From NCBI RefSeq assembly GCF_021729155.1, contig NZ_JAJQYA010000006.1, forward strand, positions 1 through 64,000: a stretch of DNA of 64,000 nucleotides. The letters are read 5' to 3'. Of the stretch, positions 1 through 64,000 are shown piece by piece. The DNA is from Membranihabitans marinus. Lineage in GTDB: Bacteria > Bacteroidota > Bacteroidia > Chitinophagales > Saprospiraceae. The notes under the pieces are model-generated. The model made no database searches. It saw only the letters and a list, made by a program, of their open reading frames with translations, and was not told the origin of the DNA. The position numbers and the translations under genes were made by a program. The stretch's first letter is position 1, and each line of letters opens with the position of its first letter.

Positions 1-100
1 TTTGTGTGCAAATGGTTATAAAATACGCAGCATTCCAAGCATAATTCCAAAAAGAAGCACGAATGGAGGCACTGCGAAATTTATGTTGATATTTGCCCAT
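1..100 (-). CDS. REP-associated tyrosine transposase (RAYT), 5' part only, cut by window edge
   Basis: Translating the minus strand from the ATG at 100-98 gives 33 uninterrupted codons running off the window. The peptide starts MGKYQHKF and contains WNYAWNAAYFITIC, which matches the characteristic N-terminus of RAYT / Y1 (HUH) single-strand transposases (TnpA_REP, PF01797 type), where an N-terminal basic stretch is followed by a YFIT(I/L)CT strand. The HUH catalytic histidines and the tyrosine would lie beyond the edge. RAYTs are thought to mobilise or maintain palindromic REP elements, and such a palindrome lies 61 bases upstream of the start (161-180), with a further copy at 10592-10613. 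Family assignment comes from the N-terminal motif alone; whether the rest of the gene is intact is unknown. Confidence 0.75.
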   Translation of the reverse strand, partial: MGKYQHKFRSASIRASFWNYAWNAAYFITICTQ

Positions 101-160
101 TATAATTTAAACATTAGATGTCAATCACAAATTCCATTATGATAAATTAACTACCCTATT

Positions 161-180
161 AGACGCAAAATCTTGCGTCT
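161..180. repeat. REP-like palindrome, GACGCAA/TTGCGTC type
   Basis: AGACGCAA, a four-base loop AATC, then TTGCGTCT: a perfect 8-bp stem just upstream of the RAYT gene. A second full copy with a TGCC loop is at 10592-10613, and a half copy (TTGCGTCTC) at 349-357. The loop differs while the stem is kept, as expected for a structured, mobilised REP-type element. Confidence 0.75.
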
Positions 181-250
181 CTACAATGGGTGATATGGAA
201 AATCTATGTGTTATATATTTTATCATCTATCCAATGTAAATGATTATTAA

Positions 251-308
251 TGGTCAATGGTCAATGGTTAATTGTTAGTTGTGAATGGTCAATTGTTAGT
301 TGTGAATG
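251..308. repeat. Short direct repeats in a 477-bp gene-free stretch (101-577)
   Basis: An 18-base unit, AATTGTTAGTTGTGAATG, occurs at 270-287 and again at 291-308, preceded by three copies of TGGTCAA/TGGTTAA. The rest of 101-577 holds the REP-like palindrome, its half copy near 349, and a dispersed AAATGTAATTCGTATTA motif at 476-492. No convincing gene lies in this stretch; the only open frame (250-450) is made of these repeats. Confidence 0.6.
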
Positions 309-475
309 TGAGCGAGTGAAGTGCGAAGCATCGCAAAGAACTAATGTCTTGCGTCTCCTCGCCTTGTTTTTCGTCCTGTCTGTCATTATTTTCAATAAGA
401 ACAATATCATGAATAGGATTAGGCATTATAATATCCAATTAACGAACTAATTCGTACAGTGTATTGCTTTATTCC

Positions 476-492
476 AAATGTAATTCGTATTA
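476..492 (+). repeat. Dispersed AAATGnAnTTnGTATTA end motif, copy 1
   Basis: AAATGTAATTCGTATTA. Identical at 2505-2521, and in related form (AAATG-CATTTG-GTATAA) at 49783-49800 (+) and on the minus strand at 13252-13282 and 39852-39882. All copies are intergenic. Confidence 0.5.
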
Positions 493-577
493 ATCAAGAT
501 ATTTCCATAATGGCGGGCATGAAGTATATTACATTATTTTATGAAAATGACGATAATTCCATGTAAATTAAACAAAT

Positions 578-1114
578 ATGAAAGATTGTTTTCCGATTTT
601 AAAATCACAAAGGCTCATTTTAAGACAAATTGTCGAATCTGATTTAGAAAATGTGTACAAAGGCCTTTCCCATCCCGAAGTGGTTAGGTATTATGGCGTT
701 GAGTTCAATAGCCTAGAAGCCACGGTAGAGCAAATGAATTGGTTCGCTGATCTTGAAAAAAATGGTAATGGGATGTACTGGGCTATTTGTTCGAACGGGG
801 ACGGCAGTTTTATGGGAGCTGGAGGTTTAAGCGATTTAAGTCAAAAAAATAAAAAAGCGGAAATTGGGTTTTGGCTTTTGCCCGAAAGCTGGGGAAAAGG
901 TATTATGACTGAAGGACTGCCTCTTATCTTAAATTATGCATTTGATATTTTAGGACTTCATAGAGTGGAGGGATTTGTGGAGTCAAAAAATAGTAATTGT
1001 AAGAAGGCCTTAGAAAAATTGAATTTTAATTGGGAAGGAAGGATGAGAGACTGTGAAATTAAAAATGGTGAATTTATTAGTTTAGACATTTATTCAAAAT
1101 TATCGAATGAATAA
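578..1114 (+). CDS. GNAT family N-acetyltransferase (RimJ/RimL type)
   Basis: This 178-residue protein has the layout of ribosomal-protein/small-molecule N-acetyltransferases: an N-terminal strand ending in LRQIVESDLENVY, a central EIGFWLLPESWGKGIMTEG that forms the acetyl-CoA binding V/R-x-x-G-x-G/A region (here WGKGIMTEG), and a C-terminal HRVEGFVESKNSNCKKALEKLNF typical of RimJ/RimL proteins. It should transfer acetyl from acetyl-CoA to an amine in the cytoplasm; the acceptor cannot be predicted, since this subfamily includes ribosomal alanine acetyltransferases and antibiotic or polyamine acetylators. Length is normal and the ATG start at 578 fits the domain boundary. It stands alone, with repeat-rich DNA upstream and a membrane protein downstream on the same strand. 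Confidence 0.85.
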   Translation: MKDCFPILKSQRLILRQIVESDLENVYKGLSHPEVVRYYGVEFNSLEATVEQMNWFADLEKNGNGMYWAICSNGDGSFMGAGGLSDLSQKNKKAEIGFWLLPESWGKGIMTEGLPLILNYAFDILGLHRVEGFVESKNSNCKKALEKLNFNWEGRMRDCEIKNGEFISLDIYSKLSNE

Positions 1115-1261
1115 AATAGTTAGTATTTCTATTATCTTTAAAAGGCAGTTAACTCTAGGGTTTTATTTTAGCTGGAGGGCAGTTTGAGTTGGGGAAGCTG
1201 TTTATTAAAGGCTTACTCATGGAAAAGTTCGTTATTGATAGAATTGTACAAAATATATGAA

Positions 1262-1984
1262 ATGATATATGTAATTATTGGCTTGAGTATTCTTTTTTTT
1301 GCCATGGCATTTTTGCTGACGGAAAATAATGCCAAATATCTTCTTTCTGGTTACAACACGATGAAGGAAGAAGAGAGAAAAAATGTAGACCTTAAATCCT
1401 TCATACCGTACTATAGAAAGTTTCACATATTTTTAGCCATTTCCTTTCTCCTTCTTGGCCTAGGAATAAATCTAATTAATAAAAATATGGCCGGAATATT
1501 TTTAGGGGTTTATCCCATTTTGGCCTATATGTTTTTTATGATATCCAGTTCGAAATTTTCAGGAGGATTAAAAACAAAGTCCAATAAAATCGGCGTCATT
1601 GTTCTCTCCGCTTCGCTGCTCTTCGTCATAAGTCTTTTGACCTATGGATATCGAGAAAGCAAGATCATCGTAGACTATCAAAAAATTGAATTTACGGGGA
1701 TGTATGGGGAGACCTTAAACGGAGATGAAATAAAGCGTATTGAAATTGAGAACGATTTGCCAATTATTAAGCAGAAAACAAACGGCTTTGCCCTTGGAAA
1801 TCTGCGAAAAGGATTTTTTAAAACTGAAGATGGCGAAATCATCAAGTTAATTTTAAATTCAGATCAAAAGCCGTTTATTTTATTTACCATGGTTAACGGG
1901 GAAAAAATATATTACTCAGCCAAAGAAAAATCGAATGAATCAATACTGGAAGACATCGGTAAAGTATTTCGGATTAAAGGATAG
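1262..1984 (+). CDS. DUF3784-like membrane protein with C-terminal soluble domain
   Basis: From the ATG at 1262 the protein begins MIYVIIGLSILFFAMAFLL, a first membrane helix, followed by NAKYLLSGYNTM and EERKNVDLKSF, then two more helices (FHIFLAISFLLLGLGI, AGIFLGVYPILAYMFFM) and a fourth (IGVIVLSASLLFVISLL). The helix - YLLSGYNTM - soluble loop - two-helix pattern is that of DUF3784 proteins, which have no known function. About 90 residues follow the fourth helix and contain beta-rich sequence (KIEFTGMYGETLNGDEIKRIEI), resembling a PH-like or bacterial PH domain; that comparison is inference. The open frame extends to a TTG at 1184, but the 26 extra residues would put a polar stretch before the first helix, so the ATG is preferred. 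Confidence 0.6.
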   Translation: MIYVIIGLSILFFAMAFLLTENNAKYLLSGYNTMKEEERKNVDLKSFIPYYRKFHIFLAISFLLLGLGINLINKNMAGIFLGVYPILAYMFFMISSSKFSGGLKTKSNKIGVIVLSASLLFVISLLTYGYRESKIIVDYQKIEFTGMYGETLNGDEIKRIEIENDLPIIKQKTNGFALGNLRKGFFKTEDGEIIKLILNSDQKPFILFTMVNGEKIYYSAKEKSNESILEDIGKVFRIKG

Positions 1985-2062
1985 TCACTCATAAGTACAC
2001 TGAGCGCTATTGGCGATTGATAACATTACCGTGAATTGCCAGTATATATACTTCCATCTGTA

Positions 2063-2160
2063 TTATTCTTCGAAGTAATTCTCAGGAAAAAGTTTATTCT
2101 CATATTTTTCCGCTATTGCTTTCAAAGTTGCCTTTTTCTCCATTTCCGAAGCTGTGACTA
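2063..2160 (-). pseudogene. Possible 3' remnant of a lost gene
   Basis: On the minus strand the frame ending in TAA at 2065-2063 reads as a coding-like C-terminus: LVTASEMEKKATLKAIAEKY followed by ENKLFPENYFEE. Upstream it runs straight into the repeat at 2160-2270, where the reading becomes repeat-derived and then hits a stop. The composition (charged helix ending in a P-E-N-Y-F-E-E tail) resembles the ends of small flavin-binding or similar enzymes, but no family can be named. The likely history is a gene whose 5' part was replaced by repeat DNA. Confidence 0.3.
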
Positions 2161-2270
2161 GCCTACACACGACGCAGTGGTCGTCTTCCCTCAATTTTAT
2201 TATGTTATTTTTGAAAAATGTAATTTAATCATTATTAATATAAATGTTCTCTCGACGCAGCACAGGGGGT
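2160..2270. repeat. Dispersed repeat shared with 10674-10795
   Basis: The stretch with ACGACGCAGTGGTCGT, then TCAATTTTATTATG, TTGAAAAATGTAATTTAAT and CTCGACGCAGCACA recurs with a few changes at about 10674-10750, the hairpin part being found again at 10790-10803. Both copies are intergenic and both contain the odd combination of an AT-rich spacer and a GC-rich GCAGCACA end. The surrounding gene-free stretch (1985-2573) also holds a probable gene remnant (2063-2160) and an AAATGTAATTCGTATTA motif (2505-2521). Confidence 0.6.
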
Positions 2271-2493
2271 AAAAATCTATCGAATTTCGCTTCCAATTTA
2301 TATTGCTGTGCCGCCGGCCATGGATGTTTTTGGACCTTGATGCTCTTCTATGGTGATTATACGAATTACATTTATAATTAACGGTAATCTTTCGATTTAT
2401 TAGAAGTTTTACTTTGTTTAAAATACTCGCCGTAGCTACGGCTATGCCTGTGTTTTTAGCCTCGTCAAACTTCAAATACTCTCGAAATCTTTT

Positions 2494-2521
2494 CCGTCAT
2501 TATAAAATGTAATTCGTATTA
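2494..2521 (+). repeat. Dispersed 28-bp element, copy 2
   Basis: CCGTCATTATAAAATG followed by TAATTCGTATTA. The 5' half (C-G-x-T-C-A-T-x-ATAAAATG) matches the minus-strand copy at 39852-39882, so the shared unit is longer than the AAATG...GTATTA core. Confidence 0.5.
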
Positions 2522-2573
2522 TTGATTTATTCTGTTCCATTGAAGTAAATAGATTTGTGATATCAAAAAATTA

Positions 2574-3503
2574 TTAGTCCATCTCAAATACAACCTTTGA
2601 TTTTGATTGTCTTTTTTCTACTGCAGACAGTGCTTCTCGTGCATTTGACAAATCGTAAATCTGTGGTTTTTTCACCGTTATTTTACCTTCTTCAACCCAT
2701 TGAATGACTTCATTGAATTTATTGGCTTCCATTCTTGTAATGGTCATTTTTCCCGAAATCTTATATTTTTCTAATTCGGAAGTTGAAGGGGGCTGGGTAG
2801 TTGAAATGATGACTCCTCCAGTTTTAACTAGAGCATAGGATTTGGCTAGAGTTGGACCACCTACCAGGTCTAAAATGACATCTAAATCATTTAATTCTGT
2901 TGAAAAATCAGTGGCTGCGTAGTCAATAACACGGTCAATTCCCAAATCTTGTAGTTCTTGAATTTTTTCTCCTGTCGCCGTACCTATTACAAAAAGTCCT
3001 TTATGCTTAGCGATTTGGACTGCCATTTGGCCTACGGCTCCACCAGCACCATGTATCAATATTTTTTGACCTTTTTTAATATCTGCATCTTCAATAAGAG
3101 TTGTATATGCCGTGCCCAAAGAAAATGGTAAAGTAGCAGCTTCTGTAAAATGAATTGACTTGGGTTTGGGCATTATTTCATCCTCATTCACGGCTACATA
3201 TTCTGCATATGTGCCACCTTGCATAAAATTGGGCATTACCATCACTTCATCTCCCTTATTGTATAGATTAGTTTCTTTCCCAACTTCTGTAATGATTCCA
3301 GCACCTTCCCAACCCATGGTAAACGGAAAAGGTTTATTCAATTGACCGGATAAAAACCCAGATCGAATTTTGTAATCTACTGGATTTACGGACGACGCTT
3401 TTAAGTGAACCAATACTTGATTTGGAAGAATTTTAGGAAGAGGAATTTCAACATTTTCTAAAACAGAATTATCTCCGTATTGATGAATTTGAGTCGCTTT
3501 CAT
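2574..3503 (-). CDS. NADP-dependent zinc-free alcohol dehydrogenase / quinone oxidoreductase (MDR superfamily)
   Basis: This 309-residue cytoplasmic enzyme has an N-terminal GroES-like domain (GWEGAGIITEVG, roughly residues 60-75) and a Rossmann domain with the nucleotide loop HGAGGAVGQMAVQIAK (about 150-165), as in quinone oxidoreductase/zeta-crystallin and enoyl-reductase type members of the medium-chain dehydrogenase superfamily. No structural zinc cysteine cluster is visible. It probably reduces quinones or alpha,beta-unsaturated carbonyls with NADPH. The ATG at 3503 faces the divergent HxlR regulator at 3597 with a 93-bp shared gap, so regulation by that HxlR protein is likely; HxlR regulators commonly control electrophile-detoxifying oxidoreductases. 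Confidence 0.85.
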   Translation of the reverse strand: MKATQIHQYGDNSVLENVEIPLPKILPNQVLVHLKASSVNPVDYKIRSGFLSGQLNKPFPFTMGWEGAGIITEVGKETNLYNKGDEVMVMPNFMQGGTYAEYVAVNEDEIMPKPKSIHFTEAATLPFSLGTAYTTLIEDADIKKGQKILIHGAGGAVGQMAVQIAKHKGLFVIGTATGEKIQELQDLGIDRVIDYAATDFSTELNDLDVILDLVGGPTLAKSYALVKTGGVIISTTQPPSTSELEKYKISGKMTITRMEANKFNEVIQWVEEGKITVKKPQIYDLSNAREALSAVEKRQSKSKVVFEMD

Positions 3504-3515
3504 ATATTGATATAT

Positions 3516-3543
3516 TTTGTTTTGACAAATCTATATACCTTTG
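3516..3543 (+). promoter_or_regulatory. Candidate Bacteroidota-type promoter for the HxlR gene
   Basis: TTTG at 3516-3519 (a second at 3521-3524) precedes TACCTTTG at 3536-3543, a match to the Bacteroidota -7 element TAnnTTTG. The 16-base spacing is a little shorter than the usual 19-21. It lies in the divergent gap and would fire rightward, about 55 bases before the ATG at 3597. Confidence 0.4.
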
Positions 3544-3596
3544 CCTAAAAAATAGATCAATCTTAATTATTGGGCATACGTAAATTTTTTAGACTT

Positions 3597-3953
3597 ATGG
3601 AAAATAAAAGAACTCGGAAGCTAAAAGATTACAATCCGGGCAACTGCCCCGTGATATATTCCTTGAATAGGATAGGTAATCGATGGAAGTTATTAGTGAT
3701 TCATTATATCAAGCAGGGGCACAATAGGTACAGCACCTTGCAAAAAGTGATCCCGGATATTAGCCGACAAACCTTGACCAACCAACTAAGGGAATTGGAA
3801 GCAGACGGTATACTTGAACGGACAGTTTTTCCCCAAATTCCGCCCAAAGTGGAATATAAGTTAACCGAACTCGGACTTAGTTTACAGCCCATCATTCATG
3901 AAATGAGTAAATGGGGACTGCAGTTTGTCAATCCCGATCAAGATGAAAAATAA
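3597..3953 (+). CDS. HxlR family winged-helix regulator 1
   Basis: The 118-residue product has the HxlR (PF01638) signature: CPVIYSLNRIGNRWKLLVIH near the start (Cys about residue 17), then the recognition region RYSTLQKVIPDISRQTLTNQLRELEADGIL and the wing TVFPQIPPKVEYKLTELG, ending in a dimerisation helix. The conserved N-terminal cysteine of the family can sense electrophiles in some members (YodB/HypR type), and it is present here. The open frame starts at a TTG at 3570, but the ATG at 3597 gives the normal family length. It is divergent from the MDR oxidoreductase (2574-3503) and followed by an aldo/keto reductase, both plausible targets. Confidence 0.88.
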   Translation: MENKRTRKLKDYNPGNCPVIYSLNRIGNRWKLLVIHYIKQGHNRYSTLQKVIPDISRQTLTNQLRELEADGILERTVFPQIPPKVEYKLTELGLSLQPIIHEMSKWGLQFVNPDQDEK

Positions 3954-4050
3954 TGACAATCGACCTCTTTTCGAAGAACAACGTTTTTGTGTTTAAAAGT
4001 TCTGGTTAATTTTGAAATGTAAAGAGTGATTATAAATATCAAATAATAAG

Positions 4051-4899
4051 ATGATGAAAAAACTAATCCTGAATGATGGACATGAAATCCCTGTTTTGGG
4101 ATTTGGAACCTATAAAGCTAGAGAACAAGAAGGAATTGACGCCGTAGTATCAGCTATCTCCAATGGGTATTCTCTAATCGACACCGCATCTATTTATGGA
4201 AATGAAGAAGCCGTAGGGAAAGGAAGCCAGGAAAGCGGAGTGGCTAGAGAGCATGTATATATAACCACCAAATTGTGGCGTGAGTGCCTAGGCTATGAAT
4301 CAACGAAAATAGAATTTGAAAAATCTCTAAAGAGACTTAAGGTAGATTACCTCGATTTATACCTAATTCACTGGCCTGCAAATGCTAAAAATTATGAGAA
4401 TTGGCAAAAGGCCAATGCCGATTCCTGGCGGGCAATGGAAGATTTGCAAGCGGAAGGCAGAATAAAATCTATTGGGGTTAGTAATTTTTTTGTAGAACAT
4501 TTAGAAGCGTTATTTCAAACAGCCCGAGTGATCCCATCCATTAACCAATTGGAATTTCATCCCGGATATTGGCAGCAGGATTTGGTCGAATATTGCAAAA
4601 TGAAAGACATTGTTGTAGAGTCATGGTCTCCTTTAGCAAAGGGAAAGGTTTTTGGCAATGAAGTGCTGAAAAGCATAGCGGAGAAGCACAACAAGTCCGT
4701 TGCACAAGTTTGTTTGAGATGGGTTATTCAACACCAATTAGTCGTTATCCCAAAATCATCGACTCCCCAGCGAATAAAAGAAAACATGGAAATCTTTGAT
4801 TTTGAACTCACTGATACAGAGATGGATTCTATAAACGCACTTCCTAAAATGGGCTTCAGCGGAGAGATGCCGAATAGCTGGCCAGATATAGTGAAATAG
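4051..4899 (+). CDS. Aldo/keto reductase
   Basis: A full-length 282-residue aldo/keto reductase, most like the AKR5 / 2,5-diketogluconate reductase group. The catalytic tetrad is visible: Asp44 and Tyr49 in IDTASIYGNEEAVG, Lys74 in TTKLW, His107 in YLIHWP. The family signature GVSNF follows, and VIPKSSTPQRIKEN near the C-terminus is the NADPH 2'-phosphate binding region. It should reduce aldehydes or ketones with NADPH in the cytoplasm. A second methionine directly follows the first, so the start could be 4051 or 4054. It lies about 100 bp behind the HxlR gene on the same strand, which suggests shared control, although no overlap proves an operon. Confidence 0.92.
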   Translation: MMKKLILNDGHEIPVLGFGTYKAREQEGIDAVVSAISNGYSLIDTASIYGNEEAVGKGSQESGVAREHVYITTKLWRECLGYESTKIEFEKSLKRLKVDYLDLYLIHWPANAKNYENWQKANADSWRAMEDLQAEGRIKSIGVSNFFVEHLEALFQTARVIPSINQLEFHPGYWQQDLVEYCKMKDIVVESWSPLAKGKVFGNEVLKSIAEKHNKSVAQVCLRWVIQHQLVVIPKSSTPQRIKENMEIFDFELTDTEMDSINALPKMGFSGEMPNSWPDIVK

Positions 4900-4967
4900 A
4901 AAATTGGTATAATTCGATTTATCGAAAGACGTGTTTTACCCTAGCACGATGGTAAGACAATTTTTAA

Positions 4968-5001
4968 AAACATACCACTTGTACTTTTTTTTTGTATGTT
5001 T
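4968..5001. promoter_or_regulatory. Candidate TetR operator overlapping the tetR promoter
   Basis: AAACATAC at 4968-4975 and its inverse GTATGTTT at 4994-5001 flank 18 bases, directly before the TetR-family ATG at 5007. The left half, AAACATACCA, is repeated exactly at 5624-5633 ahead of the next gene. TATGTTTG at 4995-5002 also fits a TAnnTTTG promoter element, but it sits only five bases before the ATG. Confidence 0.45.
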
Positions 5002-5006
5002 GTACT

Positions 5007-5609
5007 ATGGATCAAAAATTAAAGTCCGAGCTTACTAAGCAAAATATTGTAGATAAGGCATTTATACTGTTTTATGAAAATGGCTATAAATCGACCAGTA
5101 TCAATGATGTAATGAGGGCTTCAAAGATGTCTAAGGGTGCATTTTATCATCATTATCAAAACAAAGACCAACTCGGTTTAGAGGTCATTCAATCGAAAGT
5201 TCAAAAAAGAGTATATGAAGGTATGATCCAGCCTTTGACTAAGAAAGGAAATTCAATAGATATATTGAAAACTACTTTTATAAAGAGAATTAAGTCATTT
5301 CTCGATTACGAAAAACAACACGGCTGTCCTTTAAATAATTTAATTAACGAGATTGGAGATTTTGAAAGGAGCTATCAAAATGCCTTAAAAAATATTGTGG
5401 AACATTGGAAGAAGACCTTAGTGGATCTCGTTGAAAAGGGAAAAATGGAGGATGAAATAAAAAAGGATGTGTCCAGCGAAGCTGTGGCTGTATATTTAAT
5501 TAGTGCATTTGAAGGTATTCGAGGAATGAGAAAATTGTACGACAATGACATTATCATTGACCAATACATAGCGGGGGTATCCTTATTCTTAGATCAATTA
5601 AAAAAATAA
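5007..5609 (+). CDS. TetR/AcrR family transcriptional regulator
   Basis: The 200-residue product begins MDQKLKSELTKQNIVDKAF and shows the TetR DNA-binding domain (IVDKAFILFYENGYKSTSIN to MSKGAFYHHYQNKDQLGLEV, residues about 13-60) followed by a helical ligand domain containing HGCPLNNLINEIGDF, the pattern of TetR_C domains in YcdC/AcuR-like repressors. The frame opens at a TTG at 4992, but the ATG at 5007 gives the standard N-terminus. It probably represses itself and the two downstream genes (haloacid dehalogenase-like and SDR), because the motif AAACATACCA occurs before this gene and before the next. The ligand is unknown. Confidence 0.9.
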   Translation: MDQKLKSELTKQNIVDKAFILFYENGYKSTSINDVMRASKMSKGAFYHHYQNKDQLGLEVIQSKVQKRVYEGMIQPLTKKGNSIDILKTTFIKRIKSFLDYEKQHGCPLNNLINEIGDFERSYQNALKNIVEHWKKTLVDLVEKGKMEDEIKKDVSSEAVAVYLISAFEGIRGMRKLYDNDIIIDQYIAGVSLFLDQLKK

Positions 5610-5623
5610 ATTTTTTTGCCAAA

Positions 5624-5646
5624 AAACATACCAGTTGGAATGTTTT
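5624..5646. promoter_or_regulatory. Candidate TetR operator, imperfect palindrome
   Basis: ACATACCAGTTGGAATGT at 5626-5643 is an 18-bp inverted repeat (ACAT-x-CCA / TGG-x-ATGT) with one mismatched pair, embedded in A and T runs, 19 bases before the next start codon. It shares AAACATACCA with the site at 4968. Its size and symmetry suit a TetR dimer. Confidence 0.5.
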
Positions 5647-5664
5647 TATATAATCACATAATAC

Positions 5665-6459
5665 ATGAAAAGTAACAGAAGAAGTTTTATTAAAGACTCG
5701 GCGATGCTAGGCATAGCTGGGACTACCTTACCACAATTTGGTTTTGCATCCACTGCAACCACTGAGAATTCATTAAACACATCAAGACCTAAAGTGTTAT
5801 TTTTCGATGTCAATGAGACCTTACTCGATTTAACTGCCATGAAGTCCAGTGTGGGCAAGGTACTGGGAGGGCGAAGTGAATTGCTCCCACTCTGGTTTAC
5901 CACTATGTTGCAATATTCTTTGGTGTCAACTGTAGGCAGACAATACAATGATTTTGGCATTATAGGTGCTGCCGCATTGCAAATGGTGGCTGCCAACAAC
6001 GGTATTTCCATAACTGAAAAAGAGGCTAGAGAGGCTATTTTGGGACCTATCCGTTCTTTGCCTGCACATCCAGAAGTCAAGGATTCATTGCAAGCCTTAA
6101 AGGATGCGGGTTACAAACTTGTTTCCTTCACCAATTCATCGAATAAAGGAGTGAAAACACAATTTGAAAATGCAGGTTTGCTGGAGTATTTTGAAGAACG
6201 ACTGAGTATAGAAGACATCGGGAAATTCAAACCTCATACCGATGCATACGATTGGGCAGCCCGAAAAATGAATGTAAAGCCAGAAGAATGTTTCTTGGTG
6301 GCCGCTCATGGCTGGGATATAGCCGGTGCGTTTTGGGCAGGCTGGAGAGGAGGTTTTGTTGGCCGACCTGGTGCTCAATTATATCCTTTGGCTCCTACAC
6401 CGGAAATCAATGAAAAGGATTTAAACTTAGTATCTAAAAAATTAATAGAATTAAGCTAG
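5665..6459 (+). CDS. Tat-exported haloacid dehalogenase type II-like HAD hydrolase
   Basis: The 264-residue protein starts with a twin-arginine signal (NRRSFIKDSAMLGIAG, then an alanine-rich cleavage region). The mature part has HAD motif I FDVNETLLDL (nucleophile Asp about residue 48), motif II SFTNSSN, motif III Lys in KFKPHTDAYDW, and the AAHGWDIAGAFWAG motif IV that is typical of (S)-2-haloacid dehalogenases. Known members hydrolyse short 2-haloalkanoic acids to 2-hydroxy acids; a close relative with another small substrate is equally possible. Export through Tat would place it in the periplasm. It lies behind a TetR gene with a candidate operator in between, and seven bases before an SDR gene, so the three probably form one regulated unit. 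Confidence 0.85.
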   Translation: MKSNRRSFIKDSAMLGIAGTTLPQFGFASTATTENSLNTSRPKVLFFDVNETLLDLTAMKSSVGKVLGGRSELLPLWFTTMLQYSLVSTVGRQYNDFGIIGAAALQMVAANNGISITEKEAREAILGPIRSLPAHPEVKDSLQALKDAGYKLVSFTNSSNKGVKTQFENAGLLEYFEERLSIEDIGKFKPHTDAYDWAARKMNVKPEECFLVAAHGWDIAGAFWAGWRGGFVGRPGAQLYPLAPTPEINEKDLNLVSKKLIELS

Positions 6460-6466
6460 AATCAAT

Positions 6467-7201
6467 ATGCAGGTAAAAGATAAAGTAATCATTGTTACAG
6501 GTTCGTCTAGGGGGATAGGGAGAGAAATCGCTTCCCTCTTAGGCGAAAATGGGGGAAAAATAGTAGTTAACCACTCCAATAGTGAAAGGGAAGCCCGGGA
6601 AACCGTGGCAGAAATTGTTAATAAAGGGGGTGATGCCATTGCAATTCAGGCTGATGTGAGCCAAAAGGATGATGTTACACACTTGTTCGATAAATCTATT
6701 GAAATTTATGGCAAGGTTGATGTTTTGGTGAATAATGCCGGAATTATGTACAATAAATTTTTAAAAGATCAGACTCAAGAAGAGTTTTCCAATCTCTTTG
6801 ATGTAAATGTGAGAGGGATTTTTAACACCTTACAAGAAGCCGAAAGTAAACTGGCGGACAAGGGCAATATTATTAATTTTTCTTCTAGTACTGCAAAATT
6901 AATGTTTCCTAAATACGCCTTGTATTCAGCAACCAAAGCCGCCGTTGAACAAATGACAAGGGTGTTTTCCAAAGAAATCGGAAGGGGGATATCAGTTAAT
7001 GCCATAGCTCCAGGTGCCACAGCTACCGAGCTATTTTTAAATGGAAAATCAAGTGAAACCATAGAGAAGTTGAGTGCGATGAATGCATTCAATAGATTGG
7101 CCGAGCCAATAGATATTGCTCGTGTTGTTTTATTTCTGGCGAGTGATGATTCCAAATGGATTTCTGGTCAAGTTATTGGTGCCAATGGAGGGTTGGTATA
7201 A
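6467..7201 (+). CDS. Short-chain dehydrogenase/reductase (classical SDR, FabG-like)
   Basis: A 244-residue classical SDR with every expected motif: the cofactor loop VTGSSRGIG (about 10-18), NNAG (89-92), the catalytic serine in FSSSTAK (about 139-141), Tyr153 and Lys157 in YSATK, and the APGATATELF lid. NHSNSER after strand 2 favours NADP(H). Length and ending (GQVIGANGGLV) resemble FabG/glucose dehydrogenase relatives. The substrate is not predictable. It begins seven bases after the dehalogenase stop codon, so the two are very likely translated from one message and controlled by the upstream TetR repressor. Confidence 0.92.
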   Translation: MQVKDKVIIVTGSSRGIGREIASLLGENGGKIVVNHSNSEREARETVAEIVNKGGDAIAIQADVSQKDDVTHLFDKSIEIYGKVDVLVNNAGIMYNKFLKDQTQEEFSNLFDVNVRGIFNTLQEAESKLADKGNIINFSSSTAKLMFPKYALYSATKAAVEQMTRVFSKEIGRGISVNAIAPGATATELFLNGKSSETIEKLSAMNAFNRLAEPIDIARVVLFLASDDSKWISGQVIGANGGLV

Positions 7202-7298
7202 TCGTTATATATAAAAAGTATAATTTCCCATGTGGGATATAAATTAGAATATGGTATATTTATAATTAACATGTATTCAATTTCGGTCAGAAGCTATA

Positions 7299-7811
7299 TT
7301 GTTGAATACTTTAATTATAATTATTACCATAGAATTATATAAATTGAAAAAAATAGCGGTAAAAAAGGGGGATGTTTTACAGCGTAAAGGAGATTTAAAA
7401 TCCTTGGTATATTTGGTTGATAAGGGCTTGCTGCGCAGTTATACCATTGATGGCAAAGGACGAGAACATATCTATATGTTTGGGCCAGAAGGCTGGATAG
7501 TTACCGACAACTGTGGAGTGAATGAACCATGTGATTTATATATAGATGCCGTTGAAGACAGTGAATTGAGGGTGGTAACAAAGGAAGAAATGTTACAGGC
7601 AAAACTAGACATTAAAGCCTTACAGAGACGATTATATGTTATGCAAACTAGGATAGTTATGTTAATGAGTTCCAATGCCAAAGAAAGATATGAGCATTTT
7701 ATAAAAACCTATCCAGACATTACTCAAAGGGTTTCGCTTAAGATGATAGCCTCTTATCTGGGCATCAGTCCTGAGGCCTTGAGTCGGGTGAGACATAAAC
7801 TTTCCCAATAA
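7299..7811 (+). CDS. Crp/Fnr family regulator 1, short N-terminus
   Basis: The product is recognisable as a Bacteroidota Crp/Fnr-type regulator: cyclic-nucleotide-binding-like strands (AVKKGDVLQRKGDLKSLVYL, then VDKGLLRSYTIDGKGREHIY), a long connecting helix, and a C-terminal helix-turn-helix (RVSLKMIASYLGISPEALSRVRHKL). No Fnr-type cysteine cluster is seen. At 170 residues it is about 20 shorter than the second family member at 16931: the usual N-terminal helical segment is missing and no in-frame ATG exists upstream, leaving TTG at 7299 or 7302 as start. An ATG at 7271 is in another frame and soon meets a stop. Either the start is non-ATG or the 5' end has been altered. Confidence 0.75.
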   Translation: MLNTLIIIITIELYKLKKIAVKKGDVLQRKGDLKSLVYLVDKGLLRSYTIDGKGREHIYMFGPEGWIVTDNCGVNEPCDLYIDAVEDSELRVVTKEEMLQAKLDIKALQRRLYVMQTRIVMLMSSNAKERYEHFIKTYPDITQRVSLKMIASYLGISPEALSRVRHKLSQ

Positions 7812-7899
7812 ATATAATCTAATGTCATTTCTTGATGTAGATCAATGTCCACCTATTTTAAAAGCTCGACATTTGCATTATAAATTAAAAGAAATAGAA

Positions 7900-8310
7900 A
7901 TGACAGATCTACAGAGTAACAAAGTATTGAATATTGTATTATGGATAGCCCAGGGTCTATTAGCGGCTATGTTTATTATGGCGGGAAGTATGAAAACCTT
8001 TCAACCTGTAGAGGTATTGATGGAATCAATTCCATGGGTATCATCCGAATTGCTGTTATTGATAAGATTTATTGGCATTAGTGAATTATTAGGTGGATTG
8101 GGCTTATTAATTCCATCTATTTTACGGATCAAGCCTTTTTTAACGGTTTGGGCAGCCTTGGGTCTTGCTTTGGTAATGGTTTTGGCCACAGGATTTCATA
8201 TTATTCGGGGAGAATTTTCTAGTATAGGGATGAATCTTGTGTTATTGGGTTTTGCGCTTTTTATCGCTTGGGGGAGAAGTAAAAAAGTACCCATACTAGC
8301 CAAGAGTTAA
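7900..8310 (+). CDS. DoxX family membrane protein
   Basis: From the ATG at 7900 this is a 136-residue protein with four predicted membrane helices (NIVLWIAQGLLAAMFIMAGS, ELLLLIRFIGISELLGGLGL, FLTVWAALGLALVMVLATGF, IGMNLVLLGFALFIAWG), the size and spacing of DoxX/DoxX-like proteins. The family includes thiosulfate:quinone oxidoreductase subunits and many small inner-membrane proteins linked to oxidative stress; the precise role here is unknown. The open frame extends to 7822, but the extra 26 residues are not DoxX-like. It follows the Crp/Fnr gene closely on the same strand and could be its target. Confidence 0.8.
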   Translation: MTDLQSNKVLNIVLWIAQGLLAAMFIMAGSMKTFQPVEVLMESIPWVSSELLLLIRFIGISELLGGLGLLIPSILRIKPFLTVWAALGLALVMVLATGFHIIRGEFSSIGMNLVLLGFALFIAWGRSKKVPILAKS

Positions 8311-8345
8311 TGGCAATGAATCAGGTGTATAGGCTAAATAAATTT

Positions 8346-8388
8346 GGCACTGACTAAGTTTGGATAAAAATTTAGTCAGTGTTATGCC
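8346..8388. terminator. Hairpin between convergent genes
   Basis: CACTGACTAA at 8348-8357 pairs exactly with TTAGTCAGTG at 8372-8381, and GGC/GCC nearby can extend the stem. It sits between the DoxX gene (+) and HxlR gene (-), the place for a shared terminator, but no T-run follows on either strand. Confidence 0.4.
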
Positions 8389-8411
8389 AACCTGTTCTAA
8401 AATAGTATCTA

Positions 8412-8723
8412 TTATTTCAGACCATCTTCTGCACCCCATTTATCCAAACTTCTTAAAATATCTTCCAGTGATTTGCCTCTAGATGTCAATCCGTATTCCA
8501 CTTTGGGAGGGACAACTGGAAAAACAGTTCTGGAAATAAGGCCATCTTTTTCTAAATCCCTTACGGTTTGGGTAAACATTTTATTGGAGATTTCAGGAAT
8601 CTTTTTTTGTAATATTCCCGAACGGAGATCACCTTCTAGCAAGTGAAATAATATTAAAGGTTTCCATTTTGTGCCTATTAAATTCATAGTGTAATTGAGG
8701 GGGCAGCTGTTTTCTTTTTTCAA
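8412..8723 (-). CDS. HxlR family winged-helix regulator 2
   Basis: This 103-residue protein has SCPLNYTMNLIGTKWKPLIL (family cysteine at about residue 7), the recognition helices LQKKIPEISNKMFTQTVRDL and the wing TVFPVVPPKVEYGLTSRG. The start is a TTG at 8723, since no in-frame ATG lies upstream and the first internal ATG (8687) would remove the conserved cysteine. It is divergent from the VOC/glyoxalase-like gene at 8845; the shared 121-bp gap holds two direct repeats (8764-8801) that could be its operator. Confidence 0.87.
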   Translation of the reverse strand: MKKENSCPLNYTMNLIGTKWKPLILFHLLEGDLRSGILQKKIPEISNKMFTQTVRDLEKDGLISRTVFPVVPPKVEYGLTSRGKSLEDILRSLDKWGAEDGLK

Positions 8724-8763
8724 AAATAAAGTTTTATATTGTTGATAATCATTATTTTACTCC

Positions 8764-8801
8764 TTTGGGTAACTATGCCACTTTTGGGTAAGTTATTGCC
8801 A
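8764..8801. promoter_or_regulatory. Tandem 19-bp direct repeats, candidate HxlR operator
   Basis: TTTGGGTAACTATGCCA (8764-8780) and TTTGGGTAAGTTATTGCCA (8783-8801) are direct repeats 19 bp apart in the divergent gap between HxlR 2 and the VOC gene. The GGTAAGT core recurs, inverted, in the repeats before HxlR 3 (11616-11670). Confidence 0.45.
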
Positions 8802-8844
8802 ATTAGGCAAATATAGATTAATTTCGCAATCTAAAATTTAACTT

Positions 8845-9357
8845 ATGAAAACGAATAAAAGTTATCCAAAATCATTTTCTCATATTGGATTGACGGTACC
8901 CGATATAAATAAGGCTGTGAAATTCTATTCAGAGGTCATGGGCTGGTACATCATAATGGAAGCCTCTACCGTCAAAAAAGAAAAGGATACGGCGATTGGT
9001 CAAATGTGCATTGATGTTTTCGGTGATGATTGGGAAGAATTTGAAATAGCCCATTTATCTACTTCAGATGGCATTGGAGTTGAACTGTTTTCTTTTCCAA
9101 ATGGAGTAAAAGAAGGGCCTAAATTTAATCCTTTTAATACAGGGCTCTTTCATTTTTGTATTCAGGATCCCAATATTGAAGAACTGATTGAAGAAATTTT
9201 GTCTTATGGGGGCAAGCAACGAATGCCGATTCGAGAATACTATCCCAATGACAAGCCTTTTAAGATGTGCTATGTCGAAGACCCTTTTGGAATTGTATTT
9301 GAAATCTACACTCATAGTTATGAATTGACTTATTCTTCAGGAGCCTATTCCAAATAA
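8845..9357 (+). CDS. VOC superfamily (glyoxalase/bleomycin resistance-like) protein
   Basis: A 170-residue vicinal-oxygen-chelate protein. The first betaalphabetabetabeta unit starts FSHIGLTVPDINKAVKFYSE, with the metal-ligand His near residue 13; the second unit contains GLFHFCIQDPNIEELIEE (His) and ends in VEDPFGIVFEIYTHSYE (Glu ligand). The order is that of glyoxalase I, fosfomycin-resistance and extradiol-dioxygenase relatives, but the substrate cannot be assigned. It is cytoplasmic, with no signal peptide. Placement opposite an HxlR regulator with paired repeats between them suggests induction by a reactive small molecule. Confidence 0.88.
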   Translation: MKTNKSYPKSFSHIGLTVPDINKAVKFYSEVMGWYIIMEASTVKKEKDTAIGQMCIDVFGDDWEEFEIAHLSTSDGIGVELFSFPNGVKEGPKFNPFNTGLFHFCIQDPNIEELIEEILSYGGKQRMPIREYYPNDKPFKMCYVEDPFGIVFEIYTHSYELTYSSGAYSK

Positions 9358-9604
9358 ATGGGGATTGAATGATTAGCGGAACTCATGGATTGAAAGATCA
9401 GTTTTTCATGCCTTGAGCTATAGTATAAATGGCACTGCAGTTAGACTTTGGCAGGGCGGATATTGATTTGCAATGTAATTACTTCTCTCAGTCAAACCAC
9501 AGTTAGACCTCCTGTATCTTAGATTCTACAATTTTAAATACACTGGGTAATTAAAATGTTAATTTCATTTAGTATTATTGGTTTTTTAGGCTAAAAAATT
9601 AAAT

Positions 9605-10360
9605 ATGAAATCGACTAAAATGACCCTATGCACATTGATTTTGTTGTGTATATCAATTGCTAGTGGTAAGGCTGAAGGGGAGAAAGATTCGCTAAAAATA
9701 TTATTTATCGGTAACAGCTATACCTATGTGGAGAACTTGCCCCATATTGTAACCAGTCTTGCTAGTGGAGGAAGTACCAAATTAGTGACAAAGAAGAGTA
9801 CTGTAGGAGGTGCTAAATTGGCGGAGCATTGGCATGGGAAAAGGGGGTTGAAATCGAAAGAGATGATAGAGAAGGGGGATTTTGATATAGTTGTGATTCA
9901 GGGATTTAGTATGGGAGCCATTAATGAAGCCGATAGTGTGGCAAAATATGGGAAGTTGTTTTGCGATTTGGTTAAAGAAAATAATGCAAAGCCTTATTTT
10001 TATCTGACCTGGGCAAGGGAGAAGGTGCCTCAATATCAAGAAACCATCAATGAGGTATACTATAAGGTCGCACGAGACAATGATGCAGGCATAGTTCCAG
10101 TAGGTAATGCATGGGCATTAGCTAGACAGTTGCGTCCTGATATTCCATTATTTCATCCCGATGGCAGTCATCCATCAGAGTTGGGGACATTTCTGACAGC
10201 CTCAGTCTTTGTGGCCACTTTTTTGGGCGAGATTCCTAAGGGATATAGCGGATATTGTAGTTTGGAGGATCGTTATGGAGAAAATGTTCGGTTAATGCAT
10301 ATCGATGCATTGGATGTAGAGTTTTGTAAAAAGGTAACCGAAGAGATTGTTTTAAAATAA
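9605..10360 (+). CDS. Secreted SGNH/GDSL-type hydrolase
   Basis: The 251-residue protein has a signal peptide (MTLCTLILLCISIASGKAEG) and then the SGNH fold: block I ILFIGNSYTYVENL with the nucleophile Ser, VVIQGFSMG for the glycine block, the Asn/Trp stretch LTWAREKVPQ, and block V HPDGSHPSELG carrying the catalytic Asp and His. Block I is GNSYT rather than GDSL, as in the SGNH subfamily that includes DUF4886-like proteins. Likely an exported esterase or carbohydrate deacetylase. It is monocistronic, flanked on both sides by gene-free DNA, the right side repeat-rich. Confidence 0.85.
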   Translation: MKSTKMTLCTLILLCISIASGKAEGEKDSLKILFIGNSYTYVENLPHIVTSLASGGSTKLVTKKSTVGGAKLAEHWHGKRGLKSKEMIEKGDFDIVVIQGFSMGAINEADSVAKYGKLFCDLVKENNAKPYFYLTWAREKVPQYQETINEVYYKVARDNDAGIVPVGNAWALARQLRPDIPLFHPDGSHPSELGTFLTASVFVATFLGEIPKGYSGYCSLEDRYGENVRLMHIDALDVEFCKKVTEEIVLK

Positions 10361-10423
10361 AATCAACGTAGAGACCTTAGATTTTGATAGAAAAATGATG
10401 TTTGCTGACGATAGAAATGAATT

Positions 10424-10520
10424 CCCTCGTCCCTTCAGGACTTTTTTCTAGGAATGCATTCTTTTCATAGGGTTTCACCCTATGCTATTAGACTACGTCC
10501 TTTCAGGACTTTTCTCTTGT
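10424..10520. repeat. Paired CGTCC-TTCAGGACTTTT repeats around an ATAGGGT hairpin
   Basis: TCGTCCCTTCAGGACTTTTTTC (about 10428-10449) and CGTCCTTTCAGGACTTTTCTC (about 10496-10516) are direct copies, each with an internal AGTCC-like inverted repeat. Between them CATAGGGT-TTC-ACCCTATG (10466-10484) forms a perfect hairpin. Such units are common intergenic repeats in Bacteroidota genomes. Confidence 0.6.
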
Positions 10521-10591
10521 TATATTAGATTGGTTTGCCCAAAACCAGTGGCTAAACCCTACGAATTACGGGGCAGTCACGCCTCGACGTA

Positions 10592-10613
10592 GAGACGCAA
10601 TGCCTTGCGTCTC
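10592..10613. repeat. REP-like palindrome, second full copy
   Basis: GAGACGCAA, loop TGCC, TTGCGTCTC: a perfect 9-bp stem with the same arm as the copy at 161-180 beside the RAYT gene, but a different loop. Confidence 0.75.
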
Positions 10614-10639
10614 CTAACACCACCTATTTGAAACGCAAG

Positions 10640-11220
10640 GCCAACCCACCTGAAACACGGAGGTTTCGGTTCCTTCAATTCTATTATATTATTATTGAAA
10701 AATGTAATTTAATACTTATCAATTTTAATGCTGTCTCGTCGCAGCACAATGGCTGTGACTTCTCTCGCCCTGGCTTCCCCACCCACGACACAGTTGTCGT
10801 GGCTCCTTCATCAGATGAACATTTAGTTCATCTGGTTGCTCTTTCCTCTCCCTCCCTATGCGCAGAGGCATTGGCGCCTTCATCCTGGCATCCCCACCCA
10901 CGACACAGTGGTCGTGGTTCCCTCATCAAAGGTCGATTTACGACCTTTGGTACTTCGTACTGCATTCGGTCATCCATTGAGGGTATTTGGTCACTACGTG
11001 ACTTCATTCAGTTACATTCAGTCATGTTCAGGACATTGGATACTACGTATTTTGCTCGTTCACATTTAGTCGATTGGATACTTTTGGCTTACCCATCCGA
11101 GATCAAAAGATCTCGGTTCTCTCATCGATGATCATTATTGGATCATCGGTACTTTGTACTTTATTCGTTCATGTTCAGTCATGCTCGGTCAATAACAGGG
11201 TAGGGCGATAATGATTCCTT
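10640..11220. repeat. Array of short hairpin repeat modules (gene-free)
   Basis: Successive inverted repeats follow one another with little spacing: GAAAC..GTTTC (10652-10667), CACGACACAGTTGTCGTG (about 10784-10801), CAGATGAACATTTAGTTCATCTG (about 10811-10833), CACGACACAGTGGTCGTG (about 10899-10916), AAAGGTCGATTTACGACCTTT (about 10928-10948), CGAGATCAAAAGATCTCG (about 11098-11115), GATGATCATTATTGGATCATC (about 11127-11147). Most are followed by GG-TTCC-CTCATC or by GGTAC-TTCGTAC-like mini-hairpins and then a TTCG(T/G)TCA tail (four variants). The open frame spanning 10628-11131 is made of these modules and is not considered a gene. The 10361-11231 gap holds no supported gene. Confidence 0.65.
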
Positions 11221-11231
11221 CTGCCTATCAG

Positions 11232-11594
11232 CTATTGAAAAACCTCTTCTGAATGAGGTTTCGACAAGGATTTGGCATAAAATTCCCCCCAATTCGATAT
11301 GCTTTTAATTACAGGTTGGAGACTTCTACCCACTTCAGTTAATGAATATTCAACTTTTGGCGGAACAGTGGCATATGGTTTTCGATTTACTATTTTCTTT
11401 TCCTCCAAATGCTTTAGTTCTTTCACCAACATCCGAGTAGAAATGTCGGGAATAAACCTTTCCAATTCTTTAAACCGCAGGGTCCCATTATTCAATAGAA
11501 CATATAATATGGCAAACTTCCATTTGCCTTCTAAGGTGTTCATAGCCAAGTGAAAAGGACAATTTATATATTCTTCTAAAGTTTTTTCTCTCAT
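11232..11594 (-). CDS. HxlR family winged-helix regulator 3
   Basis: A 120-residue HxlR protein: CPFHLAMNTLEGKWKFAILY (family cysteine at about residue 12), LRFKELERFIPDISTRMLVK for the recognition helices, the wing YATVPPKVEYSLTEVG, and a C-terminal dimer helix. ATG at 11594. It is divergent from the NTF2-like/SDR gene pair at 11713-13031, with a 118-bp gap that contains three ACTTAC repeats, a good candidate operator. This is the third HxlR in 8 kb, and like the others it stands next to an oxidoreductase gene. Confidence 0.88.
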   Translation of the reverse strand: MREKTLEEYINCPFHLAMNTLEGKWKFAILYVLLNNGTLRFKELERFIPDISTRMLVKELKHLEEKKIVNRKPYATVPPKVEYSLTEVGRSLQPVIKSISNWGEFYAKSLSKPHSEEVFQ

Positions 11595-11615
11595 AATTTA
11601 TTGATTGTCAATAAT

Positions 11616-11670
11616 ACTTACCAATGTGTTATTACTTACCATATGTGTAACTACTTACAAAAGTAAAGTA
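11616..11670. promoter_or_regulatory. Triple ACTTACC direct repeat, candidate HxlR operator
   Basis: ACTTACC at 11616 and 11634 and ACTTACA at 11653 recur with 18- and 19-base spacing; the first two are followed by AxTGTGTTA/ATATGTGTAA and the last by an inverted AAAGTAAAGT. The ACTTAC..GTAAGT type of sequence resembles known HxlR/YodB-class operators, and its complement GGTAAGT occurs in the repeats before HxlR 2. Confidence 0.5.
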
Positions 11671-11712
11671 TTGTGTCTACATTTGGTATAAATTATCATA
11701 ATAAAATGATTA

Positions 11713-12132
11713 ATGAATATAAAATCAAACCAAATGGAATTAAAAGAAAACAAAGCCTTAGTTGCCGAATTTATTAAAGCAATGAGCACCTCAAATGTCG
11801 ATCAATTAAAAACAATGATTACTGATGATTTTACGTGGTGGATTATTGGGAAGCCCGAATATTTGGCTACTGCAGGAGAACACGATGCAGAGTATTTTCT
11901 TGGGTTTTTTGAGAGTTCAGATTTTTTCCCTGAAGGAACAGATTTTAAACCAACCTCAATAATTGCAGAAGGTAATAAAGTGGCAGCCGAAGCTGAAATA
12001 AAAGCCAAAACGGCTGTGGGAACACAGTATGAAAATTACTATCATTTTCTATTCACTATAGAAAATGGGAAAATAAACCGGATGAAAGAATATATGGACA
12101 CCCATCACGCCAAAGTTATATTTGGACTTTAA
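11713..12132 (+). CDS. NTF2-like / SnoaL-like protein
   Basis: A 139-residue cytoplasmic protein with the cone-shaped NTF2 fold pattern: N-terminal helices (ENKALVAEFIKAMSTSNVDQ), a strand with DDFTWWIIGKPEY, and a C-terminal sheet (KVAAEAEIKAKT, YENYYHFLFTIENGKINRMK, then EYMDTHHAK). The DFTWWI and EYMDT ends are typical of SnoaL-like/ketosteroid-isomerase-related proteins common beside SDR enzymes. Some members are enzymes, others bind small ligands; the activity here is unknown. The start may be 11713 or 11734 (second Met). It lies 14 bases before the SDR gene, so the two probably form an operon opposite HxlR 3. Confidence 0.8.
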   Translation: MNIKSNQMELKENKALVAEFIKAMSTSNVDQLKTMITDDFTWWIIGKPEYLATAGEHDAEYFLGFFESSDFFPEGTDFKPTSIIAEGNKVAAEAEIKAKTAVGTQYENYYHFLFTIENGKINRMKEYMDTHHAKVIFGL

Positions 12133-12146
12133 ATCTATATGGAAAT

Positions 12147-13031
12147 ATGAATTGGACAATAGATAATTTAAAAGATCAAAGCGGAAAGACTATCCTTGTT
12201 ACAGGGGCCAATACCGGACTTGGTTTTCAGACTGCACTGGAATTGGCGAAGAAAAATGCATATGTAATTTTGGCCGGGCGCAATGTGGATAAAATAAATC
12301 AAGCTATAATTGACATAAAAGAAGAATATCCTGCAGCTCAATTAGAGCCGGGAGTGGTTGATTTGTCAGATTTACAGTCTGTAAAAATCTTTGCAGATAC
12401 TATATTGACAAAACACAATCGTCTTGATATTTTGATTAATAACGCAGGGGTAATGTTTCCTCCGGCAAGTAAAACAAAACAAGGGTATGAGTTGCAGTTC
12501 GGGGTAAACTATATGGCACATTTTGCGCTCACAGCTTATTTGTTTGAGTTAATTACTGCTACCAAAGACAGTAGGATAGTGACCCTAAGTAGCATTGCAC
12601 ATAAAAATGGAAAAATAGATTTTTCGAATCTTAAGCTTGAACAACCTTATGATAAATTCAGAGAGTATGGTCAAAGCAAAGTCGCTGATCTCATTTTTAC
12701 ATTGGAATTGCAACGGCGATTGGATAAGTTATCATCATCTACCTTGTCTGTGGGTGCCCATCCAGGAATAAGTAAAACAGAATTGCTTCGTACCGATAAT
12801 CCTGATATGATCGATGAGTTCCCTCATATGACTGCCAATCAAGGTGCTTTTTCAACTTTGTTTGCTGCAACAGAAAATATCAATGGCGGAAGTTATATCG
12901 GGCCTAATGGGCCAGGTGAAATGACAGGATTTCCCGGATTTGCTTTTGTATCGGATTATGCCAAGGACGAGGGTGTTGGCAAAAAACTGTGGGAGTATGC
13001 GGAAGAGCAATTAGATTTAAAATTCTGTTGA
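12147..13031 (+). CDS. Short-chain dehydrogenase (retinol dehydrogenase/WWOX-like SDR)
   Basis: The 294-residue enzyme has the SDR loop VTGANTGLG (18-26), NNAG (98-101), a catalytic serine near 149 (TLSSIAH), and Tyr174/Lys178 in YGQSK. AGRN after strand 2 suggests NADP(H) preference. The length and the VVDLSDLQSV segment match the retinol dehydrogenase/protochlorophyllide reductase-like branch, which in bacteria acts on varied ketones or aldehydes. It closes a two-gene unit with the NTF2-like gene and is probably controlled by the divergent HxlR 3. No export signal is present. Confidence 0.9.
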   Translation: MNWTIDNLKDQSGKTILVTGANTGLGFQTALELAKKNAYVILAGRNVDKINQAIIDIKEEYPAAQLEPGVVDLSDLQSVKIFADTILTKHNRLDILINNAGVMFPPASKTKQGYELQFGVNYMAHFALTAYLFELITATKDSRIVTLSSIAHKNGKIDFSNLKLEQPYDKFREYGQSKVADLIFTLELQRRLDKLSSSTLSVGAHPGISKTELLRTDNPDMIDEFPHMTANQGAFSTLFAATENINGGSYIGPNGPGEMTGFPGFAFVSDYAKDEGVGKKLWEYAEEQLDLKFC

Positions 13032-13251
13032 ATTAGGTAAAGGAACGGTTGAAAATCCTTGCAAAAAAAAAATAAGCCAATAAGGAGTAAAATTATGGCT
13101 TATCCTCGTGTTTAATTTTGTATATATTTTAGAAAAATTATGTCTTGTGTTCGCTTTTATATCGTTGGCCAATCGTTGGGGGTCAATGAAATAAATCTAC
13201 TTTTTAGAAATAGGTTGATAAAAGATTAAACTTTTGTAAAAGCCATGCGTC

Positions 13252-13346
13252 TAATACCAAATGAATTTTATAAAGAACGAGCAGCAGTACCAATAGGCCT
13301 AAATATGACCGACGAAAGATCTACCAATCCACATCATGTGGATTGG
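13252..13346. repeat. Dispersed element copy 3 plus perfect hairpin in a 455-bp gene-free gap
   Basis: TAATACCAAATGAATTTTAT followed by AAAGAACGAGC (13252-13282) is an inverted copy of the element seen at 39852-39882. CCAATCCACAT-C-ATGTGGATTGG (13324-13346) is a perfect 11-bp hairpin of the kind found in the array at 10.64-11.22 kb. The rest of 13032-13486 holds a weak inverted repeat (ATAAGCCA..TGGCTTAT, about 13072-13102) behind ten A residues, and no gene. Confidence 0.55.
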
Positions 13347-13486
13347 ATGAAAGAAGGAGAACTTCTGAACTCAGATGGATAAGTCGGATAAAGGAAATAA
13401 TACTGCTGGCTAAGTGTGATTCTTCTATATATCGAAAGGATACCGCTAATTGTAAATTCAATTCGAATAAACATAAAATATCTAGA

Positions 13487-15535
13487 ATGCTCAGACACTT
13501 GGTTTTAATGTTGGTTTTATTAGGGAATCAGTTAATCGCTCACGAGAATAATGAACATTTATCTGCAACCATAATTGGATCTGGGTCACCAAAATACAAT
13601 ACAGAACGTTCTGGACCTTCTGTATTAATCGCTTACAAAAACACCCAAATTTTGGTAGATATGGGGAATGGCACACAAGCCAATTTAAATAAAAATAATA
13701 CTAAAATTAAAGATATTGATGGCTTCCTGATTACCCACCATCATTTAGACCATAATGAGGAATTTGCACCTATTTTTATTCAATCGCTTCTGGGCGGAAA
13801 TAAGACCATTGTTGCAGGACCCAAACAAACCACATCCATCATCGACCATATCCTTGATATTTATGAAGAAGATATCGATTATAGATTATCAAAATCGGGA
13901 AGAAGTTTAAGTGATGTTAAATCTAATTTTACGGCTAATAACTTGACTGGAAATACTTCTTTTTATATTGGAGAGATCAAAATTACTTATACCCCAGTGA
14001 ATCATTCCATTGCCACCCTCGCTTATCGCTTTGATGTAGGTGACCAATCAATTGTGATTTCTGGTGACTTGACCTATTCTGAGTCTTTACCTATTTTGGC
14101 TAAAGATGCGGATTATTTAATAATGGATTCTGGAGGCGCGATTGAATTGGGCTCGAAAAGAATGGCTAAAAGTGATAAGAACAATAGAAATAAGAACAAC
14201 CGAAGCAATAATTCAACGAAGGAGAAAGGACATGTTAATTTAGCAGAAAGCTCCCTAATGGCTAAAGAAGCCAATGTTAAAAATTTAGTATTGACACATT
14301 TCAATTTTACTAATGTTGATGAAGAAGCAACCACAGCTGGAATACGTGACAATTATATAGGCCAAGTTTTATTCGCTTATGATCTGATGGTATTGCCTAT
14401 TAATGAAGATGTCCATAGTCACGATGGCGTATTTCATTCGCACAATAATGAAGATCTCCCAGAAATAAGGAATAGCCATAAGGAAGAATTAACTCTACAA
14501 AATAAGGTTTCTATAATCGAGGATAAAGAGAACGATCTTAGAATTATAAAATCCAATGCTATTCCAAATCATACGGTTGGCCAATTTCCGACACAGGGTA
14601 ATCCCAATAAAATTACGGAACAAAATAAAGTTTATCGGATAGATTTAACTCCTGAATTGGCAAGCAACAAAACCTATGTGTATGATTTAGGAATCGATAG
14701 AGGCAGGCCGAGCTATGTGTTTGGTGTTGCTATTAATGGTGTGAAATTTGAACCTTCGGCTAATGAGTATTTTAGGCATAAAGAAAATAATCAACCCAAT
14801 TATGAATGGACATTAGAGCCTTTGAGTGATGAAGTAAACTTAGGGGAAGACTACAACAATGCACACGTTCAACCCAATGGAGAATATCATTATCACGGAA
14901 CTCCAACGGGTTTGGTGGCTAATTTTGATAAAACTAAAATGACTTTAGTGGGATGGGCTGCAGATGGATTCCCAATGTATTATAAGATGGGGTATAAAGA
15001 TCCCATGGATGCAAACAGTGGAGTGATTCAATTGAAATCTAGTTATGTGTTGAAACAAGGGGAAAGACCAGGTGATGGCATCTCTGCACCAGATGGAATT
15101 TATTCTGGTAAATATGTACGAGACTATGAATTCCGTAACGATATGGGCGATCTGGATGAATGCAATGGAAGAACTGGGGTGACACCAGAATTTCCTAATG
15201 GAACGTATTACTATGTGGTTTCTGATGAGTTCCCTTCTGCCAGCAGGTGTTTTATGGGAAGTCCAAGCGATGATTTCAAAATTGGTGGAGGAAGAAACGC
15301 TTCAGTAGAAAGACAAAATCAAGCTCAACTGCGTCCTCAAAGACCAGCAGAAGCTTCATCCAATACACCTCCTAATTTCGATAACATTCTGGAAATAATG
15401 GACTTAGACCGCGATGGAAAAATATCAATTTCAGAAGCTAAAGGGAGATTAAAAGATAACTTCAAGAATAGAGACCGCAATAAAGATGGTTATATTACAG
15501 AAGATGAAATGATGGGGAGAATTAGTCGGGATTAA
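13487..15535 (+). CDS. Secreted metallo-beta-lactamase / YHYH / EF-hand fusion protein
   Basis: From the ATG at 13487 the product has 682 residues, beginning with a signal peptide (MLRHLVLMLVLLGNQLIAHE). Domain 1 (about 25-300) is an RNase Z/arylsulfatase-like metallo-beta-lactamase: ATIIGSGSPKYNTERSGPSV, the zinc motif THHHLDHNE near residue 81, SGDLTYS, and LVLTHFNF; a basic, Asn-rich loop (about 225-245) interrupts it. Domain 2 (about 370-620) is a YHYH domain: NAHVQPNGEYHYHGTPTGL (YHYH near 466) and ADGFPMYYKMGY. The C-terminus carries two EF-hand loops, DLDRDGKISISE (about 638) and DRNKDGYITEDE (about 662). The frame extends upstream to 13343, but that part lies in repeat DNA. Probably a calcium-stabilised exported hydrolase; the substrate is unknown. 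Confidence 0.82.
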   Translation: MLRHLVLMLVLLGNQLIAHENNEHLSATIIGSGSPKYNTERSGPSVLIAYKNTQILVDMGNGTQANLNKNNTKIKDIDGFLITHHHLDHNEEFAPIFIQSLLGGNKTIVAGPKQTTSIIDHILDIYEEDIDYRLSKSGRSLSDVKSNFTANNLTGNTSFYIGEIKITYTPVNHSIATLAYRFDVGDQSIVISGDLTYSESLPILAKDADYLIMDSGGAIELGSKRMAKSDKNNRNKNNRSNNSTKEKGHVNLAESSLMAKEANVKNLVLTHFNFTNVDEEATTAGIRDNYIGQVLFAYDLMVLPINEDVHSHDGVFHSHNNEDLPEIRNSHKEELTLQNKVSIIEDKENDLRIIKSNAIPNHTVGQFPTQGNPNKITEQNKVYRIDLTPELASNKTYVYDLGIDRGRPSYVFGVAINGVKFEPSANEYFRHKENNQPNYEWTLEPLSDEVNLGEDYNNAHVQPNGEYHYHGTPTGLVANFDKTKMTLVGWAADGFPMYYKMGYKDPMDANSGVIQLKSSYVLKQGERPGDGISAPDGIYSGKYVRDYEFRNDMGDLDECNGRTGVTPEFPNGTYYYVVSDEFPSASRCFMGSPSDDFKIGGGRNASVERQNQAQLRPQRPAEASSNTPPNFDNILEIMDLDRDGKISISEAKGRLKDNFKNRDRNKDGYITEDEMMGRISRD

Positions 15536-15798
15536 TTTCGACAATCTAATGATCTCAATTTTCACAGATGATGAGATTGTTTGTATATCGATGATTCCGT
15601 ATAATTTTGCCTAGAAAATGATGGTTTCTTTAATTAAATCGCCAATGGGATTGCAATGTTCGTGGGTGTAATGTCGGCGAAAGAACTGTGCATCAAGGTC
15701 CTATATTGATGACCTTACTAGATTGTTGGTCTAATCCGGGTTTTGATATATAGTTATTATTTGGTAAATTAGGATCTAACCATTAGTATTCCAGACTG

Positions 15799-16704
15799 AT
15801 GTCAGAAAAAATACTTAGAATATTAAATCCAAGAAAGTATCCCATTCTAATATTTTTATTATTTATTTCAACCTTGGTTCGGGGCCAAGAATCTAGTCAT
15901 GGCTCGGTTTATAATACAGTCCTCTTTAAAATCACGAAGAAAAATTCAACGAAAACATCTTATTTATTTGGAACTCACCACGGTTTTGGCAAGGAATTTT
16001 TTGATTCTTTAACCACAGCAAATAGGGTTTTATCATCCTCGGATATATTAATAAAAGAAAATGTAAATATTCCAGGCCATAGTGCTGAGGAAATAATTAA
16101 CAACAGAAAAGAAGTAGTCCAATGGAAGCGCTATTTGAATCAGCGAGATCGGACATTTATAAATCGCTTATTTGCTAAGAGTCCAACGGATTATAACAAA
16201 ATGACTCCAACAGAGATGTACGTTTTTTTAACCAGGCATTATAAGCAGCAAATATGTTTAAACAAAGACCCTGAGGACAGTTCACTTTCTCTAGATGATT
16301 ACATAGGTTTTAAAGCTCAAGAACAAAATATTGAGTTGTATGGGTTAGAAACAGTAGAGGACCAACTAGAGCTAATCAATAAAGATGTGGAGGGAATGCC
16401 TCGAAGGATTCATAAAAAGAGACTGTCCGATATTATTGATAAAATAAGAAGTGAAAACGCCAATGACTGTGAAGAAACAGATTGGTATTCCAAAATGGAA
16501 ATAGATTATCAACTTAGTCAACCCTGTAGAAATACACTGGTTTTAACCGACAGAAACAATAAATGGATGATTTCAATTAGTGAGTTACTTGAATCGAAGA
16601 ATTGTTTTATTGCGGTCGGTCTAAGTCATTTAATGTTTGAATGTGGATTGATCAATCAATTGTGGAATCTGGGATATACGATTAGTCCTATTGAAGTGCA
16701 TTAA
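15799..16704 (+). CDS. TraB/GumN family protein
   Basis: The 301-residue protein has an N-terminal hydrophobic export signal (YPILIFLLFISTLVRGQ) and the TraB/GumN (PF01963) pattern: TSYLFGTHHGFGKEFFDSL near the start, a middle helical part with YGLETVEDQLELI, and the C-terminal NCFIAVGLSHLMFECGLINQ followed by LWNLGYTISPI, which matches the family's conserved G-x-x-H-L ending. Some relatives (Tiki/TraB) act as metal-dependent peptidases, so an exported protease role is possible, but this is inference. It stands alone between the YHYH fusion and a Crp/Fnr gene, with gaps of more than 200 bp on both sides. Confidence 0.75.
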   Translation: MSEKILRILNPRKYPILIFLLFISTLVRGQESSHGSVYNTVLFKITKKNSTKTSYLFGTHHGFGKEFFDSLTTANRVLSSSDILIKENVNIPGHSAEEIINNRKEVVQWKRYLNQRDRTFINRLFAKSPTDYNKMTPTEMYVFLTRHYKQQICLNKDPEDSSLSLDDYIGFKAQEQNIELYGLETVEDQLELINKDVEGMPRRIHKKRLSDIIDKIRSENANDCEETDWYSKMEIDYQLSQPCRNTLVLTDRNNKWMISISELLESKNCFIAVGLSHLMFECGLINQLWNLGYTISPIEVH

Positions 16705-16930
16705 TATTTGGTGAATGCATTTTCAAGGGGGTAAATGATGAATAATTTAAAGTATAGTTCCCTAAATATTTATCCTATTTGCCATACTATTACCAGGTAG
16801 TAGTCTGAGGATATATTATGGGGAATGATAAGGTATAAGTGAAGACCGAGGATTCGGTATTATTTGCTATTTTTATTGTATTATCCATATATGATCTCAT
16901 AGCTGAGACTGAATGTAGTCAATGATATAA

Positions 16931-17512
16931 ATGAATCCTGAATCCATAATAAGTAAAATCGGAGAAATATATTCCCCTCTATCCAGTGAATGTCAGCAAG
17001 ATATTATTGCCAAATCTGAAATGTGTAGTTTCAAGAAAGGGGAAATAGTGGTTCGTGCAGGTCAATATTCGAAAAATGCCTATCTTATCCAACAAGGTTC
17101 TGCGAGGGCTTATTATTTGAAAGAGGGTAAAGATATTTCAGATTGGTTTACTTTTGAAAATCAATTTGCTGCACCCATCGTCAGTTTTTTCAGTGATAAG
17201 CCAAGTCCTCATTATATTGAATTTGTTGAAGATTCCAAAGTTTTAAAATTTTCCAAAGACACCATAGACAGACTTTCTAATAAACATCGTGACTTTGAAC
17301 GTTTTATCAGCAGCGTGGTTACCGAAACGATGCTTGGATTGTGTGAAAGGTTGTACACCATTCAGTTTAACAGAGCAGAAGATAGATACAACCACTTATT
17401 AAGTATATATCCAGAGATTACAAACAGAATCCCCCTCACTCATATTGCTTCATATTTAGGGATTACTTTGGAGACTTTAAGTAGATTGCGAAAGCCAAAA
17501 GTTCGAATTTGA
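16931..17512 (+). CDS. Crp/Fnr family regulator 2
   Basis: A complete 193-residue regulator with a cyclic-nucleotide-binding-like beta barrel (FKKGEIVVRAGQYSKNAYLI, QQGSARAYYLKEGKD), the dimer helix, and a C-terminal HTH (NRIPLTHIASYLGITLETLSRL). No Fnr-type iron-sulfur cysteine pattern is visible, and the ligand is unknown. Proteins of this type are numerous in Bacteroidota and often control the neighbouring gene; here that is a small membrane protein 55 bases downstream. Its full-length N-terminal helix (SIISKIGEIYSPLSSECQQD) shows what is missing from the shorter paralogue at 7299. Confidence 0.9.
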   Translation: MNPESIISKIGEIYSPLSSECQQDIIAKSEMCSFKKGEIVVRAGQYSKNAYLIQQGSARAYYLKEGKDISDWFTFENQFAAPIVSFFSDKPSPHYIEFVEDSKVLKFSKDTIDRLSNKHRDFERFISSVVTETMLGLCERLYTIQFNRAEDRYNHLLSIYPEITNRIPLTHIASYLGITLETLSRLRKPKVRI

Positions 17513-17567
17513 TCTATATCAAATGATAGGTCTTTCTTTTGAATCATCTTTGTAAAAAATAGTGATA

Positions 17568-17891
17568 ATGGAAGAAAATAAAGATCTAAAATCCATATGG
17601 GGTAAATGGTGGATTCCCATTAGAAAATGGTTTTATTCTGCTTGGCTTATTTGTGAATTATCGATCCGATTTTATGATTATTCACAGTCGATTTATTTAT
17701 ACTTTATAAGACAACTGGATGTTTGGGGTGAAATCATTACGCAAACTTTAGCTGTAATTTCTAGTATTGTTATTTTCTCATTTTGTACATTTTACTTAAC
17801 TATTCCTGCCTGTATTATCTTATATAAGTTTTTCAAGGATGAAGCTTTAACCAAGACCAGGTTTGAGCAGAATCTTAAGTACTATTTCTAA
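17568..17891 (+). CDS. Small membrane protein, function unknown
   Basis: This 107-residue protein is not recognised. It starts with a charged segment (MEENKDLKSIWGKWWIPIRK), followed by one amphipathic Tyr/Ile-rich stretch and two hydrophobic segments (EIITQTLAVISSIVIFSFCT and YLTIPACIILYKFF), ending in a short charged tail. A GTG at 17562 two codons upstream is an alternative start. The layout slightly recalls DUF4282-type small membrane proteins, but the similarity is too weak for a call. It follows the Crp/Fnr gene on the same strand. Confidence 0.5.
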   Translation: MEENKDLKSIWGKWWIPIRKWFYSAWLICELSIRFYDYSQSIYLYFIRQLDVWGEIITQTLAVISSIVIFSFCTFYLTIPACIILYKFFKDEALTKTRFEQNLKYYF

Positions 17892-18181
17892 TATTAGAAT
17901 TATGTATCATTGAATATATAGGGTAAATAAGGAATATTGAAATATAAGATTTTCCATATGTTTTTGACCTGGGTCAGATTGACAATAAGTTGGTAAAAGT
18001 GGATTGTTTGGACTATGGGAGTTGAATTGAAATCATCTGAATATCAAATATTTGCCACTTGAAGTTGTATGTCGAATTGACTTTGTGCTTAATTGCAATC
18101 CAAGAATGAAATTAGGATGTTGCGGTCTATTTTTAGGTGGTTAAAAATATAATCCGATCTTATTTTAAAATTTAAAATAAA

Positions 18182-18763
18182 ATGAAAAAGAGAATAGCTA
18201 TTATTATCGGTCATCCAGATAAAGAAAGTTTTAATTTTGCTTTGGCAGAATCCTACAAAAAGGGGCTAGAGGCTTCCGGTATGGAATTTCAAGAAATTGT
18301 TATATCGGACTTGAAATTTAATCCTAATCTTCAATATGGTTATAGGAAGCGAACCGAACTCGAACCCGATTTACTAAAAAGTCAGGAAATATTAAAATGG
18401 GCAGACCATTTAGTATGGATCTACCCTGTATGGTGGGGTTCAGTGCCCGCCATAATGAAAGGGTTTTTAGACAGGGTTTTGCTGCCTGGATATGCTTTTG
18501 ATAAAAGAAAAAATTCAATTTGGTGGGATAAAAGATTTGTTGGTAAAACAGCGAGAATTATATCTACCCTAGATCAACCAAGTTGGTATTACAGATGGTT
18601 TTATGGGAATCCTAGCCACAATGCTATGAAAAAATTAACCATGAATTTTATAGGGGTCAAAAGAGTAAGAATAACGACGATTGGCCCCATTAGGTTGTCG
18701 AAGAAAGACTTCCGTGAAAAATGGTTAAAGAAGGTTGAGCGATTAGGTCAAATGAGTAAATAA
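18182..18763 (+). CDS. NAD(P)H-dependent FMN oxidoreductase (flavodoxin_2 fold)
   Basis: The 193-residue protein has the flavodoxin-like quinone reductase pattern: RIAIIIGHPDKESFNFALAE for the FMN phosphate loop, WADHLVWIYPVWWGSVPAIM and KGFLDRVLLPGYAF for the isoalloxazine-binding region, typical of KefF/MdaB/NQO1 relatives (PF02525). It should reduce quinones by two electrons using NAD(P)H in the cytoplasm, protecting against quinone toxicity. It is monocistronic, with a 290-bp gap before it in which no clear signal other than AT-rich DNA is seen. Confidence 0.9.
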   Translation: MKKRIAIIIGHPDKESFNFALAESYKKGLEASGMEFQEIVISDLKFNPNLQYGYRKRTELEPDLLKSQEILKWADHLVWIYPVWWGSVPAIMKGFLDRVLLPGYAFDKRKNSIWWDKRFVGKTARIISTLDQPSWYYRWFYGNPSHNAMKKLTMNFIGVKRVRITTIGPIRLSKKDFREKWLKKVERLGQMSK

Positions 18764-19068
18764 CTGTCCTCTCAGGGTGTCATCATTTTAGGATGGTACT
18801 TTCCAAAATATGTGCTATTCAAAAAAGAACCATATCGTAAGAATGGGTAAAATCAGGGGATTTGGCATTTTGTGATAAGAGGGTGATAAATATAAAAGGA
18901 GTTTATAAAATCCCAGAGCATGATACTTATTTTCAAGATTTAGTGAATAGGACGACTTCGTCCTTTGAATAAGGAATGATAGATACTATGGCTATGATAT
19001 TGATGAATATTTAATAATTACATTGAAAGCTAGGTATTCATATCATTGGTGAAAGTTGAAATCGATCA
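18764..19068. other. Gap between convergent genes, one small hairpin
   Basis: No gene is seen. AGGACGACTTCGTCCT at 18949-18964 forms a short stem with a tight loop, roughly midway between the convergent oxidoreductase and sigma factor genes; no T-run follows it. Confidence 0.4.
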
Positions 19069-19671
19069 TCATAATTCTGTAAAACAAATCAGCCATAAAA
19101 TGACTTCCAATTTTTGAATGGTTTTGCGCAATCTTTCGACGGCACGATGTATATATATTCTGGCCACGCTGGTTTGAATATTCATGATCTTAGAGATTTC
19201 CGGATAGGATAGGTTGGAGAAATATCTGAGGTAAAGAGTTTGCTTGAGGTAGTCGGGGAGTTGATCTATTTCTTCTTGTAACAAGAGTCGCTGTGCGGAT
19301 TGAACTTCTTTTTCCATCCACTTACTTTCTGGACTCGCCGCGGTTAGTACTTCTAAGACTGTGTTTTGCAAATCGATATGAGTAGATTTGTCTTTGCTAC
19401 TATTTACTTCGCGAATAAGATTGTTGCGCATGGCTCGAAATAGATATAAATCAGGTCGATCCAATTTTTTTACCCTCTTAGGATTTTCGATAAACCATAT
19501 CAGGATATTTTGGATGGCATCTTCTACCAATTGTACATCATCGCTGATAAGTCGACCAAATTTAATAAAGTCATTGTAGTGATTGAGATAGAACAGACGA
19601 TAGGCTTTTTCATGACCTTCAGCCATTTGTTTTAAAGTGAACACTAGATCGCTATCATCTTGCGCTTTCAT
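19069..19671 (-). CDS. ECF RNA polymerase sigma-70 factor 1 (FecI/Bacteroidota expansion type)
   Basis: The 200-residue protein has sigma region 2 (YRLFYLNHYNDFIKFGRLIS, VEDAIQNILIWF, YLFRAMRNNLIREV) and region 4 (QLPDYLKQTLYLRYFSNLSY, PEISKIMNIQTSVARIYIHR), joined by a linker of about 40 residues. It should direct RNA polymerase to the promoter of the neighbouring SusCD operon when released by its anti-sigma partner. The C-terminus ends in a hydrophobic tail, VILWLICFTEL, as do the other two sigma factors in the window. It is divergent from the FecR gene at 19929, with a 257-bp gap. The start is ATG at 19671. Confidence 0.9.
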   Translation of the reverse strand: MKAQDDSDLVFTLKQMAEGHEKAYRLFYLNHYNDFIKFGRLISDDVQLVEDAIQNILIWFIENPKRVKKLDRPDLYLFRAMRNNLIREVNSSKDKSTHIDLQNTVLEVLTAASPESKWMEKEVQSAQRLLLQEEIDQLPDYLKQTLYLRYFSNLSYPEISKIMNIQTSVARIYIHRAVERLRKTIQKLEVILWLICFTEL

Positions 19672-19928
19672 TTTTCAATCTCTCAGTTAATTGGGTTCTA
19701 TAATTTCTAAAACCAAGGTTAGTATGAATCCAAATGTATAGGATAATTTAATAAATTAAGAATAAATGTTTATTTCTAAAAAAAAGGGAACAAAAAATAG
19801 TTTTGTAATTAATTGATTAGTAGATTTTTGGGGAGAGTGCCGAATTAGTTTTGATTTTTTTTTCAAAAACACGTTAATAAAACTTTAAGGTGTTACTCTA
19901 TTATTTGAAACAATCAAAGAACAGATTA

Positions 19929-20960
19929 ATGTCTGAAAGGGGAACAAATATATCAAAGTGGATTAAATACGACTTGTATGATTTTATTGAAGATGAAGAA
20001 ATCCGAACCAATATATTACATGCTGATGAAAGTTTAGCAGAATGGAATCAGGTTCGCAATATTCTACGGGAAAAGAATCCTCATTTTTCGCATGCGGAAA
20101 AAATACTTTGGGATTTACAGGCCTATTTTAATAAGATGGGAATCTCCAATCAAGAAATCGAAGAAAAAATTAATAGCCGTGTCATTCAGTATAGACAACA
20201 ATCAGCTAAAGTTAATACAAAGAATAAGACAATTAGAATAGGGGTAAGATCAGCAGCAGCTGTATTAGTTCTTGTTGCTTTGTTATTTGTCATTAAATGG
20301 TCAAGTCGAACCCATGATGTATATCAGACAGGTAATGGAGAACAAATGTTGGTTGAATTACCAGACGCTACCAAGGTTCACCTAAATGGCAATTCCAGAC
20401 TGGTGTGGAACCGCAATTGGAAATCAGATGGTTTTAGACAAGTCGCCTTAGAGGGTGAGGGATATTTTGAGGTAGAGAAATTGAAGAATATTCCTTTTGA
20501 TGTGCAAGCCGATGATGTGACCATCCACGTGCTGGGTACGGTGTTTAATGTAAACACTCGACGTCAGACTACGAAGGTGTTTCTAGAAGAGGGTAAAATA
20601 AGTTTAAAAGTTAAGGATGTTATCGATGAAGCAATGGAATTGAAGCCAGGTGACAATGTTGAATATAATGCTATCCATAAAAAATTGGATAAAACAGAAG
20701 TGGTAAAGGTTGAGGAATTAGTGGGCTGGAAGGATGGACTATTGATCTATCGACAAGAACCACTAAAGAGGGTGATAGAAGATGTGTCAGATATTTATGG
20801 TAAAAAATTTCAATGGACAGATAGTTCGCTTTTGGATCGAAATATAACGACAACCATTCCTCTCTCTGATTGGAGTATGAGTGCGATGGCTATTCAAATG
20901 GCAATGAATTTAGATTTTGAAGAAACAAATGATACAATCATTATAAAAGAAAAAGACTGA
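19929..20960 (+). CDS. FecR family anti-sigma factor 1
   Basis: A 343-residue single-pass membrane protein. The N-terminal cytoplasmic part (about 1-100) should bind sigma 1; one helix follows (RSAAAVLVLVALLFVIKW), then the periplasmic FecR domain with ELPDATKVHLNGNSRLVWNR, VALEGEGYFEVEK, and VLGTVFNVNTRR, and a C-terminal secretin/TonB-like region that should contact the STN domain of SusC. The frame begins at a GTG at 19890, but ATG at 19929 gives a more natural N-terminus. The N-terminal part is longer than in the other two FecR proteins and shows little similarity to them. It is followed 64 bases later by SusC 1, with a hairpin between the genes. Confidence 0.9.
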   Translation: MSERGTNISKWIKYDLYDFIEDEEIRTNILHADESLAEWNQVRNILREKNPHFSHAEKILWDLQAYFNKMGISNQEIEEKINSRVIQYRQQSAKVNTKNKTIRIGVRSAAAVLVLVALLFVIKWSSRTHDVYQTGNGEQMLVELPDATKVHLNGNSRLVWNRNWKSDGFRQVALEGEGYFEVEKLKNIPFDVQADDVTIHVLGTVFNVNTRRQTTKVFLEEGKISLKVKDVIDEAMELKPGDNVEYNAIHKKLDKTEVVKVEELVGWKDGLLIYRQEPLKRVIEDVSDIYGKKFQWTDSSLLDRNITTTIPLSDWSMSAMAIQMAMNLDFEETNDTIIIKEKD

Positions 20961-20986
20961 GAAAAAATTGCAGCCTTTCCTCAGTC
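20955..20986 (+). promoter_or_regulatory. Hairpin at the fecR-susC junction, locus 1
   Basis: GACTGAG (20955-20961, overlapping the FecR stop codon) pairs with CTCAGTC (20980-20986) around an 18-base loop. A stronger hairpin lies at the same place in locus 2 (34723-34748). No T-run directly follows, so it may be an RNA stability or partial-attenuation element rather than a terminator. Confidence 0.4.
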
Positions 20987-21024
20987 GATTATTAAACTAA
21001 TGTTCAGTTCAAAATTACAAATGT

Positions 21025-24000
21025 ATGGAAATACGATTACTAAAGCAGTGGAAAATACTGATTATTTTCCTAATGATTACATATCATGGTATGGCATTGC
21101 CAGATATAAATTCGAAACTAAAATTCGAAGAAAAATTTCTGATTGAAGTACTGGATGAAATCAGTAGAGAACACAATGTTTACTTTACCTATGATTCAGA
21201 TATGGTTTCTGGAGTGAAAGTGGATTATCAGAAGATAGAGGGAGAAAGCGTCAGGTCTTTACTCTCAAGACTGTTAAAAGAAGTCAATTTTGATTTTAAA
21301 ATTTTTGAAGAGCGGTTTGTTATTATTTATAAGAATAGTAAGGAGGGCATTCAATCACTTGAACAAATGATCCGTCATATGGAAGGCATTGTGTCCGAAA
21401 AGAAGGATGCAGCCAAAAGGACAGAAGCGAAAGTTGACAAATTAAAATTTGATAATGCTAAATCACTTTTTATCAAGAGATTGGTGATCAATATTAGTGG
21501 TCAGATACAAAATGAAGAAGGTGAGCCACTCATTGGAGTAAACGTATTGGTGAAAGGGACGGACAAAGGTACTGCGACCGATATTGAAGGTAATTTTGCA
21601 CTTGAAGATGTGGATGAAAATGCAGTTTTGATTGTATCTTATATTGGGTATCAAACTCAAGAGATTGCATTAAATGGTCGGCGTAACTTTACCATTACAT
21701 TATTGGAAGATGCCCAAACTTTGGATGAGTTGGTTGTTGTAGGAATGGGAGAACAAAGGAAGGCGAGTGTCATCGGAGCTATCTCAAATGTAAATATGGA
21801 CGATTTGAAAATTCCCAATCGTTCTTTAACAAATGCTCTAGCTGGGAGAATGGCTGGTGCCGTAGTCGTACAGCGATCTGGTGAATTGGGAAATGACAAT
21901 GGAGGTTTTTGGATCAGAGGGATTTCTACTTTTAGTTCTAATCGTTCCCCTTTGATATTAGTAGATGGAGTTGAAAGGGATATGCAAAACTTGAATCCTG
22001 AAAATATAGAATCTCTTTCTATTTTAAAGGATGCTTCAGCGACTGCAGTATATGGTGTAAGAGCAGCTAATGGGGTGGTTTTAGTTACGACACGTAAAGG
22101 GGTTAAACAGAAACCCACCATTGAATTTAAAACTGAATATGGAATTTCTGATCTACCTAAATTACCCGACTATTTAGGAGGTGTAGATTATGCAAAATTG
22201 TATAATGAAGCCCTCGGCCGAGATAATTATTCAGAGGATTATATCAGTAATTTAAGCAATCAATCAGATCCTTATCTTTATCCTAATGTAGATTGGTTTG
22301 ATGAAACCTATACCAAGTATTCAAGTAATACCCAATCTACTTTGAATGTCCGAGGGGGAGGAGATGTTGCAAGATACTTTGTAGGATTGGGCTTCTTGGG
22401 TGAAAATGGTAATTTTAGAAACAGTGGCGAAAATAGTTACAACTCTAACTTAAGTCTAAATAGATATAATTTTCGTTCAAATGTCGATATAACCTTGTCT
22501 AAATCTACGGTTGTTGATTTAGAAGTAGGAGGGCATTTAACGGATTTGCATACCCCCGGACTGGGAGGAAATATTTATGGAACAAATTATTCACCAGCAG
22601 GTGAATTGTTTTATTGGTCCAATTTAGCAACGCCTATATCTAATTCTGTAAGGATACCTCTTGGCATCGATGCAAATGGAAATGAAATATATGGATGGGG
22701 TGCACCCTCTCAAGTGGGTGAAAAAAACCCAGCGGAGCGATTATTGGGTTCTGGATATAATACTCAGTATAGCAACCAGGTAATGAGTCAAATTACATTA
22801 AATCAGGAGTTAAATGCAATTGCCGAAGGCTTGAAACTTAGAACTTCATTTTCATTTGATGCTTATAATTTAACTAGTATCCAAAGGAGAAAACAATCTA
22901 CTACCTATGGAGTCCAAGGAAGAGATCCAAATACCGGAGATCTTCTTTATAATGAAGTGGATCAAGGTCAGGAATTTTTAAATTACTCTAGAGCTTTGGA
23001 AAGCAATAGAGCCAAGGAATTTAAATTTCAATTGATTTATAGTAAAAAAATGAGTAATAAACACCGGATTGGTGGAATGGCAATGTATTACCATAGAGAC
23101 TATATAAATGGGAATGCCTCTTCTTCTATTCTTGCTTTGCCTTATAGAAGACAAGGAATTGCAGGCCGAATGACCTATGATTATAACGATCGATACTTCG
23201 GAGAAATCAATGTTGGTTACAATGGTTCTGAGAATTTTCCAAAAGGAAATAGATTTGGTGTTTTCCCTGCCATTGCTGCTGGATGGCTTGTTTCGAATGA
23301 GTCTTTCTGGAGTGGTAATTTAAAGAGAATAATCAATGTGTTGAAGTTGAAAGGATCTTATGGTCTTGTTGGTTCAGAAGCACTTCCTGGTGGTGAGCGT
23401 TACGGATATTTATCTATTTATGGAGCGGGTCTTGGAGGTTATTCATTTGGTGAAACCAGTCGATATTTCGGAGGTGTTGGATTGGATAGAATTGGAGTGC
23501 AAGATTTGACTTGGGAAAAAGGAATCAAGAAAAATGTTGGTTTTGAGATGTTGATGTTCAACGGAGATGTTTCGTTAGAAGTTGATTATTTCCATGAAAG
23601 AAGATATGATATCTTGTTACAGCGAACTTCCTTACCTGGAATTGTTGGAATTAATTCTGTACCCTTTGCCAATTTTGGAGAAATGATTAACAGAGGACTA
23701 GATGGGACTCTTGAATTAACCAGAGACTTTAATGATGGTTTTGTGCGGGTCTACGGTAATTTTACATATGCAAGAGATCGTATTATAGAACAGGATGAGC
23801 CGAATAGAAATTATGATTATAGAAATCGAACAGGGCATAAATATGGTCAGAATTTTGGATTAATAAGTTTGGGCTATTTCATAGATGAAAATGATATAGA
23901 GAATAGTCCGCTGCAGACTTTCGGAGAAGTTCGTCCAGGAGATGTAAAGTATAAAGATATCAATGGCGATGGCTTAATCACAATAGATGATGAAGTACCC

Positions 24001-24501
24001 ATTGGCTATTCAAACCTACCCGAGATCAATTATGGTTTCGGTGTACAAACCATGTATAAAAATTTCGATGTCGGAGTGTTTTTCAGAGGACAAGGGCGAG
24101 TTTCATATGGCTTAGGAGGGGCTTATATTCCTTTCAATCAAGGTGTTGGTAAAGGAAATTTGTTTGTTCAAGCTTTAGACCGTTGGACAGTAGAAAATCC
24201 TTCTCAAGATGCACAATATCCAAGATTGTATAATGGTACTTCTGCCAATAACTGGCAACGGTCCACGAAGACTATCTACGATGGTAGTTTTTTAAGACTT
24301 TCCAATGTTGAATTAGGATATACTTTAAGTGGGGATAAACTGGCTAAGATCGGCTTAGAGCGACTTAGGTTTTACCTCATAGGCAATAACATTGCTGTAT
24401 TTTCTAAATGGAAAATGTGGGATCCTGAGACTGGAACTGCAAGTGGAAGTAATTATCCACTTCAAAGGAAATTTAATTTTGGAATAAGAGGTACGTTTTA
24501 A
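21025..24501 (+). CDS. SusC/RagA TonB-linked outer membrane transporter 1, with STN domain
   Basis: A 1158-residue TonB-dependent importer. In order: signal peptide (ILIIFLMITYHGMALP), STN signalling domain (about 30-110, with HNVYFTYDSDMVSGVKVDYQ), a helical linker (EGIQSLEQMIRHMEGIVSE), a carboxypeptidase-like beta sandwich (about 155-232, GEPLIGVNVLVKGTDKGTAT), the TonB-box-like LDELVVVG near 238, the plug (IRGISTFSSNRSPLILVDGV, SILKDASATAVYGVRAANG), and a long beta barrel ending in NFGIRGTF with a terminal aromatic. It should import an oligomeric nutrient together with SusD 1 and signal its presence to FecR 1 via the STN domain. Confidence 0.95.
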   Translation: MEIRLLKQWKILIIFLMITYHGMALPDINSKLKFEEKFLIEVLDEISREHNVYFTYDSDMVSGVKVDYQKIEGESVRSLLSRLLKEVNFDFKIFEERFVIIYKNSKEGIQSLEQMIRHMEGIVSEKKDAAKRTEAKVDKLKFDNAKSLFIKRLVINISGQIQNEEGEPLIGVNVLVKGTDKGTATDIEGNFALEDVDENAVLIVSYIGYQTQEIALNGRRNFTITLLEDAQTLDELVVVGMGEQRKASVIGAISNVNMDDLKIPNRSLTNALAGRMAGAVVVQRSGELGNDNGGFWIRGISTFSSNRSPLILVDGVERDMQNLNPENIESLSILKDASATAVYGVRAANGVVLVTTRKGVKQKPTIEFKTEYGISDLPKLPDYLGGVDYAKLYNEALGRDNYSEDYISNLSNQSDPYLYPNVDWFDETYTKYSSNTQSTLNVRGGGDVARYFVGLGFLGENGNFRNSGENSYNSNLSLNRYNFRSNVDITLSKSTVVDLEVGGHLTDLHTPGLGGNIYGTNYSPAGELFYWSNLATPISNSVRIPLGIDANGNEIYGWGAPSQVGEKNPAERLLGSGYNTQYSNQVMSQITLNQELNAIAEGLKLRTSFSFDAYNLTSIQRRKQSTTYGVQGRDPNTGDLLYNEVDQGQEFLNYSRALESNRAKEFKFQLIYSKKMSNKHRIGGMAMYYHRDYINGNASSSILALPYRRQGIAGRMTYDYNDRYFGEINVGYNGSENFPKGNRFGVFPAIAAGWLVSNESFWSGNLKRIINVLKLKGSYGLVGSEALPGGERYGYLSIYGAGLGGYSFGETSRYFGGVGLDRIGVQDLTWEKGIKKNVGFEMLMFNGDVSLEVDYFHERRYDILLQRTSLPGIVGINSVPFANFGEMINRGLDGTLELTRDFNDGFVRVYGNFTYARDRIIEQDEPNRNYDYRNRTGHKYGQNFGLISLGYFIDENDIENSPLQTFGEVRPGDVKYKDINGDGLITIDDEVPIGYSNLPEINYGFGVQTMYKNFDVGVFFRGQGRVSYGLGGAYIPFNQGVGKGNLFVQALDRWTVENPSQDAQYPRLYNGTSANNWQRSTKTIYDGSFLRLSNVELGYTLSGDKLAKIGLERLRFYLIGNNIAVFSKWKMWDPETGTASGSNYPLQRKFNFGIRGTF

Positions 24502-24511
24502 ATCAAAAGCA

Positions 24512-26464
24512 ATGAAATTTTTAAATATAACAATATTAGCATTTTTATTATTGGGTTGTGATTTTTTGGAAAAGCTTCCTGATGATATGAAAAATGATGT
24601 TACTGTTTGGACATCAAGAGAAGAAACTGAGAGTTTTCTATATAATATCTATGCGCCTATTCCATCACCAGCATTAAATACAGGTTATGGATTTATGGGG
24701 ATTTCAGATGAAATAGATTTTACTTGGAATGTTTATCCCAGTTACAATATTAATCTAGGTAATTGGAATCCCAATTCTAATTTTCAAAATCACTGGTCAA
24801 CATTTTATAAAGCCATCCGCGCTTCTTTAATTTTTGAAAATAATGTGGATAGAAACTTTGAGTTAAGTGAAGAACTTATCCGTCAATATAAAGCGGAGTC
24901 TAAATTCTTAAGAGGTTATTATTATTGGTTACTGATACGTCAATACGGACCTGTGCCTCTTATTAAAGAAGAACGACCCGTTAGTGCTGACTGGAATATT
25001 CCTCGCGCTCCTTTCGATGAAATCGTTGATTACATCGTTACCTTAATGGATGAGGCTCAAAACGATCTGCCAGCTCGTTGGAATAATACAGATCAAAATT
25101 GGTTAGGCAAACCAGACCAAATGGTTTGTAAAGCAGTCAAAGCCGCTGTCCTTACCACTGCTGCAAGTCCTCAATGGAATGGCAATAGTGATTATGCTGG
25201 TTTTACAAATAAAGATGGTACTCCATTGGCAGAGACTACTTATGACGTTAAAAAATGGGAAAGGGCTGTCGAAGCCAATCGGGAAGCGATAAATTTTGCT
25301 GAAAGCAGTGCAGTAAATGTAAGATTGTATAAAAACAATGAAAACGGGAAGGGTGAAACATTTAGTCCATTTAAATCAGTCAGACAGGTTCATTTAGACG
25401 GATGGAATCCAGAAATTATTTGGGGAAAATCTAATTATAGTCCTGCTGGATGGTCTGTTCACGGCTCTCCAGGGCCCAATAATTTGGGAGGAATTGCGCC
25501 GACACAAAGAATCGTAGATGCCTTTTTAATGAATAATGGAAAATGGATTTCAAGTCCAGAATCTAATTATATTGAGGAAGGATTTGCAGAATCTGGAGGT
25601 GAATTTTATAAGCCAAAAAATTTAGATGAAATCGATGACAGGGTTGAAATAATAGAAGCAATTAAAAGTGAAGATGCATGGGGACATTGGCCTGGTGAAT
25701 GGAATATGTACGCTAATAGAGAACCTCGATTTTACGCTTCTATCCTGTACAATAAACGAATTATTCCTCAATTGCCTCGGGATGTTCAAAAAAGAGACTA
25801 TTACTCCTCTCCGAATCAACAAAACGGATATGGAAGGGTAGAGTTTTATTATGGTGGAGCATCTAGGAAATCAGGTTCGTTTACTTTTTTCCCCCGTACA
25901 GGGTATCTAGTTCTTAAAAATATTAGCTTCCAAAGCAATATGAGAGATCGTATCTATGCTGATGCCAACCGAACCTTGATTTTTATCCGATATGCGAATG
26001 TTTTATTAGATTATATCGAATCTTTAAACGAAATCGATCCTTCTCATCCTGATATTGAAAAATATTGGAATGCGATAAGAGAAAGAGCAGGTGTGCCTAA
26101 TATATATGATGTATATCCAGAAATAAAAGGGAACAAAGATGTACAACGTGAACATATACTAAGAGAAAGACAAATTGAATTGGCTTTTGAAGAATCTTTT
26201 GATCGATATTATACGATGAAAAGAAGGTTGTTGGCGGGTACAGAAGACGATGGAAGTCCTTATAGACAGTATGGTGACGGAGGAAAAATGTGGGGTATGA
26301 ATATTAATGCAGGGGATCCCACTACAAATAATTTCGAATATGAAGGATTTTATGAAAGAGTACCTTTTGAAACTAGAGTGTTTGATAAAAAAATGTACTT
26401 ATTCCCCATACCTCAAAGTGAAATAGATAGAAACTCAGCTTTGGTCCAGAACCCAGGTTGGTAA
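24512..26464 (+). CDS. SusD/RagB outer-membrane nutrient-binding lipoprotein 1
   Basis: The 650-residue lipoprotein has a signal with lipobox LLLGCDF (acylated Cys about residue 16), followed by SusD-like TPR helices (KAIRASLIFENNV, ESKFLRGYYYWLLIRQYGPV) and the C-terminal RagB/SusD part (ILRERQIELAFEESFDRYYT), ending in QNPGW as usual. It is longer than most SusD proteins (about 500-600) because of a large loop around 330-480. It starts 10 bases after the SusC stop, so the two are translationally linked and should form the SusC2D2 pedal-bin transporter. The ligand is unknown. Confidence 0.93.
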   Translation: MKFLNITILAFLLLGCDFLEKLPDDMKNDVTVWTSREETESFLYNIYAPIPSPALNTGYGFMGISDEIDFTWNVYPSYNINLGNWNPNSNFQNHWSTFYKAIRASLIFENNVDRNFELSEELIRQYKAESKFLRGYYYWLLIRQYGPVPLIKEERPVSADWNIPRAPFDEIVDYIVTLMDEAQNDLPARWNNTDQNWLGKPDQMVCKAVKAAVLTTAASPQWNGNSDYAGFTNKDGTPLAETTYDVKKWERAVEANREAINFAESSAVNVRLYKNNENGKGETFSPFKSVRQVHLDGWNPEIIWGKSNYSPAGWSVHGSPGPNNLGGIAPTQRIVDAFLMNNGKWISSPESNYIEEGFAESGGEFYKPKNLDEIDDRVEIIEAIKSEDAWGHWPGEWNMYANREPRFYASILYNKRIIPQLPRDVQKRDYYSSPNQQNGYGRVEFYYGGASRKSGSFTFFPRTGYLVLKNISFQSNMRDRIYADANRTLIFIRYANVLLDYIESLNEIDPSHPDIEKYWNAIRERAGVPNIYDVYPEIKGNKDVQREHILRERQIELAFEESFDRYYTMKRRLLAGTEDDGSPYRQYGDGGKMWGMNINAGDPTTNNFEYEGFYERVPFETRVFDKKMYLFPIPQSEIDRNSALVQNPGW

Positions 26465-26496
26465 ATTTTATTTAAAAGGATTTAATTAAAACATTT

Positions 26497-27342
26497 ATGA
26501 AAAATATAAAATATTTACTGTTTATACTTATACTCAGTGGAGTAGGTATAGGTTGTGAAAAAGGAATTGATCTTATTGAGGTAGAAGGTAAAGTTTATTT
26601 ACCTAATGCGGGAGTTTCTGAGTATTCCCCACTACTAGGTGAGTCAACATATCAACTAGGCGTATATAGATCTGGAATTAATCAAAAAATTGGAGACCTG
26701 TCGATCAATTTAGATGTTAATGAAAGTTTATTGGAGGATTTTTTAGGTGAAAATCCAGGTTTTCAAATGCTCCCAGAAGATTTTTATACTATTCCGACAA
26801 AGGAATTAGTATTAAACGAAGGAGAAGAAAGAGTGATGTTTGATATTTTACTTAAAAATATAGATAGTACTTTTCCCGATACAAATTATGTATTGCCTGT
26901 AAGCATTAAAGAGGTTGATCCTGTCGTGGAAATTATTGAAACACAGAGAGATGCTTTTTTGATTATGAAGAGATTTAGAAATCAATATGAAGGCTTATAC
27001 AAGATCAAGGGGACGGAATTGTCAGTAGAGAGTAATGTAGTTAGCGCTATTGATGTTGTGAAAAACGCCATTTCTGTAGATGATAAATCCATTAGAATAG
27101 ATGGTTTGACAAATGGAGTAAATCTTATTGTCAAAATTAATGACGATGGTGTCGTAGATATAACGCCTGGTTTGGGTTCAGAGGATTTGGGTATTGTGAA
27201 TACTCCAGATAAAAAAAGTACCTACAGTGGTCAATTTAGTGCGGAATATCAAAGAAGTATGGGGGTATTGAAATTATATTATACCTATACCATAAACGAC
27301 AAGGAAATAAATGCAGAAATTGAATTAAAATCATGGTTGTAA
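26497..27342 (+). CDS. DUF1735-containing surface lipoprotein
   Basis: The 281-residue product has a lipoprotein signal (YLLFILILSGVGIGCEK, Cys about residue 20), then a beta-rich DUF1735 (PF08522) domain: VYLPNAGVSEYSPLL, LGVYRSGI, then LPEDFYTIPTKELVLNEGEE, the pattern of BT_3987-like N-terminal domains. The C-terminal half resembles the lipocalin-like/DUF4361 partner (YEGLYKIKGTEL ... YYTYTINDKEINAEIELKS). In other Bacteroidota these proteins sit behind SusCD and are thought to be surface glycan-binding proteins. Its place 32 bases after SusD 1 fits that role. Confidence 0.82.
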   Translation: MKNIKYLLFILILSGVGIGCEKGIDLIEVEGKVYLPNAGVSEYSPLLGESTYQLGVYRSGINQKIGDLSINLDVNESLLEDFLGENPGFQMLPEDFYTIPTKELVLNEGEERVMFDILLKNIDSTFPDTNYVLPVSIKEVDPVVEIIETQRDAFLIMKRFRNQYEGLYKIKGTELSVESNVVSAIDVVKNAISVDDKSIRIDGLTNGVNLIVKINDDGVVDITPGLGSEDLGIVNTPDKKSTYSGQFSAEYQRSMGVLKLYYTYTINDKEINAEIELKSWL

Positions 27343-28463
27343 TGAGATTAGGCACAAAAAAGATGAAATTGAATTATAGATATTTTTATACGCTATTGCT
27401 ACTTATCTGTTTGTCAATGTCTGTTTCTAATCTAGAAGCACAAGGTTTGACTTATGGAAAAACGAATATTGCAGACTTAGTATTGATTTATCATGGAGGT
27501 GTTCACCGACCCATGGAGTGGAATGAAGATCAGTTTTTACCCTATGTAGTTCACGAGGATGCAAAAGGTAAGAAGAATTGGTTGTTCGATGGATTTCTCT
27601 TTTTGGAATTCAAAGATGGAAAAGGAAGAGAATTTGCACCGGGTTATGAAAAAGCTAACGCCCGTAAACAAGAATGGATGTGGTTGGCTAATCGACATTT
27701 TGAACAAGGTAAAGCGTTATCTGCACTAGATCGTTGTATCGAAAATCAGATTAAAGATCTGGGTAAGCCATTTTTTAAACACAAGGTGATCATTGGAATA
27801 CCTTCCCCTATTCTCAATCAAAAAGACTGGGGTGAGCTAGATGGGCAGCAACTTGATTTTTCTATAGTAGAAGATCGTTTAAAAGCTGTGGATTGGTATT
27901 TGGATATGTTTTTGAAAAAATTTAAAGAACAAAATTACCAGAACCTAGAACTAGAAGGATTTTATTGGGTTGATGAATCGGTAAGTGAATGTGAGGATAT
28001 ATTACCGTCCATTGGAGATAATATCAGAGACAAAGGATATCGATTTTTTTGGATTCCGTATTGGAAATCATATGGACATGAGCGTTGGAAAGAATTAGGT
28101 TTTGATTTTGCATGGTTACAGCCCAATCACTTTTTTAGTAAAGACGTGGAGGACCAAAGAATCAATAACGCTTGTGCACTCGCGAGTTCGCTTAATATGG
28201 GACTAGAAATGGAGTTTGATGGTAGAGCATTAGCAGGTTCAAAGGCAAATATGAGAAACCGTTTATTAACTTATATCGAAGGATTTGAAGAAAATTTAGT
28301 CTACAAAAAAGCTTCATTAGCGTATTATGAAGGTGGAAATGGGATCTATTTGTTTTCGAAATCGGATAATGTAAAGGATACCGAAATGCTAGATATTTTG
28401 GCTGAAAAAATAATTAAACGGAAAAAGAAATTGTTTTTTAAAAGGAATTTTCGAAAGAAATAG
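27342..28463 (+). CDS. DUF4855 domain-containing secreted protein
   Basis: A secreted protein of about 370 residues with a signal peptide (YFYTLLLLICLSMSVSNLEA) and the DUF4855 (PF16147) pattern: IADLVLIYHGGVHRPMEW, the aromatic FDGFLFLEF segment, HKVIIGIPSPILNQKDWGEL, then LEGFYWVDESV and RFFWIPYWKSYGHERWKELG, FAWLQPNHFF. The fold looks like a TIM-barrel relative of glycoside hydrolases, and E/D residues in GFYWVDESVSE could be catalytic, but no activity is established for the family. The ATG at 27342 overlaps the stop of the preceding gene (TAATG coupling); ATGs at 27333 and 27363 are alternatives. It is the only cargo protein here that could turn out to act on glycosidic bonds. Confidence 0.8.
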   Translation: MRLGTKKMKLNYRYFYTLLLLICLSMSVSNLEAQGLTYGKTNIADLVLIYHGGVHRPMEWNEDQFLPYVVHEDAKGKKNWLFDGFLFLEFKDGKGREFAPGYEKANARKQEWMWLANRHFEQGKALSALDRCIENQIKDLGKPFFKHKVIIGIPSPILNQKDWGELDGQQLDFSIVEDRLKAVDWYLDMFLKKFKEQNYQNLELEGFYWVDESVSECEDILPSIGDNIRDKGYRFFWIPYWKSYGHERWKELGFDFAWLQPNHFFSKDVEDQRINNACALASSLNMGLEMEFDGRALAGSKANMRNRLLTYIEGFEENLVYKKASLAYYEGGNGIYLFSKSDNVKDTEMLDILAEKIIKRKKKLFFKRNFRKK

Positions 28464-28554
28464 TATGTATTTTAGGCGGTGATTCTTCTATGTTAAATAA
28501 GTTTCAGGATATTGGTTTCTTTAGTAGGAAGAATTATTTTTGAAAAACTATAAT

Positions 28555-30264
28555 ATGAAGCGCAGAAATTTTATAGGAGTCCTTTCTGCATCTGGCGGTG
28601 CACTAGTGGCAAATCCAGTTTTGGGGACAACGGTCGGCGAAAAAATGAAAAATAGAAAAGTTGCCACCAAGGAATTGTCTGCAGATGTGGTTATTGTGGG
28701 AGGAGGTCTCGGTGGATGTGCTGCAGCTATGGCGGCTTGTCGAAATGGACTTAAGGTAATCCTCACGGAAGAGACAGAATGGATTGGGGGACAAATTTCA
28801 CAGCAAGGTGTTCCCCCCGATGAACATAGTTGGATAGAAACTCATGGAGCGCCAAAATCCTACAGAAATTATCGAGATAGGGTAAGAAGTTATTATAAAC
28901 GCAATTATCCTCTGACGGCTGCGGCTAAAAACAGAGAACGACTAAATCCGGGTGACGGAATGGTGTCTAGGATTTGTCATGAACCCAGAGTCTGTGTGGC
29001 CGTATTAACTGAGATGCTCAATCCCTATATTAGTACAGGGAATCTTCAACTTTTATCTAATTTCAAGGTGCAAAGTGCTCGTGCGAATGGTGATAATGTT
29101 GAATCATTGAAATTCTTGGACAGAATAAATGGGCATACGATTTGGATGAGTGCTAAGTATTTTGTGGACGCTACCGAATTGGGTGATTTACTACCTATGA
29201 CGGCTACCGAATATGTGACAGGCACTGAATCTAGAGCTGAAACGAGAGAGCTTCATGCTCCCGAAAAAGCTGACGCAAAGAATCATCAAGCATTTACCTT
29301 GTGCTTTGCCATGGATTATCAACCAGGTAAAGACAATTTAATTGAAAAACCAGAAAACTATAGTTATTGGAAAAACCATATTCCAAAAATGGATCCTCCA
29401 TGGGCGGGAAAGCAATTGGAATTAAATTACTCCGACCCTAAAACTACTAAGTCAAAGGATTTGGGTTTTCATCCTGAAGGACTATCAACAGGGAATAACT
29501 TAAATTTATGGTTATACCGACGAATAATCAATAAAAATAATTTTCTGCCCGGTACTTATGAGGGCGATATTACCATCGTCAATTGGCCTCAAAATGATTA
29601 CTTCGGGGGCAATCTAATCGATGTAAAAGAAAAAGAGTTCAACAAGACTATAGAAAATGCTAGGGAATTAAATAAATCATTTTTTTATTGGTTACAAACT
29701 GAGGTCCCTCGTCCTGATGGCGGATACGGTTGGCCAGGATTGAGATTGCGAGGTGATGTAATGGGGACTTCTGATGGAATGGCAAAATATCCCTATATAC
29801 GAGAGTCGAGACGGATAAAAGCGGAATTTACCATCTTGGAAGAACACGTAGGTGCGGAAAACAGAAAATTAGTAGCTGGATCTAAAGATGGCGCTAAATC
29901 GGCCGAATTTTTTGATAGTGTAGGTACGGGTTACTATCACATCGATTTACATCCAAGCAATAGAGGAAATAACTATATTGATTTTGCATCACTTCCTTTT
30001 CAAATTCCTTTGGGATCTTTGTTGCCGCAACGGATGAATAATATATTTCCAGCTAATAAAAATATTGGAACCACCCACATTACCAATGGATGTTATCGTT
30101 TGCATCCTGTGGAGTGGAGCATTGGAGAAGCAGTTGGTATGTTGATTTCATATGCCAATAAACATAGTATACCGCCGCGTGCTGTAAGGGAGAAGAAAGA
30201 ATTGTTATCGAGTTTTCAAAATTGGATAAAAACACAAGGATTGGAAACGCATTGGCCCAAATAA
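28555..30264 (+). CDS. Tat-exported FAD-dependent oxidoreductase (FAD_oxidored, PF12831 type)
   Basis: The 569-residue product carries a twin-arginine signal (MKRRNFIGVLSASGGALVAN) and, from about residue 45, the dinucleotide-binding strand-loop ADVVIVGGGLGGCAAAMAAC. Further family features are EETEWIGGQISQQGVPPDE, the FAD-contacting TYEGDITIVNWPQNDY, and the C-terminal ANKNIGTTHITNGCYRLHPV with EWSIGEAVGML. This is the FAD-dependent oxidoreductase family common next to SusCD genes in Bacteroidota and in Planctomycetes. The substrate is probably a sugar or sugar derivative, oxidised in the periplasm. The frame opens at TTG 28540, but the ATG at 28555 starts the Tat signal. Confidence 0.88.
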   Translation: MKRRNFIGVLSASGGALVANPVLGTTVGEKMKNRKVATKELSADVVIVGGGLGGCAAAMAACRNGLKVILTEETEWIGGQISQQGVPPDEHSWIETHGAPKSYRNYRDRVRSYYKRNYPLTAAAKNRERLNPGDGMVSRICHEPRVCVAVLTEMLNPYISTGNLQLLSNFKVQSARANGDNVESLKFLDRINGHTIWMSAKYFVDATELGDLLPMTATEYVTGTESRAETRELHAPEKADAKNHQAFTLCFAMDYQPGKDNLIEKPENYSYWKNHIPKMDPPWAGKQLELNYSDPKTTKSKDLGFHPEGLSTGNNLNLWLYRRIINKNNFLPGTYEGDITIVNWPQNDYFGGNLIDVKEKEFNKTIENARELNKSFFYWLQTEVPRPDGGYGWPGLRLRGDVMGTSDGMAKYPYIRESRRIKAEFTILEEHVGAENRKLVAGSKDGAKSAEFFDSVGTGYYHIDLHPSNRGNNYIDFASLPFQIPLGSLLPQRMNNIFPANKNIGTTHITNGCYRLHPVEWSIGEAVGMLISYANKHSIPPRAVREKKELLSSFQNWIKTQGLETHWPK

Positions 30265-30430
30265 GTATTTGTATAAACTCATTTCGTATAACTAGGGTTT
30301 TTTATGGTATGCCATGCAATTCTATTTCCATCTATGATTTATCATAAATAAGTTTTGGTCGACTTTTCTTATAAATTCAATACAGTCTGTTTTGTGTGTT
30401 TAAAATGATTTAATTAATTCCTGATTAGTG

Positions 30431-33400
30431 ATGTTGAAGAATTTATTGTTATACATATTGTTCATTTTAGGGGTTGTTTCGTGTTCGAATAAAAGGGAAG
30501 AAGTTCGAATTTTGGCAATAGATCTAGAAAAATCAACCCTATCAAAGTTAAATTCTGAGATTCTTTATACAGATTGGGAATTGGATACGGGGCAATTGGT
30601 GAATTTGACAGAGGACAGTATATCAAAATTCAGTTCGATTATTTTGCCTATCTCTTATTTAGATAAACTGTATTATATTGATCGAAATATTTTGGAGCGA
30701 TATGTACAAGGCGGGGGTGGGATAGTAGTTTGGAAAGATACAATATTGGATTATCCAGTTTGGCCCATTACAAGAAGCATACAATCTGCTGAGTTGGATG
30801 TTGTTCGCGGACAGGGAAGGATAGAGGTTATTGACCAGCTCGAAAAGGCAGATTGGAATAACATCTTAATGGAAAGTATTGGTAATAACCGATATCCTAA
30901 TTATTCGAATGCGATCACAACAAAGATTCCCGATGCCAATAGATATATTAAGCATGTATTGGTTGAAGGTCTAGATGAGCCAATGCAAATGCAAATTTTG
31001 CCCAATAATGATGTGTTGATTGTAGAACGGAAAGGAGGTGTTAAACTGTTTGATTCTTCGGAGAATAAACTTGTCCTCATAGCTCGATTAAATGTTTTTA
31101 GTGGTATTGAAGATGGTCTATTGGGGGTTGTTCTAGATCCCAACTACGACTCTAACCATTGGGTGTACTTTTACTATGCGGTAGCTGGAGATAAGTCTGT
31201 TAACCGGCTGTCAAGGATGGTTTTAAGAGATGGAAAGTTAGATCTAAATACTGAAAAAATTTTACTTGAAATACCTACACAGCGTCAATATTGCTGTCAT
31301 TCAGCGGGATATTTGTACTTTGATAATCAAGGCTTGCTGTATTTATCTGTAGGGGACAATACCAATGCGGAAGAAACAGAGGGCTATATCCCCATCGATG
31401 AACGCCCCAATAGGATGTTGTCAGATGATCAGGCTACTGCGGCTAATACCAACGATTTAAGAGGAAAGATATTGAGAATTAAACCGGAAGAGGACGGTAC
31501 ATATTCCATTCCCAAAGGGAACCTATTTCCTGAAGGAATGCCAAATACTCGTCCGGAAATTTATATAATGGGTAGTCGAAATCCATATCGCTTCTCTGTT
31601 GATTCCAAGAAAAACATCCTTTATTGGGGAGATGTAGGTCCAGACACAAAAGTTCAAGGAGAGGATGGATTGATGAGTTACGATGAATTGAACCGAGCTG
31701 AGAAACCTGGATTTTATGGATGGCCATATTTTTTAGGAAACAACCAAGCCTTCCCCTATTACGATTTTGAAACTAAAGAAGAAGGTCCTCGATTTAACCC
31801 TAAAAGACCTATTAATCAATCTCCCAATAATACCGGTCTTCGAGAATTGCCAGAAGCCCAACCTGCTTTTATTTGGTATGGGAAAGGAAGCTCTGTAAAA
31901 TTTCCTTTGGTGGGAAAGGGAGGAGCTAGTGCGATGGCAGGACCAATTTTTTATGCTGACCAATTTAAAGGGCAACCTTACAGGATTTCAGATTATTACG
32001 ATGGTAAATTATTCATTTATGAATGGTTGCGAAATTGGATCTTAGCGGTTGAATTTGACGATGATGGAAATATGGTATTTATGGAACCATTTCTGGATCA
32101 TTTTAATTTTTCATCACCAGTAGATATGGTATTTGGTCCAGATGGAGCTCTTTATGTTCTGGAATATGGGACCAATTGGTTTTCAAAGAATAACGATGCT
32201 ATATTAAGTCGAATTGAGTATATTGAAGGGAATCGTTCTCCCGTAGTGCGTATTCAAACGAATACTACGGTGGGCGCACATCCATTGAAAGTAAAATTCG
32301 ACGGCGCCAAAACCATAGATTATGATGGAGATAGTGAATTGAAATATTATTGGACTATCGATAATGTAGAAATGCAAGGTGTGAATGTAGAATATGTGTT
32401 TGAGAAACCAGGGATTTTCGATGTTGCATTGGAAGTGCATGATCAGGATGGTGGAATAGGGAAGTCAACCACTCAGATTAGCGTAGGTAATTCACCGCCC
32501 GATATTCAATTGGAATTCAAAGGGAATAAAAGTTTTTATAGAGATAAAGGCAGTGTATCTTATCAAATTACAGTACAGGATGCCGAAGATGGGCTAATTG
32601 ACGGTGATCAAATCACGACAAGGTTCGGATATTTGGAAAATAAGGAGGATCTTGCCCTGGTATTAGGAGATACAGAAGGTTTGGGAATAGAGGGATTTAA
32701 GATAGGGAAGAAGCTGATTGGAGAGAATGATTGTCAGTCATGTCATTCTATGGAGGACGAATCGGTGGGCCCAAGTTATCGTGAGATATCAAAAAAATAC
32801 TACAATGATGAATCTGCGTTAGAGGCTCTTTCGCTAAAAATAATAAAGGGTGGAAGTGGAAATTGGGGCTCCAAACCCATGACGCCGCATCCAGACATGA
32901 AGAAGGAAGAATCGGAAGAAATTGTAAAGTATATTCTCTCTCTCGCAAAAGTAAATAAGGGAATCCCAGCAAATGGCATCATTGATTTTGATAAACATAA
33001 TCGGAAGAATGAAAATGGAGCCTATATCTTGACCACTAAATACAGAGATAAAGGTGGTGCAGGGGAAGTGCCAGCAATTGAGTCTGAGCTTCATAATATA
33101 TGGGAATCTCCCAAAGTAGAAGCCGAAATGTTTGATGATGGGAATGTTGGAATTGCAACGATCACGACAGAAAATCTTAGTTATATCAGAAATATTCGAA
33201 ACCAAACTTATGTGAAGTTTAAGGAAAAGGATCTTACAGATATAAAAGCTTTAAGGTATAGAGTCCAACCATTTGGAAAGGGAGGTGAAATCAATGTTCA
33301 TCTGGATCAAATGGATGGTCCAATTGTAAGTACAATTCAAATTTCAGGTGGAAATAGCAATTGGGAAGAGATTTCAGCTGCGGTTAAGCCCACGGATTCT

Positions 33401-33487
33401 GTCCACGATTTATTTTTTGTTTTTAGCAATTTGGCGGCTGGACATCAATTGTTGTTTAACCTCGATTGGATCTATTTTGAAAATTGA
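30431..33487 (+). CDS. PQQ-type sugar dehydrogenase / PKD / cytochrome c / CBM-like lipoprotein
   Basis: A 1018-residue lipoprotein (signal with LGVVSCSN, Cys about residue 18). Domains: a short ThuA-like remnant (about 25-120, ILAIDLEK ... RYVQGGGGIVVWKD); a glucose/sorbosone dehydrogenase beta-propeller (about 175-600, VLVEGLDEPMQMQILPNNDV, GIEDGLLGVVLDPNYDSNHW, VYFYYAVAG, NPYRFSVDSKKNILYWGDVG); a PKD domain (about 605-690, FDGAKTIDYDGDSELKYYWT); a c-type cytochrome domain with CQSCH near 767 and a distal Met in KPMTPHP; and a C-terminal CBM6-like sandwich (about 890-1018). It probably oxidises sugars with PQQ or a related cofactor and hands electrons to heme c. ATG 30431 is preferred to GTG 30428. 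Confidence 0.88.
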   Translation: MLKNLLLYILFILGVVSCSNKREEVRILAIDLEKSTLSKLNSEILYTDWELDTGQLVNLTEDSISKFSSIILPISYLDKLYYIDRNILERYVQGGGGIVVWKDTILDYPVWPITRSIQSAELDVVRGQGRIEVIDQLEKADWNNILMESIGNNRYPNYSNAITTKIPDANRYIKHVLVEGLDEPMQMQILPNNDVLIVERKGGVKLFDSSENKLVLIARLNVFSGIEDGLLGVVLDPNYDSNHWVYFYYAVAGDKSVNRLSRMVLRDGKLDLNTEKILLEIPTQRQYCCHSAGYLYFDNQGLLYLSVGDNTNAEETEGYIPIDERPNRMLSDDQATAANTNDLRGKILRIKPEEDGTYSIPKGNLFPEGMPNTRPEIYIMGSRNPYRFSVDSKKNILYWGDVGPDTKVQGEDGLMSYDELNRAEKPGFYGWPYFLGNNQAFPYYDFETKEEGPRFNPKRPINQSPNNTGLRELPEAQPAFIWYGKGSSVKFPLVGKGGASAMAGPIFYADQFKGQPYRISDYYDGKLFIYEWLRNWILAVEFDDDGNMVFMEPFLDHFNFSSPVDMVFGPDGALYVLEYGTNWFSKNNDAILSRIEYIEGNRSPVVRIQTNTTVGAHPLKVKFDGAKTIDYDGDSELKYYWTIDNVEMQGVNVEYVFEKPGIFDVALEVHDQDGGIGKSTTQISVGNSPPDIQLEFKGNKSFYRDKGSVSYQITVQDAEDGLIDGDQITTRFGYLENKEDLALVLGDTEGLGIEGFKIGKKLIGENDCQSCHSMEDESVGPSYREISKKYYNDESALEALSLKIIKGGSGNWGSKPMTPHPDMKKEESEEIVKYILSLAKVNKGIPANGIIDFDKHNRKNENGAYILTTKYRDKGGAGEVPAIESELHNIWESPKVEAEMFDDGNVGIATITTENLSYIRNIRNQTYVKFKEKDLTDIKALRYRVQPFGKGGEINVHLDQMDGPIVSTIQISGGNSNWEEISAAVKPTDSVHDLFFVFSNLAAGHQLLFNLDWIYFEN

Positions 33488-33645
33488 TCCATGATAGTCA
33501 TTTTGGGCGTGAAGTAATGCCGATGAAATTTTGAATAAAAAACAGAGTTTACATGAAATGCATGTCGTATAACTTCACCCCTTATCATTTTCTTTAATAA
33601 AGAATTCATAGCAGCTCTATTTTCGACGTTTGAAAAAAATATCCT

Positions 33646-33669
33646 GAATTTTTTTTGAGGCACTAGTCC
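33646..33669 (+). promoter_or_regulatory. T-run / CACTAGT motif before FecR 2
   Basis: GAATTTTTTTTGAGG followed by CACTAGTCC, 72 bases before the FecR 2 start. A matching arrangement (AATTTTTTTG, six bases, CACTAGTAC) lies at 51811-51835 before FecR 3, but not before FecR 1. It may be an ECF-sigma promoter shared by the two related systems. Confidence 0.4.
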
Positions 33670-33740
33670 TATAGTCATCCAAATCACTCTTATCAATATA
33701 TAAAGGCCAATTAGAAAAACAGCCATGAAAATATATTGAT

Positions 33741-34724
33741 GTGACAGGACAACTTAGAATAAAAGAATTATACCAGAAACTCAAATCGAATACCATATCC
33801 AATGAGGAATTCGATGAATTCTTATCGCTTATCAATGAAGCAGAGAACAGGAATGCTTTAAATCCAGAAATCAAAAATGCTTGGGCCTCTTATAAACACC
33901 ATCCAGATGCCAAAGACCTTTTTGCCCAAAAAGAAGGATTTAAGAAAAAGTTGAATTTAAATTCAAATAGAGAAAAATCTAATGTGATTTCCAAAAGGAT
34001 AATCATGTATTGGGCGGCAGCTTCAATTACCTTGTTTATCATATCCACACTGGCCATAAGAGTATATTCTTCCGATTCTATTAAATTTTCTACCGACTAT
34101 GCAGAGCGGGAAAAGGTGGTACTGCCCGATGGATCGAAGGTAGAATTAAATGCAAACTCCTCCTTAACCTGGGACGAGAATTGGGTTGGGCAAGGGGTGA
34201 GGAAGGTCTCTTTACAAGGAGAAGCCTTTTTTGAAGTACTTCATCTAGAGGAAGATCAAGAATTTGTTGTTCAAACTTCAGATATGGATATTGAGGTTTT
34301 GGGTACTTCATTCAATGTATCAAAACGAGGGGATGTAACCGAGGTATTTCTCGAAGAGGGAAGTATTAAGATCGGTTTAAAAGGTGTTGACAAGGAAGGA
34401 ATCTTGATGAAACCAGGCGAGAGAATAAGTTATTCCCATACAACTAAGGAGATTATTTATCACGAAAAAAATAATGAGGTTGCTTCTTCATGGAGGAAGA
34501 GTGTTTTGTACTTCGACGATAAAGAGGTCGGGGAAATACTGGAGAAAGTCAGCCAAATATACGGGGTGGAATTTGAATACACTGACCCCAATCTTCAATC
34601 GATGAAGCTCAATTTTTATGTGCCCTACAAAGATTGGGATGTGGCAAAAGAAGCATTTGAGTTGACGATGAATTTAAAGATGACATTACAGGAAAATGGT
34701 AAGTATAGTGTGAGCAAAAAATAG
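33741..34724 (+). CDS. FecR family anti-sigma factor 2
   Basis: A 327-residue FecR protein: a cytoplasmic N-terminal domain (IKELYQKLKSNTISNEEFDE), one membrane helix (MYWAAASITLFIISTLAIRV, about 90-108), the periplasmic core (VVLPDGSKVELNANSSLTWD, VSLQGEAFFEVLHL, VLGTSFNVSKRG, VFLEEGSIKIGL), and the C-terminal STN-contacting domain (LYFDDKEVGEILEKVSQIYG). The start is GTG at 33741. It closely resembles FecR 3 in layout and motifs. Unusually, no sigma gene lies upstream: the nearest ECF gene is the convergent one behind SusD 2 (39976-40509), which is probably its partner. Confidence 0.9.
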   Translation: MTGQLRIKELYQKLKSNTISNEEFDEFLSLINEAENRNALNPEIKNAWASYKHHPDAKDLFAQKEGFKKKLNLNSNREKSNVISKRIIMYWAAASITLFIISTLAIRVYSSDSIKFSTDYAEREKVVLPDGSKVELNANSSLTWDENWVGQGVRKVSLQGEAFFEVLHLEEDQEFVVQTSDMDIEVLGTSFNVSKRGDVTEVFLEEGSIKIGLKGVDKEGILMKPGERISYSHTTKEIIYHEKNNEVASSWRKSVLYFDDKEVGEILEKVSQIYGVEFEYTDPNLQSMKLNFYVPYKDWDVAKEAFELTMNLKMTLQENGKYSVSKK

Positions 34725-34748
34725 GATATGTACTGGCATACATATCCT
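34723..34748 (+). promoter_or_regulatory. Perfect hairpin at the fecR-susC junction, locus 2
   Basis: AGGATATGTA (34723-34732) pairs with TACATATCCT (34739-34748) around a 6-base loop, directly on the FecR 2 stop codon. ATTTTTTAAC follows about ten bases later, so it may act as a weak terminator or attenuator that lowers read-through into SusC, or as an RNA 5' stabiliser for the SusCD message. Confidence 0.5.
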
Positions 34749-34788
34749 ACAATATAATTTTTTAACAGTAAAAAATTTCTGCAAAAGT

Positions 34789-37700
34789 ATGAATTTAAAA
34801 GGATTTACTCAAAGGAAGTGGTTTTTATCACTTTTATTTTTGGCCGTTCTGGTCAATGGTTATTCGGGTACAATGGATAGTCCCGCTCAAAAAGAAATTC
34901 CATTGGTTGAAGCAATACAGGAAATCAGTAAAGAATTTGGTGTGTATTTTTCATTTGACAGAAAGTTGGTTGAAAACATATCGGTTCACTATGATTCCCG
35001 GGAAGAAAAAAGCCTTGAAAACGCCATTAGCGCTGTTTTGGAAGGGACGGATTTGCAATTTAGAATGTTTGATCAAGAGTTTATTATTATCTATCGGAAG
35101 GACGAGCAGGGAATGATGTCATTGCGCAAGATGATGACCCACATGAAAAAAATAGTTGCGGAGGACGACTCGTATTTATTGAGACCTACAAATCGCTTGC
35201 CGTTGAGAAAATTTTACGATAACCCTTTTCGAGATTTAAAGGGCATAGCACTCAATGTCAGCGGTGTGGTCAGAGACAATAATGAAGAACCATTGATTGG
35301 GGTCAACGTTCGCATTAAAGGTGAAGATGTCGGTACATCAACTGATATCAATGGTGAGTTTTTGATTGAAAATGTCAATGAAAATGCCACTTTGGTCTTT
35401 AGTTATATAGGATATCAAACCATTGAAATTCCCGTAGATGGTCGTAATAAACTGGATGTAACGATGATCACCGATTCTGAGGTGTTGAATGAAGTCGTAG
35501 TCGTGGGATACGGGACTGTGCAAAGAAGAGAATTGACTGGTTCAGTTACTTCATTGGATCGACGAGAAATTTTGAGTGAGCCCACTTATTCGGTGGAAAG
35601 TGTGTTACAAGGTCGAGCTGCTGGTGTCGATGTTGTGGCTACGAGTTTTCGACCAGGGGCAGGAGCTACTGTCCGGATTAGAGGAGCGCGATCCATGGTG
35701 GCCAGCAATGACCCCCTCATTGTGATGGACGGTATTCCCATTGACGGTAATTTAATGGATATTAACCCCTCTGATATTGCATCAATTGAGATTTTGAAAG
35801 ATGCGTCGGCTACGGCTATATATGGTTCAAGAGGTTCCAATGGGGTGATATTGATAACCACTAGACGGGGTTTTGATGGCAAACCGCAGATTGAATACAG
35901 CGGATCAGTCGGGGTGCAGACGATATCGAATAAGGTGGAACTAATGGATGCTGACCAATATGTAGAAATGAACCGGGAGGCCGCAAGAAGGCAAGGATCT
36001 TATACAACGGACGAAAATTTATTTTTGGATTGGGAATTAGAAGGTATCCAAAATGGGGTGAATACCGACTGGCAAGATGTGGCCTTTAATAATGGATTTC
36101 AACAAAATCACCAGTTGAGCATTCGAGGGGGAACAGAGTTTACCAAGTACTCTTTATCTGGGACTTTCTTAGAACACAATGCCATGGTAGATAATAATGA
36201 TTTTACAAGAATGGTAGGTCGATTAAATTTGGATCAAAAGATTACAGATAAATTGCGTGCTGGGATCTCTACTCAAGTAGTCAATAGCACAGAATACCAA
36301 GGGGGTAACTTTAGAGACCTCCTTCTTCGCAGCCCGATTGATTGGCCAGAACGGGCCGAGACGGCTTTGAGCAGTAAATTTGCTGTGGGGGAAAGCTTTC
36401 CCACCTTATTATTGGACCGAGATCTATTTATCGATGAAAGAAATAGAACCAGAATCATCACCAATATATTTGGGGAGATTGATTTGTTAGAAGGCTTGAG
36501 TTATCGATTTAATTTTGCTCCGGATTTAACATATTACGATAGAGGGACACATACTTATCAAACCTCGGTAGCTGGGGTTTCGACACAAAAGACCAATAAT
36601 GTATTGTACGAGAATATTTTAACCTATGACAAAACATTCTTCGGCAAACATAAATTAAAGGCTACCGGTCTATATAGTGTTCAAAATTATAAGACTACTG
36701 GTTTTGGTGTCAATGTAATGGATCTGCCCTTTGAACAACAGCGTTATTTTAACATCGGTACTGCGGAAACCACTTCTTCGAGATATTCATCCTTGAGTCA
36801 ATGGGTTTTGGAATCCTATATGGTTCGATTGAATTATGCCTACAACAGCAAGTATGTGTTGACATTGACGGGTAGGATTGACGGTTCTTCGCGATTGGCT
36901 GAGGGCAATAAATATGGATTGTTTCCATCTATTGCTGGAGCATGGTTGTTGAACGAGGAAGATTTTATCGCTAGTTCTGGATTTTTTGATGAGTTGAAAT
37001 TGAGAGTCAGTTATGGAGAGGTGGGGAATACAGGTATTTCACCCTATCAAACCCAGGGAAGGGTTCAGCGAACTGGTTATAGTTTTGGTGATGAATCCGT
37101 TTTTGGATTTCAAAGTGCTGAATTGGCCAATACTGATTTGAGATGGGAAAGAACCAATCAAGTAGATATTGGTGTCGACTTTGGATTTTTGGACTATAGA
37201 ATTAGTGGAACCATTGGAGTCTATCAACAGCATACCAAAGACTTGCTTATGGATAGACAATTGCCCCCCACGTCGGGATTTGTAAGTGTATTGGAAAATG
37301 TAGGTGCGACAAAAAACACCGGTATTGAGTTTAATATTTCGACGACGAATATCGAATCGAGCAGGAAAAATGGTTTTACCTGGACAACGGATTTGGTATT
37401 TCATTCCAACAAAAACGAGATTGTAGAATTATACGGTGGTACGGAAGACGATCCAGGTAATGGATGGTTTATCGGTCATCCCATAGATGTGAGTTATGAT
37501 CATCAATTTGAAGGGATATGGCAAACCGACGAAAAAGATTTAGCGAGTACTTATGGCCTACAACCTGGGGATATGAAGTTGGCCGATATCAATAACGACG
37601 GAAAAATTAACGGAGATGATAGAGTCATTATCGGTTCTAGCGTGCCGGGTTGGACGGGAAGTTTGAATAATCGATTCTCTTATGCGGGATTTGATTTATC

Positions 37701-38115
37701 CGTCTACGTCTATACCACTCAAGACGTTACTATTTACAGTGAAGCAGGAGGTACTTCTCTGGGAGGAATGCTCAATTTGAGAAGGGGGTATAATCTCAAT
37801 TCTAGAGACGTGAATTATTGGACACCTAGTAATCCCAGCAATGAATTTCCAAGACCAAGGGTAAGTGGACATCCATATTCTACCCCTATGGCATATTTTG
37901 ATGCCAGTTATGTAAGGGTTAGAAATATAATGTTGGGTTATACCATCCAAGAGCCATTATTGAAAAAATTGAAAATAACCAGAGCGAGAGTTTACGCTGG
38001 TGTACAGAATCCATTTACGTTTACTGATTTTCCAGGGTTAGATCCCGAAGGTGCTAGAGATCACGATATGCCCAATTACAGAAACTTTCATGTAGGTTTT
38101 GAAGTAAATTTCTAA
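34789..38115 (+). CDS. SusC/RagA TonB-linked outer membrane transporter 2, with STN domain
   Basis: This 1108-residue importer shows a signal peptide (WFLSLLFLAVLVNGYSG), an STN domain (about 30-105, EFGVYFSFDRKLVENISVHY), the linker EQGMMSLRKMMTHMKKIVAE, a carboxypeptidase-like domain (about 155-232, EEPLIGVNVRIKGEDVGTST), the TonB-box-like VLNEVVVVGYG near 237, a plug (IRGARSMVASNDPLIVMDGI, EILKDASATAIYGSRGSNG), and a barrel ending in FHVGFEVNF. It pairs with SusD 2, 18 bases downstream. It is the shortest of the three SusC proteins and the best match to standard SusC family spacing. Confidence 0.95.
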   Translation: MNLKGFTQRKWFLSLLFLAVLVNGYSGTMDSPAQKEIPLVEAIQEISKEFGVYFSFDRKLVENISVHYDSREEKSLENAISAVLEGTDLQFRMFDQEFIIIYRKDEQGMMSLRKMMTHMKKIVAEDDSYLLRPTNRLPLRKFYDNPFRDLKGIALNVSGVVRDNNEEPLIGVNVRIKGEDVGTSTDINGEFLIENVNENATLVFSYIGYQTIEIPVDGRNKLDVTMITDSEVLNEVVVVGYGTVQRRELTGSVTSLDRREILSEPTYSVESVLQGRAAGVDVVATSFRPGAGATVRIRGARSMVASNDPLIVMDGIPIDGNLMDINPSDIASIEILKDASATAIYGSRGSNGVILITTRRGFDGKPQIEYSGSVGVQTISNKVELMDADQYVEMNREAARRQGSYTTDENLFLDWELEGIQNGVNTDWQDVAFNNGFQQNHQLSIRGGTEFTKYSLSGTFLEHNAMVDNNDFTRMVGRLNLDQKITDKLRAGISTQVVNSTEYQGGNFRDLLLRSPIDWPERAETALSSKFAVGESFPTLLLDRDLFIDERNRTRIITNIFGEIDLLEGLSYRFNFAPDLTYYDRGTHTYQTSVAGVSTQKTNNVLYENILTYDKTFFGKHKLKATGLYSVQNYKTTGFGVNVMDLPFEQQRYFNIGTAETTSSRYSSLSQWVLESYMVRLNYAYNSKYVLTLTGRIDGSSRLAEGNKYGLFPSIAGAWLLNEEDFIASSGFFDELKLRVSYGEVGNTGISPYQTQGRVQRTGYSFGDESVFGFQSAELANTDLRWERTNQVDIGVDFGFLDYRISGTIGVYQQHTKDLLMDRQLPPTSGFVSVLENVGATKNTGIEFNISTTNIESSRKNGFTWTTDLVFHSNKNEIVELYGGTEDDPGNGWFIGHPIDVSYDHQFEGIWQTDEKDLASTYGLQPGDMKLADINNDGKINGDDRVIIGSSVPGWTGSLNNRFSYAGFDLSVYVYTTQDVTIYSEAGGTSLGGMLNLRRGYNLNSRDVNYWTPSNPSNEFPRPRVSGHPYSTPMAYFDASYVRVRNIMLGYTIQEPLLKKLKITRARVYAGVQNPFTFTDFPGLDPEGARDHDMPNYRNFHVGFEVNF

Positions 38116-38133
38116 TTCATAAATAGTCGAATA

Positions 38134-39747
38134 ATGAAAAAATTATATATAAAATATATTCCCATTTTATTTTTACTGGCACTTAATTATTCTTGTGCCG
38201 ATCTTACAGAAGAATTTATTACAGATACAGTAGCCGATGTACAGTTTTCTACTCCAGAGGGATTGGATGAGGCATTAATCGGGGCATATCAACCCTTGAG
38301 ATGGTTTTATGGTAGAGAGCCTGGTATGTTGATGAATTGTTTTGGAACGGATCTGTTTCAGATAGGACAGTCCTATAATTCTTGGTGGGATACTTACGAG
38401 CCAGGTCTTAACTCTTCAACAGTTTTGGCCCCTTCTGGCATTCCATTGGTATGGGAGCCTTTTTACCAAGGGATTAATTATTGTAATACCGTTATCAGCC
38501 GAGCTGATGAAATCGTGGGTATTGACGAAGTGTTTAAAAGACAGAAAGTGGCTGAAGCTCGATTTTTAAGAGCGCATTATTACTTTGTCCTTGTCCAACA
38601 TTTTGGGGATTTACACTTAACCCTTGAGGAGACCCGCGCAGTAGAATTAGAAGCTCAGCGAAATCCAGAGGAAGAAGTATATGAGGCGATTATTGCCGAT
38701 TTGGAATACGCTATGGACAATCTTCCCGAAGACCAAGATCAATTTGGAAGACCTAGTAAATTTGCGGCAATGAATCATTTAGCCAAGGTACATTTGACGA
38801 TTAAAAATTATGGTCTTGCCAGTGATTTGGCTATCCAAGTTATTGAATCTGGAAAATATCAATTGCTCGATAGTTATGCCGATGTGTTTGATCCCTTTAA
38901 CCAACAACACAGTGAGGTGATCTGGTCTGTACAATGGGGGGATAATCCCGAGGTAAACAATCCCGGCAATGAGTTGCAGCGCTATTTCGGTCCGAGGCAG
39001 TGGTTGCTTCCCGGATTAGTAGGAGACGATATGTTTCATGTTGGCATTGCTAGATTTTGGCCGACTGATTATGCATTAACCGAATTGTTTGGCAATGACT
39101 ATAGAACACAAGAATTAAATATCAAAAACGATTCTAGATATAGTGTGACCTTCAAAGAGGTGTGGACATACAACGATCAAAACAATATCCCTGCTGGTCG
39201 TTCCTTTGGAGATACAGCAGCTTGGTTCACCAATGATATTATAATGCAAGAGTTGTCAGATGAGGAAATTGCCGCATTGCCCTATACCCTTATTCGCATT
39301 CAGGATAGAAACAATGTTTTTTCGCCAACGGTTCAGAAGCACCGCTATCCCTATGAGAGAAATAATGGTAGAGATTATATGTATATGCGTTTAGGAGAAA
39401 CCTACTTAATGGCAGCAGAAGCATTGATGATGGAAGGGGATTTGGAGAATGCCGCCTATTATTTCAATCAAGTGAGGCAAAGAGCTGCTTTTCCTGGCGC
39501 TGACATTCCTTTAATTTCACCATCGGACTTGGATATCGATGAAATATTGGATGAGAGAGGTCGAGAGTTGGCAGGAGAATTGCATAGATGGCCGGATTTA
39601 AAGCGAACAGGAAAATTGCTAGAGCGAGTTCGCAAGTACAATCCCAATGGTGGACCAAATATTCAAGAATATCATATGTTGAGACCAATACCTCAAACAC
39701 AAATTGATAGAACTCAAAATGAATTAACCCAGAATCCTGGATATTAA
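38134..39747 (+). CDS. SusD/RagB nutrient-binding lipoprotein 2
   Basis: A 537-residue SusD protein with lipobox LNYSCAD (Cys about residue 21). The helical core shows FYQGINYCNTVISRADEIVG, AEARFLRAHYYFVLVQHFGD and LAKVHLTIKNYGLASDLAIQ (TPR-like), and the C-terminal part has RLGETYLMAAEALMMEGDLE and ILDERGRELAGELHRWPDLK with the usual TQNPGY ending. Normal family length. It ends the locus 2 operon: a strong terminator lies 75 bases after its stop. No enzyme gene follows on the same transcript, so this locus is a transporter without its own cargo, unless the next cluster (41.3-51.0 kb) supplies it. Confidence 0.93.
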   Translation: MKKLYIKYIPILFLLALNYSCADLTEEFITDTVADVQFSTPEGLDEALIGAYQPLRWFYGREPGMLMNCFGTDLFQIGQSYNSWWDTYEPGLNSSTVLAPSGIPLVWEPFYQGINYCNTVISRADEIVGIDEVFKRQKVAEARFLRAHYYFVLVQHFGDLHLTLEETRAVELEAQRNPEEEVYEAIIADLEYAMDNLPEDQDQFGRPSKFAAMNHLAKVHLTIKNYGLASDLAIQVIESGKYQLLDSYADVFDPFNQQHSEVIWSVQWGDNPEVNNPGNELQRYFGPRQWLLPGLVGDDMFHVGIARFWPTDYALTELFGNDYRTQELNIKNDSRYSVTFKEVWTYNDQNNIPAGRSFGDTAAWFTNDIIMQELSDEEIAALPYTLIRIQDRNNVFSPTVQKHRYPYERNNGRDYMYMRLGETYLMAAEALMMEGDLENAAYYFNQVRQRAAFPGADIPLISPSDLDIDEILDERGRELAGELHRWPDLKRTGKLLERVRKYNPNGGPNIQEYHMLRPIPQTQIDRTQNELTQNPGY

Positions 39748-39819
39748 TCTTGTGAATTAATTTGTGTCAGCATCCCTATGTAGATGCTGAGAGCAGTAAA
39801 CTTTTATAAAAACAATTGG

Positions 39820-39849
39820 AGGCCATCTCAAACTGAGATGGCCTTTTTT
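39820..39849 (+). terminator. Rho-independent terminator after SusD 2
   Basis: AGGCCATCTCA-AAC-TGAGATGGCCT followed by TTTTT: an 11-bp GC-containing stem with a tight loop and a T-run. The A-run on the other side could make it work for the convergent sigma gene too. Confidence 0.85.
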
Positions 39850-39851
39850 AC

Positions 39852-39924
39852 TTATACCAAATGCATTTTATGATGACCGAGCAAAGTGAGCTAATCAATT
39901 ATTACTGTAATTCGTATTACAGTA
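39852..39924. repeat. Dispersed element copy 4 and TACTGTAAT hairpin
   Basis: TTATACCAAATGCATTTTAT plus GATGACCGAGC (39852-39882) is an inverted copy of the element at 2494-2521 and 13252-13282. TACTGTAAT-TCGT-ATTACAGTA (39903-39924) is a perfect hairpin that includes the TAATTCGTATTA core. Confidence 0.55.
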
Positions 39925-39975
39925 AATACATAGGTATTATAAAGCGATGAAGTATAATACTATCGGAAGGACATC

Positions 39976-40509
39976 CTATATTAGATGAGCGTATATTGAC
40001 AATATAAATATCATTAGTTCATATTTTCCGCGCAATGTTTTTAATGCTTGAACCATATGATTTTTAACGGTATTGGCTGAAATATCTAACCTTTGTGCGA
40101 TTTGTTTATGGGTTAATCCCTCATGTCGACTCATGGTATATATTTTCTTTTGCTGCTGGGGCAATTTGTTGATTTCTCGTTCTAAGTTGTAATTTAAGTC
40201 GTGGACGTAAATGATTTCTTCCAATTCATCGGTAGAAGCTTGCATGGAATTCAGAAGCTGGTTTTTTAGCTTCGTGGAGTTTTGCATTTTTCGAAATTCC
40301 TTAAATAGGGTATTTCTGGCCATGGAGAATAAATATGCATCATAGTTGTCTATAGCATCCAATGATGTATTGGACTTAATGAGTTCGAGGAATACAGTTT
40401 GAGTGAGATCTTGAGCAATATCAGCATTCTTTAAATGGGCAATCATAAATTTATAGATGCGATGGTAATATTCATCTATTAATTTCTCTATTTTATTGCT
40501 GTTTTCCAT
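39976..40509 (-). CDS. ECF RNA polymerase sigma-70 factor 2
   Basis: A 177-residue ECF sigma factor with region 2 (YHRIYKFMIAHLKNADIAQD, LTQTVFLELIK, YDAYLFSMARNTLFKEFRK) and region 4 (KLPQQQKKIYTMSRHEGLTH, KQIAQRLDISANTVKNHMVQ). It is clearly more like sigma 3 (51203-51742) than sigma 1: both share the D-L-T-Q, E/R-E-G-L-(T/S)-H and N-T-V-(K/R)-N-H pattern. The C-terminus ends in a hydrophobic tail (LMIFILSIYAHLI). The gene is convergent with the SusCD 2 operon instead of being divergent from its FecR, an uncommon order. Its promoter must lie in the 40510-41288 gap. Confidence 0.9.
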   Translation of the reverse strand: MENSNKIEKLIDEYYHRIYKFMIAHLKNADIAQDLTQTVFLELIKSNTSLDAIDNYDAYLFSMARNTLFKEFRKMQNSTKLKNQLLNSMQASTDELEEIIYVHDLNYNLEREINKLPQQQKKIYTMSRHEGLTHKQIAQRLDISANTVKNHMVQALKTLRGKYELMIFILSIYAHLI

Positions 40510-41288
40510 GGGAGTAATGTGATTTATTCAGGATTAATAAAATAGTGGATTGCCATTGTTGTGCATAATTACCATTGCATCTATTGTTTTTGTACTCAAG
40601 TAAAATTTTGATTTTTTCATTCTGTGTAAGATAAGAATTTATCATCCATTAAAACAATACCAATATTCTTTATTTTAACTAGGTCATTATTCACTCTTAG
40701 ACTTGTTATCCCTTGATTAATATGAACTTGAACCGTCTTCATTGAGTTTTAATTGTCATTAAATACAGTGGAGAATGGTAATGTTTCTCGAGTATTTTTC
40801 ATTGGATTATCCATAGTAATCAAGGATGAATAGATATTTATTCCTCGGTCATTTTTGTAGAGGTAGGTATTTAATTTCCAACTGTATTTTTCCATGGCAG
40901 TCCTCTATTATTATAGATATAGCGGCAAAGTAGTTATTATTTCAATTTTATATGACCTAACCTCTTTTAAGTTATTGTTACCAAATTTCTATTTTATTAA
41001 ATTGGAAATACCCTCCTAGTGCAAGTGAATTACATCGTTGTAAAGTCGATCACGTCATAGTGGATTAGATGTTGATGATATATATTGTCGCAGGAATTGT
41101 TACAACCAACTCGGAGATTTATATGAATTATTCTTCTGCTATTTAATGACCTCTTCTATATCATAGAATGATCGAACACTCTATGAAATTTTATTAATTT
41201 ATTACATGTAATTGTTATTTAATTCAGTTAATATGGTATTTTCATTATTTTATATTTTTATCATAAAAATATTACAATAGCATTTCAT
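40510..41288. other. 779-bp AT-rich gap with a possible decayed minus-strand frame
   Basis: This gap separates the divergent sigma 2 and ceramidase-like genes and must contain both promoters; none was identified with confidence. On the minus strand, 40895-40617 reads as 93 codons from an ATG with a single internal TAA after 48 codons, in the same frame (MEKYSWKLNTYLYKNDRG ... SLRVNNDLVKIKNIGIVLMD). No family was recognised, so this is at best a decayed gene. Confidence 0.35.
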
Positions 41289-42725
41289 ATGTTTTTAGAA
41301 AAATACATCCTATTCTTTTGTTTTTTATCTATTCAATTGTCCGCGACAGAAACCTATATAGGGATGGCCAGCAACGACATGACGCCTCCTTTGCCCCTAG
41401 CCTTAGGTGGTCAGATGCACTTGCGAATAGCAAATGAAATAGAATCGCCATTAACGGCTAGCGTTTTGTTAATTGAGCATCGAGAAAATGGGCAAACCGC
41501 TGATATATCGGTTTTTGCTGCCGTAGAATTGGTTGTGGTTCCAAATGCATTGCGAGATGATATTCGAAATAAAGTAAAACAACGATTTCCTCATTTCGTT
41601 ACAGAAAAGATCATCGTAAGTGCCACCCATACCCATACCGCACCCGAAGTACGCGAAGGTAGATTTATCCTGCCGCCTGGGGTAACCTCCGTTGAGGAAG
41701 TCCGTGATTATATTTCTGAGAAGGTGGTTGAAGCAATCGTTCAAGCTTATGAAACAAGGTCTAGAGGGAGTATGACCTGGGGATTAGGACATGGAATTAT
41801 TGCCCAGAACAGAAGAGCCGTCTACTATGATGGATCAGCTAAAATGTATGGAAAAACGAACCTGCCAGAATTTAAGGGGATAGAAGGATATGAGGATCAC
41901 GACATAGATATGATGTTTTTTTGGAATGATAAAGATCAATTAATAGGAACCAGTATCAATCTGCCATGCCCAGCCCAGGAAGTAGAAGGTCGAAGTAAGG
42001 TGAACGCCGATTTTTGGTACCCGATTAGACAGCAACTTAAAGAAAAATGGGGCGAAAATTTGGTAGTCATGGGTTGGATCGGTGCCGCAGGTGATCAATC
42101 ACCCCATTTGATGTACAACAAAGCCAGTGAAAATAGAATGTTGAAATTGAGGAATATAAGTCGACTCGAGGAATTGGCTAGAAGAGTGGTTACTTCAGTG
42201 GTCGATGTATATGATGTGGTCAAAGATGATCGATATCGCGATGTTGTCTTACAGCATGAAGTCAAAACCATTGGCCTCCCAAGACGACTCGTTACCGTGG
42301 ATGCAGTTAACGAAGCTAAGCAGGCAATTGCTAAATTAGAAGCTCTAAGTGAGGAGGAGAAATTAAAAAACTATCGATTGATGAAGTGGCATGGTGCCCT
42401 ACTCGATCGCTATGAAAAGCAAAAAATCAATCCCCATCAATTGTATGAAACCGAGATTCACATCATTCGTTTAGGAGATGTCGTTATTTGTTCCAATCAA
42501 TTTGAATTGTTTACCGAATATGGTATTAGAATGAAGGCGAGGAGCAAGGCCTTGCAAACTTTTATTATCCAATTGGCCGGACCAGGGACCTATTTGCCTA
42601 CGGTTAAGGCAGTTCAAGGTGGGCATTATAGTGCCATTATTCAGAGCAATGAAGTGGGGCCTGAAGCAGGTGATATTTTAGTAGAGGAAACACTGCAATC
42701 CATTAACTCTTTTTGGAATAAATAA
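41289..42725 (+). CDS. Neutral/alkaline ceramidase-family secreted protein, tandem copy 1
   Basis: The 478-residue exported protein (signal YILFFCFLSIQLSATE) belongs to the neutral/alkaline non-lysosomal ceramidase N-terminal domain family (PF04734). Seen features are the start YIGMASNDMTPPLPLALGGQ, the zinc-type motif SATHTHTAPE (His114, His116), and WIGAAGDQSP (268-272), which corresponds to the GD-x-SP motif holding the nucleophile Ser of Pseudomonas ceramidase. The region that normally gives another zinc His instead reads INLPCPAQE, with Cys227. Characterised members hydrolyse the amide of ceramides; relatives in Bacteroidota and Planctomycetes are uncharacterised and may cleave other amides or esters. 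First of three adjacent homologues. Confidence 0.82.
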   Translation: MFLEKYILFFCFLSIQLSATETYIGMASNDMTPPLPLALGGQMHLRIANEIESPLTASVLLIEHRENGQTADISVFAAVELVVVPNALRDDIRNKVKQRFPHFVTEKIIVSATHTHTAPEVREGRFILPPGVTSVEEVRDYISEKVVEAIVQAYETRSRGSMTWGLGHGIIAQNRRAVYYDGSAKMYGKTNLPEFKGIEGYEDHDIDMMFFWNDKDQLIGTSINLPCPAQEVEGRSKVNADFWYPIRQQLKEKWGENLVVMGWIGAAGDQSPHLMYNKASENRMLKLRNISRLEELARRVVTSVVDVYDVVKDDRYRDVVLQHEVKTIGLPRRLVTVDAVNEAKQAIAKLEALSEEEKLKNYRLMKWHGALLDRYEKQKINPHQLYETEIHIIRLGDVVICSNQFELFTEYGIRMKARSKALQTFIIQLAGPGTYLPTVKAVQGGHYSAIIQSNEVGPEAGDILVEETLQSINSFWNK

Positions 42726-42736
42726 AAGTGATTTAT

Positions 42737-44206
42737 ATGCGTACGATCATTATTTGTCTATTTGCATTTATTTGTCAATCCCAGCTTCTCGCTTCTGATC
42801 TATACATAGGAGTGGCAGAAACGGACATTACACCCGATTTGCCAGCTGCATTGATGGGGCAGTTTTACTTGCGGATTGCACATGAAGTGAATACTCCATT
42901 GACGGCCAATGTAATAGCATTGGAATCCAGAGAAGGAGGTGATGGATTGGATACGACCATCTTTGTCTCGTGTGACTTAGTTTATATCCCCAATCAAATA
43001 ATCCAATTAGTACGCGCTCGAGTATCTGGCTTGATCCCTAGATTTAATACAAATAAGATTGTTCTAAGTGCTACCCATACCCATACCTCTCCCGTGCTAG
43101 AAGATGAATCAGATGAACCCAATTTTATGTATAAATTGCCTACTACTGGAGTAACTCAGGTGGGTGATTATAGAAAGTATTTAGTAGATCGGATTGCTAA
43201 TGCAGTAGTCGTAGCCTGGAAGGCTCGAACCAAAGGCAGTGTGACATGGGGATTGCGCAGAGCCGCTATTCCTTACAACCGCAGAGTAGTGTATAAGGAT
43301 GGCGAGGCAGTGATGTATGGTTCTGCAGCCAAACCCGAATTTGACAATCTAGAAGGATATGAAGATCACGATGTTCATTCCTTGTTTTTTTGGGATAATA
43401 AAGATCAATTACTGGGTATGAGTGTGGATGTGGCTTGTCCGGCGCAGGAAGTAGAAGGAGACAGAAGAGTCGATGCGGATTATTGGCATCCCGTTCGTCA
43501 AAAATTGAAAGCGGAATATGGAAGCCAATTGGTGGTCGCAGGTTGGATAGGAGCAGCAGGGGATCAATCTCCCCACCCTATCTATCGAAAACCAGCTTTG
43601 GAAAGGATGCGCAAATTAAGCAATACCTCTAGGATGGAGGATATAGCACAGCGTATTACATCAGCTGTCATTCGAACTTTGGAGATAGTATCAGATACCA
43701 AAACGGCAGATGTTCAACTCATACATAAAGTGCAAAGATTAGATTTGCCAATGCGTAAAATTACCGTGCAAGAGTATGTGGATTCTAAAAGGATATCGAA
43801 TGAGGCGGCTAAGGAAATAGCAAATGACCCCAAAAAATCGGATCAATTGAATGCGAAGATGACTTGGTATGGAGATATTGTGAAGCGTTTTGAATATCAA
43901 AAGACCAACCACTATCCACAATACAATACGGAAATACATGTGATTCGACTGGGCGATATAGCCATCTGTACCAATCAATTTGAACTCTTTACTGATTACG
44001 GTATCCAAATACAAGCTCGAAGTAAAGCCTTACAAACATTGGTAGTTCAGTTGGCAGGGCCGGGAACTTATTTGCCGACCAGTAAAGCAGTAAGAGGCGG
44101 AGGTTATAGTGCCGTATGTCAAAGCAATTCAGTAGGGCCAGAAGGGGGACAAATATTAGTGGAAACTACCTTGGAAATGTTGAATGAACTTTGGCCAGAA
44201 GAGTAG
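42737..44206 (+). CDS. Neutral/alkaline ceramidase-family secreted protein, tandem copy 2
   Basis: A 489-residue paralogue of copy 1, with signal IIICLFAFICQSQLLAS and the same motifs: YIGVAETDITPDLPAALMGQ, LSATHTHTSP, VACPAQEVEG, WIGAAGDQSP, and the C-terminal QLAGPGTYLPTSKAVRGGGY. It lies 11 bases after copy 1 and is closer to copy 3 than to copy 1: both have WGLRRAAIPYNRRVVYKDGE or nearly the same, and an additional acidic loop (DESDEP/DESDQD) after the HTH motif. The frame begins at GTG 42728, but ATG 42737 starts the signal peptide. Likely periplasmic or surface-exposed. Confidence 0.82.
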   Translation: MRTIIICLFAFICQSQLLASDLYIGVAETDITPDLPAALMGQFYLRIAHEVNTPLTANVIALESREGGDGLDTTIFVSCDLVYIPNQIIQLVRARVSGLIPRFNTNKIVLSATHTHTSPVLEDESDEPNFMYKLPTTGVTQVGDYRKYLVDRIANAVVVAWKARTKGSVTWGLRRAAIPYNRRVVYKDGEAVMYGSAAKPEFDNLEGYEDHDVHSLFFWDNKDQLLGMSVDVACPAQEVEGDRRVDADYWHPVRQKLKAEYGSQLVVAGWIGAAGDQSPHPIYRKPALERMRKLSNTSRMEDIAQRITSAVIRTLEIVSDTKTADVQLIHKVQRLDLPMRKITVQEYVDSKRISNEAAKEIANDPKKSDQLNAKMTWYGDIVKRFEYQKTNHYPQYNTEIHVIRLGDIAICTNQFELFTDYGIQIQARSKALQTLVVQLAGPGTYLPTSKAVRGGGYSAVCQSNSVGPEGGQILVETTLEMLNELWPEE

Positions 44207-44299
44207 GTAAATATTTACTAGACTGTCTTAGCATTATAGTTAAAGGTGGTGATTTTAATCATTGTAATAAAGTGAATTGTGGATAATATCAAAAATAGT

Positions 44300-45775
44300 A
44301 TGCCATCTAGAAATTATGTTCTTTTCATGTTATTAACATTGTTTTTCTCCAGTTCAATCTATGGATCTGATTTATACATCGGTAGAGCGAGTGCGGATAT
44401 TACGCCAGAATTACCTGTGGCATTGATGGGGCAGTTCCATCTGCGCATTGCTCGCGAAGTAGTAAATCCCTTGACAGCTAGTGCCATCGCTCTTGAAACT
44501 AAGTCGAGCAATCAGACCGAAGAGATGGCAATTTTTGTATCATGTGATTTGATATGGGTTTCTAATTTGATCATCTCTCAAGTTCGAGATGCGGTTGTAA
44601 AAAGAATTCCAGGATTTGATTCAAATAAAATCATAATCAATGCAACACATACCCATACAGGACCTGTGATTGAGGATGAGTCCGATCAAGATGCTTATTT
44701 TTATTATAACATCCCTAAGCAAGGAGTGACTCAAGTGTCGGAATACCGATCTTTTTTGGTTGCTCAATTGACTGATATTGTGGTTAAAGCTTGGACGACG
44801 CGGGAGAAGGGAAGCATGACTTGGGGAATCCGTCGGGCTGCAATTCCATATAATCGTAGGGTGGTTTATAAGGATGGTGAAGCGGTTATGTATGGAAAAA
44901 TGGCCCTTCCAAATTTTGATAATATTGAAGGGTATGAAGATCACGACGTTCAGTCTTTATTCTATTGGAATTTGTCGGGTACATTACTGGGGATGAGTAT
45001 CAATGTAGCATGCCCAGCTCAGATTCAGGAATCAGACAATAGAATTGATGCTGATTATTGGCATTCGGTTCGCCAAAAATTAGGTGATATCTATGGAACC
45101 GATGTAGTGATCAACAGTTGGGCCGGAGCAGCAGGCGACCAATCACCACGAGCTATTTATCGAAAGCAGGCACTGCAACGGATGATAGATTTGAGTGAAG
45201 AGGACCGAACTGAAGATGTTGCCCAACGGATAGTAGAAGCGGTAACTAAGACGCATGATGTGGTAAAGAAAGACGCGCAAACAGATCTTGTAATAAAGCA
45301 TTCCATGGAGTTTTTGTCCTTGCCCAAGAGAATCATTGCAATAAGTGAATATGTCGAAGCTCGTCAGACCATGGTGGAGTTACAGCGTCAAATAACTGCT
45401 GATCCTAATAAGTCGGATCAACATTATGTAAGAATGACTTGGAATCAATCAATTGTAGAGCGCTACGAAGCTCAGAAATTAAATCCTAATCCTTATTTTC
45501 AGACAGAAGTCCATGTATTGCGGATAGGAGATATTGCAATTTGGACCAATCAGTTTGAATTGTTTACGGATTATGGTATTCAAGTGCAGGTGAGGAGCAA
45601 GGCTTTACAGACTTTTGCTATTCAATTGGCAGGGCCTGGAAGTTATTTGCCTACGGAAAAGGCAGTTGCGGGAGGAGGATATAGTGCGGTGTGTCAAAGT
45701 AATATTGCAGGTCCAGAAGGAGGTCAGATATTGGTGGAATACATCTTGGAATCGATAGATGAATTTTGGAATTAA
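44300..45775 (+). CDS. Neutral/alkaline ceramidase-family secreted protein, tandem copy 3
   Basis: A 491-residue paralogue of copies 1 and 2 (signal VLFMLLTLFFSSSIYGS). Motifs are YIGRASADITPELPVALMGQ, INATHTHTGP, INVACPAQIQ, SWAGAAGDQSP, and QLAGPGSYLPTEKAVAGGGY. The Cys-Pro-Ala-Gln variation is kept in all three copies, which points to a shared altered metal site, not decay. The frame opens at GTG 44279, but ATG 44300 leads into the signal peptide. The 93-base gap before it is the only sizeable one in the cluster, so a separate promoter here is possible. Confidence 0.82.
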   Translation: MPSRNYVLFMLLTLFFSSSIYGSDLYIGRASADITPELPVALMGQFHLRIAREVVNPLTASAIALETKSSNQTEEMAIFVSCDLIWVSNLIISQVRDAVVKRIPGFDSNKIIINATHTHTGPVIEDESDQDAYFYYNIPKQGVTQVSEYRSFLVAQLTDIVVKAWTTREKGSMTWGIRRAAIPYNRRVVYKDGEAVMYGKMALPNFDNIEGYEDHDVQSLFYWNLSGTLLGMSINVACPAQIQESDNRIDADYWHSVRQKLGDIYGTDVVINSWAGAAGDQSPRAIYRKQALQRMIDLSEEDRTEDVAQRIVEAVTKTHDVVKKDAQTDLVIKHSMEFLSLPKRIIAISEYVEARQTMVELQRQITADPNKSDQHYVRMTWNQSIVERYEAQKLNPNPYFQTEVHVLRIGDIAIWTNQFELFTDYGIQVQVRSKALQTFAIQLAGPGSYLPTEKAVAGGGYSAVCQSNIAGPEGGQILVEYILESIDEFWN

Positions 45776-45797
45776 CATTTTATAAAAGGTATGTTTT

Positions 45798-48700
45798 ATG
45801 TGTTCAAAAACGAAGAAAGTGATTGGGTGGAAATGGCTATTATTGTTATTAATTGGGATGATGGGATGTACGAATCAATCAAGTATTGAGTATTTTGGCA
45901 CCTCAGTTCCTCCAGAAAACGCCGTTGCCAGCTATGAATTGGCCGATGGATTCCAGATGGAATTGTTTGCTTGTGAACCCATTATTGCCGATCCCGTAGA
46001 TATGGCTGTTGATGCTTGGGGCAAAATGTATGTAGTGGAAATGTCTGGTTATCCCACCGACAATAGTCATACTGGCAAGATCAAATTATTGGCAGATGAG
46101 GATGGCGATGGCATTATGGATAAGAGTATTTTATTTGCAGATGGATTGATGTTTCCCAATGGATTGATGCCTTGGAAAAATGGGATTATGGTGACTGATG
46201 CACCTTATGTGTTTTATTTTGAAGATGAAGATGGCGATGGTCAAGCGGATCGTCGGGACACAGTATTGTCTGGTTTTTCATTGTCTAATCCCCATGTAAA
46301 TGTCAATAATCCGATCTATGGATTGGATAACTGGGTGTATTTATCTCATTTCGGTCGATTGGGAACCAAAAAGTACGAAGAATTCAACGGAGAGGGCAGT
46401 GAAATATCATTTTGGAAGAAGGAACAGTCTGCTACCCTGCCCAAAAATGCAAATAGTAAGACAGTAAGATTTAAAGTAGATGACAATCAATTGGAAATGA
46501 TGTCTATGAAAGGTCAGTTTGGGCATTCGTTTGATGAATGGGGGCATCATTTTCTCAACCACAATCAAAACCATATTTACCACGAAGTATTGGGGCCAAA
46601 ATACCTAAATCGAAATCCTGACGTCATCATTACCAATGCGGCACAGGATGTTTCAGATCACGGAAATTTTACGGAAATATTTCAGATAACTACCCATCCC
46701 GATCGACAATTGTTTACACCTATGGGAGTATCTACCTCTAGTAGTGGATTGACTTATTACGGTGGTGGATTGTTTCCCCCTCCATATGATAAGAATGTCA
46801 CTTTTGGAGCGGAATCAGTGAGTAACTTGGTTCATGTCGATAAGATACATGCCAAAGGGGCCAGCTTTACTGGGCAGCGAATAGAAGAAGATCAGGAATT
46901 TTTGGCATCTAAGGATTCTTGGGCTCGTCCAGTGAATATGTATGTAGGGCCTGATGGAGCTTTGTATGTATTGGATTATTATCGGAGGATAATTGAGCAT
47001 CCAGAGTGGATGTCGGAGGAAGCAATAGCAGAGGGAGGCTTATATGATGGACATACTATGGGGCGAATTTATAGAATTACACCGACGGGAAGTCCTGCAG
47101 CTGAATGGACCAAAGGTCTCGACCTAGGATCAGCGGATGGAGGTCAATTAATAGCCTACTTGTCTCATAAGAATCAGTGGTGGCGGATGATGGCTCAGCA
47201 ATTATTGGTGACCCAAAAGGATGTTTCCATTAAAGGGGACTTAGTAGATCTTGTAGAGAATGGCTCAGTGGAATTGGGGCGGTTGCATGGATTGTGGACA
47301 TTAGAAGGATTGGGATTATTGAATGACGAGGTATTGAAAACGGCTTTACAAGATCTAGGTCCGGGAGTTAGAGAAAATGCGGTTTTATTAGCAGAGTCAA
47401 GAATGTCGGAATCTGATGAATGGGAATCCATATTGGTGGGCATGTCTGAAGATACAAGTGAAAAGGTAAGATTCCGAATATTGGCGGCATTGGGTAATTC
47501 GGATAGTGAAATATCTAAGAAAACAAGAAATAGATTGTTGTTGGAAAATATGTCAGATCCTTGGGTGCAGCAAATGGCATTAACGGCAGTGGATTTGGAT
47601 GCGGAAAAATTAATGCGAGATATTATTGCTCAAAATAAAATGACCGATCCCAACTACAATTCTATGACACAACGCTTGGGTGCCATGGTAGGGGCTAGAG
47701 GTGATCAGACGGTAATTAAGAAGTGGATTAAGCGAGGTTTAAGTGAAAAGGGTAGTTTGCAGACGGCGCTTATGTCGGGACTAACATCGGGCATACAGAG
47801 AAATAAGGATAAAAAATCAATTGTCGAATCTATGGATGAATCTTTGATGACGGCTTATTTTAATCAATCAGATATCGAGGTTCAACATCAGATTTTACAG
47901 TTGTTGGATATGGTGGAATTGACAAATAATCCTCAATTTCAGCGAAGCTTAGATCGCGCTATGACCTTGGCGAAGGATAAAAATTTGTCGGGAAAAGAGA
48001 GAGGCCAATATTTACAATTTTTAATTTTGACGGATCCCTTGCCCTATGTTGAAGATTTGGAGAAAATGATTGTTCCTTCGGAAGAAGTAGATGTTCAAAA
48101 ATCAGCTTTAGAGATCTATTCAAGAGTTGAAGGAACTATGGGAGCACAATATGTATTGGATCATTGGACTTCTTTGACTGTTGGTCTACGAGATGTGGCA
48201 ATCAATATTTTTATGAAGGATGATGCAGGTGTGATGTTACTGCTCGATGCATTTGAAACTAAGAAGATATCTCCTGATGAACTTGGATATCGGCGCTCGG
48301 TACGGTTGAATCAATACAGGGATGAAGAAATTAGAAAACGAGCTAGGGCTATTTTGACAGCAGATCAAAGTGCAGAAGTGATCCAGTCTTATCGTGCTTC
48401 ATTGGATTTGGACGGTGATGAAAAGGCTGGATTTGAGGTCTTTAAAGCGAATTGTTCCATTTGCCACCAAGTCAGAGGAAAGTCTGGAGTATCTTATGGA
48501 CCAGATTTGGGAACAGTACACAACTGGAAGGCGGAAGATTTACTGGCCAATATATTGAATCCATCCTTGTCTATTGCACCGGGTTTTGATATGTGGGAAG
48601 TAGAGGTCAATAATGGGGAGCCATTGTTAGGTATCATAATCAATGAGACTTCAACCGCTATTGAACTCAAAATGGGGCCCTCTGAACAGCAGACGATAAA

Positions 48701-48824
48701 TCGACAAGAGATCAAATCCATACGTGTGATTCCCAGTATGTCTTTGATGCCGAGTTTCGCCAATCAGTTGGAGATGCAAGAACTGGCTGATCTAATTGCT
48801 TTTTTGAGAAATAGTCAGAGTTAA
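45798..48824 (+). CDS. PVC-type heme-binding lipoprotein (membrane-bound dehydrogenase, HEAT-like, cytochrome c)
   Basis: A 1008-residue lipoprotein (WLLLLLIGMMGCTN, Cys about 24). Residues about 45-430 form the beta-propeller of PVC-type membrane-bound dehydrogenases (ELADGFQMELFACEPIIADP, VDMAVDAWGKMYVVEMSGYP, ADEDGDGIMDKS, YVGPDGALYVLDYYRRIIEH). Residues about 450-850 are alpha-helical HEAT-like repeats. The C-terminal cytochrome domain has CSICH near 886-890 and a GYD/GPDLG stretch, with conserved MPSF near the end giving a likely distal Met. The fold is typical of large sugar-oxidising proteins of Planctomycetes and Bacteroidota. It probably passes electrons from an oxidised carbohydrate to the respiratory chain. 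It starts 22 bases after ceramidase-like copy 3. Confidence 0.88.
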   Translation: MCSKTKKVIGWKWLLLLLIGMMGCTNQSSIEYFGTSVPPENAVASYELADGFQMELFACEPIIADPVDMAVDAWGKMYVVEMSGYPTDNSHTGKIKLLADEDGDGIMDKSILFADGLMFPNGLMPWKNGIMVTDAPYVFYFEDEDGDGQADRRDTVLSGFSLSNPHVNVNNPIYGLDNWVYLSHFGRLGTKKYEEFNGEGSEISFWKKEQSATLPKNANSKTVRFKVDDNQLEMMSMKGQFGHSFDEWGHHFLNHNQNHIYHEVLGPKYLNRNPDVIITNAAQDVSDHGNFTEIFQITTHPDRQLFTPMGVSTSSSGLTYYGGGLFPPPYDKNVTFGAESVSNLVHVDKIHAKGASFTGQRIEEDQEFLASKDSWARPVNMYVGPDGALYVLDYYRRIIEHPEWMSEEAIAEGGLYDGHTMGRIYRITPTGSPAAEWTKGLDLGSADGGQLIAYLSHKNQWWRMMAQQLLVTQKDVSIKGDLVDLVENGSVELGRLHGLWTLEGLGLLNDEVLKTALQDLGPGVRENAVLLAESRMSESDEWESILVGMSEDTSEKVRFRILAALGNSDSEISKKTRNRLLLENMSDPWVQQMALTAVDLDAEKLMRDIIAQNKMTDPNYNSMTQRLGAMVGARGDQTVIKKWIKRGLSEKGSLQTALMSGLTSGIQRNKDKKSIVESMDESLMTAYFNQSDIEVQHQILQLLDMVELTNNPQFQRSLDRAMTLAKDKNLSGKERGQYLQFLILTDPLPYVEDLEKMIVPSEEVDVQKSALEIYSRVEGTMGAQYVLDHWTSLTVGLRDVAINIFMKDDAGVMLLLDAFETKKISPDELGYRRSVRLNQYRDEEIRKRARAILTADQSAEVIQSYRASLDLDGDEKAGFEVFKANCSICHQVRGKSGVSYGPDLGTVHNWKAEDLLANILNPSLSIAPGFDMWEVEVNNGEPLLGIIINETSTAIELKMGPSEQQTINRQEIKSIRVIPSMSLMPSFANQLEMQELADLIAFLRNSQS

Positions 48825-48844
48825 TTAATATAAAGTACAATTCA

Positions 48845-49771
48845 ATGAATAGAAAGGAATTTATACAAAATGGATTGTTGGGCTGTATTGGATGGTTGGC
48901 GGGTAGTAGGAAGCTTAATGCACAAAAGTTAGACCTAGAAACTAAATCTGCTAACGGTTTTAATATGAAGTTTTCAGGTGAATTTAATATATTCAAACAA
49001 GCGGTCGGAACTGGTATCGTCGAACAATTGGAGTGGGGTTATGATCAGGGTATTCGGGCATGGGAAAGTACATGGCTGTTGAAAAGAACAGAAGATGAGC
49101 GCAGGTTGATTAAGAAGACCTTAGATCGATTAGGGATGGAATTTGGACAATTTGTAGGGACGATGTCATTTGATGAAGTCACTTTTGCGGGGCGGAATAC
49201 TTCAGTCAGAGATCGGGTATTGGCTGAAGCGAAAGCTGCTGTAGAAGTAGCCAAACAAATGGAGACCAAATATATTCACAATGTTTTGGGTTTAGCAGAT
49301 CCCAAATTGCCATGGGATTTTCAAATGGCCAATGCTATTGAGTTGTTGAAGCGAATAGCTGAAGTTTATGAACCCCATGGACTGGTGATGGTAATGGAGC
49401 CGATGAATCATAAAATCAATCATCCTGGGATGTTTTTACATCGCGTATCGCAAGCTTATGCTATGGCCAAGGCGGTGGATAGTCCCAGTGTGAAAATCCT
49501 GTTTGATGTGTATCATGTGCAAATAGAGGAGGGCAATATTATCCCTAATTTAGACTACGCATGGGATGAAATAGCATATATGCAGATTGGAGATACCCCA
49601 GGGAGAAAAGAACCGGGTACTGGTGAAATCAATTATAAGAATGTATTACAACATGTACATGATAAGGGATATCGAGGATTTTTGGGGATGGAACACGGGA
49701 TTAGTGGTAGTGGGAAAGAAGGTGATTTGGCAGCTATAGCAGCTTATAGAGCGATAGATCCAACGCAATAA
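48845..49771 (+). CDS. Exported hydroxypyruvate isomerase-like TIM barrel
   Basis: The 308-residue protein has a hydrophobic N-terminus with Arg-Lys and LLGC (FIQNGLLGCIGWLAG), so it may be a lipoprotein or secreted. The barrel is that of Hyi/OtnI (AP endonuclease 2 / xylose isomerase-like): MVMEPMNHKI with the catalytic Glu near 185, VKILFDVYHVQIEEGN, YMQIGDTPGRKEPGTGEINY and FLGMEHG with the second Glu near 283. Cytoplasmic relatives interconvert hydroxypyruvate and tartronate semialdehyde or act on keto-sugars. Because this one looks exported, the substrate would be an unphosphorylated sugar or sugar acid. It starts 20 bases after the heme protein. Confidence 0.85.
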   Translation: MNRKEFIQNGLLGCIGWLAGSRKLNAQKLDLETKSANGFNMKFSGEFNIFKQAVGTGIVEQLEWGYDQGIRAWESTWLLKRTEDERRLIKKTLDRLGMEFGQFVGTMSFDEVTFAGRNTSVRDRVLAEAKAAVEVAKQMETKYIHNVLGLADPKLPWDFQMANAIELLKRIAEVYEPHGLVMVMEPMNHKINHPGMFLHRVSQAYAMAKAVDSPSVKILFDVYHVQIEEGNIIPNLDYAWDEIAYMQIGDTPGRKEPGTGEINYKNVLQHVHDKGYRGFLGMEHGISGSGKEGDLAAIAAYRAIDPTQ

Positions 49772-49782
49772 GAATTCAAATT

Positions 49783-49800
49783 AAATGCATTTGGTATAAT
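49783..49800 (+). repeat. Dispersed element end motif, copy 5
   Basis: AAATGCATTTGGTATAAT, the inverted form of the copy at 39852, located in the 39-base gap between the two TIM-barrel genes. Confidence 0.45.
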
Positions 49801-49810
49801 ACAATATATT

Positions 49811-50677
49811 ATGGATAGTATAAATATAAAAAGAGGTTGGATTTTTTTTGGAATGAGTTGGATGATTATGATGATTTCATTTTCATGTAATTCAAAATCA
49901 CCTGAAGGGGGGAAGGTGGTGTCAAAGGTAGAAGAGAAAGAACCAACCATAGGAGTGGCCTTGTATTCATTTAAGAACTTTCCGTTTTTTACGACATTGG
50001 AAAAATCTAAAGCAGTGGGCGCAGAGTATGTTGAGGGTTTCTTTTTTCACAAATTGGGAGAAGATTTCGAGAACAAGACCATGCTGCAGCTTTCCGATGC
50101 AGAATTGGCTAAACTCAAAACAGCCATTGAAAGAGCGGGTTTGGTCATGCCATCTGTATATGCAGGAGGGAAGACAGAACAAGAGTGGCGTCGGTTTTTT
50201 GAAATAGGAGAGCGTTTGGATTTGGATTTTTTGACTTGTGAACCGGAGCCAGAGTATTGGGATTTGTTGAACCAATTGGGTGAAGAAAAAGACATTCGAA
50301 TAGCTATCCACGAACACGCCAAAGGCAAGAGCCGATTTTGGCATCCAGATTCTGTATTATTGGCCATTGAGGGACGGCCACAGTTTGGTGCCTGTGCCGA
50401 TTTGGGTCATTGGGTACGCAGTGGATTGGATCCTGTACAGTGTCTGAAAAAATTGGAGGGCCATATTATTGGGGTTCACGCAAAAGATATAGATGTTTTT
50501 AATAAATTAGATGCACTTGATGTAAAAATAGGTGATGGTGTTATCGATTATCCGGCGGTTATGGAAGAATTGGCCAGGCAGGGTTTTGGTGGACCGATAT
50601 ATATTGAATGTGAGCACGATTGGGAAGATAATCACGGAGATGTAGCGTTTGGAATTGAATATTTAAGAAAATTATAA
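49811..50677 (+). CDS. Sugar phosphate isomerase/epimerase-like lipoprotein (TIM barrel)
   Basis: A 288-residue xylose-isomerase-like barrel (PF01261) with a lipoprotein signal (MSWMIMMISFSCNSK, Cys about 27). Visible barrel features are GVALYSFKNFPFFTTLEKSK, SVYAGGKTEQEW, FLTCEPEPEYWDL with a metal-type Glu, IRIAIHEHAKGKSRFWHPDS with His/Glu ligands, GACADLGHWVRSGLDPVQCL with Asp/His, IIGVHAKDI, and YIECEHDWE with Glu. All four metal-ligand positions of the fold seem present. The name is that of the family; an exported lipoprotein is unlikely to meet sugar phosphates, so isomerisation or epimerisation of a free keto-sugar is a better guess. It belongs to the tight cluster started at 41289. 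Confidence 0.85.
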   Translation: MDSINIKRGWIFFGMSWMIMMISFSCNSKSPEGGKVVSKVEEKEPTIGVALYSFKNFPFFTTLEKSKAVGAEYVEGFFFHKLGEDFENKTMLQLSDAELAKLKTAIERAGLVMPSVYAGGKTEQEWRRFFEIGERLDLDFLTCEPEPEYWDLLNQLGEEKDIRIAIHEHAKGKSRFWHPDSVLLAIEGRPQFGACADLGHWVRSGLDPVQCLKKLEGHIIGVHAKDIDVFNKLDALDVKIGDGVIDYPAVMEELARQGFGGPIYIECEHDWEDNHGDVAFGIEYLRKL

Positions 50678-50692
50678 ACTAGGTAGTGAATT

Positions 50693-50977
50693 ATGATAAA
50701 GCATACGGTATTTTTTAAGTTAAAGCACGAATTGGGTTCGGTTGAAGAAGAGGCATTTTTAGAAAAGGCAAAAGCCCTATCCAGTATATCTACCATCCAG
50801 TCATTTGAATTGGTTAAAGAAATTAGTCCTAAAAACAATTTCAACTATGGTCTTGTCATTCAATTTGAAGATCAAGCAGGATATGATATATACAATCAAC
50901 ACCCGCAGCATACTCAGTTTGTAAAGGAAGTCTGGATACCTGAGGTAGAGGAATTTTTAGAAATTGACTATATCTAA
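50693..50977 (+). CDS. Dabb-domain (stress-responsive A/B barrel) protein
   Basis: A 94-residue cytoplasmic protein of the Dabb family (PF07876). MIKHTVFFKLKHELGSVEEE is the standard first strand and helix, followed by FNYGLVIQFEDQAGYDIYNQ and HPQHTQFVKEVWIPEVEEF. The fold is a dimeric alpha/beta barrel used by polyketide cyclases and by uncharacterised stress proteins; the function here is unknown. It starts 15 bases after the TIM-barrel lipoprotein and closes the plus-strand cluster. Confidence 0.9.
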   Translation: MIKHTVFFKLKHELGSVEEEAFLEKAKALSSISTIQSFELVKEISPKNNFNYGLVIQFEDQAGYDIYNQHPQHTQFVKEVWIPEVEEFLEIDYI

Positions 50978-51202
50978 GTATATAGAAGGGGTTCTAGAAT
51001 TATAAAATAATTTGTTTGCATTTTTCTGATTGTATCCATGACGATTATTTCCTCATAGGGTTTTGATAGGGAACCGGTAGATTGAATATGAAAAATGGTT
51101 TATGGGAATCCACAAGCCGTAGTAATTCTATTATCAATGCATTGGATAAAATAATGGGTTATTTATAGGAGGGCAAAGAGACAATGTATTAATCCAGTAT
51201 TA

Positions 51203-51742
51203 TTATACTATAGTCGAGGCGGAGAGGGCCATTAATACGAGGATGAAATCGATGTCTAAATTGGCCGTAGAACGTATGTTTTTCATGGCTTCGTAGAGAT
51301 GATTTCTTACGGTATTGGGCGAAATATTTAATTGTTCGGCAATTTTTTGGTGAGAAAGTCCTTCTCGCTTACTAAGATTAAAAATCAGCCGTTGTTGATC
51401 GGGAAGTTTATTGAGGGAAGATTCCAAAATTTCTTTGTAGTAGTCTACTTCTATTTTGCGCTCCACAGCAGGATCTTCACTATCCCAAGATGGTTTTAAA
51501 AGAAAATTTCGATATTTTTTGTCGTGGACACCCTTTTTTAGATGGTCAAAAGCTAAATTTTTGCACATAAGGTAGACGTAGCCATCTAAATCTGAGATGT
51601 CAGCGAAGGAAGTATTTTTTTGAATTACCTTCAAAAAAATATCCTGAGTCAGATCTTTAGCTAGTTCTGTGTTGTTGAAGAAGTTTAAGAAAAAGCCAAA
51701 AACCCTATCCTTGTATGCATAAAAAAAATCTTTTGAGCTCAC
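51203..51742 (-). CDS. ECF RNA polymerase sigma-70 factor 3
   Basis: The 179-residue protein has sigma region 2 (YKDRVFGFFLNFFNNTELAK, DLTQDIFLKVI, LDGYVYLMCKNLAFDHLKK) and region 4 (KLPDQQRLIFNLSKREGLSH, QKIAEQLNISPNTVRNHLYE). The start is a GTG at 51742; no ATG is in position. Like the other two it ends in a hydrophobic tail (DFILVLMALSASTIV). It is divergent from FecR 3 (51933), with a 190-bp gap holding the T-run/CACTAGT motif, the standard arrangement for sigma, anti-sigma and SusCD in this phylum. Confidence 0.9.
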   Translation of the reverse strand: MSSKDFFYAYKDRVFGFFLNFFNNTELAKDLTQDIFLKVIQKNTSFADISDLDGYVYLMCKNLAFDHLKKGVHDKKYRNFLLKPSWDSEDPAVERKIEVDYYKEILESSLNKLPDQQRLIFNLSKREGLSHQKIAEQLNISPNTVRNHLYEAMKNIRSTANLDIDFILVLMALSASTIV

Positions 51743-51810
51743 TTTTAAATCTTAATTGAATGTGAAATTTAAATAAAAAATAACAATTTAAAGACGAAAA
51801 CAAGATTTTA

Positions 51811-51835
51811 AATTTTTTTGTGCAATCACTAGTAC
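51811..51835 (+). promoter_or_regulatory. T-run / CACTAGT motif before FecR 3
   Basis: AATTTTTTTG, six bases, CACTAGTAC; resembles the motif at 33646-33669 before FecR 2. It lies 97 bases before the FecR 3 start and 69 bases from the sigma 3 start on the other strand. Confidence 0.4.
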
Positions 51836-51932
51836 ATATCGAAAACTCAGTCGTCTTGTATATGGAAATATATAATAGAGATTATTTCTGTGTTAATATT
51901 TGGTTATTTTAAAGTGAATATAAATCCAAAGA

Positions 51933-53000
51933 GTGAGTAAAGATAAACGTGTAAACCACCTATTAAAGAAATTCGTAGAGAAGAAGATTTCCGAGTCGGA
52001 AGGTCAAGAACTTTTTGAATTGTTGAAAGATAGGGAGAATACCACTGGATTGGAAGAAATATTTACTTCCACATGGAAGTCGTCGAGTGAATTTAAGGGA
52101 AAGGCTCCTATAGATTGGAATTCGTTGCAGGAGGAAAAGGCTTTGAAAGGTAAACTGGAGAAAAGAGCTAAAATCTTGAGATTAGGAAAGTGGGTAGCTG
52201 CTGCTTCAGTTTTATTGTTAACCGCTGTTTTTATAGGAAATTTTCAAACGAAAAGTCCAGATATGGTCTTTCATACCAATTACGGTGAAATCGAAAATAT
52301 TGTCCTAGAAGATGGAACCGAAGTAGTCTTAAATGCCAACTCTACCCTTAAGTGGAATACATCTTGGAAGGAAAACAATGCGCGTGTCGTAGAATTGAAG
52401 GGCGAAGCGTTTTTTAAAGTTACTCATATAGACAAAGAAAATCTACCTGTAGACAGGGGGGAAGCGATACCTTTTACTGTGGTTACTAATGACTTGGAAG
52501 TGAAGGTGTTGGGGACTTCATTTAATGTTTTTAATCGCCGAGGTAGTACCGATGTGTTTTTGGAAGAAGGTTTGGTGGAGTTGGAATTAAACAATGATCT
52601 TACGGACTTAAAAGATGTAGTCACAACGGGAGAAGGTCAAACCAGTCTTCAGAAGTCTATGTTGATGAAGCCTGGTGAATTGGTAAGTTTTTCAGCCGAA
52701 AGAAAAATATTGAATAAGGAAAATATTGATTCGAATTCACCTTCGGTATGGAAAGATGGCACATTGACATTTGACAATGTTGAAGTGGGCCAGGTGTTGA
52801 TCGATTTACAAGATGTATATGGAAAAACTTTTGTGGTTGAGGATTCTACCATCTTGATGACTGAGGTATCATTTGGCATCCCTTATAAAGACTGGTCGAC
52901 CGTCAAAAATTTAATGGAACTCACGTTGGATATAGAAATTGAAAATATAGATGAAAATCAAATAAGGATTACAAAACCGGAAAGGGTAAAAGTGAAATAA
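51933..53000 (+). CDS. FecR family anti-sigma factor 3
   Basis: A 355-residue FecR protein: N-terminal cytoplasmic domain (LLKKFVEKKISESEGQELFE), one membrane helix (LGKWVAAASVLLLTAVFIGN, about 86-104), periplasmic core (IVLEDGTEVVLNANSTLKWN, VVELKGEAFFKVTHI, VLGTSFNVFNRRGSTDVFLE), and the C-terminal domain (LTFDNVEVGQVLIDLQDVYG). The start is GTG at 51933. Compared with FecR 2 it has an extra loop of about 25 residues in the middle (NDLTDLKDVVTTGEGQTSLQ). It should hold sigma 3 inactive until the STN domain of SusC 3 signals. Confidence 0.9.
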   Translation: MSKDKRVNHLLKKFVEKKISESEGQELFELLKDRENTTGLEEIFTSTWKSSSEFKGKAPIDWNSLQEEKALKGKLEKRAKILRLGKWVAAASVLLLTAVFIGNFQTKSPDMVFHTNYGEIENIVLEDGTEVVLNANSTLKWNTSWKENNARVVELKGEAFFKVTHIDKENLPVDRGEAIPFTVVTNDLEVKVLGTSFNVFNRRGSTDVFLEEGLVELELNNDLTDLKDVVTTGEGQTSLQKSMLMKPGELVSFSAERKILNKENIDSNSPSVWKDGTLTFDNVEVGQVLIDLQDVYGKTFVVEDSTILMTEVSFGIPYKDWSTVKNLMELTLDIEIENIDENQIRITKPERVKVK

Positions 53001-53090
53001 TCTTTGATTATGGAAGTAAAGTTTTGGACGAACTGCTTCTCATCACTAATACCCAAACCGATATTTACTAACTAAAAATAAATTACTACC

Positions 53091-56000
53091 ATGAAGTTAC
53101 AACTTTTATTTAAAATAAAAGGTAAGCTGTTTATGCTTTTATGTTGGATGTTATTACTTTGTTATCAATCTCCTCTAGGTTATGCAGCACCTAGCGAGCG
53201 AGAAAACACGGTATTATTAGAAGAAGCTTTTCGACAAATCGGCAGTGAATACGGCGTCTTTTTTAACTACGATCGATCTATTGTATCCAAGGTAAAGGTC
53301 AATTATACCGCTGCAAAATACAGTGATGTAGAACAGGCTTTGAATGCAGTATTGTCCCAAGCCAATTTAAAATTTAAAATTTTTGAACAACGCTATGTGG
53401 CCATTTACAAAGACAATGCCGAAGGTCTACAATCGTTAAAGAAAATGATTGAACACTTTCAAGGCATAGTAGATGAAAAGGAAAGTGAATACGAAGCGAG
53501 AAAAGCCATAAAATCAACCCCGTTTTTAACAAAAAAATCTTTGCAAGAAGAGGGTATCTTTTTGAAAAGATTGGTGTTAAATGTTTCCGGAAAGGTAGTC
53601 GATACAGATGGAGAGCCATTAATTGGTGTGAATGTTATGGTCAAGGGAAGTACTACTGGAACATCCACTGATTTTAATGGTCAATTCAGCTTGAATGATG
53701 TTGAAGAGCAAGCGGTGTTGGTCTTTTCATATATTGGATATGTGACTACGGAAATGCCAGTGGCTGGAAAGAGCACAATGAATGTTACTTTAATGGCCGA
53801 TGTACAGACCTTGGATGAATTGGTGGTTGTGGGTTATGGTAGCCAGAAAAAGGTTAATTTAACTGGGGCTGTTGAGGTGATTGGTCAGGATGTATTAAAA
53901 GATAGAAATGCTTCTTCTGTATCTCAGTTGTTAATTGGGGCTGCAGGTGGATTTGATTTTAGTTTTGATAAAAATGGATATCAACCCGGTGCGAATGCCA
54001 CTGTAGGTATTAGGGGTATTGGATCGTTAAACGGAGGAGCTCCCTATGTGGTTATTGATGGTTTTCCCGGTGATATGAATCGTTTAAATCCAGAAGATAT
54101 AGAATCTATTTCTGTATTAAAAGATGCTGCTGCTTCTGCTATTTACGGTGCACGTGCGCCCTATGGAGTAATATTAATTACCACCAAATCAGGAAGTAAA
54201 GAGGACAAATTAGTTGTGAATTATTCTGGGAGTATGAATTTAGTTACCCCCGCGAAATTGCCGGGAACTCTGGATTCGTACACTTTCGCTAGAGTAACCA
54301 ATGAAGCCGCTACCAATAATAATGCACCTCTGTATTACAACGAATCTACGATTGATAGAATAATTGCATTTCAGCAAGGTGATTACGATTATATACGGTC
54401 TCAGTTCCCTTCTAATTTCCCCAACGATCCTATAAGTGATTGGTCTGCTCTTCCAATGGATAATGGTTCATGGGCTGGGGCGAATAATGGCCATGCCAAT
54501 AACGATTACTGGGACTTAGCAACTGGACCTAATTTGGGACAATCTCATAATTTTTCCATTCAAGGTGGTTCGAATAAAGTGGGCTATTTCTTGTCTATGG
54601 GATATACCGATCAGAAAAGTTCTATGCAGTGGGCAGATGACTTTTACAAAAGATTTAATTTGTCGGCCAAAATTAAAACGGAGTTAACAGATTGGTGGGA
54701 TTTAAAATACGAAGGTCGTTTTATGAAAAATCAACGATTTTTCCCAACAGGTTCAAGACCAGAAACGATTGATTCTTATAATGCTCTTTTTCATATTGTA
54801 TACAATACACCACCGACTCAACCTTTGTACAACAGTTTTGGTGGCCCAATACAATCTACTAAACAGTTCTTTTCAGCAGGTAATAATAACGACCAACAAA
54901 CGGAAAATTGGCAAATTTTAGGAACGGAATTAAGACCGGCAACGAATTGGAAAATTAATCTTGACGTTGCTTACCAAATGATGGACGAATACGATTTACA
55001 CGATGGTCAGGCCTTTAGTCAAGTCAATTGGATAACTGGAGAAAATACAACTTCTTGGTATCCTAGTCAAATTTATGAATATCACTTTAGCAATTATTAT
55101 TGGTCTACCAATGCATATACCTCCTATGAATGGAATATCGCAGGTGATCACAATTTTTTGGCAATGGCAGGAGCTCAGTACGAGTCGGCCAAGGATAGAT
55201 CATTGAATGCCTATGCTAGAAATTTAATTGTGCCCGATATTATTTCATTGAATACGGCTACAGGAGATCCTTCGGTAAGAGAGGCCTTATCTCAATGGTC
55301 AACTGAAGGTTATTTTGGAAGATTAACCTATAATTTTCAAGAAAAATATCTTCTGGAAACCAATTTGAGATACGATGGTACTTCAAAGTTTTTAGATAAT
55401 AAGCGTTGGGGATTCTTCCCTTCTGTATCCGGTGGCTGGGTTGTGAGTAAGGAGAATTTTTGGCAACCAGTAGCTTCAACGATTAACACTTTAAAGTTAA
55501 GAGGTTCGTGGGGTGAGTTAGGTAATCAAAATGTGGCCGCTTATCAAGATTTGGCATTGATCCAATTAACCAAGAACATTTTGGATTGGTTGCCTGGACA
55601 GGATCAGGTAGGACAGGTCGGATATGCACTAACCCCTAATTTGGTCAGTCCTTTGTTGACATGGGAAACTGCAGCAACGACAAATATCGGAGTGGATTTG
55701 GAAATGTTAAACAACAAATTACAAATGAATTTTGATTGGTTCGAGAGAAATACAAAAGATATGATCGGTCCATCTGAAACCCTGCCCGGTGTATTGGGTG
55801 CTTCAGTACCTCGATCGAATAATTCAAGTTTGAGAACCAGAGGTTGGGAATTGTCTTTAAATTGGAAAGAATATGTCAATGAAGATCTAAGTTATTCCGT
55901 GGGTTTCAACCTATATGATTCCAAATCAGTGGTCACTAAATACAATAACCCCACTGGTTATTTGGGTTCTTGGAGAGAAGGGCAAGATGTTGGTGAGATT

Positions 56001-56744
56001 TGGGGTTGGTCGGCCGATGGCTTGTTTCAGTCCCAAGCAGAAATTGAAAATCATGTAGATCAATCATTTATTTACAACGTTTGGAATACAGGAGATGTAA
56101 AATACAACGACATCAATGGCGATGGGAAGATAGACAATGGTTCCAATACCTATGACGATCACGGTGATTATGTACTGATTGGGAATTCTAGTCCTCGCTA
56201 TCAATTCGGGATCAATATGGGCGTCAATTACAAAGGATTTGATTTTTCTATGTTGTGGAAGGGTACTGGCAAGCGTCAAAAGGCAATGACTTATAACGAC
56301 TACGGATTTTTTGGATTCATGAGAACGGCTTGGTCTCAGCCCAAAGAAGATCACCTAGATTATTACAGAGATCAGCCTGGAACACAATACATTGGCCTTT
56401 ATGAAGGTGAAGCCAATATCAATACCGATTCTTATTACGCTCGACCTTACTTGGATATCAACTCCAATCTTAAAAACCAGAACGGGAATTCTAGATATCT
56501 AGCGAATTATGCCTATATCCGTTTGCAAAATATGCAATTGGGATATAGTTTAAGTAAGAACGCATTGTCGCGATTGGGCCTTAGTAAATTGAGGGTTTAT
56601 ATTGCGGGCAACAACATTATTACCTTCGATCATTTGCCAGATGGCATGGATGTGACCTTGCCTTCCGGGGGGTATAGAGAGAGTACAGGTAAAGAATATA
56701 GAGCCGATCGCATCTATTCCTTTGGAGTAAACATCTCGTATTAA
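53091..56744 (+). CDS. SusC/RagA TonB-linked outer membrane transporter 3, with STN domain
   Basis: The longest SusC of the window at 1217 residues. Signal peptide (LFMLLCWMLLLCYQSPLGYA), STN domain (about 38-112, EYGVFFNYDRSIVSKVKVNY), linker EGLQSLKKMIEHFQGIVDE, carboxypeptidase-like domain (about 165-240, GEPLIGVNVMVKGSTTGTST), TonB-box-like LDELVVVGYG near 244, plug (IRGIGSLNGGAPYVVIDGFP, SVLKDAAASAIYGARAPYG), and a barrel ending in IYSFGVNISY. The plug reads A-P-Y-G where the other two read A-N-G or S-N-G. It pairs with SusD 3, 25 bases downstream. Confidence 0.95.
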   Translation: MKLQLLFKIKGKLFMLLCWMLLLCYQSPLGYAAPSERENTVLLEEAFRQIGSEYGVFFNYDRSIVSKVKVNYTAAKYSDVEQALNAVLSQANLKFKIFEQRYVAIYKDNAEGLQSLKKMIEHFQGIVDEKESEYEARKAIKSTPFLTKKSLQEEGIFLKRLVLNVSGKVVDTDGEPLIGVNVMVKGSTTGTSTDFNGQFSLNDVEEQAVLVFSYIGYVTTEMPVAGKSTMNVTLMADVQTLDELVVVGYGSQKKVNLTGAVEVIGQDVLKDRNASSVSQLLIGAAGGFDFSFDKNGYQPGANATVGIRGIGSLNGGAPYVVIDGFPGDMNRLNPEDIESISVLKDAAASAIYGARAPYGVILITTKSGSKEDKLVVNYSGSMNLVTPAKLPGTLDSYTFARVTNEAATNNNAPLYYNESTIDRIIAFQQGDYDYIRSQFPSNFPNDPISDWSALPMDNGSWAGANNGHANNDYWDLATGPNLGQSHNFSIQGGSNKVGYFLSMGYTDQKSSMQWADDFYKRFNLSAKIKTELTDWWDLKYEGRFMKNQRFFPTGSRPETIDSYNALFHIVYNTPPTQPLYNSFGGPIQSTKQFFSAGNNNDQQTENWQILGTELRPATNWKINLDVAYQMMDEYDLHDGQAFSQVNWITGENTTSWYPSQIYEYHFSNYYWSTNAYTSYEWNIAGDHNFLAMAGAQYESAKDRSLNAYARNLIVPDIISLNTATGDPSVREALSQWSTEGYFGRLTYNFQEKYLLETNLRYDGTSKFLDNKRWGFFPSVSGGWVVSKENFWQPVASTINTLKLRGSWGELGNQNVAAYQDLALIQLTKNILDWLPGQDQVGQVGYALTPNLVSPLLTWETAATTNIGVDLEMLNNKLQMNFDWFERNTKDMIGPSETLPGVLGASVPRSNNSSLRTRGWELSLNWKEYVNEDLSYSVGFNLYDSKSVVTKYNNPTGYLGSWREGQDVGEIWGWSADGLFQSQAEIENHVDQSFIYNVWNTGDVKYNDINGDGKIDNGSNTYDDHGDYVLIGNSSPRYQFGINMGVNYKGFDFSMLWKGTGKRQKAMTYNDYGFFGFMRTAWSQPKEDHLDYYRDQPGTQYIGLYEGEANINTDSYYARPYLDINSNLKNQNGNSRYLANYAYIRLQNMQLGYSLSKNALSRLGLSKLRVYIAGNNIITFDHLPDGMDVTLPSGGYRESTGKEYRADRIYSFGVNISY

Positions 56745-56769
56745 TTAATTAATTCTAAATGTTAAAAAA

Positions 56770-58482
56770 ATGAAAACAGCCAAATATATATTCGTTGTAT
56801 TGACATCATTTGTCGTCCTGTCCTGTCAAGATTTTCTGGAAAAACCGCCATTAGATCAAGTGGGTCTAGATGATTATTGGAAGTCTACAATTGATCTTAA
56901 AAATTATGTAGCTAAGTTTTATATCGACCTTCCTCGACATGAAAACAATAGACATAGTGGTTACCAAGAAGAAGAATCAGATAATCTAGTCTACACTAGA
57001 GCCAATGCATTACTCAATGGAGAAAATACTCTGTCAACGGGATCGTGGCAATATGATTTCACCCCTGTTCGGAGTATCAATATCTTTTTCGACAATTATA
57101 AAAGATGCGAAGATCAATTTTCGTCTTACCAACACTATCTGGGAGAAGCGCAGTTCTTTAAAGCATGGATCTACTTTAACTTGGTCCAAAAGTATGGAGA
57201 TGTTCCTTGGTATACTCATGCATTAACCGTCAATGATGAAGAAGAATTAACCAGACCACGTGATTCAAGAGTCCTGGTAGTAGATTCTATTTTGTCTCTT
57301 TTGGATAAGGCTATTGTCAATTTGGATAAAAGAGACCTTGCTCCTTGGAACAACAACTCTGTAAATAAGGAAGCTGCCCTTGCTTTTAAAACTAGAGTGG
57401 CTCTGTTTGAAGGAACTTGGCAGAAATACCATGCCAATACCTCATTTGGAAGTTCTGGAGCTCAACCTAGTAAATATTTTCAATTAGCGGTTTCTGCAGC
57501 TGAAGAACTGATTAATGGAGATTATAATGTCGGTATATATTCTACCAATAAACCGAAGGAAGATTACTACTATTTGTTTGGTACTGGTAGTATGGCAGAT
57601 ATTAGTGAAGTGTTGTTACACAGAGCTTATAGTATAGCTGATATTGTTGGACATAATCAAAACTATTATGCAGCCAATGCCCCCAATGAACTTGGAGCTA
57701 CTTGGTCTTATGTTACTTCTCACCTTGGTTTGGACGGTAATCCAATCGATTATTTGGCTTTGGCTGAGACTGCTAAAGGGAATGAATTTTTACTTGAATT
57801 GGATAAACAAATCGATCCTAGATTGAGACAGAATATCTGGATTCCAGGAGATATCACTTATTTACCTGGTAATTTGGTTTGGGAGAAACCAGGTTTATTT
57901 GAGGATAGTCGAAATAATTGTCCAACAGGGTTTCAAATAAAAAAGTATACCAATCCCAATCAAACTTTGGATTATGCTCAATCTAATGACGCGGGTAAAA
58001 TTATTTTTAGGTATGGCGAGGTTTTGTTGAATTATGCCGAAGCACTTTATGAGCTCAATCAAACTGTGGCTTACGATGAACTCAATATGTTGAGAGCGAG
58101 AGTTGGTATGCCTGATTTTAAGGTGAATGCTCAAAGTGAAGATCCCAATCTTATCGATTATGGTTATGATATTTCTGATGAATTATATGAAATTAGAAGA
58201 GAAAGACGGGTAGAATTGGCATTTGAATCTTTTAGACAATGGGATTGGAAAAGATGGGCTGCCGGAGCATTATTTACCAATAAGAGACCTAAAGGATATC
58301 CTTTCGATTCAAATGAGTATCCCAATGAAAATCCACTGTTGGACGAAAATAGTTTAATAGACCTCCTTCAGAACATTATTCCAAATGGCTACAATTTTAA
58401 TGCGAATCGAGATTATTTAAACAGTGTTCCTCAAACAGAGTTAACAGTCAATCCAAATTTAGATCAAAATCCGGGTTGGTAA
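56770..58482 (+). CDS. SusD/RagB nutrient-binding lipoprotein 3
   Basis: A 570-residue SusD protein with lipobox VLSCQDF (Cys about 19). The helical core includes YLGEAQFFKAWIYFNLVQKY and KEAALAFKTRVALFEGTWQK, and the C-terminal part has FRYGEVLLNYAEALYELNQT and IRRERRVELAFESFRQWDWK, ending in DQNPGW. Normal length, no breaks. A strong terminator lies 50 bases behind it, which separates the transporter transcript from the ceramidase-like, esterase and oxidoreductase genes that follow. Confidence 0.93.
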   Translation: MKTAKYIFVVLTSFVVLSCQDFLEKPPLDQVGLDDYWKSTIDLKNYVAKFYIDLPRHENNRHSGYQEEESDNLVYTRANALLNGENTLSTGSWQYDFTPVRSINIFFDNYKRCEDQFSSYQHYLGEAQFFKAWIYFNLVQKYGDVPWYTHALTVNDEEELTRPRDSRVLVVDSILSLLDKAIVNLDKRDLAPWNNNSVNKEAALAFKTRVALFEGTWQKYHANTSFGSSGAQPSKYFQLAVSAAEELINGDYNVGIYSTNKPKEDYYYLFGTGSMADISEVLLHRAYSIADIVGHNQNYYAANAPNELGATWSYVTSHLGLDGNPIDYLALAETAKGNEFLLELDKQIDPRLRQNIWIPGDITYLPGNLVWEKPGLFEDSRNNCPTGFQIKKYTNPNQTLDYAQSNDAGKIIFRYGEVLLNYAEALYELNQTVAYDELNMLRARVGMPDFKVNAQSEDPNLIDYGYDISDELYEIRRERRVELAFESFRQWDWKRWAAGALFTNKRPKGYPFDSNEYPNENPLLDENSLIDLLQNIIPNGYNFNANRDYLNSVPQTELTVNPNLDQNPGW

Positions 58483-58532
58483 TTCGTATAATTAGCTACA
58501 TTTCATGTTTATATTAAAATATTAAATTTTGA

Positions 58533-58581
58533 GTGGTTGTTTGTGCAGAAATTATTTTTCAAACAAACAACCACTTTTTTT
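58533..58581 (+). terminator. Rho-independent terminator after SusD 3
   Basis: GTGGTTGTTTGT (58533-58544) pairs exactly with ACAAACAACCAC (58563-58574), followed by seven T. The remaining part of the 301-bp gap 58483-58783 is AT-rich and must hold the promoter of the next gene; none was identified. Confidence 0.85.
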
Positions 58582-58783
58582 AATGAGGTAATCATCTTTA
58601 TTTACCATCTGCATTTCACTTTATAAATTTTAATTATTGAAGGTTAAAACTCGGCCTTTCAAATATATAAACAGTTGTTATCTAATGGAAAAGCATTTCT
58701 GTTTTAATTTGTAAATAATTAATGTTAAATAAATAATATTATATACTTTACAGTGTTTGTCTCCCTAATTAAGTTGAAAATAT

Positions 58784-60223
58784 ATGTATAAATACAAGTT
58801 TGTTTTAATAGTATTTTTTACGGTAATGTTGAGGACTTTGCAAACCAATGCACAAGAAAACAAGGTGTTTCGGGCCGGAGCATCGCAAGCTGATGTATCA
58901 CCGCCAATCGGAGCAAAGATTTATGGTAATTGGGTGCAACCATCAGCAAAATCTATTCACGACGCCCTTCACGCCAAGTCATTGGTGTTGGACGATGGTG
59001 AAACAAAGATCGCTTTAGTGGTGGTGGATTTAGTAGAAATCAATAAACGATATATTGAAGCGGCCAAAGACTTAATTGTATCAGAGGTAGATTTGGATAG
59101 AGAAAACATAATGATTTCCGCAACCCACACCCATTCTGGGCCCAGTGCTGACGGAGATGTTTTTGTGGCTGATGATGCTCCTTTGAATGATTATACCAAG
59201 ATGCTTGTTAGAAAATTGGCAGATGGGGTTGTGTCAGCTTATTACCATTTAGAACCTGCGGAAATAGCATGGGGTGGAGTTGATGTGCCTGATCACGTAT
59301 TTGTGAGACGTTGGATTCTTAAAGATTCGGTGTATAGTCCATACGGGACAAAAGATATAGTGAAAATGAACCCTGGGTTTGAAAATCCCGCACTGGTTAA
59401 GCCGTCTGGCCCTATTGATCCCGAAGTTTCTTTTGTATCCATTCGATCCACTACTGGACGACCGATTGCCGTGCTGGCCAACTATTCCCTTCATTATGTA
59501 GGGGGTGTGCCCGGTGATGAAATTTCAGCTGATTATTTTAGTTTGTTTGGTAGATATATGGAGCAAAATATATCTGCAGAAGCTTCATTTCCTCAATTTG
59601 TAGGCATTATGTCTAACGGTAGTTCCGGTAACGTTAACAACTTTGATTACAGCAAACCTCGCGAATATTATGAGCCCTATGTCAAGATGAATAGAGTAGC
59701 CAAGGATTTGGCCGATAAGGTGTATGCTGAGATGAAAGAATTAAAGTATCAAAAATATGTGCCTATCAATGCTAAAGAATCTATTCTGCGATTAAAAGTA
59801 CGTCGAGCTTCGCCTGAGGTCATGGCCAATGTTGCGAGAATTCAAGCTAGATCTGAAAACGAAAAACCCTTTTATAATAATTGGGAAAAGATGTATGCCA
59901 ATAGAGTATTGACCATGGAAGCTACTTGGCCCGACTCCATCGATATAACATTGCAAGCTTTTCAGATAGGTGACTTGGGCATCGCTACTCTGCCTTTTGA
60001 AGCGTTTACGCAAACCGGCTTGGAAATCAAGGACAAGAGTCCATTTGATCATACTTTTACGATTGAATTGGCCAATGGTTGTCTGAATTATTTGCCTACT
60101 CCAGAAGAAATAGACATGGGAGGCTACGAAACTTGGCATACCATCAATCGAGTGGAAAGAAATGCTTCTGTAAAAATAACCGAAGAATTGTTATCCCTAT
60201 TTAAATCATTAAAACAACAATAA
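58784..60223 (+). CDS. Neutral ceramidase-family secreted protein, divergent fourth copy
   Basis: A 479-residue exported member of the same superfamily (signal FVLIVFFTVMLRTLQTNAQ). It starts FRAGASQADVSPPIGAKIYG and has SATHTHSGPS (His115, His117) and NYSLHYVGG (His237), so both zinc-type His regions are intact. Where copies 1-3 have GDQSP it reads SNGSSGNVNNF, which lacks the nucleophilic serine position of ceramidase. This is the form common in Planctomycetes and marine Bacteroidota, with no established activity. It is much less like the three tandem copies than they are like each other and probably arrived separately. It begins a three-gene run with the esterase (24-base gap) and the oxidoreductase (40-base gap). 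Confidence 0.82.
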   Translation: MYKYKFVLIVFFTVMLRTLQTNAQENKVFRAGASQADVSPPIGAKIYGNWVQPSAKSIHDALHAKSLVLDDGETKIALVVVDLVEINKRYIEAAKDLIVSEVDLDRENIMISATHTHSGPSADGDVFVADDAPLNDYTKMLVRKLADGVVSAYYHLEPAEIAWGGVDVPDHVFVRRWILKDSVYSPYGTKDIVKMNPGFENPALVKPSGPIDPEVSFVSIRSTTGRPIAVLANYSLHYVGGVPGDEISADYFSLFGRYMEQNISAEASFPQFVGIMSNGSSGNVNNFDYSKPREYYEPYVKMNRVAKDLADKVYAEMKELKYQKYVPINAKESILRLKVRRASPEVMANVARIQARSENEKPFYNNWEKMYANRVLTMEATWPDSIDITLQAFQIGDLGIATLPFEAFTQTGLEIKDKSPFDHTFTIELANGCLNYLPTPEEIDMGGYETWHTINRVERNASVKITEELLSLFKSLKQQ

Positions 60224-60247
60224 ATTTTATCTTATCAATATATAGTT

Positions 60248-62545
60248 ATGAAGTTTAGTATTGCTCTTATTTTTTTTATTCTATTCGGTATAAGTGAGTC
60301 TACTTTTGCTCAATCCATGACGAGAGAACTGTCTTCTGGTGTGCAAATGTTAGATGAGTATCACTATAGTCATTCATTGTCTGCCAATAGAAGCTATCGG
60401 ATTTTTCTGCCTCCCAACTACGAGGTTAATTCAGATAAAAAATACCCTGTAATCTACTACTTTCATGGCTGGGCTCAAAGGTATTTTGGTTCCATGGGCA
60501 AAGGCTATGCAAATTATGATAAGGGAGATGAAAATAATGGAGACAATATTGAAAAATTTGTTTCCGAAAACGATGTAATCGTGGTAAAGGTTGATGGATT
60601 GAATAATTTTTCTACCGATCCGTTGAATCTCAGTCCTTATAACGTAAGTTCTGTGACCACTTTTCGTCAATTCCCCAATTACTTTTTAGAACTCATAGAT
60701 TTTATTGACAGTAGGTATCGTACGATTCCTGATCGAGAGCATCGTGCCGTATCGGGTTTGTCTATGGGCGGGTTTATGACTTTTTGGTTGTCGGCCAAAT
60801 TTCCAGATAAAATAAGTGCGGCTGGTAATTTTTGTGGTTCTACTGAATTTTCAGCTGGACTGGTAGAGTATCCTGTAGTGTATACCCACGCCGAAATGTA
60901 CGATAACTATAAGGCCACTCACATTAGGATGAATAATGGAACACGAGATCGATTGAGATTTTATCATGAGGATATGAATCGAGTTTTGCTAAATGTTTTA
61001 TCTCAATATGAGTTTCATGTATACGAAGCTTCACATGTTACCTGTGGTTTGGGTGATATGTTTGATTTTTTAATGAAAGCATTCGAGTCACCACTGCCAT
61101 TGCCTGAACGCTGGGACTATATCGATATTTATCCTTTTTTTGAAGTCTGGGATTATAAAGTGGAGACAGATCGAAACAGGGGTGGATTTACCATTTTGGA
61201 AAATGTAGATGAGGCTGGATTTAATATTGCGGTTAGAAACTTTTTACCTGACGGACAATTGATGACTCAAGTTGCAGTCAAAGTGATTACGGCCCCTTTG
61301 TATCAGAAAAATACTAAGTATTACGTGGTGGATGTTGATCTGAGAAATCAGCAATCTAATACTTATGAAGTGATGAGTGATAATGAAGGCCGGTTGGCGA
61401 TTGTGACCACAGGAAGTCAGCATCAAATAAGTATTGCTCCCAATACAGATCAAAGCAACTTGAGCTTGGCTAATTTTTCACTTAATAATATGGAGTGGGC
61501 AGAAACGGGTAAAGAAATAGAGTTTAGTATCGATATCTTAAATAAAGGAATGGCTGCCGCTTCTTCTATAAAGGCGGAATTGTTGTCATTGAGTGAAGGA
61601 TTGGAAGTCCTGTCTGGTCAAGGCGTGCTCTCAAGTTTGAAGTCTCAAGAAATGGCTCAACTTAAAGGTCGATTTAAGATTATTAATCGCAAGGAAGGTG
61701 TGGAAATTGCTAAATTTTTATTGACTTTAACCGATGGGGATGGAGGTAAATGGGAGGAAGAATTTGAACTTCGATTTAAAGATCCTGTTTCAGAAATTGT
61801 GGATTTTGTGATAGCCGACGGTAAAGAAATGACGGTTATTGAGCAAGCTGTTCAACCGGTAACTAAAATAGTAGGGCTAGGAAATGGAGATGGAATAGCG
61901 AACCCTGGAGAGACCATCGTTATTTTGGTTAAAGATGGGGATCAATATTACCAAACCTATGCCTATACTACAAATCCCGTCATTAACCCCAATGGTGTTA
62001 GTATCCGAGTGGACGATCCATGGCAAGAATACGATCACATTGGTGGTTCGTTTAAGTATATGATGCCGGTTATCGATACAGAAAAAGGTGCAGGGGAAGT
62101 AGTGAATTTTTATATTGAATATTGGGTCCCTGGAAATCTTAGTGGTCAACACATAATTAAAAAGGGGAAGGTAAGGGTTAGAATAAAAGGTGAAGATACT
62201 ACGCCTCCTCAAGTCCAGTATGTGCAGTTACATAACAATGACAGGATAGAAGCACGTATTTACGATGGGCAACAAGTAGAAAAAGTAACGATGACTTTCA
62301 CACCGAATGAAGAAACATCAACTATGAGATATGTCGGATGGGATGAAGTAAAGAAACAATTTGAAGTTCAGCTGTACGACAACGGTGAAAACGGTGATGT
62401 AGAGGCTGGAGATGGAATATTTAGTCGACAGATTCGCAAGCGCTCATCCTATTTTTACAATATTTCTATGAAGATAAAAGATGGCTTGGGCAATGAAGTT
62501 TCGATTCAGTGGCCGGAGGTTTTATTCCTAAAGGATACTTATTAA
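60248..62545 (+). CDS. Secreted esterase-fold (PF00756-like) multidomain protein
   Basis: The 765-residue protein has a signal peptide (ALIFFILFGISESTFAQ) and an N-terminal alpha/beta hydrolase of the esterase D/feruloyl esterase type: RSYRIFLPPNYEVNSDKKYP, VIYYFHGWAQ, the nucleophile elbow GLSMGG with Ser172, and a likely catalytic His in ASHVTCGLGDMF (about 262). After about residue 290 come beta-sandwich regions: one with FNIAVRNFLPDG, one with SLANFSLNNMEWAETGKEIE resembling a CARDB-like adhesion domain, and a C-terminal one ending VLFLKDTY. The esterase part may remove ester groups from a glycan or cleave aromatic esters. Export and size suggest a surface or secreted enzyme. Confidence 0.82.
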   Translation: MKFSIALIFFILFGISESTFAQSMTRELSSGVQMLDEYHYSHSLSANRSYRIFLPPNYEVNSDKKYPVIYYFHGWAQRYFGSMGKGYANYDKGDENNGDNIEKFVSENDVIVVKVDGLNNFSTDPLNLSPYNVSSVTTFRQFPNYFLELIDFIDSRYRTIPDREHRAVSGLSMGGFMTFWLSAKFPDKISAAGNFCGSTEFSAGLVEYPVVYTHAEMYDNYKATHIRMNNGTRDRLRFYHEDMNRVLLNVLSQYEFHVYEASHVTCGLGDMFDFLMKAFESPLPLPERWDYIDIYPFFEVWDYKVETDRNRGGFTILENVDEAGFNIAVRNFLPDGQLMTQVAVKVITAPLYQKNTKYYVVDVDLRNQQSNTYEVMSDNEGRLAIVTTGSQHQISIAPNTDQSNLSLANFSLNNMEWAETGKEIEFSIDILNKGMAAASSIKAELLSLSEGLEVLSGQGVLSSLKSQEMAQLKGRFKIINRKEGVEIAKFLLTLTDGDGGKWEEEFELRFKDPVSEIVDFVIADGKEMTVIEQAVQPVTKIVGLGNGDGIANPGETIVILVKDGDQYYQTYAYTTNPVINPNGVSIRVDDPWQEYDHIGGSFKYMMPVIDTEKGAGEVVNFYIEYWVPGNLSGQHIIKKGKVRVRIKGEDTTPPQVQYVQLHNNDRIEARIYDGQQVEKVTMTFTPNEETSTMRYVGWDEVKKQFEVQLYDNGENGDVEAGDGIFSRQIRKRSSYFYNISMKIKDGLGNEVSIQWPEVLFLKDTY

Positions 62546-62585
62546 AGGTGTTTTCTAAATAATAGAATATAAAAAATATATAATT

Positions 62586-63878
62586 ATGGATAGGAGATCA
62601 TTTATTGTGCAAAGTAGTATAGTTTCAGGTGGTGCTATGGTCGGTTCTCCGGCTATAGTAAAAATATCAAATATTAATTCCAATTTAAAAGTAGGTATCG
62701 TAGGCTGTGGAGGCCGAGGTACTGGTGCTGTAGTTCAGGCTTTGATGGCCCACCCTGGCAATACATTGGTAGCCATGGGGGATTTATTTGAAAGTCATAT
62801 TGAATTAAGGCATGAAGCATTGTTAGATGTAGAAGAAATAGCAGATAGAGTCAATGTTCCAAAAGAAAATAAATTTACTGGGTTCGACGCTTATCAAAAG
62901 GTTATCAAAGCTTGTGATGTGGTGATATTGGCCACACCTCCAGGTTTTCGACCAGAGCATTTTGAATTTGCTGTAGCAGAGGGCAAACACGTATTTATGG
63001 AGAAGCCTTTGGCTACCGATGGCTATGGTATCCGCAGGATATTGAAAAGTGGAGAGTTGGCTGATAAAAAGGGGGTGAAAGTTGTCGTCGGCTTGCAAAA
63101 TCGCTATGATCCTGCTTTTTCGCAAATGGTTGATCAATTAAAAGCTGGCATCATCGGTCCAATACTTACGAGCACGTGCTACTATATGAAAGGGGGTTAT
63201 AAATTAATTCCACGGTCAAGTACTCAAAATGAATTGGAGTTTCAAATTAAGAATTATCACTATTTCAATTGGTTGTGGGCCGGAGCCCCAGGTGGATTAG
63301 CTATTCACAATACCGATATTGTACATTGGGCCAAAGGGACTTATCCCATTAGTGCCCAAGGTCTGGGTGGGAGAGCTAAACTGAGTGGTCCTGATACTGG
63401 AGATACTTTCGATCACTACTATATAGAGTATACCTATGCCGATGGAAGTAAATTGCATAGTCAGATTAGAAATATTGAAAAGAATTTTAATAAAAATGGA
63501 GCATGGATTACGGGAAGCAAAGGTGTTGCTAATGTTAGAGAAGGGATTTTAGATCACAATGGACAAGTTTTATGGCAATTTGATAGCCAATCTGCTGAAA
63601 ATTCCTATCAGGTTGAACACGATGTTTTGTTTGATGCCATTATCAATAATAAGGCTAAAAACGATACTGTCTTTGGGGCTCATAGTTCTCTGGCGTCAAT
63701 TATGGGTAGAATGGCATCTCATTCTGGTCAAGTAATTACTTGGGATCAAGCATTAAATGCTGCGGAGCGACTGGTTCCAGACATTGCGGATTGGACTGAT
63801 GTGCCCCCCGTAAAGCCAGATAGTCAAATGGTTTATCCTTATTCAGTACCAGGCGGTAGCAATAAATATTTATGGTAA
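62586..63878 (+). CDS. Tat-exported Gfo/Idh/MocA family oxidoreductase
   Basis: A 430-residue protein with a twin-arginine signal (MDRRSFIVQSSIVSGGAMVG) followed by the NAD(P)-binding loop VGIVGCGGRGTGAVVQAL (about 37-54), the family motif VFMEKPLATDGYG with Lys-Pro, and the C-terminal substrate domain with AIHNTDIVHWAKG, where His-x-x-Asp-x-x-His is the catalytic/binding region. It closely resembles the exported Gfo/Idh/MocA proteins of Bacteroidota and Planctomycetes, some of which carry tightly bound NAD and work as sugar 3-oxidases or redox glycosidases in the periplasm. The exact activity cannot be read. Last gene of the window; a terminator follows. Confidence 0.9.
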   Translation: MDRRSFIVQSSIVSGGAMVGSPAIVKISNINSNLKVGIVGCGGRGTGAVVQALMAHPGNTLVAMGDLFESHIELRHEALLDVEEIADRVNVPKENKFTGFDAYQKVIKACDVVILATPPGFRPEHFEFAVAEGKHVFMEKPLATDGYGIRRILKSGELADKKGVKVVVGLQNRYDPAFSQMVDQLKAGIIGPILTSTCYYMKGGYKLIPRSSTQNELEFQIKNYHYFNWLWAGAPGGLAIHNTDIVHWAKGTYPISAQGLGGRAKLSGPDTGDTFDHYYIEYTYADGSKLHSQIRNIEKNFNKNGAWITGSKGVANVREGILDHNGQVLWQFDSQSAENSYQVEHDVLFDAIINNKAKNDTVFGAHSSLASIMGRMASHSGQVITWDQALNAAERLVPDIADWTDVPPVKPDSQMVYPYSVPGGSNKYLW

Positions 63879-63967
63879 TAGCCGGAGTGTAAACAATGAG
63901 GGCAATAAGGTTTTGTTTTTATAGAAGCTAAAGTTTTTATTTTTTCATAATTATAGTATCCTACGAA

Positions 63968-64000
63968 AACGGGGGTTGAAGTAATTCAATCCCTGTTTTT
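63968..64000 (+). terminator. Rho-independent terminator at window end
   Basis: AACGGGGGTTGAA (63968-63980) pairs with TTCAATCCCTGTT (63985-63997) with two G-T pairs and a 4-base loop, followed by T residues to the window end. It closes the ceramidase-like/esterase/oxidoreductase transcript. Confidence 0.75.

Follow-up and report, generated by a model that had tools for sequence, protein, structure and literature searches.

The window analysed here, a 64,000-nucleotide stretch of DNA, carries three PUL-type loci between 19.1 and 63.9 kb. These are best explained as independent loci: the middle one represents a recurrent, uncharacterised oxidative type built on an unusual branch of ceramidase-fold proteins, and the first carries an unrecognised enzyme, probably a glycosidase. 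We give this explanation, taken as a whole, an even chance of being right. In each locus, adjacent SusC and SusD genes have a regulator and cargo genes nearby. The three SusCD pairs reported in a first-pass annotation are all present, and Pfam and NCBIfam matches across 19.1-63.9 kb bear out the cargo genes that it listed. It had also recognised no GH, PL, sulfatase or GMC enzyme, and a Pfam scan of the SusC/D, regulator and cargo ORFs of this region (small antisense ORFs were left out) likewise found none of these domains. Since SusCD pairs are common in the genome (68 SusD matches), three within 45 kb are unremarkable alone. The absence of these domains from the scanned ORFs is limited in meaning, because the genome is rich in them (65 sulfatase, 20 3keto-disac_hyd (DUF1080-domain) and 5 GMC matches) and because DUF4855 in locus 1 is a probable glycosidase.

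Each of the three SusCD pairs has its own FecR gene and a nearby ECF sigma factor gene. In the sister species Membranihabitans marinus, loci 1 and 2 are unlinked: the DUF4855 locus, followed there by a different sulfatase PUL, and the ceramidase/heme module lie on separate contigs. The separate regulators and this unlinking led us to reject the reading of the three loci as one system. Locus 2 (33.7-50.7 kb) comprises the following genes:

33741..34724, + strand: FecR (domain match)
34789..38115, + strand: SusC2 (CarbopepD_reg_2 and Plug)
38134..39747, + strand: SusD2 (SusD_RagB, E 2.7e-38)
39976..40509, - strand: ECF sigma factor, separating SusD2 from the ceramidase operon (Sigma70_r4_2, E 2.1e-17)
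41289..42725, + strand: CerA, ceramidase-fold, PxQ clade (Ceramidase_alk 33.6 bits, cut-off 32.1; CPAQ motif)
42728..44206, + strand: CerB, ceramidase-fold, PxQ clade (under the Pfam cut-off; fold from model)
44279..45775, + strand: CerC, ceramidase-fold, PxQ clade (under the Pfam cut-off; 59% identity to CerB)
45798..48824, + strand: lipoprotein with DUF7133 propeller and C-terminal heme c domain, PVC-type (DUF7133, E 7e-113)
48845..49771, + strand: AP_endonuc_2 barrel 1, predicted to be exported (E 5.8e-34)
49811..50677, + strand: AP_endonuc_2 barrel 2, predicted to be exported, lipoprotein-like start (E 4.2e-18)

The DUF7133 lipoprotein scores over the cut-offs of TIGR02604 and TIGR02603 and contains a CSICH motif. 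Several orthologues of barrel 1 begin with a Tat-like RR; barrel 2 matches 3p6l (E 2e-48) and has a paralogue of 70% identity at G000:C76. Because the reverse-strand ECF gene separates SusCD2 from CerA, the membership of SusCD2 in the module rests on analogy with other genomes.

The four ceramidase-fold proteins of the window, CerA-C and CerD of locus 3, were compared with neutral ceramidases (2zws, 4wgk). CerA and CerD exceed the Pfam ceramidase cut-off, and CerB and CerC fall under it. The AlphaFold2 model of CerB (pLDDT 94.4) gave a Foldseek match to 2zws with E 3.9e-23, so that the predicted fold is that of a neutral ceramidase. The window proteins share with these enzymes the fold and the HxH, Glu and Tyr residues of the metal site, at about 15% identity. 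We take 2zws to bind zinc through the leading His of HxH, another His, the Glu and the Tyr. CerD keeps all four, with the canonical His in an LHYV motif. CerA-C keep HxH, Glu and Tyr, but the presumed third zinc-ligand His, the one outside HxH, is replaced by a PxQ motif, and their chain is shorter than that of neutral ceramidase. The PxQ proteins group into a single clade of 74 (support 1.0), and a clade set by one presumed metal-ligand change poses a testable biochemical question.

These data bear on whether the proteins cleave true sphingolipids or glycolipids, with SusCD2 and SusCD3 importing lipid-linked glycans. The fold match and the complete set of presumed ligands in CerD fit such a role, but identity to solved ceramidases is low, the PxQ clade has lost a presumed ligand, and the neighbouring genes within related loci encode sugar and sulfate enzymes and no lipid enzymes. 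We thus regard it as highly improbable, and a glycolipid reading drawn from the ceramidase name alone was rejected. Our literature search found nothing relevant on ceramidase-like proteins in PULs and no published role in glycan use for ceramidase-fold proteins or DUF7133 cytochromes; we know of no activity for the PxQ clade or DUF7133.

The neighbourhood conservation of the 41.3-51.0 kb cluster was checked, and the operon at 41.3-50.7 kb recurs in other Bacteroidota families as a module of ceramidase-fold proteins, DUF7133/cytochrome c and AP_endonuc_2 proteins, often with SusCD. Fifty-eight loci were retrieved with CerA-C, 27 from Bacteroidota and 31 from elsewhere. A DUF7133/cytochrome relative is present in 18 of the 27 Bacteroidota loci, SusC or SusD in 15, a relative of barrel 2 in 11 and one of barrel 1 in 8, the latter always accompanied by DUF7133. 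None of DUF7133, barrels 1 and 2 or SusC/D was seen in the 31 non-Bacteroidota loci. The window's own genome has 19 ceramidase-fold and 26 DUF7133 matches. Of its 11 ceramidase clusters, nine are at most 11 kb away from SusD (such surroundings make up 23% of the genome; p ~5e-5, with the 11-kb cut-off chosen afterwards), and five, including that of the window, are at most 8 kb away from a DUF7133 gene (6% of the genome). This recurrent pairing of ceramidase-fold proteins with DUF7133 cytochromes, often beside SusCD, provides a concrete unit for testing. It also speaks to the view that the glycosidases of all three loci are simply encoded elsewhere, the redox genes being accessory. The genome, with its 68 SusD, 65 sulfatase and 20 3keto-disac_hyd matches, could supply them, and sulfatase-type genes lie immediately upstream of the M. 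marinus version of module 2; however, DUF7133 and barrel 1 accompany CerA-C across families more than expected of accessory genes, and we find this view unlikely.

Related loci add sulfatases, a GMC dehydrogenase, a 3-keto-disaccharide hydrolase, or a lactonase with GntP and sugar-acid dehydratases. In the same genome, C76 combines GMC, Gluconate_2-dh3, DUF7133, a ceramidase-fold protein, a deacetylase, MR_MLE and barrel 2. The parts of module 2 and these loci suggest redox processing of sugars. The best reading of the module would be the periplasmic oxidation of a substituted sugar, with 3-keto cleavage as a possible outcome. A substituted sugar would be imported by SusCD, and CerA-C, as periplasmic hydrolases, would strip it by cutting an amide, ester or lactone bond. 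The DUF7133 lipoprotein might then oxidise the stripped sugar and pass electrons to its own heme c, and the two predicted exported barrels could isomerise, eliminate or hydrate the resulting keto-sugar or lactone.

A narrower form of this explanation has locus 2 oxidising C1 and not C3, to give a lactone and an aldonate that is imported and dehydrated. Loci of the Sphingobacteriales type encode a GntP-type permease, an ILVD/EDD dehydratase, an SDR and an SMP-30/gluconolactonase, and MR_MLE and GntP occur in related loci of the window's genome. On the other hand, GntP, the dehydratase, SDR, SMP-30 and MR_MLE are all missing from the window module, the lactonase- and dehydratase-bearing loci are limited to a few related genomes, and 3keto-disac_hyd is found instead at C42 and in related Chitinophagaceae loci, as is the GMC and Gluconate_2-dh3 pair at C76. 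We see the C1 route as conceivable and would not favour it. We put forward, equally tentatively, that the PxQ ceramidase-fold proteins make up a new class of metal hydrolases acting on substituted or oxidised sugars, and that together with DUF7133-cytochrome c and the exported AP_endonuc_2 barrels they constitute an undescribed glycan-cleaving module that is tied to the respiratory chain, widespread in Bacteroidota and active where no recognisable glycosidase is present.

The first-pass annotation had proposed one non-hydrolytic route across the three loci, in which a Gfo or FAD/PQQ enzyme oxidises C3, AP_endonuc_2 proteins carry out elimination and electrons reach heme c. Redox sugar processing is supported for the 41.3-50.7 kb cluster, and the single route is not, given the separate FecR/ECF pairs and the unlinking of loci 1 and 2. 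No enzyme that defines 3-keto chemistry turned up in the window. In the published 3-ketoglycoside pathway, glycosides are oxidised outside the cytoplasm, also in Bacteroidota, and the enzymes are a LacABC-type dehydrogenase and a DUF1080 hydrolase, BT2157 (PMC9007349). The likeness extends to the 20 DUF1080-domain matches of the genome and the GMC and Gluconate_2-dh3 pair in a ceramidase locus. Unlike the window, that pathway has neither ceramidase-fold proteins nor DUF7133-cytochrome c, and its DUF1080 and GMC are both absent from the window: searches of the genome with DUF1080/3keto-disac_hyd (PF06439) and GMC gave no match on the window contig C66. No BT_2158-type or GMC/LacA-type 3-dehydrogenase was found, and no LacABC-type dehydrogenase. 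The Gfo protein matches the BT_2158 glycoside 3-dehydrogenase model (NF058561) with E 1.8e-9, but its score, 36.7 bits, lies below the cut-off of 750, and the protein was rejected as such an enzyme. Oxidation, elimination, hydration and reduction by oxidoreductases and sugar isomerase-like proteins are described for the AtOGE operon and C-glycoside eliminases, AtOGE and its partner being sugar isomerase-like (PMC10628242, 8BVK). The same enzyme classes occur in the window; however, that operon was not described in SusCD loci, and, for the barrels as for Gfo, the similarities to characterised 3-keto enzymes are those of distant superfamily relatives (barrel 2 to AtOGE 8bvk, E 0.0014; barrel 1 to the 3-keto-D-glucoside 4-epimerase 6wn6, E 8e-7). 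With fitting classes on one side, and on the other the Gfo score, the missing DUF1080 and GMC and the placing of Gfo and barrels in separate loci under different regulators, the one-route model appears very unlikely.

Locus 1 (19.1-33.5 kb) comprises:

19069..19671, - strand: ECF sigma factor (Sigma70_r4_2, E 4e-10)
19890..20960, + strand: FecR anti-sigma factor (FecR, E 1.7e-16)
21025..24501, + strand: SusC1 TonB-dependent transporter (CarbopepD_reg_2 and Plug; identity 75% to M. marinus, 53% to G627)
24512..26464, + strand: SusD1 (SusD_RagB; identity 78% to M. marinus, 58% to G627)
26497..27342, + strand: surface lipoprotein, probably glycan-binding (BT_3987-like_N, BT_3044-like_C)
27333..28463, + strand: DUF4855 protein, probable unnamed glycoside hydrolase (DUF4855, E 9e-100)
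28540..30264, + strand: FAD-dependent oxidoreductase, predicted to be Tat-exported (FAD_oxidored, E 1.3e-93)
30428..33487, + strand: lipoprotein with GSDH beta-propeller, PKD, cytochrome c and CBM6 (Pfam)

DUF4855 was found in five further SusCD loci, three of which have GH89, GH3 or GH16 neighbours, and E215, E292, E294 and D86 are invariant in 8 homologues. From these neighbours and the invariant Glu residues, which may be catalytic, it is probably an unnamed glycosidase and a candidate new glycosidase family. By its own test, the earlier non-hydrolytic proposal would lose ground if DUF4855 were an ordinary hydrolase: neighbours and Glu residues do suggest a glycosidase, and the structure search returned no fold match. 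Its profile matched nothing in the PDB, hhalign against DUF4434, GH89, DUF4838, barrel 1 and Gfo gave nothing significant, a search of viral contigs to deepen the alignment found no relatives, and a single-sequence AlphaFold2 model (pLDDT 38) was discarded as unusable. Bacteroides PULs also carry DUF4855 near SusCD, as in B. finegoldii, where SusCD, a surface lipoprotein gene and DUF4855 follow one another directly as they do in locus 1, and BT0438-BT0442 (PMC10434189); they have GH89 or GH3, whereas locus 1 has FAD and GSDH-cytochrome c enzymes. Locus 1 would import a glycan cut by DUF4855, beside which these two enzymes may oxidise sugars. The FAD oxidoreductase has a Tat-like start, KRRNF, at an internal Met, and its gene is missing from the corresponding M. 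marinus locus. The GSDH-cytochrome c gene is kept there beside DUF4855. The GSDH protein has a CQSCH heme motif, and its alignment with 2ism includes the HS.G and RNP segments expected of a PQQ-dependent sugar dehydrogenase, these His and Arg-Asn segments being presumably catalytic. A PqqC profile search was uninformative, as controls likewise gave no match.

Locus 3 (51.2-63.9 kb) combines SusCD genes with CerD, a putative esterase and a Gfo protein:

51203..51742, - strand: ECF sigma factor (domain match)
51933..53000, + strand: FecR (domain match)
53091..56744, + strand: SusC3 (domain match; paralogues with 46% identity at C78 and C30)
56770..58482, + strand: SusD3 (domain match; paralogues with 52% identity at C78 and C30)
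58784..60223, + strand: CerD, ceramidase-fold, canonical His (Ceramidase_alk 48.2 bits; LHYV motif)
60248..62545, + strand: putative esterase, predicted to be exported (Esterase, E 2.1e-14)
62586..63878, + strand: Gfo/Idh/MocA oxidoreductase, predicted to be Tat-exported (GFO_IDH_MocA, E 2.6e-13; DRRSF start, EKP motif)

Assignment of the Gfo protein to GH109 was rejected since it has no Glyco_hydro_109_C domain, its sole matches being GFO_IDH_MocA and DapB_N. Another Gfo protein, at C10, does match GH109_C.

Pfam and NCBIfam domain searches recovered all the ORFs and domains listed in the first-pass annotation, and the SusC/D, regulator and cargo genes of 19.1-63.9 kb gave zero matches to GH, PL, sulfatase or GMC Pfam domains. 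The source genome (5.4 Mb, 78 contigs) has 68 SusD matches. The catalytic roles throughout the three SusCD loci are all ones that we infer. The features discussed are:

19.1-33.5 kb, locus 1: SusC1/SusD1, DUF4855, FAD enzyme, GSDH-cytochrome c protein
33.7-50.7 kb, locus 2, including the next three entries
33741-34724, FecR2
39976-40509, reverse strand, ECF2 (ECF sigma factor)
41289-50677, ceramidase-fold CerA, CerB and CerC, DUF7133-cytochrome c lipoprotein, AP_endonuc_2 barrels 1 and 2
51.2-63.9 kb, locus 3, with ceramidase-fold CerD

The earlier reading of the three loci as one oxidative, non-hydrolytic glycoside route found no support: each of the three SusCD pairs has its own FecR and ECF sigma gene close by, and loci 1 and 2 are apart in the sister species, M. 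marinus. There, contig C14 carries SusC and SusD 75% and 78% identical to SusC1 and SusD1, two DUF4855 genes and then the GSDH-cytochrome protein, the FAD enzyme being missing; a different PUL (sulfatase/DUF4962) follows. The ceramidase/heme module lies on another contig, C16, and adjacency is therefore not kept. Locus 3 has paralogues on contigs C78 and C30 of its own genome (SusC 46%, SusD 52%, CerD 67% and 48% identical). ECF and FecR are divergent in loci 1 and 3, whereas ECF2 lies downstream of SusD2, between it and CerA, and is not divergent from FecR2; the regulator may have been displaced, or an operon inserted.

The six consecutive genes at 41289-50677 look like one operon because the gaps between them are 2 to 72 bases. 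Scanning CerA-C against 84,980 species genomes gave 58 loci, 27 in Bacteroidota and 31 elsewhere (mostly Planctomycetota). Among the 27, a DUF7133/cytochrome relative was found in 18, barrel 2 in 11, barrel 1 in 8 (never without DUF7133) and SusC or SusD in 15, counts that are lower bounds because many contigs are short. None of these partners occurred in the 31 non-Bacteroidota loci. Conservation of the central gene neighbourhood, proposed earlier as a check, was borne out by gene order in other genomes: SusC-SusD-Cer-Cer-Cer-DUF7133-barrels is almost unchanged in Cyclobacterium and Dyadobacter, and its Cer-DUF7133-barrel portion is also present in Lunatibacter and Membranihabitans. The operon, one part of the single-system interpretation, is a genuine and little-known recurrent module.

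The CerB structure model (alignment of 46 sequences, pLDDT 94.4) matched solely neutral ceramidases at E < 0.001 in Foldseek. With zinc ligands that we take to be those of 2zws, transferred via alignment, the metal-site HxH histidines, Glu and Tyr are near-universal among 100 relatives; the second zinc His is kept in 26 and substituted in 74, almost always inside a (C/S/A)P(A/S)Q motif. Built from an alignment that retained the motif columns, few among 486, a FastTree phylogeny split the two sets perfectly (support 1.0), the substituted one being the PxQ clade. In the source genome only CerA-C are PxQ members, His being kept by 16/16 other relatives examined.

Gene content of related loci (source genome unless stated)
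C76: SusCD, GMC + Gluconate_2-dh3, amidohydrolase, DUF7133 (two frames), Cer, polysaccharide deacetylase, MR_MLE enzyme, barrel 2 (70% identical to the window's)
C42: SusCD, Cer, sulfatase, DUF7133, 3keto-disac_hyd, Cer
C10, first: SusCD, GH109, Cer, GH20
C10, second: SusCD, Gfo, aminotransferase, MR_MLE, SDR-like gene, Cer
C11, first: Cer, GntP, SDR-like gene, AP_endonuc_2, DUF7133
C11, second: aminotransferase, M19 dipeptidase, Cer, D-serine dehydratase-like
Sphingobacteriales-type genomes: DUF7133, Cer, barrel 2, deacetylase, Cer, GntP, ILVD/EDD, SDR-like gene, SMP-30

In M. marinus, sulfatase-type genes lie upstream of the module. The neighbours in these related loci point to oxidation with sugar-acid or keto-sugar handling and removal of amide or ester bonds; they do not distinguish C1 from C3 oxidation. 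Beside the M. marinus module we also observed a 1293-residue fusion of DUF6807, DUF7133, HEAT repeats and cytochrome c (L090:5763-9644).

The 3-ketoglycoside route combines LacABC-type dehydrogenases with DUF1080 hydrolases (PMC9007349), and eliminases such as AtOGE work with sugar-isomerase-like partners (PMC10628242). The window, which may be similar in its working, was not assigned to the 3-ketoglycoside pathway: it lacks DUF1080 and GMC, and its Gfo protein falls well under the glycoside 3-dehydrogenase cut-off. A Pfam search detected no GH109 domain in that protein, and the AP_endonuc_2 barrels are only distantly related to characterised 3-keto enzymes. As a possible 3-keto route, the C76 locus, a paralogous oxidative PUL (L092, G000:C76:138001-158000), ranks above the window.

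DUF4855 exceeds its cut-off in 2/299 genomes of the order and 2/395 of the class, the source genome being one of the two. In genome G627 one copy comes after relatives of SusC1 and SusD1 (53 and 58% identical) and after a gene resembling a lipoprotein's, another after SusCD plus a GH16. In Bacteroides finegoldii, SusCD and a surface lipoprotein precede DUF4855, followed by GH3 or GH89 + GH3, in one case with GH20 and sialidase genes close by; B. thetaiotaomicron BT0442 is near BT0438-BT0440 (alpha-N-acetylglucosaminidase, SusCD) in an expression table (PMC10434189). E215, E292, E294 and D86 are conserved in all eight sequences aligned. Because a single-sequence AlphaFold2 model, a PDB profile search and hhalign to five proteins yielded no fold, we infer the role from neighbours and conserved residues, with which a glycosidase, the probable assignment, fits. 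A copy adjoining a GH16 gene (L071:9352-10953) has a long added C-terminal region, GH16-like by eye.

Immediately beyond the window, close to locus 3 (G000:C66:65586-72334; L001:3586-10334), the reverse strand carries genes for RidA and M19 dipeptidase and others that are SDR-like or distantly Gfo-like. They are followed on the forward strand by a classic oxidoreductase/isomerase pair, Gfo/Idh/MocA and AP_endonuc_2, with no evident export signal. The 730-residue protein encoded at 13343-15535 combines metallo-beta-lactamase and YHYH domains with an EF hand.
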